Of a stretch of 64,000 nt of DNA, positions 1-64,000 are shown in pieces (position 1 is the first letter of the stretch; each line of letters opens with the position of its first letter). A program made the translations under genes and the position numbers. Location of the stretch: NCBI RefSeq assembly GCF_014117325.1, contig NZ_CP059732.1:2046001-2110000 (forward strand), read 5' to 3'. The notes beneath the pieces were generated by a model. It ran no database searches. It was given only the letters and a program-made list of their open reading frames with translations, and was not told the DNA's origin. Source of the stretch: Spirosoma foliorum (GTDB lineage Bacteria > Bacteroidota > Bacteroidia > Cytophagales > Spirosomataceae).

Positions 1-961
1 TGACATCCCGACCATTGCTACCCGTAAATGTTGAGGCTGCATCCAGTCGCGTGGCATTGTACGCATCGATCAGGATCGGGGCTTCGGTTTGGTTTTTGAA
101 ATTATTGCGGGCAAATGTTCGTAAGGTAGCACCATCCTCTACGTACAGGCCATAGCCATCGTTGTTATTGAACCGGCAATCGGATAGAGCGACTTGTGCT
201 TTCGTAGCACCATACAATGCCAGTCCGGCTTTTGTGCTGGTGAAAGCGATTCGGCTACCTGCGTATTCAACATTTACAAACGAGAGTGTATTGGCTGTGC
301 TGGATGAATATAGCACGACACCAGCCCAATAACTTTTCTGGGCTTCTACGCCCGTAAACCGAATGGGTTGATCAGACACGCCCACGGCATTGATGGTCCC
401 ATCGGTTTCGATACTGAGCTGTTTATCGCGCTGGAAGGCAATCACTACATCCCGATCAATAGTCAGTTCTGCTTTTGTGCGAATGTTGCTGGCAACAATA
501 TAGTCGGGTTTGGTTGGATCGATGATCCGGTCGAAAAGACGCGTTTTTGCCGTAATATCTTTGTCCAGGGTTATGGGTGTAGGATATTCAGCCTTGATTA
601 AAACGCGGTCCTGACTTTTGGCGTTGCTGGTTGTTGACGTTGGTTCCTGTACGGTCAGTTCAAACTCATAATAGCCAACAATATCGGGCGTGAAGGTTGG
701 TTGAACGGTTTGGGTATTTCCCAGCGTAAGGGTACTGTTGCCTGGTTTCCGTACAACAGTCCATTGATACGAAAGTTGACCGTTCCCTTTCGAGGCCGAA
801 CCATCGAGTTTGACGACATCGGTTGGTAGTACATTTTGATCAGCACCGGCATTCGCCACAAGCGTTTGTGGAGCGGGTGTTACGTCGGCTTCTTTTTTAC
901 AACTGGTTAAGCCGTACGTAAGAAGAATAAACAGGATTGTGGTTATTCGGGTGAAATACAT
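1..961 (-). CDS. Partial surface lipoprotein, PKD-like domain plus parallel beta-helix
   Basis: The reading frame starts at the ATG at 961 and runs off the window edge with no stop, so the C-terminus is missing. The first ~21 residues form a lipoprotein signal ending in the lipobox LTSC followed by KKEADV. A PKD/Ig-like segment follows (GADQNVLPTDVVKLDGSAS, then YQWTVV and GYYEFELTV), and after it a stretch with the rhythm of a right-handed parallel beta-helix (AGVVLYSS, GSRIAFTSTKAGLALYG, NNNDGYGLYVEDGATL). This suggests an exported, outer-membrane-anchored protein that binds or displays at the surface; the ligand is unknown. It lies 47 nt downstream of the next lipoprotein on the same strand, so the two may be co-transcribed. 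Confidence 0.8.
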   Translation of the reverse strand, partial: MYFTRITTILFILLTYGLTSCKKEADVTPAPQTLVANAGADQNVLPTDVVKLDGSASKGNGQLSYQWTVVRKPGNSTLTLGNTQTVQPTFTPDIVGYYEFELTVQEPTSTTSNAKSQDRVLIKAEYPTPITLDKDITAKTRLFDRIIDPTKPDYIVASNIRTKAELTIDRDVVIAFQRDKQLSIETDGTINAVGVSDQPIRFTGVEAQKSYWAGVVLYSSSTANTLSFVNVEYAGSRIAFTSTKAGLALYGATKAQVALSDCRFNNNDGYGLYVEDGATLRTFARNNFKNQTEAPILIDAYNATRLDAASTFTGSNGRDV

Positions 962-1008
962 GGTTGAAAAAGAGAATGTAAAGTGATGGATAAGTGAAAA
1001 TGGCGACT

Positions 1009-2367
1009 CTATTCTCGGACGACTACCGTGAATCGGCCATTTATGCTCATTGTTTTATGAAGGGTGACGGCGCAGCTTTCCGGGTTATACCCATGCTGGG
1101 TCACTACCTTTCCGCTTACCTGAAGGGTTATTTTGGCGGTTCCTTTTGAGCGCTCAACATTGACGATCTGGACAACACCCGACTCAGTTTTAGGCACCTG
1201 ACATACTTCGTAAAATGACCAGCCAGCCTGAAAATCTTCATTGCCAGCACCGTCGAGGGCCGAGACCTGGGTATTTGACTCAATATCCATTGTATTCACA
1301 AATGGATGCGCTCCAATAGCCAGGCTATTCACAAATATGGCTACCTGACCAGATTTGCCTGTTGAATCAGCACCTGCGGCTGTAACGATCAGGTGACCAT
1401 AGACGAGGCTGCCGTTAGCAACTGCATCGGGGTATGAGTGCCCGTTGATGACGAAATTAGTCTCGTTAACCACCTTTATCGCAGAAGATAGCAACAGTTG
1501 CGCGTTGTTTGGCCCCTCCAGCATAACCGTGACAACGACCGGATTAGTGGCTGGTACCTTATCGCTAGGAGCCGTGTAAACTACCTTGAAAGCCTTTGAG
1601 TCGTAGGTAAATCCAATTTTCCCGTCTTTAGGATTAGCCTGCTCTGGATGTGAGTAGCTTTTCCCGTTTAACAGAATATCCCGCACATTTCTAATTTCGG
1701 CAGGGCGGTTATAGAGTTCAACGTTAACGTCCTTGATTTCAGTTGAACCCCAGGGTTCTTTATCCGTACATCGATTGAGGGCCAACTCCCGTACTTGTCC
1801 CAAGTAGACTGTATCCTGAACAGGAGTTAGCTGATAGTATGTGATGAGAGCGGCCCATCTGTCTAACCGCTTTGTTCTGCTGGTGATTGTCCGGTTTGTT
1901 TTGTCAACGATAACTGATTGCTTTACCGTCCAGATGTGCCGATCATCCTGCCCGGCCAGCCCAATAGCATCGGGTGTTGTACCAACTAACTCAGTCTCTT
2001 CGTAATGATAAACGAAGGTAACCGGCTGAGCCAGCGTTAGGCTATCAGGACCAAGTTGATACGCGACTCCAACACCGTTGATGGCCTTATTTTCGATCGG
2101 CTGAACCGAAATAGTTGTTTCTTTCGAAAGCGCCCCGGCTGGGAAGGTCAAGGTTAACTTGCCATCTGGCGTTGAGATCGTTCCGCCTGATTTGCCAATT
2201 GTTTTCGTTGTAGGTGTTCCTATTGGCTTGCCTACCTCTGTGGGTGTTCCGGTAGATGTATCGGGTTGTCCTGTGGATGGATTGTCAGGATTAACCGCAT
2301 CCGATGGCTTCTGGCAGGCCAGAACAACACCCAGTAGCAGGATGGGTAAATAGTTAATAAGTTTCAT
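1009..2367 (-). CDS. Lipoprotein with ZU5-like segment
   Basis: A 452-residue protein with a lipoprotein signal (MKLINYLPILLLGVVLAC) and a Cys at position 18, followed by a Pro/Thr/Asn-rich linker. Residues ~58-125 contain GGTISTPDGKLTLTFPAGAL and a following all-beta stretch, the pattern seen in ZU5-like domains of surface proteins. The rest is beta-rich with no catalytic motif that I recognise. It sits between two other lipoprotein genes on the same strand, which suggests a surface-protein operon reading from 3229 to 1. The fold assignment is inferred from one short motif. Confidence 0.75.
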   Translation of the reverse strand: MKLINYLPILLLGVVLACQKPSDAVNPDNPSTGQPDTSTGTPTEVGKPIGTPTTKTIGKSGGTISTPDGKLTLTFPAGALSKETTISVQPIENKAINGVGVAYQLGPDSLTLAQPVTFVYHYEETELVGTTPDAIGLAGQDDRHIWTVKQSVIVDKTNRTITSRTKRLDRWAALITYYQLTPVQDTVYLGQVRELALNRCTDKEPWGSTEIKDVNVELYNRPAEIRNVRDILLNGKSYSHPEQANPKDGKIGFTYDSKAFKVVYTAPSDKVPATNPVVVTVMLEGPNNAQLLLSSAIKVVNETNFVINGHSYPDAVANGSLVYGHLIVTAAGADSTGKSGQVAIFVNSLAIGAHPFVNTMDIESNTQVSALDGAGNEDFQAGWSFYEVCQVPKTESGVVQIVNVERSKGTAKITLQVSGKVVTQHGYNPESCAVTLHKTMSINGRFTVVVRE

Positions 2368-2416
2368 GACTAAGAGGAAAGTGGAAGCATTCTCTGGGAT
2401 GCTTCGGATTGAGTTG

Positions 2417-3229
2417 TTAATGCCGATTGGTGTATCCCACGCACATGCTGTTGAAACGCACGGCTGATTCGGTACCTAAGAAATCCATTGTGACCGACTG
2501 TTGGTAAACGATATCACTGTCGAAGTCCCAGGCATTACGAACCAGCAGTTGCTCGCCCGTTGGTTTATAGATGGCCGTGACTTTGTAGCGTCCCATTGGC
2601 ACATCTTTGATGGCATCATTATAGCGCTTCTTCGCCTGTAGTTTCAATACCTTTCCTGTCGATCCATCAATCAGCGGCCCAACTGGTGTTAGTGTGAATT
2701 CGATGTTCTCGTTATCCCAAAGCTCATCGGCATTTAAATCGCGAGACATTTCCATCGTGCCTCCGTAGTAAAGATCCAGGCTAAGGTCAGGAATGTGACC
2801 GGTGAGTTTCCACTGGAAATTGCGAACGGGTTTTTCATTGCTCGTAAATGGGCTGTCATCTTCAGGGTCGAGGTCTATCTTATAGACTCGGTCATTATAC
2901 TGTTTTAGCATATAGCCTTTGGCAATCCATTCGCCCGCGAAATCGGTCATTTGAACTTTATAGGTTCCATCGGCGGCTGTTTTAACTTCTGGCCCATCGC
3001 CTGTTAGCACGGTGTGATCAACGAAGATCGTAGCCTTGGCGAGGGGTTTGCCTTGCGGATCAGTCACCTTGCCTACTAAATAACCCGCCTGACCGGGTGT
3101 AACAGGGTCGCCCGTTATTGGGCCATTGGGGTCAATCGGTTTTTTGTCGCAGGCCGTCAGGGCAAACAGGCTTACTAATAGAAGTAAAGCTGTGCCAGTT
3201 ACTGTGCGGAGGGTTTGATTCGTTTTCAT
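2417..3229 (-). CDS. Lipoprotein with carboxypeptidase-regulatory-like domain
   Basis: I place the start at the ATG at 3229 because it immediately precedes a clean lipoprotein signal (MKTNQTLRTVTG, then LLLLVSLFALTAC); the longer frame back to 3325 adds 32 residues with no signal character. After the Cys, a Pro/Gly-rich linker leads to GYLVGKVTDPQGKPLAKATI and DGTYKV, the hallmark of the CarboxypepD_reg beta-sandwich common in Bacteroidota surface proteins. The C-terminal half is beta-rich and unassigned. It is 49 nt from the next lipoprotein and probably in one transcript with it. Confidence 0.75.
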   Translation of the reverse strand: MKTNQTLRTVTGTALLLLVSLFALTACDKKPIDPNGPITGDPVTPGQAGYLVGKVTDPQGKPLAKATIFVDHTVLTGDGPEVKTAADGTYKVQMTDFAGEWIAKGYMLKQYNDRVYKIDLDPEDDSPFTSNEKPVRNFQWKLTGHIPDLSLDLYYGGTMEMSRDLNADELWDNENIEFTLTPVGPLIDGSTGKVLKLQAKKRYNDAIKDVPMGRYKVTAIYKPTGEQLLVRNAWDFDSDIVYQQSVTMDFLGTESAVRFNSMCVGYTNRH

Positions 3230-3456
3230 CGTATTTGTCTGTCGTTGTTTACGACACAAAAATGTCCCTTCGGCAGGGCGTATTTCAATAACGACAAGGA
3301 TCGATTGGTAGAAACGATGGGTCAATTGAGGAAAAGTGCAAGTGGTTTGAAAGGTGGGTAAAGCGCCAATCTGCTTCCAACGACCACAAAAAAATACTCC
3401 TTACCGCTAGTGAAATTTCTAACGATGAGGAGTATACGTTAAGGGCAGAACTCTGT

Positions 3457-3933
3457 TTACACGAAATAAACAGCGTATCGGTTATTCAAAAGTTCGACCC
3501 ATTGTGCCAGTAGTTCAGCGGGAGGTGGACCCTGTGGCGCCTGGATTGTAGCAGGTTCTTCGTCGATTGGGTGGCTCCAATCCAGGAAGTAATTGATAAA
3601 ATCGCCTGGTGTTAGGATCGTCAGCATACTGGCACGTTTGCTTTGTATGTTGAACTTATGCGGGATATTCCGGGGAGCGAAAACGGTTTGCCCTGGTCCG
3701 GCAACGATAATCTCCTCACCGATCTGAAAGCGTACGGTTCCTTCAATAACGTGAAATGTTTCATCTTCACGGGTGTGCACATGACGAGGGGGCTCCGAGC
3801 CAGATGCCGTCGTCATTTTGAAAATCGCTAGTTCACCTTTTGTTTGTTCAGGAGAAACGATTACGTCAAGAATACCACCTTGGTAGGAACGGAGGCCGTT
3901 TTGTGGATTTGTAACAAGTTGTTCAGTTAGCAT
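3457..3933 (-). CDS. Cupin-domain protein (quercetinase-like)
   Basis: A 158-residue single-domain cupin. Cupin motif 1 is HVHTREDETFHVIEG (metal ligands His, His, Glu), and motif 2 is PGQTVFAPRNIPHKF with the fourth His ligand. The C-terminal tail (GDFINYFLDWSHP) resembles small cupins annotated as quercetin 2,3-dioxygenase-like. No signal peptide, so it is cytoplasmic. Family membership is well supported; the substrate cannot be read from sequence. It stands alone between the lipoprotein cluster and a small lipoprotein. Confidence 0.8.
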   Translation of the reverse strand: MLTEQLVTNPQNGLRSYQGGILDVIVSPEQTKGELAIFKMTTASGSEPPRHVHTREDETFHVIEGTVRFQIGEEIIVAGPGQTVFAPRNIPHKFNIQSKRASMLTILTPGDFINYFLDWSHPIDEEPATIQAPQGPPPAELLAQWVELLNNRYAVYFV

Positions 3934-3990
3934 GTGTTTACGTAAAAAATAGTTAATGGATTATTGTCGACTGCCGAAGGGAATGTAGCT

Positions 3991-4284
3991 CTACTGACGG
4001 CTTTTTACCGAATTAGCGGCCGTAGGTTTGGTCTGCACAGCAACATTCCGTTGAGGTTTGTAAATGGCACCAGTAGCGAAGTCAATAACGGCACCCGGCC
4101 AGAAGAGGAGAACATCGGCGATCAGTGCGCCTACACGTACTTCGCGCTGGATTTCACCGGGTAACGGCTTGCGTTTCTGATGCTCCGTAATCCGCCCACC
4201 GAAAACGGTTGCACAACTGGTTAACGAGCCGGATAATGTAAGGGTAGCCAAAGCCAGTGCAGTGATTTTTTTTAGAGATTTCAT
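3991..4284 (-). CDS. Small lipoprotein
   Basis: A 97-residue protein with the lipobox SLTSC at about residue 24, then ATVFGGRITEHQKRKPLPGE and a hydrophobic stretch (GALIADVLLFWPGAVIDFATGAIY) that could be one membrane-embedded helix. I recognise the general Bacteroidota type (short CATVFGG lipoproteins) but no function. It is convergent with nothing and is followed by intergenic DNA carrying gene debris. Confidence 0.65.
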   Translation of the reverse strand: MKSLKKITALALATLTLSGSLTSCATVFGGRITEHQKRKPLPGEIQREVRVGALIADVLLFWPGAVIDFATGAIYKPQRNVAVQTKPTAANSVKSRQ

Positions 4285-4648
4285 GTGTATTTATTGTTTT
4301 TGGTTTAAAAAGAGAAGATTCATCAGGACAGAATTTTCTGACAAAAGGGAGTCAGAACGCCAAGTTGATTGGGGTGGCTTTCGGCCTGGTGATACAAAGA
4401 TTGGCTGTTGAGTAGGCCTGTTAAAGTAGCGGGTGATCCAACTGACACAAAAACGGTATCAACCGCGATTCTTAATGGCTGAATTGATTCAGGTGAGCAA
4501 GCGTATTATAAAAGAACTCGGTTCGATTCTCTATTTTTGACCAGTGAAAAAAAAACCACACACTATCCGCCAGTTCGAACTTTCGCCGTTGGCGAAGGCA
4601 GGCGTGTTTATTATTCGCATCCAGGATTCTCATTAATGCCCTTCGAGA

Positions 4649-4747
4649 ATGAAAATGACCATCATCGGTGCATCGGCTGGTATAGGGTTATTGGCTGTGA
4701 AGCAGGCGTTAGCAAAAGGGCACCACGTAACGGCGCTTCTGCTGTAG
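4649..4747 (+). pseudogene. N-terminal fragment of a Rossmann-fold NAD(P)-binding protein
   Basis: A 32-codon frame reading MKMTIIGASAGIGLLAVKQ and then ALAKGHHVTALLL before TAG. This is the first beta-strand, the Gly-rich dinucleotide-binding loop (GASAGIG) and the first helix of an NmrA/epimerase-type NAD(P)-binding protein, cut where the second strand should continue. Nothing downstream continues the fold. It is probably a relic of a deleted oxidoreductase. It is the only recognisable coding material in 4285-4837. Confidence 0.55.
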
Positions 4748-4754
4748 AAATAGG

Positions 4755-4794
4755 TAGATGGTTTGTCATGTATCCGGCCATGACAAACCATCTA
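4755..4794 (-). terminator. Perfect 16-bp hairpin, likely terminator
   Basis: The arms 4755-4770 and 4779-4794 are perfectly complementary around an 8-nt loop. It lies 44 nt past the stop codon of the TonB receptor (minus strand) and just beyond the Rossmann fragment (plus strand), so it may end transcription from both sides. The T tracts on either side are weak. Confidence 0.55.
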
Positions 4795-4837
4795 GTCAGT
4801 TTTAATGGAATTTTGAGGGTTTAGACAACACCTGAAA

Positions 4838-7381
4838 TTAATTGCTGCCCCCACCAATGCGATTCTGTTCTTCTTCGACACCTGACCGGCGCTGGCGGGT
4901 TGTTTTCAGGTTACGATTACCGAAATTGTAGGTAAATGTTACTCGTGCCACGCGGCTTTCCCACTGATTGACGAAGCTTAGGTTTGTCGTTGCAAAGTTC
5001 GTTGTGCCGCCCGACTGTAACGTGTGTAAGACGTCGCTGATATTTAATCGGAGGGTAGCCGTTTTGTTCCACAGACTTTTTTGAACGCCCACGCTTAACT
5101 GGCCCATTCCCCGAAAATGCATCATGCCATATACTAAAGGCGAGTTGTAAAAACCTGACAGCTCTGCCGTTAAACCGTGAGGCAGGATGAAATTCTGATT
5201 CAAGGTTACATTAGCCGATAGCTGCCGATAATCGAGTCGTTGTCCGGCGAATTCGGCGTTGTAGGCATTCCAGAACGCATTGACACCAGGCTGGAGCGTC
5301 CACCACTTGGTTGGTTTTAAGGGTAGGCTGACGCTCAGGTTGATATTGTCAAGCGCGGCCAGGTTTACGGTTGTTACCCGCATGATTCGTTCCTGTTGCT
5401 CGTTCACACCCGTAATAACATCGGTGGTGTGATTATAACTCAGACTGATGTTCGTTTCATTTTTGTAGGTATAGCCCAACTGAAGTGCATTCGTGTATTG
5501 TGGCCGCAAAAATGGATTTCCCTGATAATACGTATACGGGTCCATAACGTACACAAAGGGATTCAAATCCTGGAAGTTAGGCCGGTCGATACGTCGACTG
5601 TAGGAAGCGCGCCATTGATGGTCTTCGTTAATCTTGTACGTGACAAAGGCGCTCGGAAACAAATTGAGGTAATTGCGATCTACGACTTTACTCAGCGTTA
5701 CCGAATTTCCCAGTGAGCGCGTGTGCTCGGCGCGTAATCCGGCCTGTATCGACCATTTTCCCCAAATCCGGCTCGCATTAAGATAACCCGCCGTGATGGT
5801 TTCGTCGTACAAAAAATGATTAGTACGTTGCGGATCCGGAATGTAACCATTAGCGGTAAGTGTCTCGAAGCGAACGTCGTTATCGGAGGTCACGTATGAA
5901 ACTTTGCCACCCGCTTCCAGTCGGCCACCACTCCGTAACGGATGCACATAATCGGCTTTGGCGGCCCGAATCGTTACGGTCGATGGTGGTAGATTCCGCT
6001 GTATAAGTTCAGGTTGTGTTTGCTCACCACCCGCACCCAGATAGCGCGTCTGCATGTTATCCTGTGGCTGAATGTTTACGCGGGAGTTGTCCAGATCGAC
6101 GGTTAACTCGCGTCCCAACGAATCGAAGGTGTGTTTGGCATTTGCATTGATCGCCACGCGTTGTGTACTTCGGGTGGAGGCATTGATCATGGTCAGCGTC
6201 TGTTCCAGTTGGCCTTTGGCATTATAAACGAGATTCTTGTTATCGATCATCGCCTGACTGTTGCTGATCAGACCGTTGGCCATGATACCAACCGTAGTTC
6301 GTTTGCTCAGTGCATAATCAGCCCCAATTTTGAACGTATGGTTTTGAGCGGTATTTGGGCGATAGCCAAGGTTATTAACCGTCGTTAGCGAGTCGCCAGT
6401 GCCGAATTTCCGTAGGGCATCTACAGAACCGAATGTTTCGCGGTAATCGTAGTTGTAGTTACTAAACAAATTCCAGCCACCCGCTCGGTGGTTAAGCGTT
6501 AAACCGGCCGAAGCTTTCGAAAACCGGCCGTAGCCTGCACCAACCGTTGCACTACCGTTGGTTCCATCTTTACGACTCCCTCGTTTTAGCCTAATATTGA
6601 TGATCCCTGCATTACCAGCCGCGTCATACCGGGCCGATGGGTTGGTCACGAGTTCAATACTTTCAATACCGTTGGACGGCGTGTTCCGTAGCAGATTGAC
6701 AACTTCCTGCGCAGATAGATAGGTTGGTTTGCCGTCGATCATAACCAGGGTTCCTTCGCGCCCTTTGAGGGTAATGCGATCATTCTGATTATCGACAAAT
6801 ACACCGGGTGCCTTTTCCAGCACTTCCAGCGCCGTGCCCCCCGCCGAAACGATACTGTTCTCCACATTGATCACCGTTTTGTCTGGCAACTGTTCGATGA
6901 AGGGCTTCTTGGCAGCCACCGTTACTTCACCCAGCGTTTGTTCCGATTGCTGTAATGCAATAGGCGGCACGTTAACTTCCGATTGATCGGCCACAACGGT
7001 AAAGGGAGCAGAGGTTGTTTTTTGGTAGCCAACCAGTTGGGCTGCAATCTGGTAGGTTCCCGGTCCGATATTGTCTAGCACATACTGTCCGTTTACATCG
7101 GCAACAGCTCCTTTAACTAGCTGAGCCGCTGAAGCTGATTGGCTCGAACCTGACGTTGATGCCCCCGCTTTTAGTAAAAGGATGGTTGCAAATTCAACCG
7201 GTTTCCCGGTCGCATCACGAACCGAGCCAACGACTTTGGTTCGGCTCAAGTGTTGCGCATAGGTAGCGGAAGCAATGAGGCTAACGCTGAGCAGATAAAT
7301 AAGGCCAATCAGTAACAGGTCTACACCAGTAAGGGTAAAAAAGCTGGCCATTCGGTTGTTGGAGGAAAGTTGACGGTTCAT
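4838..7381 (-). CDS. TonB-dependent-receptor-like outer-membrane beta-barrel protein
   Basis: 847 residues. A long N-terminal hydrophobic export segment is followed by a CarboxypepD_reg domain (~47-140; TKVVGSVRDATGKPVEFATI), a plug domain (~155-265; LEVLEKAPGVFVDNQNDRI, VMIDGKPTYLS, NPSARYDAAGNAGIINI) and a ~580-residue barrel of the outer-membrane beta-barrel type common in Bacteroidota, rich in alternating aromatic strands and ending near FTYNFGNRNL. It would bring an unknown substrate across the outer membrane using TonB energy. No SusD partner is adjacent. The LuxR regulator and propeller kinase genes follow upstream on the same strand, so it may be a target of that system. Confidence 0.85.
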   Translation of the reverse strand: MNRQLSSNNRMASFFTLTGVDLLLIGLIYLLSVSLIASATYAQHLSRTKVVGSVRDATGKPVEFATILLLKAGASTSGSSQSASAAQLVKGAVADVNGQYVLDNIGPGTYQIAAQLVGYQKTTSAPFTVVADQSEVNVPPIALQQSEQTLGEVTVAAKKPFIEQLPDKTVINVENSIVSAGGTALEVLEKAPGVFVDNQNDRITLKGREGTLVMIDGKPTYLSAQEVVNLLRNTPSNGIESIELVTNPSARYDAAGNAGIINIRLKRGSRKDGTNGSATVGAGYGRFSKASAGLTLNHRAGGWNLFSNYNYDYRETFGSVDALRKFGTGDSLTTVNNLGYRPNTAQNHTFKIGADYALSKRTTVGIMANGLISNSQAMIDNKNLVYNAKGQLEQTLTMINASTRSTQRVAINANAKHTFDSLGRELTVDLDNSRVNIQPQDNMQTRYLGAGGEQTQPELIQRNLPPSTVTIRAAKADYVHPLRSGGRLEAGGKVSYVTSDNDVRFETLTANGYIPDPQRTNHFLYDETITAGYLNASRIWGKWSIQAGLRAEHTRSLGNSVTLSKVVDRNYLNLFPSAFVTYKINEDHQWRASYSRRIDRPNFQDLNPFVYVMDPYTYYQGNPFLRPQYTNALQLGYTYKNETNISLSYNHTTDVITGVNEQQERIMRVTTVNLAALDNINLSVSLPLKPTKWWTLQPGVNAFWNAYNAEFAGQRLDYRQLSANVTLNQNFILPHGLTAELSGFYNSPLVYGMMHFRGMGQLSVGVQKSLWNKTATLRLNISDVLHTLQSGGTTNFATTNLSFVNQWESRVARVTFTYNFGNRNLKTTRQRRSGVEEEQNRIGGGSN

Positions 7382-7499
7382 TTTGTAGCGTTCATTAGTG
7401 GCTACAAAGTTGGCCGTCTACCGAACGCCCATCAATCGCACAAACATGTGAAAATGAGCTGTAAGGTGCCCCGAATGATGTGATTTTGTGGGCTTATTA

Positions 7500-8189
7500 T
7501 CACACTAATCCTTCCCGCATGGCTTTCAGGATTGCTTCGGTCTTGGAGTTGACCTGTAGTTTGTCGTAGATGTGGCGGATGTGCGACCGAACGGTGTCGA
7601 TACTGATATGAAGTTCGTCGGCAATGAGCTTGTAACTGTACCCTGCTACCAACCCCTTCACGATATCCAGCTCCCGTGTCGAGAGTTTATAGTCTTCTGT
7701 AGTAGGGCGCGATGCGGGTGTTGTTACATTAGTTGAAGGCGTATCAGTCGGCAGGGCGTTTTGTTGTTGAAAGAAACGGAGTACCTGGCGGGCAACATTG
7801 GCGGTCATGGGTGAGCCACCCCGGTGAACATCGAAAATGGCGGCAATAATTTCCGATGGCGGGGTGTGTTTTAGCAAATACCCGCTGGCTCCATTACGAA
7901 TCGCCTGAAAAATCTTCTCCTCATTGTCGAAAACCGTTAGCATCAGTACCTGTGTTTGGGGTGAGGTTGCTTTCACAATAGGCACGGCTTCAATGCCCGA
8001 AATGCCGGGTAAGTCAATGTCCATTAGTACTACGTCGGGACGCAACGACCTCATCTCATCGGTCAAATTCCGGCAGTTAGCAAACGCGCCAAGTAACTCC
8101 AGCCCCGGTGTGGCCTGTAGCAGAAAAGAGATGCCTTCGCGGAGGTCGCGATTGTCTTCGTAATAGACTAGTTTGATGGCGTCAGTCAT
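7500..8189 (-). CDS. NarL/FixJ-type response regulator
   Basis: 229 residues. Receiver domain (1-125) with phospho-acceptor D57 in VVLMDIDLPG, switch Thr at 85 and Lys107 in GYLLKHTPP. A LuxR-type helix-turn-helix follows at ~168-228 (LSTRELDIVKGLVAGYS, then HISIDTVRSHIRHIYDKL). Its start overlaps the stop of the kinase gene by 4 nt (ATGA), so the pair is translationally coupled and almost certainly a cognate two-component system. It should activate or repress sigma-70-type promoters when phosphorylated. Confidence 0.9.
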   Translation of the reverse strand: MTDAIKLVYYEDNRDLREGISFLLQATPGLELLGAFANCRNLTDEMRSLRPDVVLMDIDLPGISGIEAVPIVKATSPQTQVLMLTVFDNEEKIFQAIRNGASGYLLKHTPPSEIIAAIFDVHRGGSPMTANVARQVLRFFQQQNALPTDTPSTNVTTPASRPTTEDYKLSTRELDIVKGLVAGYSYKLIADELHISIDTVRSHIRHIYDKLQVNSKTEAILKAMREGLV

Positions 8190-11100
8190 AATTTTGTCAG
8201 CAATTCTATGGCAGTTCCGGCTCCTGGTTTAGACTTCAGGGTTAGGCTACCCCCGATTTCAAGGGCACGTTTCTGTAGGTTAGGTAAACCATTGCCTGCT
8301 TGAACCCTGTCCGGATCGAATCCACGTCCATCGTCTTTGATGGTCAGGCGCAACTGCTTTCCTGCATTGATCGTCAGAGACACATCAATTCGCGAGGGTT
8401 CAGCGTATTTCACCGCGTTATTAATACTTTCTTTAAAAATCAGGTATAGATTTCGTCGTTGCTCCACATTCAACCGGGTTTTCTCGAATTGATCCGATAC
8501 GTCCATTCGAAACATAATCCCTTTTGCTTCAGCCATTTTTAGTCCAAACTCCCGCATTCGGGTAACAACATCGTCCAGTCGGTCATTCTTCGTCTGAATA
8601 GTCCAGATAATGTCCTGCATCGATTCCGATAAGGTCGTGGCACTATTGCTGATTCGCTGTAGAATGGGTACCGCTTCAGGTGTTGTGGGCGCAATCTGTT
8701 GCTGCACCACATCACTAAAAATACGAATACTACTAAGCGTTGAACCCATATCGTCATGCAAATCGGTTGCGATTCGATCCCGAATACGTTCAAGATGTTG
8801 CCGCTGCCTTTCGCGGTATTGATAAATGGCGTACAGAATCCCCAGGATTACAAGCACCAGAAGCGATCGAAACCAGGCAGTTTTCCAATAGGGCGGCACT
8901 ACCTTAATGGCCAGCGTAGTACCGGTTTCATTCCAGGCACCATCGTTATTGGCTGCCTTTACCCAGAAGGTATAATTTCCCGGTTCAAGGTTGGTGTAGG
9001 TCGTTGAACGGTCATTCGTTATGATCCAGTCAGTATCGAAGCCAACGAGCTGATAGGCATAACGGTTTTTTTCGGGCTGGCTGAAACTGAGGGCGGCAAA
9101 ATCGACAGCCAGCGTTGTTTCTTCCGGTTCAAGCTGAATTGTAGACGTTACTTCCCGTGGCCGATTATTGACCCGAATGTGGGTAATCACCACCGGTGGC
9201 GGCACATGATTTTGCCGAAGATTTTCTGGTTTCCAATAAGCAAACGCGCCGAAAAATCCTGTGAACAACGTACCCTGTCGATCTAGGCTGATTACTTTGA
9301 ACTGCGTATTGGAAAATAAGCCGTTCGATTCATTATAGTACCGAAATCGCTTCGTTTTAGGGTCCAGCTCATGCAACTGCTCGTCACTGGCCAGCCATAA
9401 GTGTCCTTGCTGATCTTCGGTAATGCCGAATACATGGTCGGCCAGCAAGCCATTTGTCAGGGTATAGGTTTGCTGAATCTGACCATTTATATCGGCCTGA
9501 ACCAGAAAATCAATTCCCGATACCCAAAGCTTTCCCTGTCTGTCGACCAGAAACGTGCTATGAATTTGGTCAGATGGCTGAACCGATTTTTCAGAACCTC
9601 GTAACTGAATCCGTTTTGTTTGCCCAGTTGCCGGATTCAGGCGAAACAGACCCGATCTTGTTTTTGCCCAAATCCACCCACGAAGGTCTGTTTGTAATTG
9701 GCCAATTTCCATCGGCAATTGATCAGGTCCCGGCGATAGCCACGGTTTAAATTGATTGGTCGCTTGATCATACCAGAACAAGCCATTGGAGGTAGTGCCA
9801 AGCCAAATGCGCCCGTCAGCACCCTGACAAAGAGTCTGCACGGTGAGTTTGGCTTGCTTATCCTTAACGGCTAGATCATGGCGAATTTGCCACTGTGTTG
9901 AAGTCGGGTCATAAATAGCAACTCCTCCCTGCATGCCAACCCACACCTGACCCTGTCGATCCTGCAACATAGCGTAATATCGACGAATGGTTAGATTTGT
10001 CTCATTGGGCACCGGCTTTAGCGAACCAGATTGCCGATCCCATAGATAAAGTGTATGATGGCCCAGAATCCAGTATTGATCATTTTTTCGATAATCCTGC
10101 CGTACAACCTCCGCTGGCTCGGGCGGTCCTGCTGACCGCTTCGGCAACCACGTTCGGCTAAATTTAAGCGCTACCGGATCTATTTTCGCAATACCTTCTG
10201 ATGTACCTATCCACATAATACCCGTCTGCCGATCCATCCACATAACGCCGACCGAGCCACCCGGATAGCTCAGCGGGTCATCGGCAACATGGGTGAATTC
10301 TGTAAACCGTTTCGTTGAAGGTACGTAGGCCGTTAGTCGGTTGTAGCCACCCAGCCAGAGTAAAAGCTGACCATCCGGTAGCTGATCTTCTACCAGGTCA
10401 GTACTAACTTCTGAATGCTCGAAGAGTTTATTGAAACGATCAGTGGTTTTATCATACTGACGTACTTCCCCCTGTTCCAAAAGTGCAAACACGTGCCCGT
10501 TTTGCTCAGTTAACCGTTCTACTGACTGGTGTTCATTCGGATGTTTGGCGTCAGCTCCCAGGAAATACGTATAGGTCTTGGTTTTTGGGTCGAGTCGATA
10601 AATAACACCCCAGTGCCACACCCAAATGTGTCCCTGTTGGTCAGGAAGTGGGATGGCATACGTACCTGGATGGATCATTGGAATTGGGAAAGGTGTCAGT
10701 TGGTGTGTTCGTGATTCGAGACAGTAGACATGATCTACCGATGCAAACCACCCAATTCCTGCTCGATCGAAATGAACGGGCGAAACGAAATCGTTATCAG
10801 CTACCTGATCGCGTTGCTGAGGGAGAGGAATCGTCAGAAATCGATCTGTTTGCGGATCATAACGGCATAGCCCTCGGTTGGTAGACACCCAGATAAATCC
10901 GTCGCGATCTTCAGCCAGCCCGTCGGATACGATGTAGTTGCCGGGAAGCCCATCTGGCCGCTCAGTCCGTTTGTAGACTGTAAATTTTACTCCATCGAAG
11001 CGATTCAGACCGTTAACGGTACCAAACCACATGAATCCACGTCGATCTTTTAGAATCGCCGTAACCTGATCGTTCGATAAGCCTTCCTGCGTAGTATAGT

Positions 11101-11194
11101 GCTGAAACGACACACCTGATGGTTGACCTAATAGGCTCAAAGGGACCATCAGGAGCTGTGTAGTTAAGTACAACAGCCATCGCCAGAAACGCAT
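8186..11194 (-). CDS. Propeller-type sensor histidine kinase (HisKA_3)
   Basis: 1002 residues. Signal peptide, then a periplasmic sensor of repeated two-component-regulator propeller blades (for example GFMWFGTVNGLNRFDGV and GFIWVSTNRGLCRYD), a Y_Y_Y domain (YAYQLVGFDTDW, YTFWVKAANNDG), one membrane segment near residue 785 (WFRSLLVLVILGILYAIYQY) and a NarX/DegS-type kinase core. The phospho-acceptor is His813 in TDLHDDMGS; the ATP site shows NNAVKYAEPS and DDGRGFD. It phosphorylates the LuxR regulator encoded immediately downstream. This architecture often senses carbohydrates or envelope state in Bacteroidota; the signal here is unknown. Confidence 0.88.
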   Translation of the reverse strand: MRFWRWLLYLTTQLLMVPLSLLGQPSGVSFQHYTTQEGLSNDQVTAILKDRRGFMWFGTVNGLNRFDGVKFTVYKRTERPDGLPGNYIVSDGLAEDRDGFIWVSTNRGLCRYDPQTDRFLTIPLPQQRDQVADNDFVSPVHFDRAGIGWFASVDHVYCLESRTHQLTPFPIPMIHPGTYAIPLPDQQGHIWVWHWGVIYRLDPKTKTYTYFLGADAKHPNEHQSVERLTEQNGHVFALLEQGEVRQYDKTTDRFNKLFEHSEVSTDLVEDQLPDGQLLLWLGGYNRLTAYVPSTKRFTEFTHVADDPLSYPGGSVGVMWMDRQTGIMWIGTSEGIAKIDPVALKFSRTWLPKRSAGPPEPAEVVRQDYRKNDQYWILGHHTLYLWDRQSGSLKPVPNETNLTIRRYYAMLQDRQGQVWVGMQGGVAIYDPTSTQWQIRHDLAVKDKQAKLTVQTLCQGADGRIWLGTTSNGLFWYDQATNQFKPWLSPGPDQLPMEIGQLQTDLRGWIWAKTRSGLFRLNPATGQTKRIQLRGSEKSVQPSDQIHSTFLVDRQGKLWVSGIDFLVQADINGQIQQTYTLTNGLLADHVFGITEDQQGHLWLASDEQLHELDPKTKRFRYYNESNGLFSNTQFKVISLDRQGTLFTGFFGAFAYWKPENLRQNHVPPPVVITHIRVNNRPREVTSTIQLEPEETTLAVDFAALSFSQPEKNRYAYQLVGFDTDWIITNDRSTTYTNLEPGNYTFWVKAANNDGAWNETGTTLAIKVVPPYWKTAWFRSLLVLVILGILYAIYQYRERQRQHLERIRDRIATDLHDDMGSTLSSIRIFSDVVQQQIAPTTPEAVPILQRISNSATTLSESMQDIIWTIQTKNDRLDDVVTRMREFGLKMAEAKGIMFRMDVSDQFEKTRLNVEQRRNLYLIFKESINNAVKYAEPSRIDVSLTINAGKQLRLTIKDDGRGFDPDRVQAGNGLPNLQKRALEIGGSLTLKSKPGAGTAIELLTKL

Positions 11195-11221
11195 AGATCT
11201 AGATTAGTTGTATTGTTTAGT

Positions 11222-11253
11222 CAAAGATACGGCCATCGAAAGGCGGTGTGCAA
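11222..11253 (-). promoter_or_regulatory. Candidate Bacteroidota promoter of the propeller kinase operon
   Basis: On the minus strand TATCTTTG (11222-11229) matches the -7 consensus TAnnTTTG, and TTG at 11251-11253 lies 21 nt upstream, the usual -33/-7 spacing. The start codon of the kinase is ~28 nt downstream. The rest of the 301-nt divergent gap 11195-11495 shows no other strong signal. Confidence 0.5.
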
Positions 11254-11495
11254 CAATGGCCAATAGCATAAAGATGTGATCAATTAGGGCGGGTAATGCA
11301 GTGCCGGTAGTCATGCCGAGTGCATCTACAATACATTCACATTTATCGACAATTCACGCATGTAATTTGCCAATTGATGCCGTTCTGGCACGATAGTAGG
11401 AAAGGAGAGGAGCTACTTTTATGTATTGTTGTGGTGTTGGATTTAAGAAACCGATAGCACTACTGGACGAATTCAACACCAGAATGGGCCTGTAA

Positions 11496-12626
11496 ATGAA
11501 GCGTACCGTCAATGATATCTGGTTGCGGGTTGTGGGCATTAGTTTTCTTATGGCGCTTCTGCTGCTGAGCGACGATACCTACGACCAACCAATTACTGGA
11601 ACGGTACTTGTTTTGTTGTTGATTGATCTGAGCACAATTATCAGTACATGGCACCTGAACCGAGCGATTATTCTCTATTGTCGGCTTGTTTTACCTGGCC
11701 AGTTCCGCCGGGTTTACCGAATACTGATCACCTTCGGTAGTTGTGTGATAGCCTCTACAATACTGGCCTGGGTTATCGCAGTCCCCAAATTTGCGGTTAT
11801 CCATAAATCGCTGGCCGGATTCCCTTCCGGGGTAGATACGGTCTCACTGACGATCAATCACGTAAAGCTTGGTCTGAATGGATACGGTCTCGATTGGTTC
11901 CGGGGAATCATCAATGCATTGTTCTATAATCTGGTCTATGGTGTTTTATTAGCTGTACAGGACTTATTTGTGTACCGAAAGCGACTGGAACAATCGGAGC
12001 AGGAAAAAGAACAGTTGCGGATAGCCAACCTGCAAAGCCAGCTCGATGTACTAAAGCAGCAGGTGAATCCTCATTTTTTGTTTAATTCACTTAATACACT
12101 TTCTTCTCTAATCAGTGAAGATGCCCAACAGGCAGAGCAATTTGTCGATAAGCTTAGCGGTGTGTATCGCTACGTACTTCGGGCAAATGAGCAGCATTTA
12201 ACGACCCTGGAGGCTGAGTTACACTTTATTGATGCCTATTACCATTTGCTCCAGACACGTTACGGAAGTGGCCTGAGTCTAACGGTTAACGTTGATGAAG
12301 GTTATCATCTCTGCCAATTGCCTCCGCTAACATTACAGTTGTTGGTCGAAAATGCCGTCAAACATAATGTGGTATCGCCAAAGCGGCCACTTCGTATTCT
12401 GATTACGGTAGATGAACAGGGACGATTAGTCGTTGGCAATACGTTGCAGCGAAAAACCACTCGTGTTCTTTCGAACGGGGTAGGTTTATCAAACATTGTG
12501 GCGAAGTATCAGATGTTAAACTTGGCTCCGCCCAGTGTTGACAAATCAGCGGAGCAGTTTACCGTTCGGCTACCTCTTCTAATGTGTCAAGCGGCAACCT
12601 ATAAGCTAAAGCGCAACGGTAGCTAA
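11496..12626 (+). CDS. LytS/YehU-type sensor histidine kinase
   Basis: 376 residues: about four N-terminal membrane helices (residues ~12-26, 35-50, 75-96, 138-157), a short coiled linker (RLEQSEQEKEQLRI) and a His_kinase core. The phospho-acceptor is His193 in QQVNPHFLFNSLN; the ATP site has LLVENAVKHNV and NGVGLSNIVAKY. These kinases normally pair with LytTR regulators, but none is adjacent, so the partner is elsewhere. A paralogue of very similar layout lies at 13729-14754 on the other strand. A hairpin terminator follows at 12650. Confidence 0.85.
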   Translation: MKRTVNDIWLRVVGISFLMALLLLSDDTYDQPITGTVLVLLLIDLSTIISTWHLNRAIILYCRLVLPGQFRRVYRILITFGSCVIASTILAWVIAVPKFAVIHKSLAGFPSGVDTVSLTINHVKLGLNGYGLDWFRGIINALFYNLVYGVLLAVQDLFVYRKRLEQSEQEKEQLRIANLQSQLDVLKQQVNPHFLFNSLNTLSSLISEDAQQAEQFVDKLSGVYRYVLRANEQHLTTLEAELHFIDAYYHLLQTRYGSGLSLTVNVDEGYHLCQLPPLTLQLLVENAVKHNVVSPKRPLRILITVDEQGRLVVGNTLQRKTTRVLSNGVGLSNIVAKYQMLNLAPPSVDKSAEQFTVRLPLLMCQAATYKLKRNGS

Positions 12627-12649
12627 TCAAATCAGATTTGGGTGTTTGG

Positions 12650-12677
12650 CCAGACTATATATTGTCTGGTTTTTTTA
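12650..12677 (+). terminator. Rho-independent terminator
   Basis: CCAGAC (12650-12655) pairs with GTCTGG (12664-12669) and is followed by eight T residues. It lies 24 nt after the LytS-type kinase stop codon. Confidence 0.75.
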
Positions 12678-12795
12678 TGCGCTCAACTTGTGAAGTGTAC
12701 ACCGCAAAATATAATTGGTAGCCAGATTTTAACACTTCAGATAGCCTAAATAACAGATCAAACAAGTTGCCTTAAATAGCCAGGAATGATGCGCT

Positions 12796-12803
12796 TAGGT
12801 TTG
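12796..12803 (+). promoter_or_regulatory. Candidate -7 box for the lipoprotein at 12845
   Basis: TAGGTTTG matches TAnnTTTG 42 nt before the start codon. The nearest upstream TTG is 26 nt away, longer than ideal, so only the -7 element is supported. Confidence 0.35.
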
Positions 12804-12844
12804 CATCTGTAATCACATATAAATCTCTAAAACAACAAATTACG

Positions 12845-13300
12845 GTGAAAAAATTACTCTTGTTTCTGCTTGTTGCTGTGGCGTTTACGGCTTGTAAAAA
12901 AGGGAGCGACGTTGCTCCACAACCGGCAGGCGCTCTCGCCGATAAATTCGCGGGAAGCTACAAACTGAGCTCATTCCGGTACACTGATTCGCAAACAAAT
13001 CTGGATTTGCCAACTTTACCGACGACCAGTAACGGGAAAACGGTATCAGGTACTGTAACCCTGACGAAAGTGTCGGATACGAAAGTGAACATGAAACTTC
13101 TGCTGAAAACCACAGGCCTGGATGATTACAATCAGGACTTTGGTGATCTGGACATCAAGCAGGAAGGTACAGAATACGGCCTGTTTTCTGGCACCACCCG
13201 AATTGCCGATGCTGAAGGAACTACCGTTATTTTTAACTATTCAGAAACTGATCAGGCTACGAGCGAAACGACGACAATGGCCTTTGTTGCTAAGCGATAA
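12845..13300 (+). CDS. Small lipoprotein
   Basis: 151 residues with the signal MKKLLLFLLVAVAFTAC and Cys17, followed by a KK-G-S linker. The mature part is beta-rich, polar and shows an alternating strand pattern (GTVTLTKVSDTKVNMKLLLK) reminiscent of a lipocalin-like small barrel; no function can be assigned. I chose the ATG-like start that opens the signal. It is monocistronic, with a 22-bp hairpin just after the stop. Confidence 0.7.
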   Translation: MKKLLLFLLVAVAFTACKKGSDVAPQPAGALADKFAGSYKLSSFRYTDSQTNLDLPTLPTTSNGKTVSGTVTLTKVSDTKVNMKLLLKTTGLDDYNQDFGDLDIKQEGTEYGLFSGTTRIADAEGTTVIFNYSETDQATSETTTMAFVAKR

Positions 13301-13313
13301 TACCTGATAGTTT

Positions 13314-13368
13314 TAAACGTCAAACAGCCGATTCCTTGTTTTTATGGGAATCGGCTGTTTGACGTTTA
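13314..13368 (+). terminator. Very long perfect hairpin, likely terminator
   Basis: The arms 13314-13335 and 13347-13368 are perfectly complementary over 22 bp with an 11-nt loop. It lies 13 nt after the lipoprotein stop. The length exceeds a normal terminator and may also act as a transcript-stabilising end. Confidence 0.65.
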
Positions 13369-13507
13369 AGGATTTACTCAGACTTAAAGTTAAATGATGC
13401 TTAATAGGTTAACTTTCTTTAAATCAGGATTTTGGTTGAAATTTACTTTGCCTGGCGATATCCCCGGAAGCTGTTTAGACTTTCCCTTTTATAGAAAAGA
13501 TAAACTG

Positions 13508-13544
13508 TTTTTTGTCATTTTGACGCAGGAGAAATGACAAAAAA
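13508..13544. repeat. REP-like palindrome, copy 1
   Basis: A 13-bp palindrome TTTTTTGTCATTT with an 11-nt loop containing TGACGCAGGAG and the complementary right arm. It is related in sequence and loop to copy 2, 109 nt away. The gap 13369-13728 holds only this pair. Confidence 0.7.
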
Positions 13545-13652
13545 TCTAGCCAGTTGTAATTGAGTTTGGAAGGCTTAGACTATTCCCTATTTAACGTGAA
13601 TAATGGATAGAGTCTGAAATGATCAACTGATTGTCAGCTATTTATGGTGTTA

Positions 13653-13690
13653 TTTTTTGTCATCCCGACGTCAGGAGGGATGACAAAAAA
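13653..13690. repeat. REP-like palindrome, copy 2
   Basis: A 14-bp palindrome TTTTTTGTCATCCC with the loop GACGTCAGGA and its complement. The sequence differs from copy 1 in the arm bases next to the loop (CCC/GGG in place of TTT/AAA), a paired change that keeps the stem. Extragenic repeats of this kind end transcripts or serve as transposase-mobilised units. Confidence 0.7.
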
Positions 13691-13728
13691 CTAGTGGAAT
13701 TCTATTCGTAAATCCCCCATAATTCACG

Positions 13729-14754
13729 TTATTTAAGCAAGGGTAACAGAACCGTGAAGTGATCACCTTCCGTCTGAACAATAATTTCTCGAGGGGTTAA
13801 CATCCGGTATTTGGCCATGATATTAGCGAGGCCAACGCCATTACTCAGTGCGCGTATGTGCTTACGCTGGAGATTATTTCGCACCTGCAGTTGTCCGGAT
13901 TTTGTTGTGCCAATTTCAATCAATAACGGGCGATTAGCCAAAACAACGTTGTGTTTTACGGCGTTTTCGACCAGCAGTTGTAATGTCAGAGGAGGAAGTA
14001 GGCTAGCCAGATAATCTTCGGGAACCGTTGTTTGTACGGTCACTCCGCTGCCGTGGCGGGTTTGGAGCAAATGCGTATAGGAGTCAATGAAAGCTAATTC
14101 CGTGCGTAGGGAAACCAGCTCCTGATCGTTTGCCTGAAGCAGATACCGATACATCTTGGAGAGTTCATCCACGAATTGGCTGGCCTGCGCTGGCGACTCC
14201 TCAATCAGGGCAGAAAGAGCGTTGAGCGAGTTGAATAAAAAATGAGAATTGACCTGTCCCTTCAACGAATTAAAGCGGGTTTGCCACTGAATTTTAATAA
14301 GCTCCTCTTTTTCCTGATAAGTGCGTTTCCATTGACTTAATAAATATCCGCCTTCGTAAATGCTGATGTACACCACCTGGTAAAACAACTGAATACCAAG
14401 TGAGGTAACGTAGTCGACCCAATCAAGCCAGAGCGTTGGCCTCGAACCTAAGAGAACGTGAAGACCAAATCGGAAAAAGACCGCTCCGTTTACGAGTAAA
14501 GGAATCAATAGTAACACCATCCGCAGGCGCCTGACCGTACGTTCCAGACCTGGATGCTGTTGTTGGAAATAACGGAAAATAGCGCGGTTTAGCTGCCAGA
14601 ATAAACAGCCTGCTCCTAATCCAACTACCGTGGAGTGAATGAGAGCGATTGGACTGGCCTGTAACCAGAAAGCGAGCCGGAAAAATATATTTCCGAACAG
14701 AAACAGGCCAATAGGCCCAAGCCAACGCAGCCGAGAGTCGTTGACCGGGATCAT
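13729..14754 (-). CDS. LytS-type sensor histidine kinase, paralogue
   Basis: 341 residues: four hydrophobic segments in the first 135 residues, then a His_kinase core parallel to the protein at 11496 (shared FLFNSLNALSALI, YRYLLQAND, LLQTRHGSG, LLVENAVKHNV). The phospho-acceptor region reads KGQVNSHFLFN, so residue 170 is Ser where the family usually has Pro before His171. All ATP-site motifs are present, so activity is likely kept. No LytTR gene is adjacent. Confidence 0.83.
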   Translation of the reverse strand: MIPVNDSRLRWLGPIGLFLFGNIFFRLAFWLQASPIALIHSTVVGLGAGCLFWQLNRAIFRYFQQQHPGLERTVRRLRMVLLLIPLLVNGAVFFRFGLHVLLGSRPTLWLDWVDYVTSLGIQLFYQVVYISIYEGGYLLSQWKRTYQEKEELIKIQWQTRFNSLKGQVNSHFLFNSLNALSALIEESPAQASQFVDELSKMYRYLLQANDQELVSLRTELAFIDSYTHLLQTRHGSGVTVQTTVPEDYLASLLPPLTLQLLVENAVKHNVVLANRPLLIEIGTTKSGQLQVRNNLQRKHIRALSNGVGLANIMAKYRMLTPREIIVQTEGDHFTVLLPLLK

Positions 14755-14928
14755 AATTGGGCGCTAGAAAAGGTGTGTCGGTAGGGTAATCGAATGAACC
14801 CAACTGCCGAACAGGAGTTCTGAAGATGGCAGTTGGGGCGTGCTGGAAAAGAAAGATGTTGCATACAGACCTTTGGGCATAACCAAACAAACAGGGTAAA
14901 TCTTTCACTTGTACCCGAAATATAAAAT

Positions 14929-16934
14929 TTATAACTCTAAGCTCTCAATACCCGGCAAACCAAATGGAAAAACAGCTAAATCAATTCCATCTACAAAATC
15001 ATAAATTCCGTTAAAATTGATATGATGGTGCGTTAGAACGCTAAGCTTCGAGAGTCGTTGGATAAACTTCCTACGTTCATCACGATCTGTAGGTCGACTA
15101 AGATGATCCGAAAGATGTAAATAGTTATAACAAATAATGCAATTTATAACAAATAATGTAATTCAGAATAACTCGTTTCGCTGTCTCCGCCACCTCTTGA
15201 TCCAGACGACTTACCCAACCCATCTGACCATGACGCCCGAACCAAACGCTCTTCACTAACTGATGGAGGCTTTTACTTCGATTCTATTGTCGATGAACAC
15301 GTTGACACACCCTGACGTTATCGATATACCGCATCAGAAAAATACTCTTGATTAAGCGACCAAATCGATATAAAGGATTCTCGGCAGCATAGGAATTGAG
15401 TCGATTGAATAACTCAGAGGGGCTGCTATAATGCAACCGTATCGTCGCCATCAGCCGTAGAATGGAGTCCCACTGCTCCATGATCCGTTCAGTATTGATG
15501 CGTCCATTGGGCATTAGCACGTAGTTTTGGTCTTTATAGTGACTGATCGGTTCAATGCTGTAAAGCTGTTGACGTAAGAAATTCTTGATACGAGGTTCAA
15601 AACGAATACCCGATAGATGGGTGGCAGCAAATACGAGTTCGGTGGCTCCATGGGAATCGGTTGAATGAACATCCGAATCGACTACTTGCGTATTGATCAG
15701 ACCATTCAACAGATAAGTCGCTTCTCGGTCACCGGCACTAAATACCAGCGAATCAAATAATAATAGCGTATCGTCCGCATAGTTATAGGCTGATACACCT
15801 TTTCGATTGCCAAAATACTTGAATGATGAACGGGCCAGTAACGAATCTTGTGCCACTTCTGCCTTCTGTCCATCGCTACTGGAATAGGTTAGATCTGGAT
15901 CATCTTTTAGGTGAATCCGTAACTTCAGTTGTTTGGTATAGTCCACGATTACATCACTTGCTTGCCTCAGATTCTCCAGTGAGAAATACCATTTGACGAC
16001 CTCATCTAAACCTTTTTCGGATGCCTAGCGGATGATCTGAGTCATTTGCCGAATCCCTACATTACACCCCAGCCCCATTAGACCAGTCAGGAAAAGTGAA
16101 TTGGCAGGCCGTTTAGGGATATGTTTGGGTTGCCAGTAGGTCAATGAATCGGTAAAGTTAGTGATCGAATTGACCGTGGCTAGCACTTCCTGAAGCGAAA
16201 TTACCTTGCTGGAGGGGAAGAGTTCATAAGGATCAAGCAATGCAATGAGTCGCTGGCCGTTTTGGGGGTATCTACCACAAGTTTGCTATCTTTATTTCTG
16301 GGTTACATGAACGTTATGGCTTGTCAGGATACGTTCGTTGGTCGTCACCAACTGCTGGTGTAATTGTTTTCCTAGAATTACACCAGCACCTCGGCACTGT
16401 CAGCAAATTCAGTAAGGTTAGCTAGTTCCAGGAAGTTCGCTCGCTCTTTTAGCCATTGTTCTTTAGGGATTAGATAGCTCTCAAATGACCGATATCGGTA
16501 ACTGTGAAGCAGGTTCAACCGCCCCGATTTGATGCGATTGGTGGCATGATGGAAGAGTAATACTTTGTAAAGTGATACCCGAAGGCTACCTTTTGCGTTC
16601 AACACTTTACACTGTTGCAGCAGTGAAAGTAAATTTGTTGGTGGGCTGCCAGTTAAATCATTGTGCGTACGAAAATAACGTAGGGCATCCATCATGTCTT
16701 TGGTCGAAGTCGTCTCATCGAAGTTTAACAGGGATAACAACTTGGACACCTTGCGTTGTAAACGAATTGAATTCTGGTGTGGCCAACCGTAGAAAGCTTC
16801 CTGCTGGTGATACCGATGGTTGAGCTTTTCCAACTCCTGGAGTCGGTGCTGAAGAGAATTCAATGTTGCTCCGTTAGATAAATACTGGTCAACCAATTGC
16901 TCAATCACTGATTGTTTAGGACGACCTGTGGGAA
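14929..16934 (-). pseudogene. Tn3-family transposase, 3' portion, decayed
   Basis: The frame pieces 16378-16934, 16027-16240, 15287-16024 and 14929-15120 together spell a Tn3-type transposase. Recognisable blocks are SSFKYFGNRKGVSAYNYADD, VDSDVHSTDSHGATELVFAA and GIRFEPRIKNFL (DDE region) and HHINFNGIYDF near the C-terminus. Damage includes in-frame TAG at 16025-16027 and at 15284-15286, frame loss between 16240 and 16378 beside a 12-bp inverted repeat, and a 19-nt tandem duplication at 15125-15162. The 5' part continues beyond the IS256 insertion at 18252. It is non-functional. Confidence 0.8.
15125..15162. repeat. 19-nt tandem duplication inside the Tn3 relic
   Basis: TTATAACAAATAATGCAAT is repeated directly with one change. 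It shifts the reading frame of the Tn3 transposase and adds TAA stops, so it is a local slippage or duplication scar. Confidence 0.75.
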
Positions 16935-16958
16935 TGTTCAGTGAAGTGTGTCATTTCC

Positions 16959-18204
16959 TCAGATCGTAATGTGATTTCGGACTCGGTCTTCAAACAAGAT
17001 CGTCAATTGCTGAAGTGTAGCCGCCCAATTTTGTAAAGGCAGTTTCCAGTTTTCAATAATGCGTTGGGTCGTTAAGTAGAGTAGTTTGAGCAATGCCGTT
17101 TCTGATGAAAAGGCTCCTTTCGATTTAGTCACACAGCGTATCTGTCGATGAAATCCTTCCACGGTATTCGTCGTGTAGACTACCTTGCGGATGGCAGGCG
17201 GGTACTCAAAGAAACGCGTTAGCCGCAACCAGTTTCGTTTCCAACTCTCAACGACCAACGGATACTTTTGACCCCATTTGTCCGTAAAATCAGCCAGCTT
17301 TTGTTCGGCTCCGACCAGATTCACTGACTGGTAAATCGGCTTTAAGTCAGCCACTACTGCCTTTTGATCCTTGGAGACTACATACCTTAAGGAGGTACGC
17401 ACTTGGTGAACCAGATACAATTGTACATCAGTATGAGGAAACACCGTTTCAATGGCATCACCAAAGCCCGATAAGTTATCAATTGAGCAAATCAACAGAT
17501 CCTTTACGCCCCTATTTTGTAAATCAGTCAGAGTGCTTAACCAGAAACGAGCACTTTCTGCCTCGCCAATGTAGATCCCTAACAAATCCTTACGACCCTG
17601 TAACCGGGGCGCCGGAGCGCTCAATCGCTAATATGTTATAGGCGGCTTTACTGATGACTTTTCCGTCCTGGCGAACCTTGAAGTGAACGGCATCTAACCA
17701 GACGAAGGCATAAACTGGCTCTAACGGGCGAGAGCGCCATTGTTCAACCAGGGGAAGTATTTTATCCGTGATAGCTGATAATTGGCCTGAGCTGATTTCC
17801 AGGCCATATAAATCTTCCAGGTGCTCCTGAATGTCTTGGTAAGACATGCCCTTACTATAGAGCGAGAGGATGCGGTTGTCTAAGCCTTCGCCCAAGGTCG
17901 TTTGTCGTTTACCAATGAGCTTTGGCTCAAAGGTACCCTCCCGATCACGCGGCATCTCCACCTCAACCGGACCGTGTCCCGTCTTGACCCGCTTGACTTG
18001 GCTACCGTTGCGTCGGTTAGGGCGGTTTTGCTCCACGTGAGCCTGCACCTCCCCTGACAGAGCAGCATCGAGCAAATCTTTCAATAAGGGAGCCAACAGG
18101 CCATCTTTGCCCGTCAGTTCCTTCTCGCCCGCCATCATTTTAGCGATAGTTTCTTGCCGAAAGGCCTCATAATCGAAGCCATTTTTATCTCCTTTTATAT
18201 CCAT
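16959..18204 (-). pseudogene. IS256-family transposase interrupted by a 16-nt insert
   Basis: The N-terminal frame (18204 to 17590) and C-terminal frame (17624 to 16959) are one mutator-type transposase: AFVWLDAVHFKVRQDGK holds the first catalytic Asp, DLLICSIDNLSGFGDAIE the second, and TTNTVEGFHRQIR the C-terminal Glu region. The 16-nt element at 17604-17619 separates them. Deleting it gives 1230 nt (409 residues plus stop) and restores ILAIELQGRKDLLGIY. The length is normal for IS256. The insert is the only visible lesion. Confidence 0.88.
17604..17619 (+). repeat. 16-nt hairpin insert (CCGG-GGCG-CCGG-AGCG)
   Basis: Lies within the IS256 transposase on the strand opposite the gene. Removal of exactly these 16 nt rejoins the codons for A-I-E and L-Q-G-R-K. 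Confidence 0.9.
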
Positions 18205-18251
18205 TTGATTGTCAAGTTAGCAAATCATAACTTGACACACTTTATTGAACA

Positions 18252-18345
18252 CTCTCCGACCTGTTTAATTTGGGTTAGCGCTTTGAGATCCTCTCGGCTT
18301 TGATCGGTAACTTCCTGAGTTAGTTTTCCCGCTTGCTCCCGCTCG
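18252..18345 (-). pseudogene. Tn3-family transposase, 5' fragment
   Basis: Minus-strand reading gives EREQAGKLTQEVTDQSREDL and then KALTQIKQVGE up to the IS256 end, and the frame resumes as IPTGRPKQSVIEQLVDQYL on the other side of the IS. It is therefore the upstream piece of the same transposase. The true N-terminus is missing beyond 18345. Confidence 0.6.
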
Positions 18346-18700
18346 GAATAATATTAGGATAAATGAATCCGCTTCTACTTATGGCTATTTTTTCAAATTC
18401 CCCAAGTAGATTTATGAATACTTCATTGTCTCAAGTTGGAGCTTTTTTATGGGACTATGATTTTACAATTACCATCAGTCGCGTATAGCCCTTAGCGTCT
18501 CCCCTGTTAAAAGACCTTAATGGTTTCTCTAGTAATAGCAGGTGTTGTAACTTTTGCTTGACTAAATAACTTACTTACATCTATGAGCCAATTTGCTACC
18601 AGACCGTTCCGATTAACGATTGCATAAATAAACATGAAAAGTAATTGACTACTTATAGAATGACTAAGGAAACTATTTGATTTACTTAAACTCGGATTAA
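18346..18700. other. Intergenic DNA, nothing recognised
   Basis: AT-rich stretch between the Tn3 fragment and the thioredoxin-like gene. I see no long frame, hairpin with T tract or promoter match that I would defend. Confidence 0.5.
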
Positions 18701-19756
18701 ATGCGGTCGCCTTTCATTCTCTTTCTTGGTTGCTTGTTCTCATTTATAGCCTTGGCACAACCTCCACTTAGCATACCGGTAAAAGGTAGTCAGAGTGGCA
18801 TGGTCTATCTTTCTCATGGCACTGGCCAAGCCCTAAAAACAGATTCAGCACTTATTGCTAATCACCAGTTTACAGTTTCTCATTATCAACCATTTACTCT
18901 TTATACTATTTGGTTTAGAGATGTTGGGAAAGATTCCCAAAAGGCCATTCTTTACCCAGCAGCCCATATCCAGTTCGATGCCCAGTATGACCTGACGATT
19001 TCCTTAGCGACCGATTCCGTAAACTATTGGTATCTTCAGTTTAGACACAAGCATTTAGCGTTCATCAAGACTATTGGCCAACTTTCCTATGAAACGAGCC
19101 AACCTGCCACTCAGGATTCGCTCTACCGAGAAAGAGCCAGGGTATATGCCGCTTATACCAACAGCTTCGCAAAGGAATTGGTAAGCCATCGCACTAATCT
19201 GGCAGCGGTTACGGCCCTTTACGATCTGATTGTGGCAGATCGGCTGCAACCGCCCCTAATCATCAAAAACCTTTATACTCAATTAGCTGAGCCTGTCATA
19301 GACTCTTACTATGGTGCTAAGACAAGCATGTATTTGAACTTGGAGCAACAGGTAAGTCAGGGCTCAATCGCTCCTGTGTTTCAGCTACCGAAAAGCAATG
19401 GCCAAGTGATTAATCTCAAGCATTTACGAGGAAAGTATATTTTGCTGGATTTTTGGGCTTCCTGGTGTGGTCCATGTCGGGTCAAAAACAAAAAACTGGC
19501 GACTATAACAACAAAGCTTTCGGGAAAACTTCAACTCATAAGTGTGTCATTGGATACCAGCAAACAAAAATGGCTGGCAGCCTCTCAAAAAGATGGAATC
19601 AACTGGCTCAACCTATGCGATCTACAGGGCTTTAAAAGCCAAGTGGCCCAAGCTTACAACATCACTGGAGTACCCAGAACATTTCTGATTTCTCCTCAAG
19701 GGAAGATTTTGGGAGCCGATTTATCCTTTGCAGAAATAGCCAAACGAATCAACTAA
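18701..19756 (+). CDS. TlpA-like exported thiol-disulfide oxidoreductase
   Basis: 351 residues with a cleavable signal (FILFLGCLFSFIALAQ). The N-terminal ~200 residues are a beta/alpha domain typical of Bacteroidota TlpA-like proteins (DUF4369-like position, not certain). The C-terminal thioredoxin domain (~220-351) carries the redox motif WCGPC with Cys256 and Cys259 and the cis-Pro region GVPRTFLI. It likely reduces or isomerises disulfides in the periplasm, for example in cytochrome maturation. It is monocistronic. Confidence 0.85.
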   Translation: MRSPFILFLGCLFSFIALAQPPLSIPVKGSQSGMVYLSHGTGQALKTDSALIANHQFTVSHYQPFTLYTIWFRDVGKDSQKAILYPAAHIQFDAQYDLTISLATDSVNYWYLQFRHKHLAFIKTIGQLSYETSQPATQDSLYRERARVYAAYTNSFAKELVSHRTNLAAVTALYDLIVADRLQPPLIIKNLYTQLAEPVIDSYYGAKTSMYLNLEQQVSQGSIAPVFQLPKSNGQVINLKHLRGKYILLDFWASWCGPCRVKNKKLATITTKLSGKLQLISVSLDTSKQKWLAASQKDGINWLNLCDLQGFKSQVAQAYNITGVPRTFLISPQGKILGADLSFAEIAKRIN

Positions 19757-19997
19757 AGTTGGGCCAAATGGGTAAATAGCTGCGATTCACGATAACATCA
19801 GTTAAAGAAAGCTGGGTAGATCGGTTGTAAAGGTCAAATGACGAATTATGTGTAGTATTACGTTGAAATAGCTTGCCAAATCCGTGTTTTGCGAAATCAG
19901 CGTTTTTAGGAGACATGGTGCTGGTTGATAGGTGTTGATCCTAGTGAGTAAGCTTGGCTAAATACAACCCAGAACGCAGTTCGCGGGTCCTTTAAAT

Positions 19998-20336
19998 ATG
20001 AAAACTTCCATAGCCGTACTTACCATTTCTCTCAGTGCACTGGCTTGTCGCCAACCCTCCGCTCCAGCCGATTGCGACTGCCAATCAACAAGCTATTCGT
20101 TGTTGACTGAAAAAACGGGCGTTTACAACAAAGGGGGTGTAAGTACCATTAATGTCAAAACCGGCCAAGTTGATGGTTTCTATACATTGAGTTGCAATCC
20201 TGACTTTATCACCGGGAAAGCGGCCGACCGCGATACCATTCTGTTGAGTGGTCGAGCCCGCTCGAATTGCTACAAAGGGGAATCCCTAATTGCCCTGCCA
20301 GGTCTACTAGAGTTAATCACTGTACGTAAAAAGTGA
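19998..20336 (+). CDS. Small lipoprotein
   Basis: 112 residues; the signal ends in LSALAC (Cys17), followed by RQPSAPADCDCQST. The mature domain has six Cys in total and beta-strand character. No family is recognised. The preceding 19757-19997 shows no feature. Confidence 0.6.
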   Translation: MKTSIAVLTISLSALACRQPSAPADCDCQSTSYSLLTEKTGVYNKGGVSTINVKTGQVDGFYTLSCNPDFITGKAADRDTILLSGRARSNCYKGESLIALPGLLELITVRKK

Positions 20337-20439
20337 GCGTATTTTGAGATTAATGCTATGACCAATAGATTGTTAACAGGCTTGGTACTTTTTCGTCCTT
20401 TACTGTCCACAGCAGCAAAGCGAAGGACCCGTATCGTAG

Positions 20440-21189
20440 TTAACGAAATGCAGTTGACCGCTTTTTGAGTAGACCACGGGTTAACAGGAAAAGGACAACG
20501 ATCCAAACGAGGGCTGAAAAGAGCGACCACCTGGCTTGAGGAGCTACTAAGCTGTAATAAAAGATCGGGGCACTCCCGTATAAACCAAATACTAGGGAAG
20601 CCGTTAGGAAGCTGTACGCCATCTTTGACCCCGTACTGCTGAGTCCTAAAGAGCTATATGCAATTGGCATACTTTTGGTTAGCAATACGATCAGTTGCCA
20701 GGCGATCCAGGGAGTGCCCAAAACGAAGCCAACCCAAGCTGGGATGCTCAAACCCGTTTCAAAATGGCCAACGTCTCCGCTAGCCGAAAAGGCTCGTAAA
20801 GGTATATAACTGTAGAGTTCGGCCAGATTAAACACGGCAAACCAGAAGCAGGCTTGGGTTAAAAAGGGTCTTGGTTGGGTAGCTGATTGATGTACTCCTG
20901 CTTGGGAAAGCAGATACAACAAGACATTCGTTGCCAAAGCGGCCCCGGCAATTAACGAGGCTTTCCAGGGGAAGGATCGAAAGATGGGTTCGTAGTTAAT
21001 AGCTTCTTCGGCGTGAAACAGAGTCCAATCGCCATAACTAATGTCGAGTGGTTGCGCTTTATAGCCTAATAACCAGCCAACCAGACTATGCGACCACTCA
21101 TGCGCTAAGACCATCAGATGGTGAGCGGCAACAACGGTGACGACAGTGATCATAAAAATTACCAGTCCTCTTCTCATAAATAAGGTCAA
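20440..21189 (-). CDS. Polytopic membrane protein, M50-like metalloprotease
   Basis: 249 residues with about six hydrophobic helices. Helix 1 contains LMVLAHEWSHSLVGWLLG, an HExxH zinc motif placed inside a membrane helix as in M50 site-2 proteases. A second motif, NLAELYSYIPLRAF followed by ASGDVGHF, could supply the third zinc ligand (Asp), as the NPDG motif does in M50. No PDZ domain. This supports an intramembrane or membrane-associated protease-like role; the substrate is unknown. Catalytic activity is inferred. Confidence 0.6.
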   Translation of the reverse strand: MTLFMRRGLVIFMITVVTVVAAHHLMVLAHEWSHSLVGWLLGYKAQPLDISYGDWTLFHAEEAINYEPIFRSFPWKASLIAGAALATNVLLYLLSQAGVHQSATQPRPFLTQACFWFAVFNLAELYSYIPLRAFSASGDVGHFETGLSIPAWVGFVLGTPWIAWQLIVLLTKSMPIAYSSLGLSSTGSKMAYSFLTASLVFGLYGSAPIFYYSLVAPQARWSLFSALVWIVVLFLLTRGLLKKRSTAFR

Positions 21190-21418
21190 GATAGTTGTGT
21201 TCCACTACCATTATAAGTGGAAGCTCAAACGTGGTGATAACTAACGGTTGATGACGAGATGACAGGTTTCAGCAAATCTATCCTATCTTGGTCAAGTTAG
21301 CGACCAACGACAGTGCTCTACCAAACGCCCATTTTTGCAGCGGATGCATGCAGGTTCTATACGCTCCAATGAGCGCATCTCATGAGCATACCTTTGTTGC
21401 TTGATAAGATGTATAAGT

Positions 21419-22516
21419 TCATTGAAATCGTTTAGTAGCCTCCTTAAGGGCTGCCTCTGTTGGGGGTAACAACCAATTCAAGCCTCGCTCAATCCGAGCT
21501 TGAACACGCTCCACGTACGGATGGAAGCGTTGATACTAGCTGGCAAAGGCGGCTGAATAATTCCCCTTACATGTTGCAAGTTCGGTAGCTAAACGAGCGG
21601 CTCCCTGCATAGCCAAACTGGTACCCATACCGGTGGGAAAGCTAGTCGTATGAGCTGCGTCGCCCACCAGGGCCACTCGACCTTTTGTCCAGCTGGGCAT
21701 ATGAATTTGCACGACTTCATCAAAGTATAACTGATTCGAAGCCAGCATAGCCGCTAGAATTTGGGGAATCTTCCACAAGCCGTTTTCGAAATGGTCGATT
21801 AGAATTTGCTTGTGCTGGTCCTGCTTGCGATAGTCATAGGGTAGCCTCGACGAGCGAAAAAGAAGGCCCGCCTGAACGGCGTTTTTAAACGGATATAATA
21901 GGGCTGTTTTGCCCACCTCCTGGTAGAGGGTAGCCGAATTAGGCTGATTCGGTTTTATAAAAGGGGCTTCAGCCAGGGCAAAGTAAGCCCCAAAAAAGCG
22001 AGCAAATTGCGCTTCAGGCCCGAATACGAGTTTTCGCACGGTGGAATGGGTGCCATCCGCGCCAACTACAAAGGCAAACCGTTGTGCTTCGCCCGTTTTA
22101 AACCTGACGGCCACACTATCGTCATCCTGGCTCAAGGTCTCAATTCGATTCTCAAACAAAAATTCGACCTCATTGGGTGGGATAGCCTGGTATAGTATGT
22201 CCACCAAATCGTCTCGGTGAATCTCCAGGTCACCCGCATACTCGGCTTGGGCATTGATGGAAAATTGCACAATGGGTTCATTATGGGCATTCACGATCTC
22301 ATCGGTATGCACCAATTGATTGGCCTTAAGTTGGTCCAGAATACCCATGTCGTTGGCCACGGTCAGGGCATCGCCCCGAACATCAATGGGCGAGCCGCCC
22401 CGCCTGAGGCCGTTGGCGACCTCAATCAGGGTTACCTGGTAGCCATATCGGTTGAGCCAATAGGCTAGCGTTAACCCTGCGATACTGGCCCCCGCTATTA
22501 AAACGGACTTCTTCAT
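21419..22516 (-). pseudogene. FAD-dependent monooxygenase truncated by an amber codon
   Basis: The 326-codon frame from 22516 has the N-terminal FAD site (VLIAGASIAGLTLAYWLNRYG), the DG motif (FAVVGADGTHSTVRK) and the second FAD motif (GRVALVGDAAHTTSFPTG), as in TetX/PHBH-type monooxygenases. It ends at TAG (21536-21538), but the same frame continues for 38 more codons to a TGA at 21419 reading YQRFHPYVERVQARIERGLN, which is the expected C-terminal helix. So one Tyr-like codon became TAG. The gene is divergent from an AraC regulator at 22608. The short form still holds the FAD fold and might fold. Confidence 0.75.
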
Positions 22517-22607
22517 GACAATTATCGGTTGCTGTAGATCACAAAAATAGGCGCATCTTTAGGGGTAAAATAACCCAATCAGGACTAAAAATAGTCGTAA
22601 AACGAAG

Positions 22608-23561
22608 ATGCATCGAGACGATCCGCACCAGTTCCTACAGTTTATTGATAAAATAGGCTACGATATTGGGCCAAACACGACCGAGAACCTGACCATGTAT
22701 GGACAAAAAAGTTTCGACTTTTTGCCCGGCTTAGCCATGTTCACCGCTTCGTATAGGGTGAACAAAACGTTCACCCGCCAAACGACGGCACCCAAATTCA
22801 TTGATCGGAGTATTTGCTTCTTTTTCAAAAATGTGGTCTCGGCTGCTGACGATTGGCCTGGGGATAGTACCCGGAAATCATCGGATGACAAACCCTTTAT
22901 CCGCGTGTTTCCATCGACGTACACCTACACCAGTTTCTTTAAAGCAGATTCCCGGGTGGTGATCGTGGCGGTCCTGGTCCAGGCGGATTATCTGAAAAGC
23001 TTCCTGGGTGGCGATGCGGACCAGTTTCAATTTCTGTTTGAGAACCCCACAGATTTTCTCCTTGAGGAAGTGATGACGGACGAAATGATTAGCACCCTGA
23101 ATGCGATTGTGCGGAAGCAGCCACCCGGTTCACTACCGGCTTATTATTACCGGCTGAAGGCGATGGAACTACTCTTTTATTTGTTTCAGCGGTTAAGCCG
23201 GCGAGAAAAAACAGCCCATCAGACCTTCAGTGAGCAGGACATCGTGTCCATTTATCAGGTACGCGATCAATTGGTTTCCTGCCTGGCTAAACCCAGTTCG
23301 ATCAGCGACTTGAAGCGAGTGGCGGGCATGAACGAACTAAAAATGCGCACCTTGTTTAAGCAAGTTTTCGGCCGGGGTATTTATGACTACTTTCAACATG
23401 CACGCATGCAGGAAGCGGCCCGGCTGCTGCGCGAAGCGAATCAATCGGTATCCGATGTGGGCGCTCAACTGGGTTATGAAAACCTGAGTCATTTCAGCCG
23501 AATTTTTGAAAAGTATATCGGCAAGAAGCCCAAACAGTATAGCAAGGCGTTGGTTGGATAA
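22608..23561 (+). CDS. AraC-family transcriptional regulator
   Basis: 317 residues. The C-terminal ~100 carry the two AraC helix-turn-helix units (ISDLKRVAGMNELKMRTLFK, and later VSDVGAQLGYENLSHFSRIF, then KYIGKKPKQY). The N-terminus is a ligand-binding region without recognisable motif. It is divergently transcribed from the monooxygenase at 22516 with 91 nt between, which suggests it controls that gene. The gap contains two small palindromes (GGGT/ACCC and GACT/AGTC). Confidence 0.85.
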   Translation: MHRDDPHQFLQFIDKIGYDIGPNTTENLTMYGQKSFDFLPGLAMFTASYRVNKTFTRQTTAPKFIDRSICFFFKNVVSAADDWPGDSTRKSSDDKPFIRVFPSTYTYTSFFKADSRVVIVAVLVQADYLKSFLGGDADQFQFLFENPTDFLLEEVMTDEMISTLNAIVRKQPPGSLPAYYYRLKAMELLFYLFQRLSRREKTAHQTFSEQDIVSIYQVRDQLVSCLAKPSSISDLKRVAGMNELKMRTLFKQVFGRGIYDYFQHARMQEAARLLREANQSVSDVGAQLGYENLSHFSRIFEKYIGKKPKQYSKALVG

Positions 23562-23685
23562 ACGCTAAAGCTGTCCTGTTTTTTGGGCAATTTTTGAAAT
23601 TAGCTACGGAAACCCTGCCGAGAATAAATAATAGTTCATTGTTTATTAACCAGCCCCTCTTCCTGCTTTTAGTCAGGCGGCAAAA

Positions 23686-24555
23686 TCAGCCTAGCTTTTG
23701 CCGGTATTGGAAAGGGGTCAGGCCAGTTACCAGTTTGAATAGTTTGATAAAGTGACTGGGTGTCACATAGCCGATCTGGTAGGCTATTTCGATTACATCT
23801 AAATCTGTGTACTGCAACAACCGCCGAGCCTCCAGTACGCACTGCTCCTGGATCGCTTGGGTGGTGGTCCGGCCGGTAACTCGCTTGATCGTATCATTCA
23901 AATGGGCGGTGGTGATGTGCATCCGTTCGGCATACTGAGAAGGTTTCTTCCAGTCTTTGTAATGCTGGTAAAGCAACTGAAGAAACTGGTGCTTTACCAG
24001 GGATGACCGTTTTGGGGTAGACTTAATCGGATGGCCCATCCCCGAGATTGTACCTGCGAGCATAAAAAGCAGCCCCGACACTAAAGCTGTTACCGCATTT
24101 TGCGAGGTAGCTAGTGGTTTGTCCACTAACTGACCGATGACTGTAAGCAGGTTTTCAAGTTGCTTAAACCAGGGCGTGGGCATATCGCATGCATTGTCAA
24201 TCTGATCCCGCCACACCTTGTCCAGTAGAACGTTGAGGTCTTCACTAAGCAGTACGGCCTCGAAGCTGACAGCCCACCCCGACAGGGGCGTTTGTGGGGT
24301 GAGTTGATGCACTTGCCCCGGAAAAACCATCAGAAGGCCGGGAGCCTGGATTTGGTGAGTTTCGAAATCGATGCAGTAGGTCAAATGGCCTTCCGTAAGC
24401 ACGACCAGCATATAATGATCGTCCCGGTGGGCTAACTGGACATTATGCTCCTGGAATACGGGTTGGCTAAGTCCCAGTTTTTTAAAGGCGATCCCGTTCA
24501 GGGAGGTGCCTGCCAGGCTAAACTCGGGAATGCTACCCTTTTTACTAGTAGCCAT
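23686..24555 (-). CDS. AraC-family transcriptional regulator
   Basis: 289 residues: an N-terminal cupin-like sensing domain (HDDH-like region YMLVVLTEGHLTYCID) and a C-terminal AraC DNA-binding domain (MHITTAHLNDTIKRVTGRTT, then IEIAYQIGYVTPSHFIKLFK and GLTPFQYRQ). It is divergent from the monooxygenase at 24664 with 108 nt between. This is the second monooxygenase/AraC pair in 4.5 kb. Confidence 0.85.
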   Translation of the reverse strand: MATSKKGSIPEFSLAGTSLNGIAFKKLGLSQPVFQEHNVQLAHRDDHYMLVVLTEGHLTYCIDFETHQIQAPGLLMVFPGQVHQLTPQTPLSGWAVSFEAVLLSEDLNVLLDKVWRDQIDNACDMPTPWFKQLENLLTVIGQLVDKPLATSQNAVTALVSGLLFMLAGTISGMGHPIKSTPKRSSLVKHQFLQLLYQHYKDWKKPSQYAERMHITTAHLNDTIKRVTGRTTTQAIQEQCVLEARRLLQYTDLDVIEIAYQIGYVTPSHFIKLFKLVTGLTPFQYRQKLG

Positions 24556-24663
24556 AAAGATATAGACTTAATCTGCGATTTGAGGTATTAATACGGGGAT
24601 ATGGTCCATTTTTCAAGTTTGATTCCCTTTTTCTTTGTATAAATTTTTATAAAGAAGAAAGAG

Positions 24664-25818
24664 ATGACAAAGGTAACGGAAGCAAAGGGTGTTGACTTGC
24701 ATAAAATGCGGGTCGTTGTGGCGGGTGGCGGCCTGGTTGGTTTAACCGCCGGCATTGCGTTCGAACGGTTAGGGGCAACTGTAACCGTCTGCGAGCAGGC
24801 ACCCGCGATAAGGGCTGCCGGTGCCTCGATCGGTTTATGGAAAAACGCAACCGATGTACTGAACGAGTTAAACTTGAGTGAGCAATTGCTCCAGCTGGGT
24901 ACCCCTATTGAAACCTGGTTTTATGATGCGGCTGGTCATCGATTTCGGGCGGAAGGATTTGGTGTGGACGATCACGCCTTTGTGTTGTATCCGCGTCCGC
25001 AGCTTAATACCCTGCTGGCCCAAGCCCTGGGACAGGTAACCATCAAGCTTCAGACAAAAGTGATTGGCTTTGATGAGCAGGCGGATGAAGTGACAATCTT
25101 GCTGGAAAATGGAACCCAGTTAAAGGCCGACTTACTAATCGGGGCGGATGGGATTTATTCTAAAGTACGAAACCAGCTGTTGCCCGCTTATTCCGCTCAG
25201 GAACATACAGGGCATCATGTTTGGCGAGCTCTGGTGCCAACGGGCGATGAACCGGCCGATGGGAGTGTGCTGACAGTTGGTCACCAACAAACCAGGGGTG
25301 GCTATTTTTTAACCTACGGCCAGGTAACGACCTGGATGGTCAATCAATTTGACAGCGAAGCCCCGAGGGGAACCAAGAAAGAAGAAGCCTTAAAACGCGC
25401 AGCTCAGATGAATGATGCTGGCTGGGGTGAGCCGCTTCTGAGGCTGATCGAACGTACACCGGAAGAACGTATCCTCCACAACCAGGTGATGTATGTGCCA
25501 GCACTGCCCAGATGGGTTTCCGGTCGGGTAGCTTTATTGGGGGATGCTGCTCATGGGCTATCACCTCACATTTCCGCCGGCGGCACCTTAGGCATAGAGG
25601 ATGTAGGAATACTAATTAAGGCATTACTAGCAAAACCCTCCCTATCGGAGGCCCTTCTTGCTTACCAAGGCAACCGCATACCTCATTACGAAACAGTAAG
25701 GCGGCTATCCCGGACAGTCGAACTGGCCCAGGATGCCCTCAATTATGCCCGTGCGTATGCAACCTTTAGCCATTGGATGCTGAATGAAGGGTATCAGGAA
25801 TCGGGTAACCTACGTTAA
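24664..25818 (+). CDS. FAD-dependent monooxygenase
   Basis: 384 residues with the GxGxxG FAD site (VVVAGGGLVGLTAGIAFERLG), the DG motif (LLIGADGIYSKVRNQ) and the GD motif (GRVALLGDAAHGLSPHIS), in the order of class A flavin monooxygenases (salicylate hydroxylase/TetX-like). It should hydroxylate a small, perhaps aromatic, substrate with NAD(P)H and O2. Complete length. Its likely regulator is the divergent AraC gene. Confidence 0.85.
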   Translation: MTKVTEAKGVDLHKMRVVVAGGGLVGLTAGIAFERLGATVTVCEQAPAIRAAGASIGLWKNATDVLNELNLSEQLLQLGTPIETWFYDAAGHRFRAEGFGVDDHAFVLYPRPQLNTLLAQALGQVTIKLQTKVIGFDEQADEVTILLENGTQLKADLLIGADGIYSKVRNQLLPAYSAQEHTGHHVWRALVPTGDEPADGSVLTVGHQQTRGGYFLTYGQVTTWMVNQFDSEAPRGTKKEEALKRAAQMNDAGWGEPLLRLIERTPEERILHNQVMYVPALPRWVSGRVALLGDAAHGLSPHISAGGTLGIEDVGILIKALLAKPSLSEALLAYQGNRIPHYETVRRLSRTVELAQDALNYARAYATFSHWMLNEGYQESGNLR

Positions 25819-25883
25819 TCCATCTCTTCTCGCAATGGCTCTTGTCATGAAAATTCGTTAAGTAACAGTTGGACAATGCAAAT

Positions 25884-26140
25884 TTATAGCTGATTCTTGC
25901 CATACTGGAAGATCCTGTCGATAGATCGGATGGCGATCAGGAACTGGCGATTAGCCCGAAAAAAATGGTCCGCATCCAATCCCTTAATTCATCCAGGCTC
26001 GTGGGGCTGGTATATACCCTGGCGTCCTGACAATAGATGTAGATCAGCGAATGAGCCGTGTAAAAGTAAGCGATTTGCTCAGTGGGAATCACGACTAACT
26101 CGTCTTTCCAATACGTGAATATTCGACGTCAGGGACCCGC
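25884..26140 (-). pseudogene. LytTR DNA-binding domain remnant
   Basis: Minus-strand reading gives KDELVVIPTEQIAYFYTAHS, then LIYIYCQDARVYTSPTSLDE, and after a one-base frame change DADHFFRANRQFLIAIRSID and RIFQYGKNQL before TAA at 25884. This is the LytTR domain signature. No receiver domain is left upstream. It may be the remnant of the missing partner of a LytS-type kinase. Confidence 0.7.
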
Positions 26141-26273
26141 TTCATCCGCCGGGAAAGCTGGACCGTCTATAGTCGCTATTGACAATTTTGGTAGACATTC
26201 CACTTAGTTTCCTAAACTTCCGTCCAGTAAAGAGTAGCAAGTTCACATTCTGGGTTCATCGAAAATTTGGAGG

Positions 26274-26621
26274 TTATTCTTTCTTTTTAATTTTTTCTCT
26301 GTGCTGCTTGCCCCAATTTTCCATAGCAATTAAAACTTCTGAGATTGTGTAGCAATATTCAGTTAAACGGTACTCTACCTTGATAGGATAGTCACTGACA
26401 ACTACCCGTTTTATCAAAAGATTTTCTTCTAAATGTTTTAATTCTTTGGAAAGTACACGGTTGGTGATAGTTGGTATCGAAATCGATATGTCGTTAAATC
26501 GCTTATTCCCGTGATACATAGCTATAATAATTGCCAGTTTCCATTTTCCGCCTAACACAAACATTGTATCCTGTACCCACTTTATCTTCTCTTGAAAGTT
26601 TATCTCGTCCTGGACTTCCAT
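26274..26621 (-). CDS. HxlR-family winged-helix regulator
   Basis: 115 residues: FVLGGKWKLAIIIAMYHGNK then RFNDISISIPTITNRVLSKE and LKHLEENLLIKRVV, the HxlR/MarR-like winged helix. It is divergent from the SDR at 26816, and a perfect 12-bp palindrome lies in the gap. Codon and base use are strongly AT-biased compared with the window average, as in the neighbouring SDR and GNAT genes, which suggests recent acquisition. Confidence 0.87.
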   Translation of the reverse strand: MEVQDEINFQEKIKWVQDTMFVLGGKWKLAIIIAMYHGNKRFNDISISIPTITNRVLSKELKHLEENLLIKRVVVSDYPIKVEYRLTEYCYTISEVLIAMENWGKQHREKIKKKE

Positions 26622-26746
26622 TTTAGTATCCCTTAGTGTATAAGTATCGAAAGTATATTAATGGCAGCATGATCGCGAAAAAAGGAGGTTTTATTTTAGC
26701 TACCCCACCCGAGAGTTGACAAATGGATTTTTAGTTATTTAAAATT

Positions 26747-26783
26747 AAGTATCCTTTTGTATACAAGTATTAAAAGGATACTT
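26747..26783. promoter_or_regulatory. Palindromic operator candidate for the HxlR regulator
   Basis: AAGTATCCTTTT (26747-26758) is exactly complementary to AAAAGGATACTT (26772-26783) across a 13-nt spacer. It lies 33 nt before the SDR start and 126 nt before the HxlR start. A related AGTATC/GTATA arrangement occurs next to the HxlR start at 26628-26660. Confidence 0.7.
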
Positions 26784-26815
26784 AATTCAACCTACTTTTG
26801 AAAAAAAATAGATTT

Positions 26816-27649
26816 ATGAGCGATCTACATGAAAAAGTATGGTTTATCACCGGGGCCTCGAAAGGGTTCGGCTTAACATTAACAAAGCTATTATTGGCTA
26901 ATGGCCAAAAAGTATCAGCAACATCAAGAGACAAGAAAAGCATTGAAGCTGAAACGGGCTTTCATAAAGGGTTATTAGCCCTGACGGTTGATCTTACCGA
27001 TGAGAGCGATGTTATTAAGGCCATTAACGGAACTGTGGATCATTTCGGTAGAATTGATGTGGTTGTAAACAATGCTGGTTATATGCTATTAGGAAGCCTG
27101 GAAGAAGTCTCCAATTCGGAATTTCAACAATCCATGAATCTTAATGTATTTGCCTTCTTAAATGTCATTAGAAATATAATGCCGCACTTTAGAAAACAGC
27201 ATAGCGGACATATTTTTAATTATTCATCATCTGCGGGTTATGGTGGCGATGCGAGTGCAGGAAGCTATAATGCGGTAAAGTCTGCAATTATCGGATTTTC
27301 AGAAGCTTTGGCAAAAGAAGTTCAACCATTTAATATAAAAGTAACAATTGTCTCACCAGGTCTTTTCAGAACTAGCTTTTTAGCCGCTGGATCTTTTACT
27401 ACTGCTAAAAATTTAATTGATGGATATCCTACCCAAAGGCTCGTCGATACAATGACCCAGTACAATGGGCAACAGCCAAGTAATCCAGAAAAATTAGCAA
27501 TGATACTTGTAGATACAGCAAAAATGGCGGACCCACCTTTACATTTAGTTATGGGAGAAGACGCCTTTGCGAAGGCAACTAGTTACTACCATAATCAGCT
27601 TGTTGCATTGGAAAAAAATAAAAAAAGTAGCCTGTCTACAAATTTCTAA
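26816..27649 (+). CDS. Short-chain dehydrogenase/reductase
   Basis: I choose the ATG at 26816; the frame extends to a TTG at 26798 without conserved residues. 277 residues with the cofactor loop TGASKGFGLT, NNAGYM, catalytic Ser in YSSSAGYGG and YNAVK (Tyr, Lys). A classical SDR that oxidises or reduces an unknown alcohol or carbonyl with NAD(P). Divergent HxlR control suggests induction by an electrophile or aldehyde, as in other HxlR/SDR pairs (inference). Confidence 0.87.
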   Translation: MSDLHEKVWFITGASKGFGLTLTKLLLANGQKVSATSRDKKSIEAETGFHKGLLALTVDLTDESDVIKAINGTVDHFGRIDVVVNNAGYMLLGSLEEVSNSEFQQSMNLNVFAFLNVIRNIMPHFRKQHSGHIFNYSSSAGYGGDASAGSYNAVKSAIIGFSEALAKEVQPFNIKVTIVSPGLFRTSFLAAGSFTTAKNLIDGYPTQRLVDTMTQYNGQQPSNPEKLAMILVDTAKMADPPLHLVMGEDAFAKATSYYHNQLVALEKNKKSSLSTNF

Positions 27650-27836
27650 GTTTGGCGTAGGAAGTCTAGCCGTGCATGAACATTAATCCGAATCGGTACA
27701 ATGTCTACTTCCGGATTGCAAAATGCAATTAATAAAGTTTTAGCCGTATGGAAATCTTTAAAAGCAGCTTTCCGCCAAATAAACGCGTATTAAAACTAAA
27801 TTGTAAAACATTATTTTAAGAATCAGAAACACAATT

Positions 27837-28001
27837 ATGAATGATTCATCAAATAATATCATCGATGCATCAATTGATCCGGCTATCGACATACAAATAA
27901 GGCCATTCCTTACTGAATTAAACAAAAACAGTTACTACCAAGCTGTTTATAGGTGCGTTTCTAATCGTATCTATCGTCATTTTAAACATCATTTCCAATA
28001 A
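27837..28001 (+). pseudogene. Short frame resembling the start of an alpha/beta hydrolase
   Basis: 54 codons: NNIIDASIDPAIDIQIRPFL then TELNKNSYYQ. The phrase IDPxID-x-QIRPFLxELNK resembles the N-terminal leader of acetyl-esterase-type hydrolases, but the rest of the enzyme is absent. Otherwise 27650-28122 holds nothing I can support. Confidence 0.3.
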
Positions 28002-28122
28002 CAGACGCGTAGCGTGACCAAGCTTTAATAGTTAGCAGTAGCGTCAATTTGCTATTTGGTTCTGTCTGTTATGATTAAGAAAAACCAGTTTTTATGTATT
28101 CATTATTTGGAATTTATTTATC

Positions 28123-28650
28123 ATGATTAAAGCACCTACTTACAAGAATTGTTCAGCGAATGAAATATCGAGAATTCTAGAAATATACAGACAATCATAT
28201 CTCGAACATTATACTTATTTATGGAGTGACGAAAGCAAAAACTACATAAAAACCAGCTTTACAGAAGGAAAATTATTAGCTGAAATGAATGTTCATAAAA
28301 GTGCGTTTTACCTTATTTCATATAATAATTTTCCTGTAGGAGTATTAAAAATTAATACTAATAAATCTATTGACGGATCAAAAGACGTTGACTATTTAGA
28401 AATTGAACGGATTTATTTTTTAAGAGCAGCAACTGGCAAAGGTTTAGGCAAATCTACCCTCAAGATGGTCAAGCAATTGGCGATAGATGGGAACAAAAAG
28501 ATTATCTGGCTAAAAGCAATGAAGGGCGCCGATGCCGTTAAGTTTTATGAAAAGCAAGGCTTCATGGTTACGGGCGAAACGGATTTATCATATCCATTTA
28601 TTATAGACGAGTTTAAAAGAATGGTTGTTATGCAGCTGTATATTAGATAA
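28123..28650 (+). CDS. GNAT-family N-acetyltransferase
   Basis: 175 residues. The acetyl-CoA signature is at ~96-115 (IERIYFLRAATGKGLGKSTL), followed by the beta5-alpha4 motif (IIWLKAMKGADAVKFYEKQG) and FMVTGETDL. It transfers acetyl groups to an amine of unknown identity. AT-rich like the SDR before it. Confidence 0.85.
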   Translation: MIKAPTYKNCSANEISRILEIYRQSYLEHYTYLWSDESKNYIKTSFTEGKLLAEMNVHKSAFYLISYNNFPVGVLKINTNKSIDGSKDVDYLEIERIYFLRAATGKGLGKSTLKMVKQLAIDGNKKIIWLKAMKGADAVKFYEKQGFMVTGETDLSYPFIIDEFKRMVVMQLYIR

Positions 28651-29068
28651 TTTTCGATCTATTGTTACCATTAAGTTATTTTAAGTTAGCAACCATAGAG
28701 TTAAACACTTACCTCAAAATGCCATCGCATTTGCTTTTTCTAAAGATAGAATTTTTTTAGACGGTACATAAATAAACCAATCATTAGGCCATTTATTTTT
28801 ATGCTTTTTACATAAGGCTATTGGATAATAGCTACAAGAAATTATCATAAATGTTCGAATTATGAGAGGATATTTCCCCGTCTCACACTTTATAGTGAGT
28901 CTGTTAGAGGTCGATTTAGTACGTATCAGGGTCTTGCTTTTTTTTTCATTTCTTGAATATCGTCTCATTTTGGGGAGCCTTTGAAGAGACTTAATATACA
29001 ATGTAACAGAATAGCTATTAATACATCCACTGAATTATATTATCTCTAAACACCTTAAAGACCAGGAG
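28651..29068. other. AT-rich intergenic DNA
   Basis: A 95-codon minus-strand frame (28714-29001) exists but is lysine-rich, has no family resemblance and no start context. I do not accept it as a gene. Confidence 0.4.
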
Positions 29069-29115
29069 GATAATACATACTAGCAACCAGGTTATGGTTG
29101 CTAGTATGTATTATC
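29069..29115. terminator. Perfect 21-bp hairpin
   Basis: The arms 29069-29089 and 29095-29115 are perfectly complementary around a 5-nt loop (GGTTA). No T tract. It lies between the GNAT gene and IS630, so it could be a transcript end or a small palindromic element. Confidence 0.6.
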
Positions 29116-29345
29116 ATTTGGTAGAATTTGGCGCATTAACACTAAGCCTAAGAAAAAACGAATGGTGCCGCTAGTATGAATATGGTATCAGAAACGTAGT
29201 TGGTAAATTCGTTAGGTAGTATCCTAATTTCAATACTCATTCAATAACATCGATTATATATGTAAGTAAAACACAATTGTCCATATCATCCAACCTCAAT
29301 ACTTTTGTTTAAATCTAATTTGGATTCATTTCTTGATAGATCTTA

Positions 29346-30402
29346 TACTAATTTAGAATCAGATTGTCGCCTTTTGAATGTAAGGAAAGCAGACCAAGTT
29401 CGTAAAGGCAACCGCATCGTTGCATAGCTCTTGCAAGAGGGTTTTCACCCGGCATTGAGCCTCCTCTACACTCGACAACAATCGATGCTTCAAGCCCCGT
29501 CGAATCTCCTGGAAGACTCGCTCGACCGGGTTCAACTCCGGGCAGTAGGCCGGTAGCCGACAAAATCGCAGCTTTGTGCCCGCAAAGGCCCCGGCCACAT
29601 GGGCCTTAGCCCCATCAGCCACAAACAGACAGGGCGTTTGTAGATACGAGTCAATCTGAGCCACAAACCAACTGAACCACTCCCCCGTTAAGGCCGGTAA
29701 GAAGGCCGCGTACACCTGGTTGCCAAAGGGACACAAGGCCAGATATAAATAGGTAAACTCGTAACCAATGCGGATGGGTGAGTGGGGGCGATGCCCGGCA
29801 GGTGACCACTTACGTCCTAACTCGGTGCGAGTGCCGGTGCGTAGCTCATGGTGGTAGAGCAGTTGGCTGGGGCCGATTTGAGCACACTCGTCAACCATTT
29901 TTTTTAAAGGCTTCCAGCGCTCCCGGTGCTTGTTGATAGTGGACAGGGCGACCTGTCTTGGGTTTGATACCCAGTCGCTTGCATAAATCGCAGAGGCCCC
30001 CAAGGGTATATTGTACGCCATGAGAGCCCGCCAGATAGGCCTGAATGTCGGCCAGTGTCTGGGCTTGGTCATCGAGCAGGAATTGGCGCAATTGACTAAT
30101 CTGGACAAAGGAGAGCTTGCCTATGTAGGCGGCTTTGGGTGGGGGTATGAGGGCCGATAAACCGCCTTGCTGGTAAGTACGCCACAAACGTTGTGCTTGC
30201 CTTAAAGAGAGATTGAGCAGGGTGGCGGCTTGTTGCTGGGTGCTAGCTTTCTGTTCTTTGAGCAGGCGAATGAAGCGGATATGATCGCGATGAGTGGCAT
30301 TGGTTTGCTGCTTTTCAAGCTGTTGCAACTCTGCCAGTGATTCGGTTATTTTCGTGTTATAATCCATCCCAAAAAATACGACATAAAGATTCTAATTTAG
30401 TA
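29346..30402 (-). mobile_element. IS630-family insertion sequence I
   Basis: Ends TACTAATTTAGAATC (29346) and TACTAAATTAGAATC (inward from 30402 on the minus strand) differ by one base. The single transposase gene fills the interval. IS630 elements target TA, consistent with the ends. Confidence 0.75.
29359..30367 (-). pseudogene. IS630-family transposase, two frames joined at an A8 run
   Basis: The N-terminal frame (30367-29891) holds helix-turn-helix units (QQAATLLNLSLRQAQRLW). The C-terminal frame (to 29359) holds the DDE core (LFVADGAKAHVAG, RLPAYCPELNPVERVFQEIR). They meet at eight A residues on the minus strand (29898-29905). A net gain of one base is needed to be lost to restore 336 codons, so this is either natural transcriptional slippage, as in several IS630 elements, or a frameshift mutation. 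Confidence 0.75.
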
Positions 30403-30509
30403 TTAGTCATTGAAGTTAAATAATCTTGTAGAGAGCCAAAACCTATTAATAAGCGGTTTTTATTGATCTTTTCTATATTAATTTTTTCTTTGGGAACAGC
30501 TTCGCGGAT

Positions 30510-31520
30510 TCACATTTGCAGTGCATAAAGCTCCTTCTGAGCGAATTCAGCCGGGCTTAGATAACCCAAAGTTTTACGGGGCCGTTAGTTAAGTTGATCT
30601 TGTATTCAAGATACTTCCGTGGGACGAACAATATTAATGGGACAGGCTTTAGGAATGTACTGACTAATTAGCCCATTCATGTTCTCGTTGAGCCCACGTT
30701 CCCAACTATGATAGGGGTGGGCAAAAAATGTGGCTGCTTGAAGTTCGCTAGCTATCAACTCATGACGCGCCAACTCCAAGCCGCATGGGCGGCCCCGCAT
30801 TATCAAAGGTGACGGTCTTGACGGGCAAACCGCTTCGGCGCAAGGCTTTTATAGCGGCCTTAGCCAGGGCAAGGGCATTTTTCGAGTTTAATTTGACAAT
30901 CAGTACGTACGTGGTAAGCCGCTCGACTAGAGTTAACAGCGCACCCTGATGGCCCTTGCCAATGACTGTATCTGCTTCCCAGTGACCTACTTCCGTGTTT
31001 GAATTTACAATCGGCGGGCGGAGGTCAATACTGACCCGGTTAGGAATAAGTTGCCGCTTGGCGGGCGTACCTCGTTTCTTGTAATGCTTACGATGGCGGA
31101 TACCAAGTACTGAGTAAGTGTCTCATGGCCAGCAGGTTGTTGATTAGGTTTCCCTTGGTGTTGCTAGAGGTAGCGGTAGATAGTCTCGTGGTGCAGCACC
31201 TTTTGTATAGCCATCCGTTGTAGCTCACCGCAAATCTGTTCCGGTGAAAGACGGTCTATGAGTCGGGTTAGTACGGTAGTCAGCAATGAGCATTGGAGTT
31301 TATAGGGTAAGCGTTTTTTTGCAGTGGCTGATTGTTGCTGGGCCTGTTGAGCCTCGTAGGTTTGTTTGGAATGCTGCTGGTTATGTTTGGCCAACTCGCG
31401 CCAGATCGTTGATTGACTGACCCCGACCTGTTGGGCGATGTCTTGCTGGTTTTTATGTTGGTGATTAAGGGTCTGAATGAGGTATCTTTGCTGGAGAGTC
31501 AGCCGTTTGTAGTTTACCAT
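30510..31520 (-). pseudogene. IS30-family transposase, decayed
   Basis: Starts at the ATG at 31520 (MVNYKRLTLQQRYLIQTL, helix-turn-helix QQDIAQQVGVSQSTIWREL) and can be followed to a TGA at 30510 (RPRKTLGYLSPAEFAQKEL). The DDE blocks are VGHWEADTVIGKGHQGALLT, KTVTFDNG and HPYHSWERGLNENMNGLI. Lesions are TAG at 31164-31166, a one-base frame change near 31110, a 16-nt insert at 30782-30797, and TGA and TAA between 30590 and 30620. Upstream of the start a second 16-nt insert interrupts the leader. Confidence 0.82.
30782..30797 (-). repeat. 16-nt hairpin insert (CGGG-GCCG-CCCA-TGCG)
   Basis: Inside the IS30 DDE region. Removal rejoins T-F-D-N-G-L-E-L. One arm position is mismatched (CGGG with CCCA). 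Confidence 0.9.
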
Positions 31521-31533
31521 AGTTTTGGATGGG

Positions 31534-31549
31534 ACCGGCCGCCGGAGCG
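31534..31549 (+). repeat. 16-nt hairpin insert (ACCG-GCCG-CCGG-AGCG)
   Basis: Lies 13 nt upstream of the IS30 start codon and so would disturb the leader or ribosome access. The stem can also be read as CCGG/CCGG with a 3-nt loop. It is the only copy outside a coding frame. Confidence 0.7.
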
Positions 31550-31725
31550 GTGAGAATCCCAAAGCTACGGGAGAATCTATTGAGCGGCTGACTTTTGTTG
31601 GTCCAGTAGGCTTGGGCCAGCTACCGAAAGATACAAAAAGGGTGAAAAAGTGATATGCATTCCAAATGTGAATTCAAGAGGTATTTGAAAACCTTCAACT
31701 TAACACCAAGCGAGTCGGGTATTAA

Positions 31726-34700
31726 CTAGCTTAATTTATTCGTGCTAGCATTCGTTACTAACTGATCGACTACCGCCTTAATCACTTCGTCAAGACCTGT
31801 AATTAATCCTTCCAGTCGCTGGTTAGCTTGGTAAGTTTCTGCGTTTTTATCGATATCAACCAATACATCAGCTAGAGACTTAATATTAAGTGTTGCCACG
31901 GAAGGATGTAGCCGATGTGCGATTTGGCTAACTTTTTTAAAGTCGTTTGCTTCATAAGCCGTTTTCATTTCTTTAATGCCTGCTGGCACCAGATCAATAA
32001 ACATGCTGACCATTTCCCAAACAAATTCCTCATCGCCCTGAGCAATTGATCGAAGTCCAGAAAGATCAAATAGGCCATCCCGGATTTCTGTTTCACTAGT
32101 AGTGCTATGATAAACACTATCTTTCCCTAACCATTTTGCCACTACGGCAAGTAGAATTGACTCATCAAAAGGTTTAGACAAATAATCATTCATGCCTGCC
32201 CTGATAAACTTTTCCCGGTCGCCAGAAACAGCTAAGGCGGTTAAGGCAATAATTGGCAATTGGGCTTTTATTTTTTCTCGAATCTGTTTGGTGGCTTCCA
32301 GGCCATCCATAATCGGCATGTGAACATCCATCAGAACCAGATTATACGGTTGCGCTTTTAGTTTTTCAAGAGCTTCCAAACCATTCCGAGCCTCATCGAT
32401 CAGCGCTCCATAATTCTTTAGGATGGTAGAAGCGAGTAACCGATTCATTTCATTATCATCTACCACCAAAATCTTACTCCCTGAAAGGAAATCCGTATTA
32501 ATCTGTTCGGGCTGTTTTTGTGGTAAATGGCTGGATTCTCCTTTGTTGAAGGGTATGCTGAAAGATACAGTGGTTCCTACCTGTTTCTGACTTTTTACCT
32601 CAATCTTGCCACCCATTAAGTCAACCAGATTTTTGCAGATGCTCATCCCCAGCCCTGTGCCGCCAAATCGACGGGAGATGGATGTATCCTCTTGGCTGAA
32701 CGTTTGAAAAATTGTTCGGACAAACTCATCATCCATGCCTATTCCCGTATCCTGTACGGTTGCCTGAATCGTTTGCTGGGTGGCATCCTCCTCCACAACC
32801 TGACATCGAATGTCAACCCTCCCCTTATCGGTAAACTTGATAGCATTCGAAATTAAGTTAAGTAATATTTGCGTTAGCCGGTGCGGATCACCTATTAAAA
32901 CAGGCGCTATTTGGGTATCGAGTAATGAATTGGTGAATAACAAACCCTTTTCTTCGGCCCGATGGCTCATGATTTGGAGTACTTTCTTTATTAGTTGGTG
33001 AGGTTCGAAGCCAATCTGTTCTATGGTAAGTTTTCCCGCTTCAATTTTGGATAGATCCAGGATGTCATTAATAATGACCAACAAGTTGTCGGAAGCGGCC
33101 TGGATGGTATTCAGATAGAATTGTTGTTGCTCAGTTAACGAGGTTTTTTTAAGTTGATTACTCATACCCATAATGGCGTTCATGGGTGTTCTGATTTCAT
33201 GGCTCATGTTAGCCAGAAATAATTCTTTCGAACGGGTCGATTCCTCAGCGGCCTCTTTGGCCACTTTGAGTGCAATTTCTAGCTCTTTCTGATGGGTAAT
33301 ATTAATGTGGGTGCCAATAATTTTTAGAGGGGTTCCAGCCGTATCCTGCTCAGTAACTACCCCCCGATCAAGCACCCAGCTGATCGATCCATCTTTATGG
33401 ATCATTCGGTACTCAAGCGAATGGTGGGTTTGTAAACCAGCCCGATACAGGTTGTCATTCTCTTCGAGCGTAGAGCGGTCGGCCGAATGAACCTGACGCC
33501 ACCATAAACCGGCCAGATCCGTTGTCTCATCAATTGGAAAGCCCAGTACCTTACTCGATGGATTAGAAAAATAGGTTTTCTGAGAGCGAAAATCATGTTC
33601 CCAATAATTATCGCCAACGTTAGTCAGCGCCATCCGCAACTTTTCTTCGTACTCTTTCAATTGACGCTGCACACTTTTCTCCTGGGAAATATCTTCCACG
33701 ATAAAAAAATATTGTGTAATGGCCTGCTGTTTATCGATAATGGGCTGGCCACTGATGCGCGCCCAAAACCAGCTTTTATCCTGCCTGTAATAGATTCCCT
33801 CAAGTGTAAAACTTTGTCCTTTATTAAACGCTTTTTCAATGGTAACCCGGCTGGTGACATCCGTGTACTGGCCTTGGCAGATGTCAAAGAGGACCTTTCC
33901 TGAAACTTGGTTGAAATTGTATTGAGTAAGCTTTTGAAAGCCCTCATTTACCCAAAAAATTTTACCACTGAGGTCGACGAAAATAACGCCATTGTTGTTG
34001 GCGCTGGCTACCAGAGATAATTTTTCGAGTTCAGATTCATATTTTTTGCGTTCGGATATGTCCCGAATGAATGAACAGAAGAACTCATTTTCTCCCTGTT
34101 TTAAAGGAATAATGTATAACTCAATTGGAAAGGTTTTTTTTGCTCGGTTAAGTGCCGGCAATTCCAGTGTTTTCCCCAATACCCGTCCTTCCCTGGTTTG
34201 TGTATACGATCGCAATCCTTGTATATGACTACCCTGGTGCACTGCTGGGATTATCAAATCCGATAATTTCTGACCGAGTGCTTCCTGGCTGGTCCACCCA
34301 AATATTTCTTCGGCTTGCGGGTTCCAGAACGTGATTATTCCTTCTATATCTATAGTAATTATGGCATCGAGTGCCCCATTCATAATCAGCCGGTTTTTTA
34401 ACTCGCTTTGCTCCAATGCATCCCGGCTCTTTTTCTGTTGGGTAATATCAGTATAGCTCCAAAGATGACCCTTGTAATTATGGTCGATGAATAAGGGAAT
34501 GTAATCTCTCTGGTATACACTCCCATTCGCCAGTTCCAGAATCTCTCCCTTAATCAGCTTTTTCTCCGACAGAATTGTATCAATGCGACGAACAAACTGT
34601 TCTGGTTCGTTAAATAAGTCTTTTGACGCTTCGGCGGCATGCGTACAGTCAACACCCTGCAAGGCTTCCGGTGAAACGGGAAGACTGAATAATTCGCAGA

Positions 34701-35133
34701 AAACTTGATTGGTAAAGACAACGGCTCGATTTTCATCTTCCAGTAGTATTCCATTCTCCATGTTTGTAATCAGCGATGTAAAGACTTTTTCGGCATTTTT
34801 TCGCTGGTTAATTTGCTGATGAAGGAAGCGAGCGATCGATAATAAATCGTTAGATTCGGTTTGTAGGTTTACCCCACTGATTGCGTTTACCGCTTCTTCA
34901 AGCTTTTGAACGGAGAGTTTTTTGATTTCAAGTTCCTGTTTTAATGTAGTGTGTAATGCACTATATTCTTTTTCGCTAATGGAAAAGGCTTGCTCGGTCA
35001 GTTCCCGATCCCGTTCAAAAGCGAGATAGGATCGGTCCACTGCTTCCAGAAATTCGATCATTTCAGGCACTTGATCAAATTCGCTGGTTAAATAGCGGGA
35101 AATTTGACGGGTGAGTAACTTAGAATAAGCCAT
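31726..35133 (-). CDS. Hybrid sensor histidine kinase with PAS array, receiver and Hpt
   Basis: 1135 residues, no membrane helix. A coiled N-terminus is followed by about five PAS domains (for example IEGIITFWNPQAEEIFGWTS, SWVLDRGVVTEQD), HisKA with His645 in LANMSHEIRTPMNAIMG, HATPase_c (LNLISNAIKFTDKG, DTGIGMDDE, RFGGTGLGMSICKNLVDLMG), a receiver with Asp936 in LVLMDVHMPIMDG, and a C-terminal Hpt domain with His1073 in AHRLHPSV. It can run a complete His-Asp-His relay. It heads a cluster with two response regulators and a second kinase, all minus strand; the start is 154 nt from the receiver gene. Confidence 0.87.
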   Translation of the reverse strand: MAYSKLLTRQISRYLTSEFDQVPEMIEFLEAVDRSYLAFERDRELTEQAFSISEKEYSALHTTLKQELEIKKLSVQKLEEAVNAISGVNLQTESNDLLSIARFLHQQINQRKNAEKVFTSLITNMENGILLEDENRAVVFTNQVFCELFSLPVSPEALQGVDCTHAAEASKDLFNEPEQFVRRIDTILSEKKLIKGEILELANGSVYQRDYIPLFIDHNYKGHLWSYTDITQQKKSRDALEQSELKNRLIMNGALDAIITIDIEGIITFWNPQAEEIFGWTSQEALGQKLSDLIIPAVHQGSHIQGLRSYTQTREGRVLGKTLELPALNRAKKTFPIELYIIPLKQGENEFFCSFIRDISERKKYESELEKLSLVASANNNGVIFVDLSGKIFWVNEGFQKLTQYNFNQVSGKVLFDICQGQYTDVTSRVTIEKAFNKGQSFTLEGIYYRQDKSWFWARISGQPIIDKQQAITQYFFIVEDISQEKSVQRQLKEYEEKLRMALTNVGDNYWEHDFRSQKTYFSNPSSKVLGFPIDETTDLAGLWWRQVHSADRSTLEENDNLYRAGLQTHHSLEYRMIHKDGSISWVLDRGVVTEQDTAGTPLKIIGTHINITHQKELEIALKVAKEAAEESTRSKELFLANMSHEIRTPMNAIMGMSNQLKKTSLTEQQQFYLNTIQAASDNLLVIINDILDLSKIEAGKLTIEQIGFEPHQLIKKVLQIMSHRAEEKGLLFTNSLLDTQIAPVLIGDPHRLTQILLNLISNAIKFTDKGRVDIRCQVVEEDATQQTIQATVQDTGIGMDDEFVRTIFQTFSQEDTSISRRFGGTGLGMSICKNLVDLMGGKIEVKSQKQVGTTVSFSIPFNKGESSHLPQKQPEQINTDFLSGSKILVVDDNEMNRLLASTILKNYGALIDEARNGLEALEKLKAQPYNLVLMDVHMPIMDGLEATKQIREKIKAQLPIIALTALAVSGDREKFIRAGMNDYLSKPFDESILLAVVAKWLGKDSVYHSTTSETEIRDGLFDLSGLRSIAQGDEEFVWEMVSMFIDLVPAGIKEMKTAYEANDFKKVSQIAHRLHPSVATLNIKSLADVLVDIDKNAETYQANQRLEGLITGLDEVIKAVVDQLVTNASTNKLS

Positions 35134-35287
35134 ATAAATGAGACTAGAAACTAATAGGTTCGCGAAATTGAATATTCAGAAAAGCGTAGTCAACCGTTAG
35201 TAAAAACTCCTTTACCTAAGTACAGTGTTAGGTATTACATGCTGAAAATTCTCTATCGTTTTTTTTATGAGCTTTTCGAAGGCCTTC

Positions 35288-35653
35288 TTACTTCAGTTGG
35301 CTTTCAATGGTATTTAATAGATTTTGAAGCGTAAACGGCTTTGTTAGATAATCGTCAGCACCTAACTCCATACCCCGACGCAAATCAGTCGGATCTGATT
35401 TGGCCGTTAAAAATATAAAAGGAACTTTCGATATCAGGCGATTTGAGCGGACCACTTCGAGTACCTGATAGCCGCTCACTTCGGGCATCATTATATCACA
35501 AAGAATCAAATCTGGGGAATGAACTAAAGCCTGGCTGATTCCCTCCCGACCGTTGGTCGCCGTTTCCACCTGGAAGCCCTGCAACGTCAGCAGTTCTGCC
35601 ACATTCTCACGCATCTGAACGTCATCTTCAATTAGTAAAATTTGCGTAGCCAT
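35288..35653 (-). CDS. Single-domain response regulator
   Basis: 121 residues, receiver only: LLIEDDVQMRENVAELLTL, phospho-acceptor Asp in LILCDIMMPEVSGYQ, and KPFTLQNLL. It has no output domain, so it is probably a phosphate shuttle to the Hpt of the hybrid kinase or a cytoplasmic effector. Close in sequence to the receiver half of the LytTR regulator at 39585. Confidence 0.87.
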   Translation of the reverse strand: MATQILLIEDDVQMRENVAELLTLQGFQVETATNGREGISQALVHSPDLILCDIMMPEVSGYQVLEVVRSNRLISKVPFIFLTAKSDPTDLRRGMELGADDYLTKPFTLQNLLNTIESQLK

Positions 35654-35699
35654 GAATGCATTGCGTTTTTGAATAGTTTGTCAACGACTTCAGCGTCAA

Positions 35700-38600
35700 C
35701 TAGTAGCTTATCAATACTGGGTTAGCTGACTTAACAGGTAAAGAAACGGTACAAAAGGTCCCCTTTTTCTCTTCACTCTGAATGTCGAAATGTCCACCAT
35801 GTAACTCAACGAATTGTCGGACAATGAATAAGCCTAGTCCTGTGCCTGGGATACCGTTAGTATTGCTAGCCCGAAAAAATGCCTGAAATAGGGCTGAGAG
35901 TTCTTGGCTTGGTATGCCAATTCCTTTGTCGATCACCTCGAAGACAAGGCTTTGCTCCCTAAAAATTATACGTAAGACAGGATTGCTTTTCGAAAATTTA
36001 AAAGCGTTCGACAATAAATTAACCAGCACATGACTAATTAATTTATCGTCCAAATAAACGTTTTGAGGCATGCCTTCTATAATAAATTCGACTTCACGGT
36101 GATCATTTCGATGGCTAAAATGAGTGTTAATTACCTCTTCACAAATCAGTACGGCATCTACCAGTTTAGGAGAGAAATTTACTTTTCGGGATTCGATTCT
36201 ACCTATTGTCAATATGTCGGTAAGCAGCGTATTGAATTGATCAATCTCTTTTTCAATGATAGTCAGGTGCTTTTGAATCGATACGTACGCATTGGATATG
36301 GGCTTGTCAAGGTAAAGTTTGATTAAATCAACACTCGACTGCATAGTAGCTAAAGGTGTTCGGAACTCATGAGAAGCAGTCGCCACGAACTGTGACTTGA
36401 GTTGATTTAGTTCCTGTTCCTGTTGTAAGGATTGTTGCAAAATCAGTTCTGTCTCTTTCTGGCTCGTGATGTCATTGGAAAGCCCAATCTGGCGTATGGT
36501 TTTTCCTGTTTCGTCGCGAATACTAAAGGTGCGGATCGATACCCAGAACAATGAATGATCTGGCCTGACACCCCGAAATTGAATGTTTACCTCTTCACCT
36601 AACCTATATTGGCTATTGGCTTTTGCAACAACAGGTTTGTCTTCCTCATAAATCGATTCGATAAACGAAAGCGGATTGTCGTATAGGCTCTGGCAGCTCC
36701 GGTGCCATATGCGCTCGTAAGCCGGGTTCACATAAAGTAGTCGAAAGGGATCGGTTGCATGAATCCAGAAGACTTCATCTACATTGTCGGCGATTTCTCT
36801 AAACCGTTGCTCACTTTCCTGCACCGCAGCTTTGGTAAGCTCTCTTTCGGTTACGTCCCAGGCAACACCAATGGCTCGTGTGGGCCGCCCCTGTTCATAC
36901 CGAGTTATCAAACCATTCGACTCAATGTAGCGAATACTTCCATCTGGCCGGAAAATTCGGGTTACGTTTGAAATCTTATTTTCTTGCACCCCTAAATGAG
37001 AGCGCTTCAGAAAATTGGGCAGATCGTCGGGATGAATAATGGTTAGAAACTTCTCAAAACTCCAATCGGGCTGACGATATTCCTCGCCAAAAATCTGCCA
37101 TAAATGATCATCCCAACATAAAGCCCCTGTTACTAAATCATTCTCCCAGAGGCCCTGACCAGCCGCCTGGGTAGCTACTTGTAGGCGCTGATTCAGGCTC
37201 CGTAGCTGCATGTCCGTTTCCTGCCGTTCCGTGATGTCACGTGCCGAGCCGTACACGGCCTGATTAATGCCAACCGCATTCCATTCAATGATCCGATACG
37301 AACCATCTTTTCTTCGCATTCGGTTGATCTGATTGCGAACAGGTCGGTCCAGAATGTTCACTAGCAGATTCTTATAAACAAACTTCTGCTCATCCGCGTG
37401 GATTAACTGTAAAAAAGGGATACTCATCAATTCGGTTGCCGAATAACCGAGTGTAGCCTGAAAAGCCCGATTGACGGCCGATATATTCCCCTTACTATCA
37501 GCAATGCAATGCATGTCCAACGCGCCTTCAAAAAAACTATTCAGCGCCTGGTTCTTTTGCTGAAGTTTATCCTGCACTTTTTTCAAGGCCGATATATCTG
37601 TAGAAATGCCCATATAGCCTATAACTGTGCCGCCATCATCCTGTAATGCACTAGCAGCCAACAAGACTGGGACTCGGTCACCTGATTTGGTAATGGTTAT
37701 ACATTCGCAGTAGAAATAACCTTGGGAAGCTAAAGCTTCTGTGAAAATAGTGATTGGACGATTTCCCTGTTGAACTGGTCTATAGGCAACAACAGGCACC
37801 GAATTATCGGCTTGCCCTACTTCCAGGTAGGTCTGCCATCCAATCAACTCGTCAGGTCGATAGCCTAACAAATGCTCACAAGCCTGGTTAGCCGTCTCAA
37901 TCACTCCATTAACGTCAGTTGATACAATCGCCTGACCGGCATGCTTAAGAATTGCTTGGTGCAAAGTGGATAATCGTCTGATCTCTCGCGTTCGCTCTTC
38001 CACCCGCCATTCCAGCTGTTCTGTATACAGTTTTAGTTGTTTATCTAATTGTTGCTGATATAAAACTATGGCCAGTGGCCTGGCTATTTCCTGAGCGATT
38101 TGGAGATACTCTTCAGTGAAAAAATGGGGAATGGCTGACATTAACGTGAAAGCTCCAATACATTTTTTTTTGCTATATAAGGGAATGGTAACTTGCGAGC
38201 GAAAGCCGTTTAGATTAGTCAGCAAATGGGGAGGTATACCTGTAGAGTCTAACTGTACATCAGGATAATAGATGAATTTTGCAGGCACTTCGTTTTGTGG
38301 AAACCGATCATCAAAATAACGTGCGGGGACTGTAATAGCGGGGGCAATATCTAACTCTCCATCAACAACCCGGCATTTAGCTTCTGCTAGGCCTGAATCT
38401 CTATTAATGTAAAATACCGAAATTCGGTTACAGGGCACCAGGCGATACATATGTTTCATAGCAATCGACAGCGGAGGCTGTTTAGCCATTCGGGACTTGA
38501 GTAAAGCCTGATCAACGGCATGGAGGCCCTCTAGACGATGATTTGCGCGTTGTAAAGCTGCTTCCTGTTGCAAGCGTAACAGCACGTTAGCGATTAACGT

Positions 38601-39450
38601 ACTAAATGTTCCTAACAACAAAACGTCATTTTGATCCCAGACAGGCGGCTTACTAATCGTATAAAATCCGATAAACCCCTGTGTTTTCCGATCCTGAATT
38701 AGTGGGATGGCGATCATTGATCGCACCGAGATAAAGTCAAAAAAAGTTTTCTCCTGGGCTTGTTCTGTTGTAAGCTCATCGATCTGTAAGCGAATCATCT
38801 CTCCCTTCTCCAGCTTCGGTCGCATCCAGTCAAAACATTCGCGTGGTCTAGTCTGTATTTTGTCCTTTCTGGATTGATGCCCTGGAGCACACCATTCATG
38901 TACACAACGCCCTTCCTGATAGTCGTCGCTGTACATAAATACCGATGCACGTTCGGCATCTACATATTCACTTATTATCTCCAGGGCTTCAACAATGTAA
39001 TTATTTGCTTCGTCAGATTTAAGTGTTACAAATCGATTTGCCACGGTTGAAATAAGCGATTCCATGTACAGTCGTCGTTGCAGATCGTATTCTGATTGCT
39101 TTTGTTTGCTAACGTCCTGAATTGTCACTATGGCCTGATCTTCCATCCGGGTTATCGTAATTTCATGCCATATATTTTCGCTATTTCGTTGATATCGCTT
39201 AAGTATCCGCTGCGTTTCGCCTGTATGAATGGTTTGCACTAGCGGTAAAAAAAAAATCATTCTGCTGGGTCGCAGGTTTAACAATCTGGCCAATAAGCTC
39301 TTCCTGGGTTTGCTGAACAATTTGGGCAAATGCTTTATTAACCAGTTTATAGCGAAAGTCAATGATGGTTTTTTGCTGGTTCCAGATAGGCTCTAAAAAA
39401 GCGACCCCTTGTGGAGAAGTATTAAACCAATGCTCTACATATTTCTCCAT
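35700..39450 (-). pseudogene. PAS/GAF sensor histidine kinase with homopolymer frameshift
   Basis: The true start is the ATG at 39450 (MEKYVEHWFNTSPQGVAFLE, a PAS domain). That frame fails at a run of ten A on the plus strand (39247-39256), where FFLPLVQTIHTGET continues in the next frame to 35700. One base less would give a ~1250-residue kinase: PAS, GAF (ANRFVTLKSDEANNYIVEAL), a second GAF, four PAS domains, HisKA (SQFVATASHEFRTPLATM) and HATPase_c (DKGIGIPSQEL, GTGLGLFIVRQFVELHGGHF). It may be phase-variable, mutated or a sequence error. It is flanked by receiver genes that it would phosphorylate. Confidence 0.78.
39247..39256. repeat. A10 homopolymer inside the kinase coding region
   Basis: Ten consecutive A on the plus strand (T10 in the coding strand). 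The reading frame is continuous if the run is nine, so the copy present here is off-frame by one. Confidence 0.8.
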
Positions 39451-39584
39451 TAGTCAATCGTATATATGCTTTTCATGCCAATATTTCCTTGTATGCATAG
39501 CTACTCATTGCTGTTTTGCCAGCATTAACAAGCCGTATTTAGCTTTTAAATTAAGATAAATCGTAGGAACGCAAAGGCCAATCT

Positions 39585-40328
39585 TTATCTAGCTAACCAG
39601 TCTTTAAAGGAACGGTATCGCGCTTTCGGTAAAATTACTTCCTGGGGATTTCCACCTACGTCAATCATTAGACAGTGCTTGCCTTTATCCCAATAAGCGT
39701 ATTTCTGTATACTTTTCCGATGCAATATGACATGTCGGTTTACCCGAAAAAAATGATCTGGATTAAGCTTAGCAATCAGCGTATCCAGGCTCATACCGAT
39801 CTGAAAATTACCGAGAGGATGGTAAACAAAATACCCTCTTTTATGCGTGCCGAAATAAATACATTCTTCTGTACGAAGGACCATACAACCTTTACTGTCT
39901 CTACCACGGATCGATTTTAAATAGGTGTTTGACAAGTTAGAATTAACCTGCTGTTCCTGGCTTCTTTTCAATCGGCTCTCAATGGCGTTTAATAAATCAC
40001 GTAATAGGAAAGGCTTCGTCACGTAATCATCAGCGCCTAGTTCCATACCTTCTCGCAAATGCACCATATCTGCTTTAGCTGTTAAAAAAATAAATGGAAT
40101 ATGAGCAGTTTCTGGATTTTCACGAATATTTTCCAGAACCTGATAACCATTCATATTTCCCATCATTATGTCGCACAAAATCAGATTGGGAAGCCATTGT
40201 TTGGCTTGAATCAGGCCAGTTACGCCATCTTCAGCCGTTCGCACATCATACCCATTCAAGATCAATTGTTCAGCTACGTTTTCCCGAATTTGCGCTACGT
40301 CTTCAATAAGTAGTATTTTCTTCAACAT
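39585..40328 (-). CDS. Response regulator with LytTR output domain
   Basis: 247 residues. Receiver (1-122) with the Asp in LILCDIMMGNMNGYQ and KPFLLRDLL; LytTR DNA-binding domain (~145-247) with HFFRVNRHVILHRKSIQKYA. It binds tandem direct repeats upstream of target promoters in the known family. It is the probable transcriptional output of the kinase cluster; it might also serve the orphan LytS-type kinases at 11.5 and 13.7 kb (inference). Confidence 0.88.
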   Translation of the reverse strand: MLKKILLIEDVAQIRENVAEQLILNGYDVRTAEDGVTGLIQAKQWLPNLILCDIMMGNMNGYQVLENIRENPETAHIPFIFLTAKADMVHLREGMELGADDYVTKPFLLRDLLNAIESRLKRSQEQQVNSNLSNTYLKSIRGRDSKGCMVLRTEECIYFGTHKRGYFVYHPLGNFQIGMSLDTLIAKLNPDHFFRVNRHVILHRKSIQKYAYWDKGKHCLMIDVGGNPQEVILPKARYRSFKDWLAR

Positions 40329-40354
40329 GTGTGAATAAGACCTAATAACTCAAT

Positions 40355-40383
40355 GCACTCAGCAATAAAATGCTGCTGAGTGC
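40355..40383. promoter_or_regulatory. 10-bp hairpin in the leader of the LytTR regulator
   Basis: GCACTCAGCA (40355-40364) pairs with TGCTGAGTGC (40374-40383). It sits 27 nt upstream of the start codon, so it is probably transcribed. The remaining gap to 40746 is AT-rich without other signals. Confidence 0.45.
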
Positions 40384-40746
40384 TTATCATCAATTAAACA
40401 GATTGTTGAGTATGAGGACCTAAAGTTGACTATATACTAGTATGATTGAAGCATATAGCACATGGTGAAAAGAAAAGATTTTGGCGAACTAATACCTAAT
40501 AGACAATCCCCTGGATTGACTTAGTGACGCCTAGTTTCTATGTAAGACTAGGATAAAGAGACAAATTTATCTATACAATTCATTATTGAAAAATAATAAG
40601 TAATAATATAAATAAATTCATTGCCCTTGTTGTTCGTTAATTTAATTATTAGAACATTTTGTATATACAGAACCTAATGGTCAGATTACTTATCTAAAAG
40701 CGTTTATAAAAGCAGTAGACAAATAAGTTACATGCTAATCATTAAA

Positions 40747-41607
40747 TCAAGGATACATTGATTGAACAGTAGCAATGTCTGTCGCTGACAGAGACTGACG
40801 CTGCCCTATAAACGTTGATCCGTCTTTCTTCGTAATAGTGGGCAAACCGTTTCTTGAAAAGTCAAAGGAGCCGTATAGCATAATCGAGCCAAAATCCAAT
40901 CCTCCGGCATAGTTAAACCCGTCCATACCTCTCTGCTCATAAGTTTGGAAGTCCGTTTCGTATCCATTAGTAATGTTTCCTGCATTGATTGTAATATAGT
41001 TGTCACGATCGGTACGAGTATGTTCATGCCATAGACCAACAGTGTGCCCAATTTCGTGAATCGTATTGCCAGTAGAACAAATGTTCGCTAAGTTTATGTA
41101 TTGCAGACCTCCAGCATAACCAATGTTGGAGGAGCAACCTGGCCCAAGGCGGAACAGCACATAACCGCGTTGAGTCGTACGGAGCATGAACCGGATAGAT
41201 GTATTAGCCTCCCAGTGTGCAATGGCATTATATACCCGAGCCTTATTTGGGAGTTCGGGATCGATGGTATAATAAACTGTTTTATTGGGCCAGCGGGAGT
41301 ATAACTTCTTGCGTCCAGTTCCTTTTATTGCTTGGGTGTGAAAGTCCATTGAATCATTGATACTATCTGGACTTACTAATATATCACTTTGAAAAACTGC
41401 CTGTCCATTAATAAGGGAATACGTAATTTTCTCACCGTTCAACATGCCTGTCTTGAGTGGCCCCTGCTGGAGTGGGAATGCTTCTTCTGGCCGTGTTACC
41501 TTTACAACTGGCGTTATTTCCAATATTTTTTCCGTTGTATTTTGGGTGCAACTAAGTAAACTACAGGTAAAGGCAAACAGTAGTGGGGAGATCGCAATAG
41601 TCTTCAT
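40747..41607 (-). CDS. Astacin-like (M12A) metalloprotease lipoprotein
   Basis: 286 residues. Lipoprotein signal ending LLSC at about residue 20, a ~90-residue propeptide-like region, then an astacin domain: HEIGHTVGLWHEHTRTDRDN gives the zinc ligands His184, His188 and His194 with Glu185 catalytic. The Met-turn reads SIMLYGSFDFS, supplying the fifth ligand Tyr; most astacins have SVMHY here. It should be a surface endopeptidase. Stand-alone gene. Confidence 0.87.
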   Translation of the reverse strand: MKTIAISPLLFAFTCSLLSCTQNTTEKILEITPVVKVTRPEEAFPLQQGPLKTGMLNGEKITYSLINGQAVFQSDILVSPDSINDSMDFHTQAIKGTGRKKLYSRWPNKTVYYTIDPELPNKARVYNAIAHWEANTSIRFMLRTTQRGYVLFRLGPGCSSNIGYAGGLQYINLANICSTGNTIHEIGHTVGLWHEHTRTDRDNYITINAGNITNGYETDFQTYEQRGMDGFNYAGGLDFGSIMLYGSFDFSRNGLPTITKKDGSTFIGQRQSLSATDIATVQSMYP

Positions 41608-42080
41608 AGGTAGGTAAGAGAAAGTCCATGAAATAGGTCTACGTCAAAAAGTCTAACAAAAAGTTGTGCTGTTTGACATGGGCTAACCTAAGATACACTG
41701 CCTTAAATGCCTACTGCTGTTAACTGATCTATGCGTGAACTGACCATTTTACCCGACGAAGTGACCTAAAATTATTTATCTGCAATGTTGGCTTTTAGAT
41801 AATGAGATAAGATCTTGTTCTTGAAAGTTTCTAGAATTAAGTTACGAGACAGTTCAACTCTTCCAATCAGTAGCTAATTTTAGAGTTTTTGAGCTTCTAA
41901 AACGATCCTCCCCACGACTGCCAAAGCCCATAGCATTCTACTTTTTTGGATGACCGCCCGGCGGTCGGCCCAGTACTTTAAAAAAAAGCTGCTACAAAAC
42001 CAGTTCTCCTTGTAAAATTAATGATGCTTAAATTAAGATTACGTCCTCAATGGCTACTCTATTTGTCCTTACCCCGTTTG
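41608..42080. other. Intergenic DNA bordering the IS nest
   Basis: No gene. At 41951-41970 a GC-rich palindrome (GACCG, five-base loop, CGGTC) stands out from AT-rich surroundings. It resembles the 16-nt inserts in composition but has a 5-nt loop and lacks the WGCG tail. Confidence 0.45.
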
Positions 42081-42102
42081 GTGAGCCAGTTTTGACTGGA
42101 AT

Positions 42103-42324
42103 TTAAGCCGCCTGCCGATATTCAACCGGCGTCATAAACTTCATGGCCTGATAAGGACGATAAGGACGTTCGGTATTATACTTGACTAGCCACTCATTGA
42201 CCACACACCGTACTTGTCGGATACACGTGAAAACGTAATCATTTAAAACCTCCCGCCGGAAAGTCCCGCACGGGCGGCCCCGCATTGAAGCGCTCAATAT
42301 ATGCGTTTTGCGTGGGCTTACCCG
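42103..42324 (-). pseudogene. IS3 element I orfB, C-terminal piece
   Basis: Reads GKPTQNAYIERFNGTFRREV after removing the 16-nt insert at 42267-42282, then LNDYVFTCIRQVRCVVNEWL and NTERPYRPYQAMKFMTPVEY before the stop. These are the rve-domain Glu region and C-terminus of an IS3 transposase. Its upstream partner is at 44227-44505. Confidence 0.85.
42267..42282 (-). repeat. 16-nt hairpin insert (CGGG-GCCG-CCCG-TGCG)
   Basis: In IS3-I orfB. Removal rejoins E-R-F-N-G-T-F-R-R-E. Identical in sequence to the copy at 48050. Confidence 0.92.
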
Positions 42325-42593
42325 ACGGTCGGCCGCTCATATCTTTGTTTTGAGTTTATTCTGTCAGAAAAAGTGCAATTTTTGAGTAAGACCTGACACG
42401 GGTTGTCAGTACCTCGGGTCGGCCGCTGAGACACCTGCGGTGATCTTGAACAGGCTGGTTGTGCTGGCTCCCTTGTCGCTTTTCCCAAAGCTCCGACAGT
42501 ACCCATAGACGCGGTTTAAAACCGTAATCTGCAATCGATGTGCCAGAGTCAGGAAAGTAGTCAGGTACATGTTTTACTTTTATCTCTTTTGTT
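42325..42593 (+). ncRNA. Left end of IS110-b, candidate bridge RNA region
   Basis: 269 nt of non-coding DNA between the IS3 junction and the IS110-b start codon. It can fold into several hairpins (for example CTGACA/TTGTCAG around 42396). In the IS110 family the bridge RNA that pairs with donor and target is encoded at this position; that is established for the family, and its presence here is inferred from position and foldability only. Confidence 0.4.
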
Positions 42594-42926
42594 ATGACTT
42601 CTTTTCTGCGCTATTGTGTTGGACTTGACCGCACCGGCGGCCCGGATCAGCAAAGACTCGCTTCAAGTCTGCCTTTCAGTGATCGACTCAACGGGTCGAG
42701 TGACGGTGAAAGCTACTACCAAAGTCGCTAACAAGCCCGCAGGCTTCTCGGCATTGATGAACTGGGTGGCTCGCCACCGTAAGCTAGAGTTGCCCCTAAC
42801 TTACCTGATGGAATCCACCGGCGTCTACCATGAAGCAGTGGCCTGGTACCTGCATCAACAAGATCAACCCATTAGTATCCTGCTGCCTAATAAGGCTAAA
42901 TACTACCTGAAGAGCCTGGGCTATAA
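42594..42926 (+). pseudogene. IS110-b transposase, N-terminal half
   Basis: Starts MTSFLRYCVGLD, and after the 16-nt insert at 42630-42645 continues ISKDSLQVCLSVIDSTGRVT to KAKYYLKSLGY. This is the DEDD/RuvC-like domain of IS110 transposases. At 42926 the frame stops at half of a 16-mer occupied by IS110-a. The second half lies at 45339-44562. Together, without inserts, they make 1095 nt, exactly 365 codons, through G-Y-K-S-K-N-D-K-I-D. Confidence 0.88.
42630..42645 (-). repeat. 16-nt hairpin insert (CCGG-GCCG-CCGG-TGCG)
   Basis: In the IS110-b transposase. Removal rejoins C-V-G-L-D and I-S-K-D-S, the conserved first Asp motif of IS110 transposases. Confidence 0.92.
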
Positions 42927-42934
42927 CCGGGCCG
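42927..42934 (+). repeat. Left half of a 16-mer at the IS110-a right end
   Basis: CCGGGCCG equals positions 1-8 of the commonest 16-mer. IS110-a follows directly. The matching right half, also in IS110-b sequence, is at 45340-45348 after an inversion. Confidence 0.8.
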
Positions 42935-43341
42935 ATTTCTATGGTTCAAACAAGGGTTGGCGTATGATTTTTGTTATATTTTTTACTCCGCTTGACCACC
43001 GCATAGACCCGATGGATGAGTTTATTTCTTAGTGCGTTGATAACCAACATCTTATTCTTACCTTCTTTGACTTTTCGCTGGTAATACTCCTGTAATTCAC
43101 CGGGCACTTGAAGAGCCGACATGGCTGCCATATGAAGCAAGGTTTTTAGCGATTTTCGAGCGTGATGATTCACCCGGGTCTTACCCCGTACACTACTGCC
43201 CGAGGAGTGCTCGAAGGGAGCTACGCCCGCATGGCAAGCCAGCTTTTTGGGGTCATCAATAGCGTTGAACTCATCACTGGCCAGGATTAATTCAGTGGCC
43301 ACGACTTGACCAACACCAGGAATAGACGTAACCAACTCAAA

Positions 43342-43357
43342 CCGGGCCGCCGGAGCG
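43342..43357 (+). repeat. 16-nt hairpin insert (CCGG-GCCG-CCGG-AGCG)
   Basis: In the IS110-a transposase. Removal rejoins T-L-K-A-L and F-E-L-V-T-S-I-P-G. Confidence 0.92.
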
Positions 43358-43833
43358 GAGCGCTTTCAAGGTAGGATCGTCAGTAATGAGCTGTTTAATT
43401 GCCTTTTCGCCCCCTTTTAAATCACTTAGCAGTGCTTTCAGTGAGCTACTGCAATGCTGACCTAGTTGGGTAGTCAGGACTTTGTCACCAAATCGTTTTT
43501 GCTCGGCCAAAGGCACTTTCAACTGGCTAATCATACCTTGCAGACGCTGACGAAGTCGAGTAAATTCAGTCAGCTTTTTCATGACGGCTCGAGCCGGTTT
43601 CCAAAGCCGAGTCCGGTCTTGAAAGCGATAAGCGTACTCAGCAATCCGCTGAGCATCAACACTATCTGACTTGCCTCGTTGCAGCCCGCCAGCTTGTTTA
43701 ATATGGAGGGAAGCTTCTAGCCAGATCGGTAACTGAGCCTGAAACAATACGTCCAAGGCGTGTGCATTGTAAAGACCCGTGTGCTCCATGCAAACGACGC
43801 AATTTGAGCGATCAAAGTCAGGGAGTGCCTGGA

Positions 43834-43849
43834 TCGGACCGCCGAAGCG
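43834..43849 (+). repeat. 16-nt hairpin insert (TCGG-ACCG-CCGA-AGCG)
   Basis: In the IS110-a transposase. Removal rejoins V-I-K-Q and Q-A-L-P-D-F. The arms TCGG/CCGA differ from most copies but remain complementary. Confidence 0.9.
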
Positions 43850-43985
43850 GTTGTTTGATCACTGCTCGGATAGCCGTTGGTGAGTTTTCAGATTGGGTCT
43901 GCCAGACGATACCTTTATTAGCGTAAACAGCCCAATCCAGCGTGTTCTTCGAAACATCAATCCCAATGAAGTGGCGAATGTCCAT

Positions 43986-44217
43986 TAGAGTACTTAATTT
44001 TAGGGTTAGACAATCAGACTACTTACTCATCACTCGCTACCTTGCTAATGGGACTGCTATCCCGAATTTCTATTCGAGGTTAAGTAAGAAAGACCGAGCG
44101 GGACCTGAATCGGCCCATAGGGCGCAAACCTGGCCGGAGACGTTAGGGAAGCCCGCTCGGTTGTCTGTCTGGCAAGCTACCCAAATCTTGGTTTCTTACC
44201 GGCCCTCAAACCTAAAG
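43986..44217 (-). ncRNA. Left end of IS110-a, candidate bridge RNA
   Basis: The upstream non-coding region folds strongly: CCGGCC (44203-44208) with GGCCGG (44217-44222), and a 10-bp perfect stem ACCGAGCGGG (44093-44102) with CCCGCTCGGT (44152-44161) that encloses a ~50-nt loop. IS110 bridge RNAs are transcribed from this place. The GGGCCGG segment could pair with the 16-mer target core. RNA existence is inferred. Confidence 0.45.
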
Positions 44218-44229
44218 GCCGGTGCGGTC
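44083..44229 (+). repeat. 147-bp inverted repeat, copy 1 (IS110-a left end)
   Basis: Identical in inverted orientation to 45337-45483. The pair brackets IS3-I orfB and the IS110-b C-terminal half, which are both in the wrong orientation for their partners, so the intervening 1.1 kb has been inverted by recombination between the copies. Confidence 0.88.
44218..44226 (+). repeat. Right half of a 16-mer at the IS110-a left end
   Basis: GCCGGTGCG equals positions 8-16 of the 16-mer and is followed by IS3-I orfB (codons for S-L-D-F-T after the restored W). It was therefore a 16-mer in IS3 orfB occupied by IS110-a. Confidence 0.8.
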
Positions 44230-44505
44230 GTTGGATTTTACGTCCGACAGCTTAACGGGTGGACGTAAGTTTCGGACGTTGAATGTGGTCGACGACTACA
44301 ATCGGAAAGCTTTGGGTATCGAGGTGGATTACTCGTGACCTTCACGCCGAGTCATCCGATTATTGGATCAACTAGTGGAACGATACGGTAAACCGGAGCG
44401 GATTCGGAGTGATAATGGGTGGTACGCCACTGCGACCGGAATTTATTAGTCAGGCTTTGCAAGATTGGTGCAAAGATCAGACGATTGAGTTATGTTGGAT
44501 CGAAC
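44227..44505 (+). pseudogene. IS3 element I orfB, middle piece (inverted)
   Basis: Reads SLDFTSDSLTGGRKFRTLNV and VVDDYNRKALGIEVDYS, then an in-frame TGA, PSRRVIRLLDQLVERYGKPE and, after removing the 16-nt insert at 44419-44434, RIRSDNGPEFISQALQDWC and WIE. It contains the first and second Asp of the rve catalytic triad. It continues at 42324. Confidence 0.87.
44419..44434 (+). repeat. 16-nt hairpin insert (GTGG-TACG-CCAC-TGCG)
   Basis: In IS3-I orfB. Removal rejoins R-S-D-N-G-P-E-F, the second catalytic Asp motif. The arms and loop are the most divergent of all copies, yet the arms remain complementary and the TGCG tail is kept. Confidence 0.88.
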
Positions 44506-44561
44506 GGCTGGTACTGTCGTGAAAGTCAAGTTTTGGGGTAGGATTTTTTTATATCTTTGGA

Positions 44562-45339
44562 CTACAAGTGGGACAACTCGGATTCGGCCACTTGATCCTG
44601 TGTAGTCCCGCCGGTCGGGACTATTTTTTTGTCCTTGCTGGCTCGGTTCGCTAAATACAAAGAGTCGTATTCGACCCCGTGACGCCACAAGGCGTAGGCC
44701 ATCAAAAGCAATCGTTTCTGAACAGCCACGTAGGCTTTCATCTTGATATGAGTTCGTTCATAGACCCGCTCATAAAGGGCTTTGCAAGTGGGTTCATTGA
44801 ACCGAATCGCATTAAAAGCAGGCATATGCAGGATACGACGTAGACGGCTATTGCCTTTCTTGGAGATACGCGTTTTACCCGAGTGGTTACCCGATTGGTT
44901 TTCCACGACGTCGTAGCCGGCATAACTAACCAAGTGCCGTTGGTTGGTAAAGCCCTCGAAGCCATTGGTTTCGGCCACCAGTACTGCTACTAACAACAGA
45001 GCAAGACCTTTAATGGCTACCAGTCGTTCCATACGGGGCTTTAGTATTGGATCTTGCTCAATAAGCTCTTTGATTGCCGTTTCCAAAGCAACTAGCTGTG
45101 CCTCGTAGATGGACACCAACTTGGTTAACTGTTTGTCAATGAAGCTGCTGTCAAAAGTACTATGTTCCAGGGCATGCTGCTGATTGGTGGACTGGGTTCG
45201 CAGTTCTTGCAGGCGTTGGTGTTGGCGAGTCAACAAGCGCAACGCATACAGGTTTTTAGAGAGCGGTTTCCAGATCGGCACTTGCTGTTCAAGTCCCATG
45301 CGGGACAAGCCCTGGGCGTCGATTTTATCGTTCTTGGAC
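44562..45339 (-). pseudogene. IS110-b transposase, C-terminal half
   Basis: Begins SKNDKIDAQGLSRMGLEQQV and carries the Transposase_20 domain (LVAIKGLALLLVAVLVAET, LVSYAGYDVVENQSGNHSGK, TRISKKGNSRLRRILHM). It is preceded at 45340 by half a 16-mer and the truncated second copy of the IS110-a left end. Its N-terminal half is at 42594-42926. Confidence 0.87.
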
Positions 45340-45483
45340 CGCACCGGCCTTTAGGTTTGAGGGCCGGTAAGAAACCAAGATTTGGGTAGCTTGCCAGACA
45401 GACAACCGAGCGGGCTTCCCTAACGTCTCCGGCCAGGTTTGCGCCCTATGGGCCGATTCAGGTCCCGCTCGGTCTTTCTTACT
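45337..45483 (-). repeat. 147-bp inverted repeat, copy 2 (truncated IS110-a left end)
   Basis: The second copy of the IS110-a left end. Its IS110 body has been lost at the boundary with IS701 (45482). Confidence 0.88.
45340..45348 (-). repeat. Right half of a 16-mer in IS110-b
   Basis: Minus strand GCCGGTGCG, followed by the IS110-b codons for S-K-N-D. It completes the half at 42927-42934. Confidence 0.8.
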
Positions 45484-46535
45484 AGGACTTACGCAAAGGC
45501 AACTGAAGGATTCGCCAACTCTTGACGAAGGTAAGCATCTAATAAGCCTTGTTTGAGTTGGTAAACCGTTTTCTTAGTCTGATAAGCCAACTGTTTAAAA
45601 CGTAACCAAGTCAGAGCCGCTAAGCCAATGTGATTGCGTTGACTACGAGCTAATCGACATTGACAACATTCCAGACCCGTGATCTGCTTATCTTCTCGAT
45701 GAAACTGCTCAATTGTCCAACGAATACCACTTTTTTCTTCAGCGGCACTCGTCTCATTTTGAGCTAAATCGTTGGTGACGATATAGTCCGTCCGGTGGGT
45801 AGACACCAGTACGCGGAACAGTTTAAGATAGGTGTTTTGAGGCATCTTGTGTACTTTAACCAGCTTACCCTGCTGCACCTGTTGAGCTGACCAGCTCAGA
45901 TAGCTGACAGGTTGATACGGTTCTTTGCCACCTGAATCATCGACCTTACGGTTGCTCTTGATAGGACAGTAAAACAGTTTTTCATTGGTAATGAGCCACT
46001 TGAAGAGGTCGGTCACAGCATACCAACTGTCCATTAAGACGATTCGATAACTGATCTGGCGGGGTGCTAGTTGGTTAAGCATGTCCAACACATGATCCAA
46101 CTTGCTTTTTCCATCCTCATCGGGATTAAAAATACGGTAGTCAATGAGCCAGAACTGATTAATTTTAGGATTGAAGTAGACACAATTAACCACACCGATG
46201 CCTTTGATGATTCCATGAGCATTTCCACTGTATTGCCGACGAACCAGTTCAATTTTATGACTATGTTCTTTATTGAGCACGGTATCATCAAAGAGGATAT
46301 AGCCATCGGTATCCAGTTGAATTTGGTGGCGGACATGTTGCCAGACCTGGCGAGGTGCCACTCGGCTAGCTTTGAGAAAGTACTGCACATTGTCATGGGT
46401 GATCCCTTCCAGGTGATCAGCCAAGTAGGTAGCCGTATAGTTGATCTGGCTACTCAGTAGAAACTGTCCGTAAAGTTGTGCGGTGACCTTCAAGCTATTT
46501 TTTATTTCAATTTACCACTTTTGCGTAAGTCCTAA
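45482..46535 (-). mobile_element. IS701-like element, intact
   Basis: Terminal repeats YTAGGACTTACGCAAA at both ends enclose one intact transposase gene. CTTA is present at both outer flanks (45478-45481 and 46536-46539), but the left CTTA belongs to the IS110-a left end and the right one to IS3 orfA, so the element probably mediated a deletion. It contains no 16-nt insert. Confidence 0.78.
45489..46493 (-). CDS. IS701-type DDE transposase
   Basis: 334 residues in one open frame. DGYILFDDTVLNKEHSHKIE holds the first Asp, YRIVLMDSWYAVTDLFKWL the second, and WTIEQFHREDKQITGLECCQ the Glu, in the order of IS701-type DDE_5 transposases. The length is slightly short for the group but the gene looks functional. 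Confidence 0.85.
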   Translation of the reverse strand: MKVTAQLYGQFLLSSQINYTATYLADHLEGITHDNVQYFLKASRVAPRQVWQHVRHQIQLDTDGYILFDDTVLNKEHSHKIELVRRQYSGNAHGIIKGIGVVNCVYFNPKINQFWLIDYRIFNPDEDGKSKLDHVLDMLNQLAPRQISYRIVLMDSWYAVTDLFKWLITNEKLFYCPIKSNRKVDDSGGKEPYQPVSYLSWSAQQVQQGKLVKVHKMPQNTYLKLFRVLVSTHRTDYIVTNDLAQNETSAAEEKSGIRWTIEQFHREDKQITGLECCQCRLARSQRNHIGLAALTWLRFKQLAYQTKKTVYQLKQGLLDAYLRQELANPSVAFA

Positions 46536-46772
46536 CTTAGCTCGGCGTACATCCGCTCGGGCGGCCCCGTTTTTGAGCCGCCGGTTTTCGTCCTCCAATT
46601 CTTTCAGCCGTTTGACTTCCGAAACCTGCATACCGCCATATTTAGCTCTCCAATTGTAGAAGGTAGCCTCGCTACTGCCATGTTCACGGGTGATCTGTGC
46701 GACGGTTTGTCCGCTATCCTGTTGCTTAAGAATCGCGACAATCTGCGATTCGGTGAATCGTGTTACTTTCAT
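46536..46772 (-). pseudogene. IS3 element I orfA, interrupted
   Basis: MKVTRFTESQIVAILKQQDS then TVAQITREHGSSEATFYNWR is the orfA helix-turn-helix, followed by a coiled region (RLKELEDENRRLKK). The 16-nt insert at 46554-46569 breaks the frame; removal restores R-R-L-K-K-M-Y-A-E-L. The gene is then cut by IS701 at 46535. Confidence 0.87.
46554..46569 (-). repeat. 16-nt hairpin insert (CGGG-GCCG-CCCG-AGCG)
   Basis: In IS3-I orfA. Removal rejoins L-K-K-M-Y-A-E. Confidence 0.92.
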
Positions 46773-46856
46773 TTCCCTTTTCGATTACAGTGAAAGTTAA
46801 GTTTTTTGCCCTACTTTTCACTGGCTCACTTTCAAGGGTTCAGGACAGGTATCGCC

Positions 46857-47258
46857 ATGCCTTTATTTATGGCCAACATGGCCTATTGGGGTAGCTTTTT
46901 AGCTGAATCTTTCGCCAACTTTTCGGCAGCTTCAGTGGCCAAAAGGCCCGATTGGTACTTGTCTATGCGCGCTTTTTACTTGGATCAGTGGCGTGGAGGT
47001 AGCTCTTTTGTATTAGCTACGGCTGCTTTCAGGTTAGCCTTACAATTAGTTGGCTGGTTGAAGGCAACGGCTTGTCGTCTTTATGTGGTATTCAATCTAG
47101 TCGGCTCTTTACTGAGTGTGCTACCCTCGTTTTCGGTTGGCCCATTAGCAATTGTGACGTACCTAGTATCCATCCCAGCTTTCCCCTTCATCATACCCTA
47201 TCTGATGGCGCTTAATTTGTTGAACTTAGCTAATCACAATTTTAGCACGATTCAATAA
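46857..47258 (+). CDS. Hypothetical membrane protein, probably 5'-truncated
   Basis: About 133 residues from the ATG at 46857 with several hydrophobic stretches (VLATAAFRLALQLVGWL, LVGSLLSVLPSF, AIVTYLVSIPAFPFIIPYLM). The frame runs upstream into the IS3-I end at 46828, so the original start was probably lost when IS3-I inserted. No family recognised. The following 47259-47532 shows nothing. Confidence 0.4.
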   Translation: MPLFMANMAYWGSFLAESFANFSAASVAKRPDWYLSMRAFYLDQWRGGSSFVLATAAFRLALQLVGWLKATACRLYVVFNLVGSLLSVLPSFSVGPLAIVTYLVSIPAFPFIIPYLMALNLLNLANHNFSTIQ

Positions 47259-47582
47259 ACCGGGTCAAGGAACGAACTAGTGTTTCATAAGGGGGCCATT
47301 GTGAGTATATATTTAAGAGATGACAGTGCATTCCTGATTGTTAATCCGCTTACCTGTTCACAAATTAAGCAGGCCAAATAGTGAAACCAGAAAAGCTAAT
47401 TGAGGGCGGGTGATGGTAGTCTTTAGCGCAGGCTAACTAAATTTAAAGATAGCCAGTATGATAATGACTAGAAAAACCACTAGTTGAACCAGGTGAAACC
47501 TAGTCAGTCTCGTTACGGCGGGTTGGACCGGTTGATATGGTCCTAAATATCCGGACACGAAACTTTTTTAACTTCGTGTACC

Positions 47583-47880
47583 ATGAACCAATCCCAACAA
47601 CCAAAACGAAAGTATACCGCCGAGTTTAACGGGGCCACCCGCGCGGGCTGATGTATTGCGGCTAGTTGCCAATGGTGAACCCATTATGGCCGTAGCCCGT
47701 AAGATGGGTATTAGCGATAGCCTGATTCACGCTTGGCGGAAGACCAATGACAAAGGGGAAAAGAAAACTGATCAAAGTCTTCAACAAGAAGTCGATAGCC
47801 TACGTAAGCAACTGCGGCAAAGCGAGATGGAGCGCGAGATTCTAAAAAAAGCTGTTGCCATTTTCAGCCGACAAACCTGA
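47583..47880 (+). pseudogene. IS3 element II orfA with one 16-nt insert
   Basis: MNQSQQPKRKYTAEF then, after removing 47630-47645, KADVLRLVANGEPIMAVARK and a helix-turn-helix and leucine-zipper tail (SLRKQLRQSEMEREIL). Without the insert it is 282 nt, exactly 94 codons. Seven A residues followed by G at 47844-47851 form the classical -1 frameshift site that would fuse orfA to orfB. Confidence 0.87.
47630..47645 (+). repeat. 16-nt hairpin insert (CGGG-GCCA-CCCG-CGCG)
   Basis: In IS3-II orfA. Removal rejoins T-A-E-F-K-A-D-V-L. Confidence 0.92.
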
Positions 47881-48049
47881 CGCTAACGTACCAGTTTATT
47901 CAGTTTGAAGAAACCAATTTTCCAGTACGACTACTCTGTAAAGTACTGAATGTCAGTAAGACTGCATATTACTCATATCGTAATGGAACAACGTTCACTC
48001 CGTCAGATAGCGATCTAGCCATGACCACAGCAATCGACAAGATTTTCTG

Positions 48050-48065
48050 CGGGGCCGCCCGTGCG
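48050..48065 (+). repeat. 16-nt hairpin insert (CGGG-GCCG-CCCG-TGCG)
   Basis: In IS3-II orfB. Removal rejoins K-I-F-W-E-N-S-R. Confidence 0.92.
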
Positions 48066-48195
48066 GGAAAACTCCCGATGCTATGGCAGCCGTCGCGTGC
48101 TGGAAGCTCTGAAAGAACAGGGCGTAAAGGTTGGTCGACATCGGGTACGTCGTTTGATGCAAGAGCAGGACTGGCGGGCCATTCAGCCCCGTAGT

Positions 48196-48211
48196 CGCTT
48201 CGGCGATCCGA
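48196..48211 (-). repeat. 16-nt hairpin insert (TCGG-ATCG-CCGA-AGCG)
   Basis: In IS3-II orfB. Removal rejoins Q-P-R-S-F-V-P-K-T. Nearly identical to the copy at 43834. Confidence 0.88.
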
Positions 48212-48373
48212 TTCGTACCCAAAACGACTAACTCCAGGCATGGTTTAATTGCTTGCCCCAACCGCTTACTTGAGTTTGGTAAACCTACTGCCCCTAATCA
48301 GGCTTGGGTCGGCGATATTACGTATTTGCCTTTAGTTGATGGACACTGGGCTTATTTAGCCAGTTGGATGGAG

Positions 48374-48389
48374 CGCACGGGCGCCCCCG
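48374..48389 (-). repeat. 16-nt hairpin insert (CGGG-GGCG-CCCG-TGCG)
   Basis: In IS3-II orfB. Removal rejoins A-S-W-M-E-L-F-S-R-R. Confidence 0.92.
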
Positions 48390-48519
48390 TTATTTTCTCG
48401 TCGGATCGTCGGTTGGTGGGTCGACAAGCACATGAAAGAAAGCCTAGTTGTGCAGGCCTTTGACCAGGCCCTCCAGCAACGTCAACCTAAGCCGGGTTTG
48501 ATCGTCCACTCGGACCGAG

Positions 48520-48535
48520 CCGGGCGGCCGGTGCC
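48520..48535 (+). repeat. 16-nt hairpin insert (CCGG-GCGG-CCGG-TGCC)
   Basis: In IS3-II orfB. Removal rejoins H-S-D-R-G-G-Q-Y-F, the second catalytic Asp motif. The loop and the last tail base differ from consensus. Confidence 0.9.
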
Positions 48536-48627
48536 GTGGTCAGTATTTCGGTCATCATTTCCGAAAGCGGCTCGATAAATGGCACTGTAGGCAGAGCATG
48601 GCGGAAACCGATAATCCCTACCAAAAC

Positions 48628-48643
48628 CGCACCGGCGGACCGG
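48628..48643 (-). repeat. 16-nt hairpin insert (CCGG-TCCG-CCGG-TGCG)
   Basis: In IS3-II orfB between P-Y-Q-N and the A-H-A-E-S-F-W block. One base of the host appears lost at the junction, or the insert is 15 nt here. Confidence 0.82.
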
Positions 48644-48727
48644 CTCATGCCGAGTCTTTTGGGGCCGCTTAAAAGCTGAGTTGCTGGAGGATGGCTGTTT
48701 TATCAGCTTAGAAGATGCCCGCAATGA

Positions 48728-48743
48728 CAGGGCCGCCTGTGCG
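48728..48743 (+). repeat. 16-nt hairpin insert (CAGG-GCCG-CCTG-TGCG)
   Basis: In IS3-II orfB. Removal rejoins D-A-R-N-E-L-F-N-Y-I. The arms CAGG/CCTG are a paired variant. Confidence 0.9.
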
Positions 48744-48848
48744 GTTGTTTAACTATATTGAAGGGTACTATAACGTCTGTAGGTTGCACTCATCGCTAGG
48801 CTATCGTTCACCGATTGACTTTGAAAACCAATAAGTAGTCCTTGAGAA

Positions 48849-49832
48849 TTAGTTTGGATTAAATTGGTTAAAGTTGATGATCAGTTTTTTGCCCACGTTT
48901 GCCAGACAGCGATTGAGAGCATACCCTAAATCATCTGCGGTTGCATAATCTTCCGGCTTCAACCAGCCTCCTTTTAAGTGTCGCCACAAGGTTTCAGCGA
49001 TGTTTAAGTGAGGAGAGTAAGTCGGCAAAAAAAAACAAGTATAGCCCACGGGCCTCCCATAGGGGACGCATCTGCTGAATGGATGCGGCTCGATGAACCC
49101 TGGCATTGTCTAACACTACCACCGTCAGTCTATGAATCGACAACGACAAGCTATCCAGTTGTTGACCCACAAAGGCGGCTGTAATTCGTTGATTGGTGGT
49201 GGCCCAATGCAACTTGTTTTGCCGGCTAATCAAGCCCCAACAGTTCAGTTTAAAGCCCTTCTCAACCCGAATACAGACCTCTTCGCCGGGAAATTGCCAA
49301 CCATAGGGCACATAGCCCGCACTACACACCTGCGATTCGTCGCCATAGAACAACTCAATGAGCCCCTGCTGGGCAAGGCCTTCCAGTTCCGCGAGTTGCT
49401 CTTTTTTGTAAGCATACACTGCTGGGTCTGGTTGGCCTTTTACTCGTCGACGAATGCGTTTGTATCGGCCATCAAGCTTTTTAAAAAAGTCCTGAACGTA
49501 CTCTCACTGACGGGCTAGCTACCAGCCGAACGACTTGTTTCCCAGTCAGCTTTGGCTAGTTGGATTCGTTGGCGATTGGCTTTGACGGCTGCTAGTACAG
49601 CATCTGTATCGGTTTGCTTGGTCAATATGGGCTTTCGACCTCGTCCGGACTTAGTCTTGAGTCCGTCTAACCCACTGGTTTTGAATCGTTTCAGCCAGCT
49701 ATTGACACTGACATGGCACATGCCCACAAGCTGGCCTACATCTGTTGAAGAGCGGCCGGCCGCTTTGAGCAGAATGGCCTGGCAGCGCGCTCGAAAGCTA
49801 TGGTTATCATTGGTTTTTAGTTCATATTCCAA
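48849..49832 (-). pseudogene. IS630-family transposase II, three frames
   Basis: The N-terminal frame from 49832 has a helix-turn-helix (DVGQLVGMCHVSVNSWLKRF) and meets TAG at 49515-49517. After this a U-UUU-UUA slippery heptamer (49482-49488, minus strand) allows a -1 shift into KKLDGRYKRIRRRVKG and the DDE core (LFYGDESQVCSAGYVPYGWQ, VVLDNARVHRAAS). A T9 run (49027-49035) then adds one base before LPTYSPHLNIAETLWRHLKG. No 16-nt insert. It may rely on recoding, but the TAG makes it inactive as it stands. Confidence 0.78.
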
Positions 49833-49961
49833 AGCGATTCGTTGTTCCTCGCTCAGGATCGGCGTGTTTACTCATCCCATGAGGGCAAGTTAAAAAATAA
49901 TGCAAACTATTTCTTATAGACTACTTATTATCAAACAGTTTCTCTATTAAACTCTCATAAT

Positions 49962-51270
49962 TAATACTGTGAACAGTTTATAATTAGCTTTAAGCAGCCC
50001 TGCGTTGCCAAAATTGACAATTCAGGCTATCCAGCCGATTTACATCAACTGAGCCATCAGAACTAAGTTGGCTATATATCAGTCTCCACACCCGACGGTT
50101 GGTTTCCCGTCGAACCAAAGCGTTCATTGACTTAAGTAATGAAGCATCAGCCGCCAACAACAAACGAGCAACATTCACCATGCTAAGTGTCGCGTTCAAG
50201 TGGTAGTCCAGCTTCTCATCACTGCGTGCCTGACACTGGCTCAAACCCGTAAATTGTTTGGCATCCCGGAAAAACAACTCAATTTGAAAACGCAGGTGAT
50301 AATAGTAAGCGATCTGGCTGGCCGATTGTTGCTCGTCGGTTGAAGCCAGTAAGACATATTTTTGATGGTGAGTATCTACTAACAATACCACGCGCAGCCT
50401 ACGCTCGAAATGCTTCGAGTAGAGCAAAGCACTGTAAAGTTCGATGTGACCATGAATGGGATGAGTCCCTTCAGCTTGCCAGCGGCTCAGGTTATCAAAG
50501 ACAGCTTTGCCATCATAGCGACGGGTCGGGCCACGCTGACCAGGCTGGCGGCCTTTAGTCCATAAATGATACAGGGCCGCATCATGGCGCAGCCGGGTGA
50601 TGAGGTGGCGACGATGACCAACAAAGAGCGTAAAGATTTCTTTTTTAGCGTAGTAGCCGTCAGCTACCCAGTGTAAAAGAGCGGGCAGCTGAGGCAGACA
50701 ATCGGCGAGTTGTTCCAGATACCAGCTCAGCCGGGAGTAAGGTTTGTCATCCTGTTGGGTGATGTCAGGTGGTGTCTGGCTGGCTTCGAGGGCGAAACAT
50801 TGTTTGGTCAGGGTGTTGACACAAGCTAACAAACTAACTTCCAAACCAAGTTGGGCTTTGCCCGCACAGGAGGACCAAAATTTGTCGAGTCCAAAGGTTT
50901 TGGTGCCGCTTTGGGCGATGAAAATACAATCAACGACCCCAATAAAAGGGCCTTGGGTGAAATCGATACAGGCCTTGTTAAAGGCCAGCCAATCGAAGCA
51001 AGTGGCAAAGTGTCGGCGAAAAGTAAGTTCAGTAAATCGGGAGTAGCGGGCCACGTTTTCAAACGTAGCACGTCCCTGTCTGCCTAATAAGACAGAAAAG
51101 AGTTCGGATAGAAAAGTGCGCTGATGCTTGTTCACGTTGAAAAGTTTAGCCAATATTGGCTTGAGAATCGCTTCGATGCTCATGGGTCGTAGGATATGAA
51201 ATGGGGATTTCAAGCTTACGACCCTTTTTGCATTTGACCAAATCAAGCCCTAAAACTGCTCACAGTATTA
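49962..51270 (-). mobile_element. IS4-family insertion sequence, intact
   Basis: Terminal repeats TAATACTGTGAACAGTTT at 49962 and TAATACTGTGAGCAGTTTTA inward from 51270 (minus strand) flank one intact transposase gene. No 16-nt insert is present. No clear target duplication. Confidence 0.78.
49990..51183 (-). CDS. IS4-family transposase
   Basis: I choose the ATG at 51183 (MSIEAILKPILAKLFNVN) because the upstream 21 codons overlap the terminal repeat region. 397 residues: GPFIGVVDCIFIAQSGTKTF (first Asp), LLHWVADGYYAKKEIFTLF (second Asp) and YYHLRFQIELFFRDAKQFTG (the YREK-like Glu signature of IS4). Intact. Confidence 0.87.
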   Translation of the reverse strand: MSIEAILKPILAKLFNVNKHQRTFLSELFSVLLGRQGRATFENVARYSRFTELTFRRHFATCFDWLAFNKACIDFTQGPFIGVVDCIFIAQSGTKTFGLDKFWSSCAGKAQLGLEVSLLACVNTLTKQCFALEASQTPPDITQQDDKPYSRLSWYLEQLADCLPQLPALLHWVADGYYAKKEIFTLFVGHRRHLITRLRHDAALYHLWTKGRQPGQRGPTRRYDGKAVFDNLSRWQAEGTHPIHGHIELYSALLYSKHFERRLRVVLLVDTHHQKYVLLASTDEQQSASQIAYYYHLRFQIELFFRDAKQFTGLSQCQARSDEKLDYHLNATLSMVNVARLLLAADASLLKSMNALVRRETNRRVWRLIYSQLSSDGSVDVNRLDSLNCQFWQRRAA

Positions 51271-51580
51271 ATAAATAAAGTGTCCGGCTAAACGGGACCA
51301 TCCCAGGAGTAGGGGTTAAGTCGCAGAGTAGAAGGCTTTTGGTGGCAAACGGAGGGCGTCAATGCGGGCGAAATGGCGGATCTGATACATATAGATTGAT
51401 CTACCAGTTTATTTGTTCGTAAGAAAAATGAGGGTTTTGTGAGAGAATACTCAACAGAGATTTTATCTTTTCTCTCGCCTGTACGCCCTAAATTTTTTTA
51501 ATCATTTTAGCGATATACACTACCCGGAACGTATAAATCCCAACAGAGCTGTTCAGAACGGCTGTACTGACTAATAACCT
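51271..51580. other. Intergenic DNA
   Basis: Begins with TGTCCGGCTAAACGGGACC, which resembles a decayed IS3 end, and then shows no frame or signal that I can support. Confidence 0.35.
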
Positions 51581-53821
51581 CTAGTCTTTGGTCTTAAAAT
51601 CAATCAGGTAAGGCTTGAGTCGATCGCCATTCTCATTGCGAAAACTTGAACCGATCACTAACTGGCAACGCAGATTCGGCTTCACCTCAAGTTCAAAGGA
51701 GAACGATTTTGCATCCTCCGAAAAGCCTAGTAACCGTTTCACCCTCGCCATGCTTTCTATGCCCAAAGGACCTTTGCCAAAACTATAATATCGGGTATCC
51801 ATCTTTTGGGAGAAGCGAAGGGTAACCACCGATGTGCTCGTGCTAACCGATTGAGCTCCGTTTTCGAATGGAGCCATGCCAATCACTCTTGGTCGGTAGT
51901 CCTCAAAATTCCAGACAGATGGCTGGGCATCTTCAGTAATAGCCCCTTCTAGCAAATCCACCTCAATAAAACTGTCGTTGAAAACAGTTTGGGTGGCCTT
52001 CGCATAATCGGAGGACTTCGCTTTATAGGGGTTGCGCACGAATGTCTGGGGGTTACGCGCGAATAAAGGGAAGGCTGTACTTTGGACCTGGATCATGATC
52101 CGATGCCCTTTTTTAAAGGTATGGAGCACATCCTGCAACGGAAAATGGACGGCCGTTTTCTGACTAGCGCGCAGTGGCTGAGGCTTTTCAAAGCTGTTGC
52201 GAAACCGGGCGGGCATCATTTCCGAGCGAACCATCTGCCAGTAATTACTCAAGGTGACGTTTTTATTGGGCATGAAGGCATGATTGGGTTCGTCCAGGGG
52301 ATAGACATCAATCAGTTTGACAAAGAAATCAGCATCTGTACCTGTACTAGCTACGTTAAGATAAGCTTTAATTTCCCCTCCCAGGGTCACATCCTGAGAC
52401 AAAGCACCGGTTTGAAACACAAGAACGTCGGGCCGACGGCCAGCAAAGCGCTGGTCTTCGCTCATGTAATTGTAAGGCGTAAAGTTCATCGTCGATGTCA
52501 AATCCTCGGTGTGGGGAACTGGCTTCATGGGATCGCTGGGGTAAGATACGGACGCAATCTTTTTAGGTGGTTGCCGATCTAATGTGCCCGCTGCATTTAG
52601 GTAAAGCTTTTGCTTATGAATACGAGCAGCGGGCCATTTATCAAACTGATTCCATTTTTTCAGGCCCGTATCAAACATATACGCTTCCGGTAAACCAGTG
52701 CTGTTACCAACGCCCTTCAAAAAATGACGAAAGAATTTGGCTTCAATCTCATTCATATAGAAGCTCGCCAGGCTATCGCCGAAATAGAGGTTAGAGTGCA
52801 GGGTATGGCCGGTCTCATAGGCCCATCCACCATGACCAAACGGCCCCATGACTAGCGTGTTGTAGGTGCCGGGGCTCTTCTTCTCAATGGTCTTGTAAAG
52901 ATTCAGTGGCCCCGACAGGTCTTCGGCATCAAACCAGCCCCCAACGGTCATAACAGCTGTTTTTAGATTGGGCTGATAGTGCTGGAGTAAAGCTCTTTTT
53001 CGCCAGTAGTCGTCATAATTGGGATGATTCACCGTTTCCTGCCAAAAGACGTTATCTTTATAGTAGGTGTCAGCAAACGTCAGCGGGCCTTGATCCAGGT
53101 AAATTTGGTAGCCATCCCGGACAACTTTGGCTGTATTAACCGGCGGGCTATCGTACCAATCAAAGGTGGTCGTGTCTTTCTTTGGAACGCCAAACCAGGG
53201 AAATAATAAAAAATAACTCTGCAAAAAGGCCCCATTATGATGAAAGTCATCAAAAAAGAAGTCTGAAACGGGTGCCTGCGGGCTGGATGCTTTCAGGGCG
53301 GAATGGTTACTCAGCAGACCGGCAGCTGCGTAAAACCCCGGGTAAGACATCCCCCACTGACCCACATTGCCATTATTATTGGGTACGTGCTTGACCAACC
53401 AGTCAATGGTGTCAAAGGTATCGGAGCTTTCGTCCACGTCTGTATTACTTTTGTAAATCGTTACGGGTGTCATGTTGGTAAACTGCCCTTCACTTTTGTA
53501 TCGGCCCCGCACGTCCTGATACACCATGATATAGCCCTCCTGCATCATCGTCATCGATGGGCCTAAGCTGTTGGGATAACTATCGTTACCGTAAGGGGCA
53601 ATGCCATAGCAGGTTCGTTGCAACAGGATTGGATAGGGGAGGGTGGTTGTGGCTAGTTTAGGGGTATAGATAGCCGTAAACAGTTTGACACCATCGCGCA
53701 TGGTAATGTAGGTCTCGGTTTTAGTATAATGATCCTGGACTTTATACGCCACTTGCGCGTTTAGATGATGTGGCCCCAAGAGGAGGCTGATGACAAGAAG
53801 CTTAACAAAGATTTGACTCAT
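51581..53821 (-). CDS. CocE/NonD-family alpha/beta hydrolase, exported
   Basis: 746 residues with a signal peptide (LLVISLLLGPHHLNAQ). The Peptidase_S15 fold has YQDVRGRYKSEGQF, nucleophile Ser in GQWGMSYPGFYAAAG, acid Asp in GGWFDAEDLSG and His in MGPFGHGGWAYE, followed by the C-terminal jelly-roll (PAVING-like PARFRNSFEKPQP, RIMIQVQSTAFPLFARNPQT). It belongs with X-Pro dipeptidyl peptidases, cocaine esterase and glutaryl acylases; the substrate is an acylated amino compound or ester (not determinable). A ~120-residue C-terminal extension has an Ig-like pattern. Confidence 0.87.
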   Translation of the reverse strand: MSQIFVKLLVISLLLGPHHLNAQVAYKVQDHYTKTETYITMRDGVKLFTAIYTPKLATTTLPYPILLQRTCYGIAPYGNDSYPNSLGPSMTMMQEGYIMVYQDVRGRYKSEGQFTNMTPVTIYKSNTDVDESSDTFDTIDWLVKHVPNNNGNVGQWGMSYPGFYAAAGLLSNHSALKASSPQAPVSDFFFDDFHHNGAFLQSYFLLFPWFGVPKKDTTTFDWYDSPPVNTAKVVRDGYQIYLDQGPLTFADTYYKDNVFWQETVNHPNYDDYWRKRALLQHYQPNLKTAVMTVGGWFDAEDLSGPLNLYKTIEKKSPGTYNTLVMGPFGHGGWAYETGHTLHSNLYFGDSLASFYMNEIEAKFFRHFLKGVGNSTGLPEAYMFDTGLKKWNQFDKWPAARIHKQKLYLNAAGTLDRQPPKKIASVSYPSDPMKPVPHTEDLTSTMNFTPYNYMSEDQRFAGRRPDVLVFQTGALSQDVTLGGEIKAYLNVASTGTDADFFVKLIDVYPLDEPNHAFMPNKNVTLSNYWQMVRSEMMPARFRNSFEKPQPLRASQKTAVHFPLQDVLHTFKKGHRIMIQVQSTAFPLFARNPQTFVRNPYKAKSSDYAKATQTVFNDSFIEVDLLEGAITEDAQPSVWNFEDYRPRVIGMAPFENGAQSVSTSTSVVTLRFSQKMDTRYYSFGKGPLGIESMARVKRLLGFSEDAKSFSFELEVKPNLRCQLVIGSSFRNENGDRLKPYLIDFKTKD

Positions 53822-54336
53822 AGGTAGTTGGTTTGGCTGTTCCGGATTAGCAACTAGTTTGCACGTCGATAAATCTCCTAACGCTCGCTAACTACCAGCA
53901 GGCAGTTACTGGCCTAAAGGGTGTAGCGATTTCGAGTGGGAACTCCCACTTCGACGAAAGGTTACAGCCTAAGTTGCGCTAACCGCGCGCCCCGGACAAT
54001 GGGCGGCCTAGCCGCAGGTCGCTTAAGTAAGCGAGAACCTAAAATCGTCCAGATCCTAATAGAACGTCCTATAAAACGCCCGAATTATAGTTAGTCCTTC
54101 GTCTCATATGAGAGCGTTTCCGGAGAATATTCATTTTTATCCGTCCTCTGAAATTTAGTGGCTGTCAGTGGTCACAATATCCCCGGCAAGCCGACCCCTA
54201 TCGGCCACCGCAGCCCAAGTCATAGCCTCCATTCCCTTAAATTTTCTGGATCTGACACCACCTTAATAAACAGCTTGGGTAATTCTGCGTTCGTAAGGAG
54301 AAAGCAATTCTGATCCGTTTATTTTTTCAACAAAAC
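53822..54336. other. Divergent intergenic region between hydrolase and catalase
   Basis: Contains a 6-bp hairpin AGTGGG/CCCACT (53935-53950), a GC-rich patch at 53983-54016 that does not fit the 16-nt insert pattern, and a copy of a dispersed repeat at 54073-54106. No frame accepted. Promoters of both genes must lie here but no match is convincing. Confidence 0.4.
54073..54106 (+). repeat. Dispersed ~34-bp repeat, copy 1
   Basis: AAAACGCCCGAATTATAG, then TTAGTCCTTCGTCTCA. Shares CCGAATTATAG and a GTCTCA box at fixed spacing with copies at 56770 and 57622. Confidence 0.65.
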
Positions 54337-56529
54337 ATGCAGCAAGACAATCACAAGCCAGGACCAACTATTCCGTCAGAAGGCCAAAATGGCCAAAGCT
54401 TGGCCAACAAAATTCCAGCCGAGCACCCGATGATGACTGATAATCGCAGTCCGCTGACCACCAACGTCGGTCAGCCTGTTGCCGACGACCAGAATTCGCT
54501 GCGGGCGGGTGAACGGGGACCCACCCTGCTCGAAGATTACATTCTGCGCGAAAAATTGCAGCATTTCGACCATGAGCGAATTCCTGAACGCATCGTCCAC
54601 GCCCGAGGGGCGGCCGCCCATGGCTATTTCGAACTCTATGAATCGCTCAGTGACCTGACGACGGCAACGGTGCTTACCGATACCTCGGCGCAGACGCCTG
54701 TCTTCGTGCGCTTCTCGACGGTTGCCGGCTCGCGGGGGTCGGCCGATACGGCCCGCGATGTGCGCGGCTTTGCCGTGAAGATGTACACCCCGGAAGGAAA
54801 CTGGGACATCGTCGGCAACAACATCCCGGTATTTTTCATTCAGGATGCCATTAAGTTTCCCGACCTGATCCACGCGGCCAAGCCCGAACCCGACCGCGAA
54901 ATTCCCCAGGCGGCCACGGCCCACGATACGTTCTGGGATTTTATTTCACTCACTCCCGAATCAATGCACATGATCATGTGGATTATGAGTGACCGCTCAC
55001 TTCCCCGCAGTTTCGGCATGATGGAAGGCTTCGGGGTGCATACCTTCCGGCTTATTAATGCCCAGGGTAAATCGACGTTCGTTAAGTTCCACTGGAAACC
55101 AGTGCTGGGCGTTCACTCGTTAGTCTGGGACGAAGCCCAGCATATTGCCGGTAAGGATGCGGATTTCCACCGGCGCGAGATGTGGGACTCGATCAAAGCG
55201 GGGAATTTCCTGGAGTGGGAATTGGGCATTCAGACCCTGACCGAAGACGAAGAGCAGAAATACGATTTCGATATTCTGGACGCCACCAAAATCTGGCCCG
55301 AAGAATTGCTACCGGTTCGGCGGATTGGCAAAATGACACTCAACCGCAACCCGGACAACTACTTCGCCGAAACCGAGCAAGTAGCCTTTAACACCACTAA
55401 CCTAGTGCCGGGGATCGATTTCAGTAACGACCCACTGTTGCAGGGTCGTAACTTCTCCTACCTCGACACGCAGTTGAGTCGACTCGGCAGCCCGAACTTC
55501 ACGGAGTTACCCATCAACCGCCCCCGGTGTCCAGTCTCCAACAACCAGCGTGATGCCCAGATGCGCCACACCATCGACAAGGGCCGGGTTTCGTATGCAC
55601 CGGCTTCGCTCGACGGTCATTCGCCCGATGAAGCCACGCCGGCCGGGGGTGGGTTCGTCAGCTACCCGGCCGCGGTGAACGGCCCCAAAGTACGCGCCCG
55701 TAGCGAATCGTTCGGTGACCACTACGGGCAGGCCAAACTGTTCTGGAACAGCATGAGCGGTCCCGAGAAGGAGCACATCGTCAAAGCTCTTCAGTTTGAG
55801 CTGAGTATGGTTGAAACCCGGGCGGTTCGGCAGCGAATGTTGGAACACCTGCACAAAATTAACGAGGTGCTAGCCGGACAGGTGGCGGCAGCTCTGGGCG
55901 AACCGACCAGCAATGGGCAAGTTTCGGCCAAACCGCGCGGTACCGCGGACTCGGTCGTGGGCGCGCAGGGGCTGGCCGATGCGACCTCAGAAACAACGGC
56001 ATCGGGGGGCGTACAGCGGTCAGACGCCCTAAGTATGGCTCATCAGCCTACCAGCGCTAAAGGTCGGAAAGTGGCGATTCTGGTGACCGATGGCGTCGAC
56101 AGCCAACAGGTCAACGCGCTCAAAGAGGCACTTAGTCAGGCCGGGGCACAGGGCGAACTGGTTGGTCCGCACCTGGGTGATATCGACGGAAAAGGCGGCA
56201 AACTGGCAGCCCAAAAGACCTATGCCAACACCAGTTCGGTGCTTTACGACGCTGTTTATGCCCCCGGTGGTTCGGGCATGAGCGAACTGGCCCGCCAAGG
56301 GGATGCCCACGTTTTTCTGGCTCAAGCCTACAAACACGGCAAGCCGGTAGCAGCCATAGGCGAAAGCGTTGCCCTGTTGAAGAATTCCCTGCCCGAGGGA
56401 GCCATCGACGCAAACGCGGGTGTACTGACCCAAACCGGCCAGAATGCGCAGGCCACGATTGAGCAGTTTGTGAAGGCCGTTGGGAAGCGGTACTGGCAGC
56501 GATCACTGGTAGAAACGGTAGCCGCGTAA
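54337..56529 (+). CDS. katE: Large-subunit (KatE/HPII-type) catalase
   Basis: 730 residues. Catalytic His88 in [17 protein letters not shown], Asn in [19 protein letters not shown], proximal heme Tyr in [18 protein letters not shown], and the C-terminal DJ-1/flavodoxin-like domain ([30 protein letters not shown]) that defines clade 2 catalases. It dismutates H2O2 in the cytoplasm. Its GC content is visibly higher than that of neighbours on both sides and codons end mostly in C or G, so acquisition from a high-GC donor is likely. A ~60-residue N-terminal extension is normal for the clade. Confidence 0.92.
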
Positions 56530-56566
56530 GGTCAGTTTAGCGCCTATTCGTGATAATTGGCGCTCC

Positions 56567-56630
56567 TGATACGGTCCTAAATATCCGTATCTGAAACTTA
56601 ATAAACTTCGGGTACGGATATTTAGGATCA
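56567..56630. mobile_element. 64-bp MITE-like relic of an IS3-II end
   Basis: The ends TGATACGGTCCTAAATATCC and GGATATTTAGGATCA are inverted, with a 15-bp perfect stem. The first 50 bp are homologous to the left end of the IS3 element at 47533, so this could be a non-autonomous derivative or a solo end. Confidence 0.6.
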
Positions 56631-56769
56631 AATCAAACAATTGCTGATCTTGTTGGGTAAGGGTGATGTGGTGAAGGATCGACGAGCAATCGGACGTATT
56701 TTCTAAAATTAAGGGAGCGATTGGTCTTTGAGGAAAACAGTTTGTTCAGTTGAATCGTACCGTCTCATT

Positions 56770-56802
56770 AAATGTCCGAATTATAGTTACTCACTCGTCT
56801 CA
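56770..56802 (+). repeat. Dispersed repeat, copy 2
   Basis: AAATGTCCGAATTATAG, then TTACTCACTCGTCTCA. Lies 80 nt upstream of the FtsX fragment. Confidence 0.65.
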
Positions 56803-56850
56803 GTTAGGGGGTATTTTGAGATTATTTAACTGTGGGCGCAATCGGTTAAT

Positions 56851-57567
56851 GACATTCGCTATTTTAAGGATAGGCTGTTGGCGCATACGGGTGTTCAGCA
56901 GGTGACAGCTTCCTCCGAGGTTCCGGGCCAAGAGATTTTTTGGACCGACGAATGGCAGCGGTTCCATCAGCCAGCCGCCGAGTATAAACTGTGCCGGATG
57001 TTGGCCGTTGACGAAGACTTTATTCCGACCTGTCACATTAAGTTGTTAGCGGGGCGTAACTTTGATAACGAGTTAGTGCTGGATAACGACGCGGTGATCA
57101 TTAACCAAAGCTTTCCCGGTAATGCCTTTGACTACTTTTTCTTGGATGATCATTTTCCGCAACAATACGAGTCGGATGAGCGGGTAGGCTCTCTGTTGAG
57201 TTGGTTGGCGGTGTTAGCGATTAGAATTGCCTGTTTAGGTCTTTTAGGGCTGGCTCTCTTCACGACTAAACAGCGCACTAAGGAAATTGGTATTCGTAAA
57301 GTACTGGGAGCCAGTACTGAAAGTATTGTCACGCTGTTAGCCAAGGCTTTTCTCAAGCCAGTCGGTCTGGCTGTTCTACTAGCTTCCCCGCTGGGCTGGT
57401 ATGCGATGAGTTGGTGGTTAGAGGGGTTCGCTTATAAAACGGCCATCAAGTGGTGGACATTTGTGGTTGCCGGTGGTCTAGCGGTCAGCATTGCCTTACT
57501 AACAATAAGCTTTCAAAGTGTGAAAGCCGCGTTGATGAATCCGGTCATGAGTTTGCGGAGCGAGTAA
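56851..57567 (+). pseudogene. FtsX/MacB-type permease fragment
   Basis: Reads DIRYFKDRLLAHTGVQQVTA (MacB periplasmic domain end), an internal deletion near NQSFPGNAFDYFFLDDHF, and then the C-terminal FtsX membrane domain (LAIRIACLGLLGLALFTTKQ, RTKEIGIRKVLGASTESIVT, MNPVMSLRSE). The N-terminal ~550 residues typical of these ~800-residue Bacteroidota permeases are absent and no start codon is evident. It is a remnant of an antimicrobial-peptide or lipoprotein export permease. Confidence 0.8.
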
Positions 57568-57621
57568 GGTGGGTGGGGGGCTTCTGCTGACCCTGAATAA
57601 GTATGACTAAATTTATCGCAG

Positions 57622-57655
57622 AAAACGCCCGAATTATAGACACGCCCTAGTCTCA
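57622..57655 (+). repeat. Dispersed repeat, copy 3
   Basis: AAAACGCCCGAATTATAG, then ACACGCCCTAGTCTCA. Nothing else is recognised in 57568-57906. Confidence 0.65.
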
Positions 57656-57906
57656 GTCAAGAGCTTTTTTTGAGATTGTTCCTTATTGATAAATAATCAA
57701 TAAGGAACAATTTGATGAAGTAGTGACCGTCGATGTTGAATTGTGTTATTACCATGATGGCTTATTCTACTTTGACTAGCCTTTGTAACTAACACACCCA
57801 GCGGCTTGGGCTGCAAACGCTCCTTTGGGATATTAGCACTGATGCTGATTAGAACTTCAGTAGCCCCACTTACATAAAGCCCTTGAAGAGTTTAGGTAAG
57901 CAAAAT

Positions 57907-58779
57907 TTAGGAATTTAAAATTAGTTTTATCAGATTGTTATTAAAAATTTCGCCAATTATCTTTGACGATTCCAAGGGTTCTTGTAGAGGATGTTGCTGG
58001 AATATGCTTTTAGTTAAATCCTCAATTGTGTCCGTAATTGCACCTGAATTTTGTTCTGAAATTTCGTATATTTTTTTCTTGTATCGCGTATTGAATTTTA
58101 AATTAGTAGGGTCAACTAAACCGGCTTCTATATAGGCCTTCGTTTTTTTTGAGCATCGACAAGGGTTAGATTTATTGACTAAACCGCATCGTTCATTCAT
58201 CCAATTATACAAATCTTGCCTAGCCCTCATTAAACGAATACGGAAGTTTCCCGCTGAAATGCCTAAAATTTCAGACCCTAAATTATGGTCTATGGTAAAC
58301 AGTTCGCCAAGTATATAAATCATTCGTTGCTCTCTGTCCAGGCAAAGTAGCATACCGGCTGTGCAGCTAATTCTTAACTCTTCTATTGAATCTGTCAAAT
58401 CAGTTTGTTCCTGATTCGATAATTCCTGATTCGGCATTTTATCAATCGAATTAAAATAGGTTTCAAAATCAACTATTTCCAATTCTGATTTTCGCTTTTT
58501 AGTAGTTAAAAAATGATTAACCGTTATCCTATAAAGCCAAGTCCTAAACTTGCTCTTCCCTTCAAATTTAGAAAGCGCTGTGATCGATTTTATAAATACC
58601 TCTTGGGTTAAATCTTCCGCATCCTCAACACACTTTGTCATTTTTAAAGCAAGATTATAGACAAACAGTTGATGTCTGATAATAAGATTTTGCAATGCTT
58701 TCTTATCGCCACTAACAGCTAATTGTACCAAGTCTGTATCCACTTGGTCAGTATAATTAAGTTGAAAAGGATTGTCCAT
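57907..58779 (-). CDS. ECF-type RNA polymerase sigma factor with C-terminal extension
   Basis: 290 residues. Region 2 (~27-95: HQLFVYNLALKMTKCVEDAE, DLTQEVFIKS, FEGKSKFRTWLYRITVNHFL) and region 4 (~145-195: LDREQRMIYILGELFTIDHN, EILGISAGNFRIRLMRARQD) are clear. Beyond region 4 are ~95 extra residues beginning with a Cys pair (NPCRCSKKTKAYIEAGLVD), which may bind metal or ligand, as in ECF factors with fused sensor tails. No anti-sigma gene is adjacent. Strongly AT-biased, like the SDR upstream, so probably imported together. Confidence 0.83.
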   Translation of the reverse strand: MDNPFQLNYTDQVDTDLVQLAVSGDKKALQNLIIRHQLFVYNLALKMTKCVEDAEDLTQEVFIKSITALSKFEGKSKFRTWLYRITVNHFLTTKKRKSELEIVDFETYFNSIDKMPNQELSNQEQTDLTDSIEELRISCTAGMLLCLDREQRMIYILGELFTIDHNLGSEILGISAGNFRIRLMRARQDLYNWMNERCGLVNKSNPCRCSKKTKAYIEAGLVDPTNLKFNTRYKKKIYEISEQNSGAITDTIEDLTKSIFQQHPLQEPLESSKIIGEIFNNNLIKLILNS

Positions 58780-58793
58780 GTTTTAAAATAAAA

Positions 58794-58823
58794 CCAACTG
58801 CAAACGTAATCGTTTGCAGTTGG
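58794..58823 (-). terminator. Rho-independent terminator after the SDR
   Basis: A perfect 13-bp stem CCAACTGCAAACG/CGTTTGCAGTTGG with a TAAT loop, followed on the minus strand by TTTTATTTT. It lies between the SDR stop and the sigma-factor start, so the sigma gene must have its own promoter or rely on read-through. Confidence 0.8.
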
Positions 58824-58835
58824 CGACCTTATTGG

Positions 58836-59585
58836 TTAAACTTGATTTATACCACCATCCACGGCTATTTCGTGCCCAGTAATATACGAAGCATCAGTTG
58901 AGGCAAGGAATAATACTGCCTTCGCTACTTCATCCGGCTGTCCAAATCGTTTTAGAGCTGTCTGATTCGTTATTGCTTCTGCAGCCCCTTGTAACACATC
59001 ATCCGGCAATCCAATTTTGCTCCAAAATGGTGTTCCTATTGGGCCCGGGCTTACGGCATTTACCCTAATTCCCTGTGCGGCAAGTTCGGCACTGGCTACA
59101 CGTACGACGGAACGAAGTGCGGCCTTGCTGGCACTCAACAAACTACTTCCGGCAAAACCAATTTCATTCAACCAAGAAGTAGTAATAATAATAGAAGCGT
59201 TTGGGTTTAGGTGTGCAATTGCTTTTTGCAAAGAAAAATACGCTCCTTTCAAATTTACGTTCATCATATTATCAAAAAAGGTTTCTGATGTGTCAGCAAT
59301 TGGGGCCAATTTTCCTTGTCCTACGTTTACAAAGACAATATCTATTCCACCAAATTTTGATTTAGTTTCGGTGAATAATTTTTCCAAATCTGACAGATTA
59401 GTTACATCGCCCTGTATTCCATAGCTCATAGAACCCAGCTCTTGTGTTGCTTTGTCAATCGAGTGTTTGTTTCGTTCAAAGATGACAACCGTTGCACCAT
59501 TTGCGATAAATTCTTTGGCTGTCGCAAAACCAATTCCACTACCACCGCCCGTTATTACGGCAACTTTGTTTTTTAACTTGTCCAT
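58836..59585 (-). CDS. SDR-family oxidoreductase lacking the catalytic Tyr
   Basis: 249 residues. TGGGSGIG cofactor loop, GDVTNLSDLE, and Lys154 in SASKAALRS. The position of the catalytic Tyr (150) is Leu (SSLLSASK), and the NNAG motif is VNVG. The C-terminus (SPGPIGTPF, YITGHEIAVDGG) is canonical. Either another residue takes over or the protein is a non-catalytic NAD(P)-binding paralogue. Confidence 0.83.
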   Translation of the reverse strand: MDKLKNKVAVITGGGSGIGFATAKEFIANGATVVIFERNKHSIDKATQELGSMSYGIQGDVTNLSDLEKLFTETKSKFGGIDIVFVNVGQGKLAPIADTSETFFDNMMNVNLKGAYFSLQKAIAHLNPNASIIITTSWLNEIGFAGSSLLSASKAALRSVVRVASAELAAQGIRVNAVSPGPIGTPFWSKIGLPDDVLQGAAEAITNQTALKRFGQPDEVAKAVLFLASTDASYITGHEIAVDGGINQV

Positions 59586-59938
59586 TTTTAGCTATGCTTT
59601 ACGAGCAACTTCACTGTTACCACTAGTTGGACAAGCGAAAATGGGGCGTGTTACAAAAGTTTGTGATTTATTGGGACAGGTAGGTTTTGTGGTCTCACAG
59701 GGTTTCCGCTAACTTGGCGATTGCCGCACGGTCAATCCAACTGTACATCGTCAACAGAAAGAGAACAAAAGGGCTGGGCCGTCGTTACAGTGAAACGAGA
59801 AGAGAGCCATTTTTGAGACTATGAAAGCACACTAGAACACCTGAAATTTGAGCAGAGTCGCTCGCATAAACCCAGTTAACCAGAAGCAAAACCAACCAAT
59901 AGACGCCTGGCTGGGTCTTATGGGTAAAGATCATTCGT
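59586..59938. other. Intergenic DNA
   Basis: No gene or regulatory site that I can support. Confidence 0.4.
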
Positions 59939-60235
59939 ATGAAGTGGCTTCTTTTACTCAGCTTCTTGATTGGATCCGTGACCGGTTGTCAGCCCCTGCA
60001 ACAACCCGAGAAACCGGCAACAGTTATCGACCTAACCCTGCCTGGTCCAACTGTATACTGTAATTGCTGTGCAGGCTATCGAATCCAAATTGATGCTGAC
60101 TATTATTACACCAACACCATTCCAGCCGCTTACGACAAACCAAACACGCCCGTTTGGATTCGGTACCAAGCCGATACAGGCCCTTGTCAAGGGAAAGCGG
60201 GGCGAATAGAAATCATCTCTATACGCAGTCGGTAA
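59939..60235 (+). CDS. Small lipoprotein
   Basis: 98 residues with the signal MKWLLLLSFLIGSVTGC, followed by a ~80-residue mature domain with a CNCC cluster (VYCNCCAGYRIQIDADYYYT) and GPCQGKAGRIEI. Unknown family. A short hairpin (AGGGTATT/AATACCCT) follows the stop. Confidence 0.6.
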   Translation: MKWLLLLSFLIGSVTGCQPLQQPEKPATVIDLTLPGPTVYCNCCAGYRIQIDADYYYTNTIPAAYDKPNTPVWIRYQADTGPCQGKAGRIEIISIRSR

Positions 60236-60298
60236 AAGCAGGGTATTTTGATAATTAATACCCTACTTATAAAATGATCTTCTACAAAATCTTTTACC

Positions 60299-60333
60299 AA
60301 GGAAGCTTTGACCATCTGTCAGAGCTTCCTTGA
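60299..60333. terminator. Convergent terminator hairpin
   Basis: CAAGGAAGCT (60299-60308) pairs with AGCTTCCTTG (60324-60333) between converging genes. Confidence 0.55.
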
Positions 60334-60359
60334 TTAGTGCTTAGCTGATCTGGTTTTGA

Positions 60360-62492
60360 TTACTTTTTCTCTAGCAGCTGCTTCACCAATTTTTTTAGCT
60401 CGTCTATCTCTTGTCGATGGCGTTGCTTTAACTGATCAATGTCTGTTTGCTGCTGGATACTATACAGCGTCAACTCTTCTACTTTCTTGAGCAAGATGGC
60501 ATTCATTTGGGCAGCGTCAACCCCATCTTTAACTGCCTCAATGGCAGATGGAATACCTGGTAAATGGCCATATGCCCGGATATACTGGCTTACCTCAGCT
60601 AATGACTGAAGCTGGTATCCTGGGGCTAATACCTTATCGGCCCATTCGTTTAGGTCGCTATACTGAAGTCGATAACGGGCCAATACAACATCCCCCTGAG
60701 TGCTGACACTGAGAAATTTATCAGTTTGCAACACCGCTGGGCTCTGGCTGCTTAAGCGCTCAAACCGTACGCCTGATGTATTAGGCTCATCACTTCGTAT
60801 ATGTAGGCGAGACGTTGGAGTAGAGGTACCGATACCCACATTAGCCTGATTTCCCAGCACAACCGCGTTGCTAATGGCTACCGTTGCTCGATAGCCGATA
60901 GCCGTAGCATTATGTAAGGCTAATCCACCGCTATCGGCCGTTAAAACATCGGTTTGGCTACCAATCAATGTGTTCTGACTACCCTCGTCATGCTGCCCGG
61001 TGTGATAACCAATAAATACATTGTCATCGGCATTCACCGAAGCTGGGCCAGCCTGATTCCCGATGATGGTGTTGTGCGAGCCGGTAGAAATGTTGCGACC
61101 CGCGTTGACACCAAAGAAGGTATTACTTCGACCAGAGCTAGTTTGATAGCCTGCCTGATAGCCCACAAAGGTATTGGAGTCGGCAACGGCATTGAAGCCA
61201 CTTTGATAGCCAATATACGTGCTGAGTTTCCCATTAACATTGGCATAACCAGCTTTAGAACCGACGAAAAGGCTACTTGATACGGCGGAATGGTATCCGG
61301 CTGAATCACCAATAGCTACATTATTATGACCGGTTGTATTCGAATAACCTGACTCTTTGCCGATGTATAAATTACTATATCCGGTCGTATTTAAATTTCC
61401 TGCCGAAACACCGATAAAGACACTATGGCTACCGGTTGTGCTGTTATAGCCCGCTGAATAACCCATAAAGACATTGTAATTGCCTGCTGAGTTATAAAAA
61501 CCAGTATGATAGCCCATCATGGAATTGTAATTACCGATGGTATTCCGATTGCCTGCATCAGTTCCGATAAACACGTTATATGCACCAGATGTGTTCGATT
61601 TTCCCGCCGTGGAGCCAATAAAGGCGTTATGATGGCCCGTTGTATTACTGCTTCCGGCATTGTCTCCAACGAAGGAATTGTACGAGCCTGAACTATTTTG
61701 AAAACCGGCAGAATTACCCAGAAAAGCGTTGTTCGTTCCCGTCGTGTTGAAGTACCCAGCCGATGACCCTATAAACGCATTATAGCCTCCTGATGTGTTC
61801 GAGTTACCCGCAAAATTGCCAATGAAAATATTACTCGCGCCTGATGTGTTGGAATAGCCAGCGCTGGCACCTACAAACGTATTCTGCGACCCCACATCAT
61901 TAAAATAACCTGACTTATCGCCTAAAAAGACGTTCAGCCCACCGGTCGTATTGGCCTGTCCTGCTTCAAATCCAACAAAGGCATTATCGCTCCCCGTTGT
62001 GTTTAAACTCCCTGAACCAGAGCCTATAAAAGCATTATTACTGCCAGTCGTATTGCGATAGCCTGCATAAGTTCCAACAAAAGCATTCTCCACACCAGTC
62101 GTATTGGCATTTCCTGCCGCTCCACCGACAAAAGCGTTATCAGTACCTGTTGTGTTGGAATAGCCCGTAGCAGAACCTATAAAGACATTACCGCTGCCTG
62201 AGGTATTTGAATTGCCCGCATTCGCTCCAACAAAAGCATTACCTGAACCAGACGTATTCGCATAGCCAGAGTTAAAACCCATAAACGTATTATAAGTGCC
62301 AGAAACTACATTGGCCCCTGCGGCATAGGGCCCCACGAAAGTATTCCCATAAACTGGGGTAACGGAGTTGGGCGTTGTGACGACATAATTCTGGGCATGA
62401 CTTAAACCCCAATTACCGGACAAGGCACTCATCAGACATACAATCAGACTCCTTCGAGATGGTGACCAGCAGGGTAGTAGCTTCAACTTCAT
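60360..62492 (-). CDS. Secreted repeat protein with ~25 17-residue repeats and endosialidase-chaperone-like tail
   Basis: 710 residues: signal peptide (ending LSHAQ), then residues ~55-520 made of about 25 repeats of the type NTTGSNNAFVGSGSGSL, a beta-roll or YadA-head-like pattern. After it comes SRLHIRSDEPNTSGVRFERL, a linker (YRLQYSDLNEWADKVLAPGY), the YIRAYGHLPGIPSAIEAVKD block typical of Bacteroidota phage-tail-like proteins, and a coiled coil (IDQLKQRHRQEIDELKKLVK). Probably a trimeric fibre or adhesin whose tail acts as an intramolecular chaperone (inference). Confidence 0.72.
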   Translation of the reverse strand: MKLKLLPCWSPSRRSLIVCLMSALSGNWGLSHAQNYVVTTPNSVTPVYGNTFVGPYAAGANVVSGTYNTFMGFNSGYANTSGSGNAFVGANAGNSNTSGSGNVFIGSATGYSNTTGTDNAFVGGAAGNANTTGVENAFVGTYAGYRNTTGSNNAFIGSGSGSLNTTGSDNAFVGFEAGQANTTGGLNVFLGDKSGYFNDVGSQNTFVGASAGYSNTSGASNIFIGNFAGNSNTSGGYNAFIGSSAGYFNTTGTNNAFLGNSAGFQNSSGSYNSFVGDNAGSSNTTGHHNAFIGSTAGKSNTSGAYNVFIGTDAGNRNTIGNYNSMMGYHTGFYNSAGNYNVFMGYSAGYNSTTGSHSVFIGVSAGNLNTTGYSNLYIGKESGYSNTTGHNNVAIGDSAGYHSAVSSSLFVGSKAGYANVNGKLSTYIGYQSGFNAVADSNTFVGYQAGYQTSSGRSNTFFGVNAGRNISTGSHNTIIGNQAGPASVNADDNVFIGYHTGQHDEGSQNTLIGSQTDVLTADSGGLALHNATAIGYRATVAISNAVVLGNQANVGIGTSTPTSRLHIRSDEPNTSGVRFERLSSQSPAVLQTDKFLSVSTQGDVVLARYRLQYSDLNEWADKVLAPGYQLQSLAEVSQYIRAYGHLPGIPSAIEAVKDGVDAAQMNAILLKKVEELTLYSIQQQTDIDQLKQRHRQEIDELKKLVKQLLEKK

Positions 62493-63060
62493 ACGTGACG
62501 TTCAATAGATTTGTGGAAAGTTAGTCATCTATTGTATGGCAGGTTCAGTTAATCGACCAACGGCTAAATTATAGGTTAAAATGTAGAGAAAAATCGACTA
62601 ATGCCGTTTATCGACGACAAACAAAAAGGAGTAGGGAATGTCGTTCAAACCAATTAAGTCCTTTGGTATATTTATTGATTGGATCTTGTCTATCTTAGCC
62701 CACTAATTTACTCTAAGGTATAATGGCTTTTCGCTAATAATTCGCTCAATACTACCTGTTTGTTAACGACCAAATTCGCTAACGTAAGATGTATCAGGTA
62801 ATATCAGCGTTTTCCTGAGAATTGTCAGACAGGGACAATAAACTAGGAACGACCATGGCAGAACTGTTATCTTGAACACAAAGAAAGGGGGTACATGAGC
62901 GGCTGAATATTATTTTCATTGACACTCACTATATCACCCGGCCCATGCTCAATGACAACAAGTTTGTCGACCGTGAGCTGGATACCTTTCCCACCCAACT
63001 GCGTCAGGGTATCACCACCCTGTATTTTCGTCAAACCGCCCCGCTACATAAACTACCTCA
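62493..63060. other. Intergenic DNA with an unassigned plus-strand frame
   Basis: Near 62890-63064 the plus strand reads RLNIIFIDTHYITRPMLNDN, KFVDRELDTFPTQLRQGITT and a stop, which looks protein-like and may be the end of a lost gene. No family recognised. The rest shows nothing. Confidence 0.3.
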
Positions 63061-64000
63061 TTAGTCATTGATAACCAACTTCGTAGTAGCTGAATAGTGA
63101 AGGGTTCCACCCAGATAGACCAGATTTTTGACCGTTCCATCGACATTCAAAACAATTGTGTGGTCACTCATAATCCTGACGACATCTGTGCTGGTTGGAA
63201 GTCGGCCACACGACCAAACGCTAACATCACTCCAATTGCCAGATTTCAGCGTGTACATACCCTCGCAAGGGGTCGATACCCGGTAATAAGCCGAAGCGGG
63301 AACGGTCTGTTTGCTTAAACTAATCCCACTATAACTTATCGTCAAGGCCTGATCACCTCCCCCCTGTAAATACTGAATCGTAAGGGCATGCTGACCTGCT
63401 TTTAGCCCAATCGTACCTGAGCGCTCGGTCAGCGCTTGCAGACCATCGTTGTTGACCACCAGCGTGCTACCGATGTAAAGCTTACTGCCGTCATCCGAAG
63501 CGGTGTAAAAGGTATAACTACCATCCGCCGGTACACGCACGTAACCCGTATACGTCAAGGCGTAGTTGTAAGTTCGATTGGCTTCGCGGGTAAGATTGGG
63601 AATGGTGACACTGCCCGATTTTACCGCTGTCAGCGTACTAAAATCAGGCAGCAGACTCCAGTTGCCTTCGTAATACTTATAGTCCAAGCCCGGCATGGCG
63701 TTAGCCGGGTTGTCGGCTGTCCGTAACGAAGCAGCAGCCGATCCGTCGTTGAATAAAATTAGTGAAGAATAAGGCCCAACCGTTACCTGACCTGAATACA
63801 CGTTACTCAACGGGTCGCGATAAGTGCCATCGAGCGAAACCTGACCACTGGCTGCCGTAGGGTTCACGGTAAATTTGATATCGTCATCCGGATTACCCGA
63901 TGAATAGGTAACTGGACTGTTGGCTGAGCTCAGGTCACGCCCGAATTGGCTCTGCCACTGAGCTAACGAGATATCCGTCCCCCCCCGTGACGTTGCCGTA
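63061..64000 (-). CDS. Partial surface protein with PA14 domain
   Basis: The frame is open from the window edge (the first readable residues are TATSRGGTDISLAQWQSQFG), so the N-terminus is missing; an internal GTG at 63867 is a Val codon, not a start. SGNPDDDIKFTVNPTAASGQ, LDGTYRDPLSNVYSGQVTVG is the end of a beta-helix-type protein. A PA14 domain follows (YALTYTGYVRVPADGSYTFY, DDGSKLYIGSTLVVNNDG, QYLQGGGDQALTISYSG). The tail (SGNWSDVSVWSCGRLPTSTD) is a G8/cohesin-like strand-rich module. Likely a carbohydrate-binding exported protein. Confidence 0.78.
   Translation of the reverse strand, partial: TATSRGGTDISLAQWQSQFGRDLSSANSPVTYSSGNPDDDIKFTVNPTAASGQVSLDGTYRDPLSNVYSGQVTVGPYSSLILFNDGSAAASLRTADNPANAMPGLDYKYYEGNWSLLPDFSTLTAVKSGSVTIPNLTREANRTYNYALTYTGYVRVPADGSYTFYTASDDGSKLYIGSTLVVNNDGLQALTERSGTIGLKAGQHALTIQYLQGGGDQALTISYSGISLSKQTVPASAYYRVSTPCEGMYTLKSGNWSDVSVWSCGRLPTSTDVVRIMSDHTIVLNVDGTVKNLVYLGGTLHYSATTKLVIND

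Follow-up and report, generated by a model that had tools for sequence, protein, structure and literature searches.

It has long been an open question how tiny palindromic repeats, GC clusters and REPs among them, move. The byps of mitochondria are hairpin inserts rich in GC that lie in coding sequence, and homing introns are gained repeatedly at one homologous site. The GC42 family of yeast mitochondria is described as a short, GC-rich, palindromic mobile DNA of 42 nt under structural constraint, mostly intergenic, with AG target-site nucleotides and putative co-conversion tracts at insertion (PMC4478555). The REP/BIME sequences of RAYT systems are dispersed hairpins of 20–40 bp with a GTAG or CGTC tag, which form dimers and can lie inside long palindromes and genes, while the palindromic elements of Rickettsia lie in-frame within functional proteins (PMC3733652).

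The window analysed here, a 64,000-nt stretch of the Spirosoma foliorum genome, carries inserts which are copies of one 17-nt DNA element, comprising a net insertion of 16 nt and the next base, +1, which pairs with the loop. A literature search, covering few subscription journals, recognised no account of inserts like these, whether in Spirosoma or within transposase genes, among the matches listed. The original prediction had named sixteen copies in both orientations, and the motif is present at all sixteen, nine on the plus and seven on the minus strand; two depart from the common plan, since the copy given at 31534 is 15 nt long with a 3-nt loop and that at 48520 has loop and tail GCGG/TGCC. 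In total, 21 motif matches (at most one mismatch to the core) were found in the window versus 5.05 expected in shuffles. The copies and the larger features that hold them are as follows.

16959..18204, minus strand: IS256-type transposase gene (PF00872) that the 17604 element divides into two ORFs
17604..17619, plus strand: 16-nt element CCGGGGCGCCGGAGCG, +1 base C, in the IS256-type transposase gene (motif, empty sites)
30782..30797, minus strand: element near an IS30-like piece (motif; no empty site found)
31535..31549, plus strand: 15-nt variant element with a 3-nt loop, in an HTH_38-bearing transposase piece (no empty site found)
42267..42282, minus strand: element in an IS110-type region (motif, empty site)
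42630..42645, minus strand: element at the start of an IS110-type ORF, 42616–43032 (motif, empty site)
42926..44235, minus strand: IS110-type element with two inserts (domain match, repeat comparison)
43342..43357, plus strand: element in the two-copy IS110-type element (motif, empty site)
43834..43849, plus strand: element in the two-copy IS110-type element (motif, empty site)
44419..44434, plus strand: element in an IS110-type region (motif; no empty site found)
46554..46569, minus strand: element preceding a DDE_5 transposase ORF by 61 nt (a single weak empty-site match, 70.6%)
47531..48834, plus strand: IS3-type element with seven inserts (rve and HTH_21 in its relative L085)
47630..47645, plus strand: element in the IS3 orfA region (site empty in L113, L085 and others)
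48050..48065, plus strand: element in IS3 orfB (motif, empty site)
48196..48211, minus strand: element in IS3 orfB (empty site; L088 has the same variant at the same site)
48374..48389, minus strand: element at the D-L-F-S Asp codon (empty site; +1 base changed from A to C)
48520..48535, plus strand: element with arms CCGG..CCGG (the same site in homologues holds CAGG..CCTG)
48628..48643, minus strand: element in IS3 orfB (15-nt gap in L085; no gapless empty site)
48728..48743, plus strand: element in IS3 orfB (motif, empty site)

The IS30-like family call rests on the HTH_38 piece at 31164–31562, and the 46554 copy lies about 20 nt beyond a 1.05-kb repeated unit ending at 46534. A second copy of the IS110-type element, at genome positions 2163189–2164500, is 99.7% identical and also holds two inserts.

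The predicted fold of the element consists of two interleaved 4-bp hairpins, and covariation supports both, with a score of 0.446 versus 0.096 in shuffles, a value reached in 0 of 500 shuffles. The paired variation of the arms that had been claimed is borne out, and it extends to the loop, whose bases covary with those of the tail and with the base that follows. Among the 153 copies with a precise empty site, pairs 1-12 and 2-11 are formed in 140 and 151, and pairs 6-17, 7-16 and 8-15 in 136, 152 and 150, respectively. By design, the search motif requires the inner GG/CC pairs, admits only CG, GG or CA at positions 7-8, fixes GC[GC] at 14-16 and demands at least three arm pairs; the free evidence therefore lies in the outer arm pairs, in pair 6-17 and in the phase of pair 7-16. 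The constant part 3' of the hairpin, GC[GC] as the motif presupposes, reads CGCW or close to it on the other strand. The element differs from REPs in size (16-nt net insertion, 17-nt covarying unit), in its tag, which is NCGCW on the complementary strand and neither GTAG nor CGTC, and in having two interleaved helices. A known RNA family was rejected as the identity of the element, with no Rfam match in the 64-kb window at the gathering score.

The genome-wide search that had been proposed returned 189 motif matches in the 8.85-Mb genome versus 19 in the reversed control. In 1.57 Mb of the same genome, a stretch partly picked near matches, there were 129 matches versus 22 in reversed sequence, and 91 versus 3 when both loop-tail pairs were demanded. 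The element is spread through the genus and the family Spirosomataceae. The hairpin family is real, and it is not confined to transposase genes. The claim that it resides exclusively in such genes fits the window and was rejected beyond it, since 11 of the first 30 genome matches lie outside every ORF of 90 codons. Intergenic copies, of which the original prediction saw none in the window, are present in the genome; some lie within inverted repeats, and for others the surrounding sequence has an empty relative at another place in the genome. An enrichment in IS genes is upheld by a small number of copies: an even 800-kb sample held four copies in 8.1 kb of IS-like DNA (a lower bound on IS content, the library consisting of the families found in this analysis), nine in 172 kb of other DNA outside long ORFs and five in 620 kb of ORFs of at least 200 codons, giving an approximately 10-fold higher density in IS-like DNA than in other DNA outside long ORFs. 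Two well-formed copies fall inside ORFs of at least 200 codons, one close to the 5' edge (L172) and the other close to the 3' end (L158). Within the 1.57 Mb compared, three IS families with four, four and six copies and two two-copy families are insert-free.

Precise empty sites at 80% identity or more were found for 153 of 366 distinct copies, and the alignments show a net gain of 16 nt with no target duplication. This sets the element apart from MITEs, which combine terminal inverted repeats with target duplication, and from GC clusters with their target-site nucleotides and duplication. The base at +1 was altered in 47 of the 153 alignments, compared with 6–34 for the other flank positions counted; these changes created a loop pair in 37 cases and destroyed one in six, so that the +1 base is changed to fit the loop. 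Of 360 distinct sites, 293 have a purine at -1, immediately before the insertion. Variable bases of the element are associated with the target (target +1 with e13, loop and arms) under no simple rule, and recurrent sites inflate these associations. The comparison of interrupted with uninterrupted transposases proposed earlier succeeded for 12 of the 16 window sites, whose flanks, joined by script, matched an empty site elsewhere in an alignment free of gaps, and gave no gapless empty site for 30782, 31534, 44419 and 48628; near the last, the window copy has a 1-nt gap relative to L085. The 17604 site is empty in L175 and L176 and filled with the same insert in L002/L003. In nine pairwise comparisons of IS3 copies, with terminal gaps and a 467-nt truncation found in two copies set aside, the inner indels were elements of 14–16 nt, besides three of 1 nt and one of 4 nt. 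The precise empty sites, the covariation and the spread through the family support the earlier suggestion of a mobile mini-element with a conserved structure, comparable to mitochondrial GC clusters. The element shares with GC42 the short GC-rich mobile palindrome with a conserved stem, and differs in being 17 nt long, bacterial, enriched in IS genes and tied, variant by variant, to its site.

Among 121 same-site pairs, 101 are at 65–90% flank identity, and 62 of these 101 share an identical 16-mer versus 3.9% of random pairs. In the IS1182 family, one site carries the same variant in four copies, three of them from one genome, which do not form one clade: the tree requires four changes, and a clade was rejected for all four (p-AU 1e-50) and for the three same-genome copies alone (8e-5). 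In one IS family, then, a single site acquired one variant independently more than once, as is characteristic of homing introns, and vertical descent was rejected as the sole reason for shared sites; no copied flank was seen past the +1 base in this case. In comparisons counted both ways, not independent, and including loci fetched for carrying the element, homologous sites were filled at 97% identity or more in 30 of 31 same-genome versus 6 of 18 other-genome comparisons, and at 80–90% in 22 of 64 versus 110 of 682, the same-genome excess being gone at 65–80% (6 of 43 versus 100 of 609). The concordance at 97% or more may reflect IS copies that moved together with their inserts. Flanks recur inverted nearby for 25 of 440 copies, the partner arm being filled in 15 and empty in 10; ten of the 15 carry the same 16-mer, corresponding to five pairs seen from either arm. 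One recurrent site in IS3 interrupts the Asp codon in the D-L-F-S motif, which we take to be catalytic, and holds the exact GTGG variant in five genomes. The exact GTGG 17-mer occurs only once in genome G009, and a second exact genomic copy was rejected there as its template. A tree on projected IS3 residues, distorted by alignment overrun at inserts, gives a hint only.

Insertion of 16 nt shifts the frame, and ORFs switch at the insert; the element resembles the palindromic elements of Rickettsia in lying inside genes and differs from them in breaking the frame. Most insert-bearing IS genes examined are under purifying selection. Third positions account for 187 of 242 changes in IS256, on both sides of the inserts, for 13 of 17 in the window IS3 with seven inserts, and for 51 of 63 on the L095 branch, which has eight inserts more than L094 and no sign of neutral substitution in a gene with nine. 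The L088 branch, with three inserts, looks relaxed (7 synonymous and 13 non-synonymous codons). Identical copies with frame-breaking inserts occur twice for IS256, three times among those fetched of four for IS1182, and twice for a G001 element with three inserts. Up to nine inserts, in both orientations, are held by one gene.

We infer, tentatively and at somewhat below an even chance, a homing-like transfer in which a filled site serves as the template for a related repeat of the same cell that is empty at the corresponding place. The copied tract would span no more than the 17 nt and a few bases of flank; this, and the lack of coding capacity in an element too short for an ORF, would set it apart from homing introns. 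The route might be repair, template switching or a nuclease acting in trans. Repeated families, that is IS genes and intergenic repeats, would be the targets because they supply a filled relative as donor, whereas single-copy host genes would offer none and insertions there would be weeded out. New pairings of variant and site would arise through occasional jumps elsewhere, in either orientation and usually behind a purine. The empty sites, +1 changes, shared 16-mers, IS1182 tree, same-genome concordance, inverted-repeat pairs and IS density count in favour of homing, and the loss of the excess at 65–80%, the absence of copied flank past the +1 base in IS1182, the insert-free IS families, the empty partner arms and the copies in ORFs of at least 200 codons count against it. 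So does recurrence across genomes where the GTGG 17-mer is single, as in G009, where homing would call for a donor that existed formerly or was imported. Insertion of single strands in the manner of REPs, by an HUH (Y1)-like enzyme acting in trans at weakly specific R^G/R^Y targets and needing no donor homology, is an unlikely alternative: it would account for the hairpin with its fold-back tag, both orientations, inverted pairs, the absence of target duplication and the purine at -1, and Y1_Tnp matches occur in 20 of 24 genomes searched. Weak target preference leaves the same variant at the same site unexplained, however, and G003 has no Y1 match yet 12 element-pattern matches. An origin from a RAYT/REPtron by adjacency was rejected or weakened, since among 20 fetched Y1 loci of 8–10 kb no well-formed copy lay within 0.7 kb of a Y1 domain match, the nearest being at about 0.8 kb (inside an IS, L133) or at 2 kb or more.

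Purifying selection on both sides of inserts, together with the identical multiple copies, could also mean that transposase is still made, by translational bypass or other removal, and that tolerated inserts accumulate like byps, which the element resembles as a GC-rich hairpin in coding sequence. We consider this rather unlikely: orientation is mixed with up to nine inserts per gene, the +1 change at the IS3 D-L-F-S site would turn GAY into GAG so that Asp would be lost even after clean removal, the L088 branch looks relaxed, and host genes, which general bypass would protect, hold few copies or none. The IS enrichment, the insertions that recur at one conserved motif across five genomes and the many inserts per few substitutions would suit a guided, host-encoded system that writes the element into IS genes to silence them; this appears quite unlikely given the common intergenic copies, the single 17-mer in G009, the coexisting multi-copy insert-free families and, as also against simple inactivation, the continued multiplication of insert-bearing IS copies. 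Scarcity in long ORFs and presence in intergenic DNA are what neutral insertion everywhere, surviving where harmless, would leave, but this is improbable: the approximately 10-fold IS density (four copies) and the L095 rate, which if general would be expected to have filled intergenic DNA, reject or weaken it in its plain form. Indels can arise at GC-rich hairpins, yet the same inserts recur with covarying arms in many separate assemblies, and a sequencing or assembly artefact is hardly credible.

In its fuller form, which we advance with reserve, the homing reading describes a 17-nt, protein-free element of two interleaved hairpins that targets specific sites in transposons and other repeats of Spirosomataceae, every variant having a site of its own and rewriting the adjoining base so that its fold is completed; it would be the smallest homing element described and a repeat-specific genome writer. 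The copies number in the hundreds and 153 have a clean empty site, the structure covaries, gains at the same site are repeated and culture collections keep named strains of the genus, which makes the mechanism directly testable. If homing holds, the element would be a selfish, protein-free unit only 17 nt long; if guided writing holds, it would be transposon control of a new kind.

The 16-nt motif was present at all 16 places in the window where the original prediction had put a hairpin insert. When the flanks of each place were joined by script, a gapless empty site, that is, a homologous position without the element, was recovered elsewhere for 12 of the 16 and for the remaining four none was found. 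Among IS3 copies, leaving aside end gaps and the truncation of two copies, inner indels were almost all elements of 14-16 nt, the only others being three of 1 nt and one of 4 nt; inserts numbered seven in the window copy, nine at locus L095, three in the L142 copy and none at L092. Together, the empty sites and this indel pattern indicate that the elements are insertions, mostly base-precise and without target duplication. Two IS3 homologues from different genomes (L086 and L087) carry a 14-nt shortened element at a common site near the C-terminus.

Comparison of filled with empty sites further showed that base +1 differed in 47 of 153 cases, against 6 to 34 at other flank positions. As 37 of these 47 changes create a loop pair and 6 destroy one, insertion seems to replace a single base by 17 nt. 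Target sites of the variant GTGGTCCGCCACCGCG mostly have T or C at +1 and G there once filled, the informative copies being those found without the one search pattern that contained the +1 G. In the 153 copies for which an empty site proves insertion, pairing joins positions 1-4 to 9-12 and 6-8 to 15-17 (17 being the base after the 16-mer), with pair counts of 140 (1-12), 151 (2-11), 136 (6-17), 152 (7-16) and 150 (8-15). The two inner arm pairs, and to a large extent 8-15, are preset by the search motif, so that the free evidence comes from the outer arm pairs, from 6-17 and from the phase of 7-16. The covariation score over 60 distinct 17-mers was 0.446 versus 0.096 when shuffled, with all slid versions far lower, and the second hairpin (6-9 with 14-17), taken by itself, scored 0.285 versus 0.079. 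Simple folding of four examples favoured the second hairpin, at energies only slightly better than those of shuffles. Two 4-bp hairpins sharing base 9 are thus predicted, which could together form a small pseudoknot, or switch. Loop base 5 tracks arm base 1, mostly as A-T, C-G and T-A but as G-T, and mostly equals base 12, GTGG types excepted.

In the organism's own 8.85-Mb single-contig genome, in which the window spans 2046001-2110000, GGNNCGCCNNWGCG gave 189 matches and the reversed pattern 19, copies inside the apparent contig-end overlap (about 44 kb) entering the counts twice. The ends repeat each other at 99.97% at genome positions 16434-19447 and 8825574-8828587 (offset 8809140) and again, at 99.97%, at 30000-33924 and 8839139-8843063 (offset 8809139), as would be expected if a circular overlap of that length had been left untrimmed. 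The exact CGGGGCCGCCCGTGCG was found in 20 of 39 genomes searched, every one of the window's genus, to which 25 of the 39 belong. For a pattern including part of the 3' flank, at least one match was present in all 11 genomes examined from the genus, in 12 of the family's 35 others and in 23 of the 245 that represent the order's other families, the last mostly single matches at about control level. Among the matches listed in a named scan were the genera Spirosoma, Larkinella, Emticicia, Runella, Lacihabitans, Rudanella, Dyadobacter and Arcicella, as well as scattered genomes of other groups, presumably mostly GC-rich ones in which chance matches are expected.

The claim that copies lie only in transposase genes had to be abandoned: 11 of the first 30 consecutive genome matches fall outside all stop-to-stop ORFs of at least 90 codons, and several more of these 30 at the extreme edge of one. 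An even 800-kb sample held 18 copies with both loop-tail pairs, of which four lay in 8.1 kb of IS-like DNA, nine in 172 kb of other DNA and five in 620 kb of ORFs of at least 200 codons. Among these five, L141 and L172 lie close to the 5' edge of their stop-to-stop frames and L158 close to a 3' end; L159 and L166, with unusual loops, may be chance matches. Period-16 tandem arrays were also observed (L099, L337, L392), as were long inverted repeats with symmetrically placed copies in the two arms (L031, L314, L319, L332). Flanks recurred inverted within 250 nt for 25 of 440 copies examined, the partner arm being filled in 15 and empty in 10, and 10 of the 15 filled arms held an identical 16-mer (five pairs, each seen from either arm). 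In a metagenome-assembled Cytophagia genome, the 16-mer and a second palindromic unit (GCGGTT..) form a composite repeat at recurring spacing (L321, L337, L350, L354, L368, L374, L377). In the window, an Astacin-type metallopeptidase gene (40747-41607) adjoins the IS cluster.

Insert-bearing copies multiply in the own genome, as with IS256 and an IS110-type element, each present twice. The two IS256 copies are identical over 1343 bp with the same two inserts in both; the window IS256 copy, 81% identical to them, has one insert in common, with exactly the same sequence and position. Genome G042 has three IS1182-type copies identical over about 1.7 kb, with inserts, and a fourth judged by span only, and G001 has a 1398-bp element in two copies with three inserts. 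At least one insert lies within the IS3 OrfB reading frame in 12 of 35 copies with good coverage. Across 1.57 Mb compared in the own genome, no inserts were found in two further two-copy IS families or in three near-identical ones (copy numbers for the stretches compared):
Genome 641023-642564 and copies: insert-free IS family, 4 copies
Genome 1646395-1647583 and copies: insert-free IS family, 4 copies
Genome 1969873-1970937 and copies: insert-free IS family, 6 copies

Between the window IS256 and its homologue L003, changes at codon positions 1, 2 and 3 were 3, 1, 19; 9, 3, 56; and 27, 12, 112 for the three stretches between inserts, each read in its own frame. Third-position changes in IS3 were 13 of 17 on the window-copy branch, 18 of 26 on that of its sister L085, 51 of 63 for L095, which exceeds L094 by eight inserts, and 40 of 51 for L094; at L088, which has three inserts, selection looks relaxed, the count being 11 of 26. 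On most branches examined, substitutions thus accumulated under purifying selection, which would mean either that the inserts came late and fast, or that insert-bearing genes remain functional or rely on supply in trans.

Of 101 pairs of filled homologous sites with 65-90% flank identity (121 over all identity bands), 62 had an identical 16-mer in both members, compared with 3.9% of random pairs. One IS1182 site holds one variant in four tree copies, three from genome G024; a single-clade constraint was rejected (p-AU 1e-50 for four copies, 8e-5 for three) and the tree requires four changes at this site. As nearby flanks track each copy's own relatives, copying there did not involve a long tract. 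Homologous sites were filled in 30/31 same-genome and 6/18 other-genome comparisons at ≥97% identity, 6/15 and 32/144 at 90-97%, 22/64 and 110/682 at 80-90%, and 6/43 and 100/609 at 65-80%, these being non-independent, counted in both directions and enriched in loci found via the element. This site sharing without a clade, the within-genome concordance, the symmetry in some inverted repeats, the residence largely in repeated DNA and the 17-nt copied tract lead us to favour, tentatively, homing-like copying, in which a filled site would act as donor to its empty homologous counterpart.

In five genomes, the exact GTGG variant occupies an IS3 site within the D-L-F-S motif, where it splits the codon for Asp, a residue which we take to be catalytic. 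This is the worst point for translational bypass of the inserts, a doubtful reading, and the best for guided silencing of IS genes, which we consider more doubtful still. REP-like insertion of single-stranded DNA is unlikely, if somewhat less so than either. The element does resemble REPs, and works in like manner to GC clusters, but differs from both in the defining features tested (size, tag, target duplication and RAYT adjacency); it is classed as a new variant among small palindromic mobile repeats.
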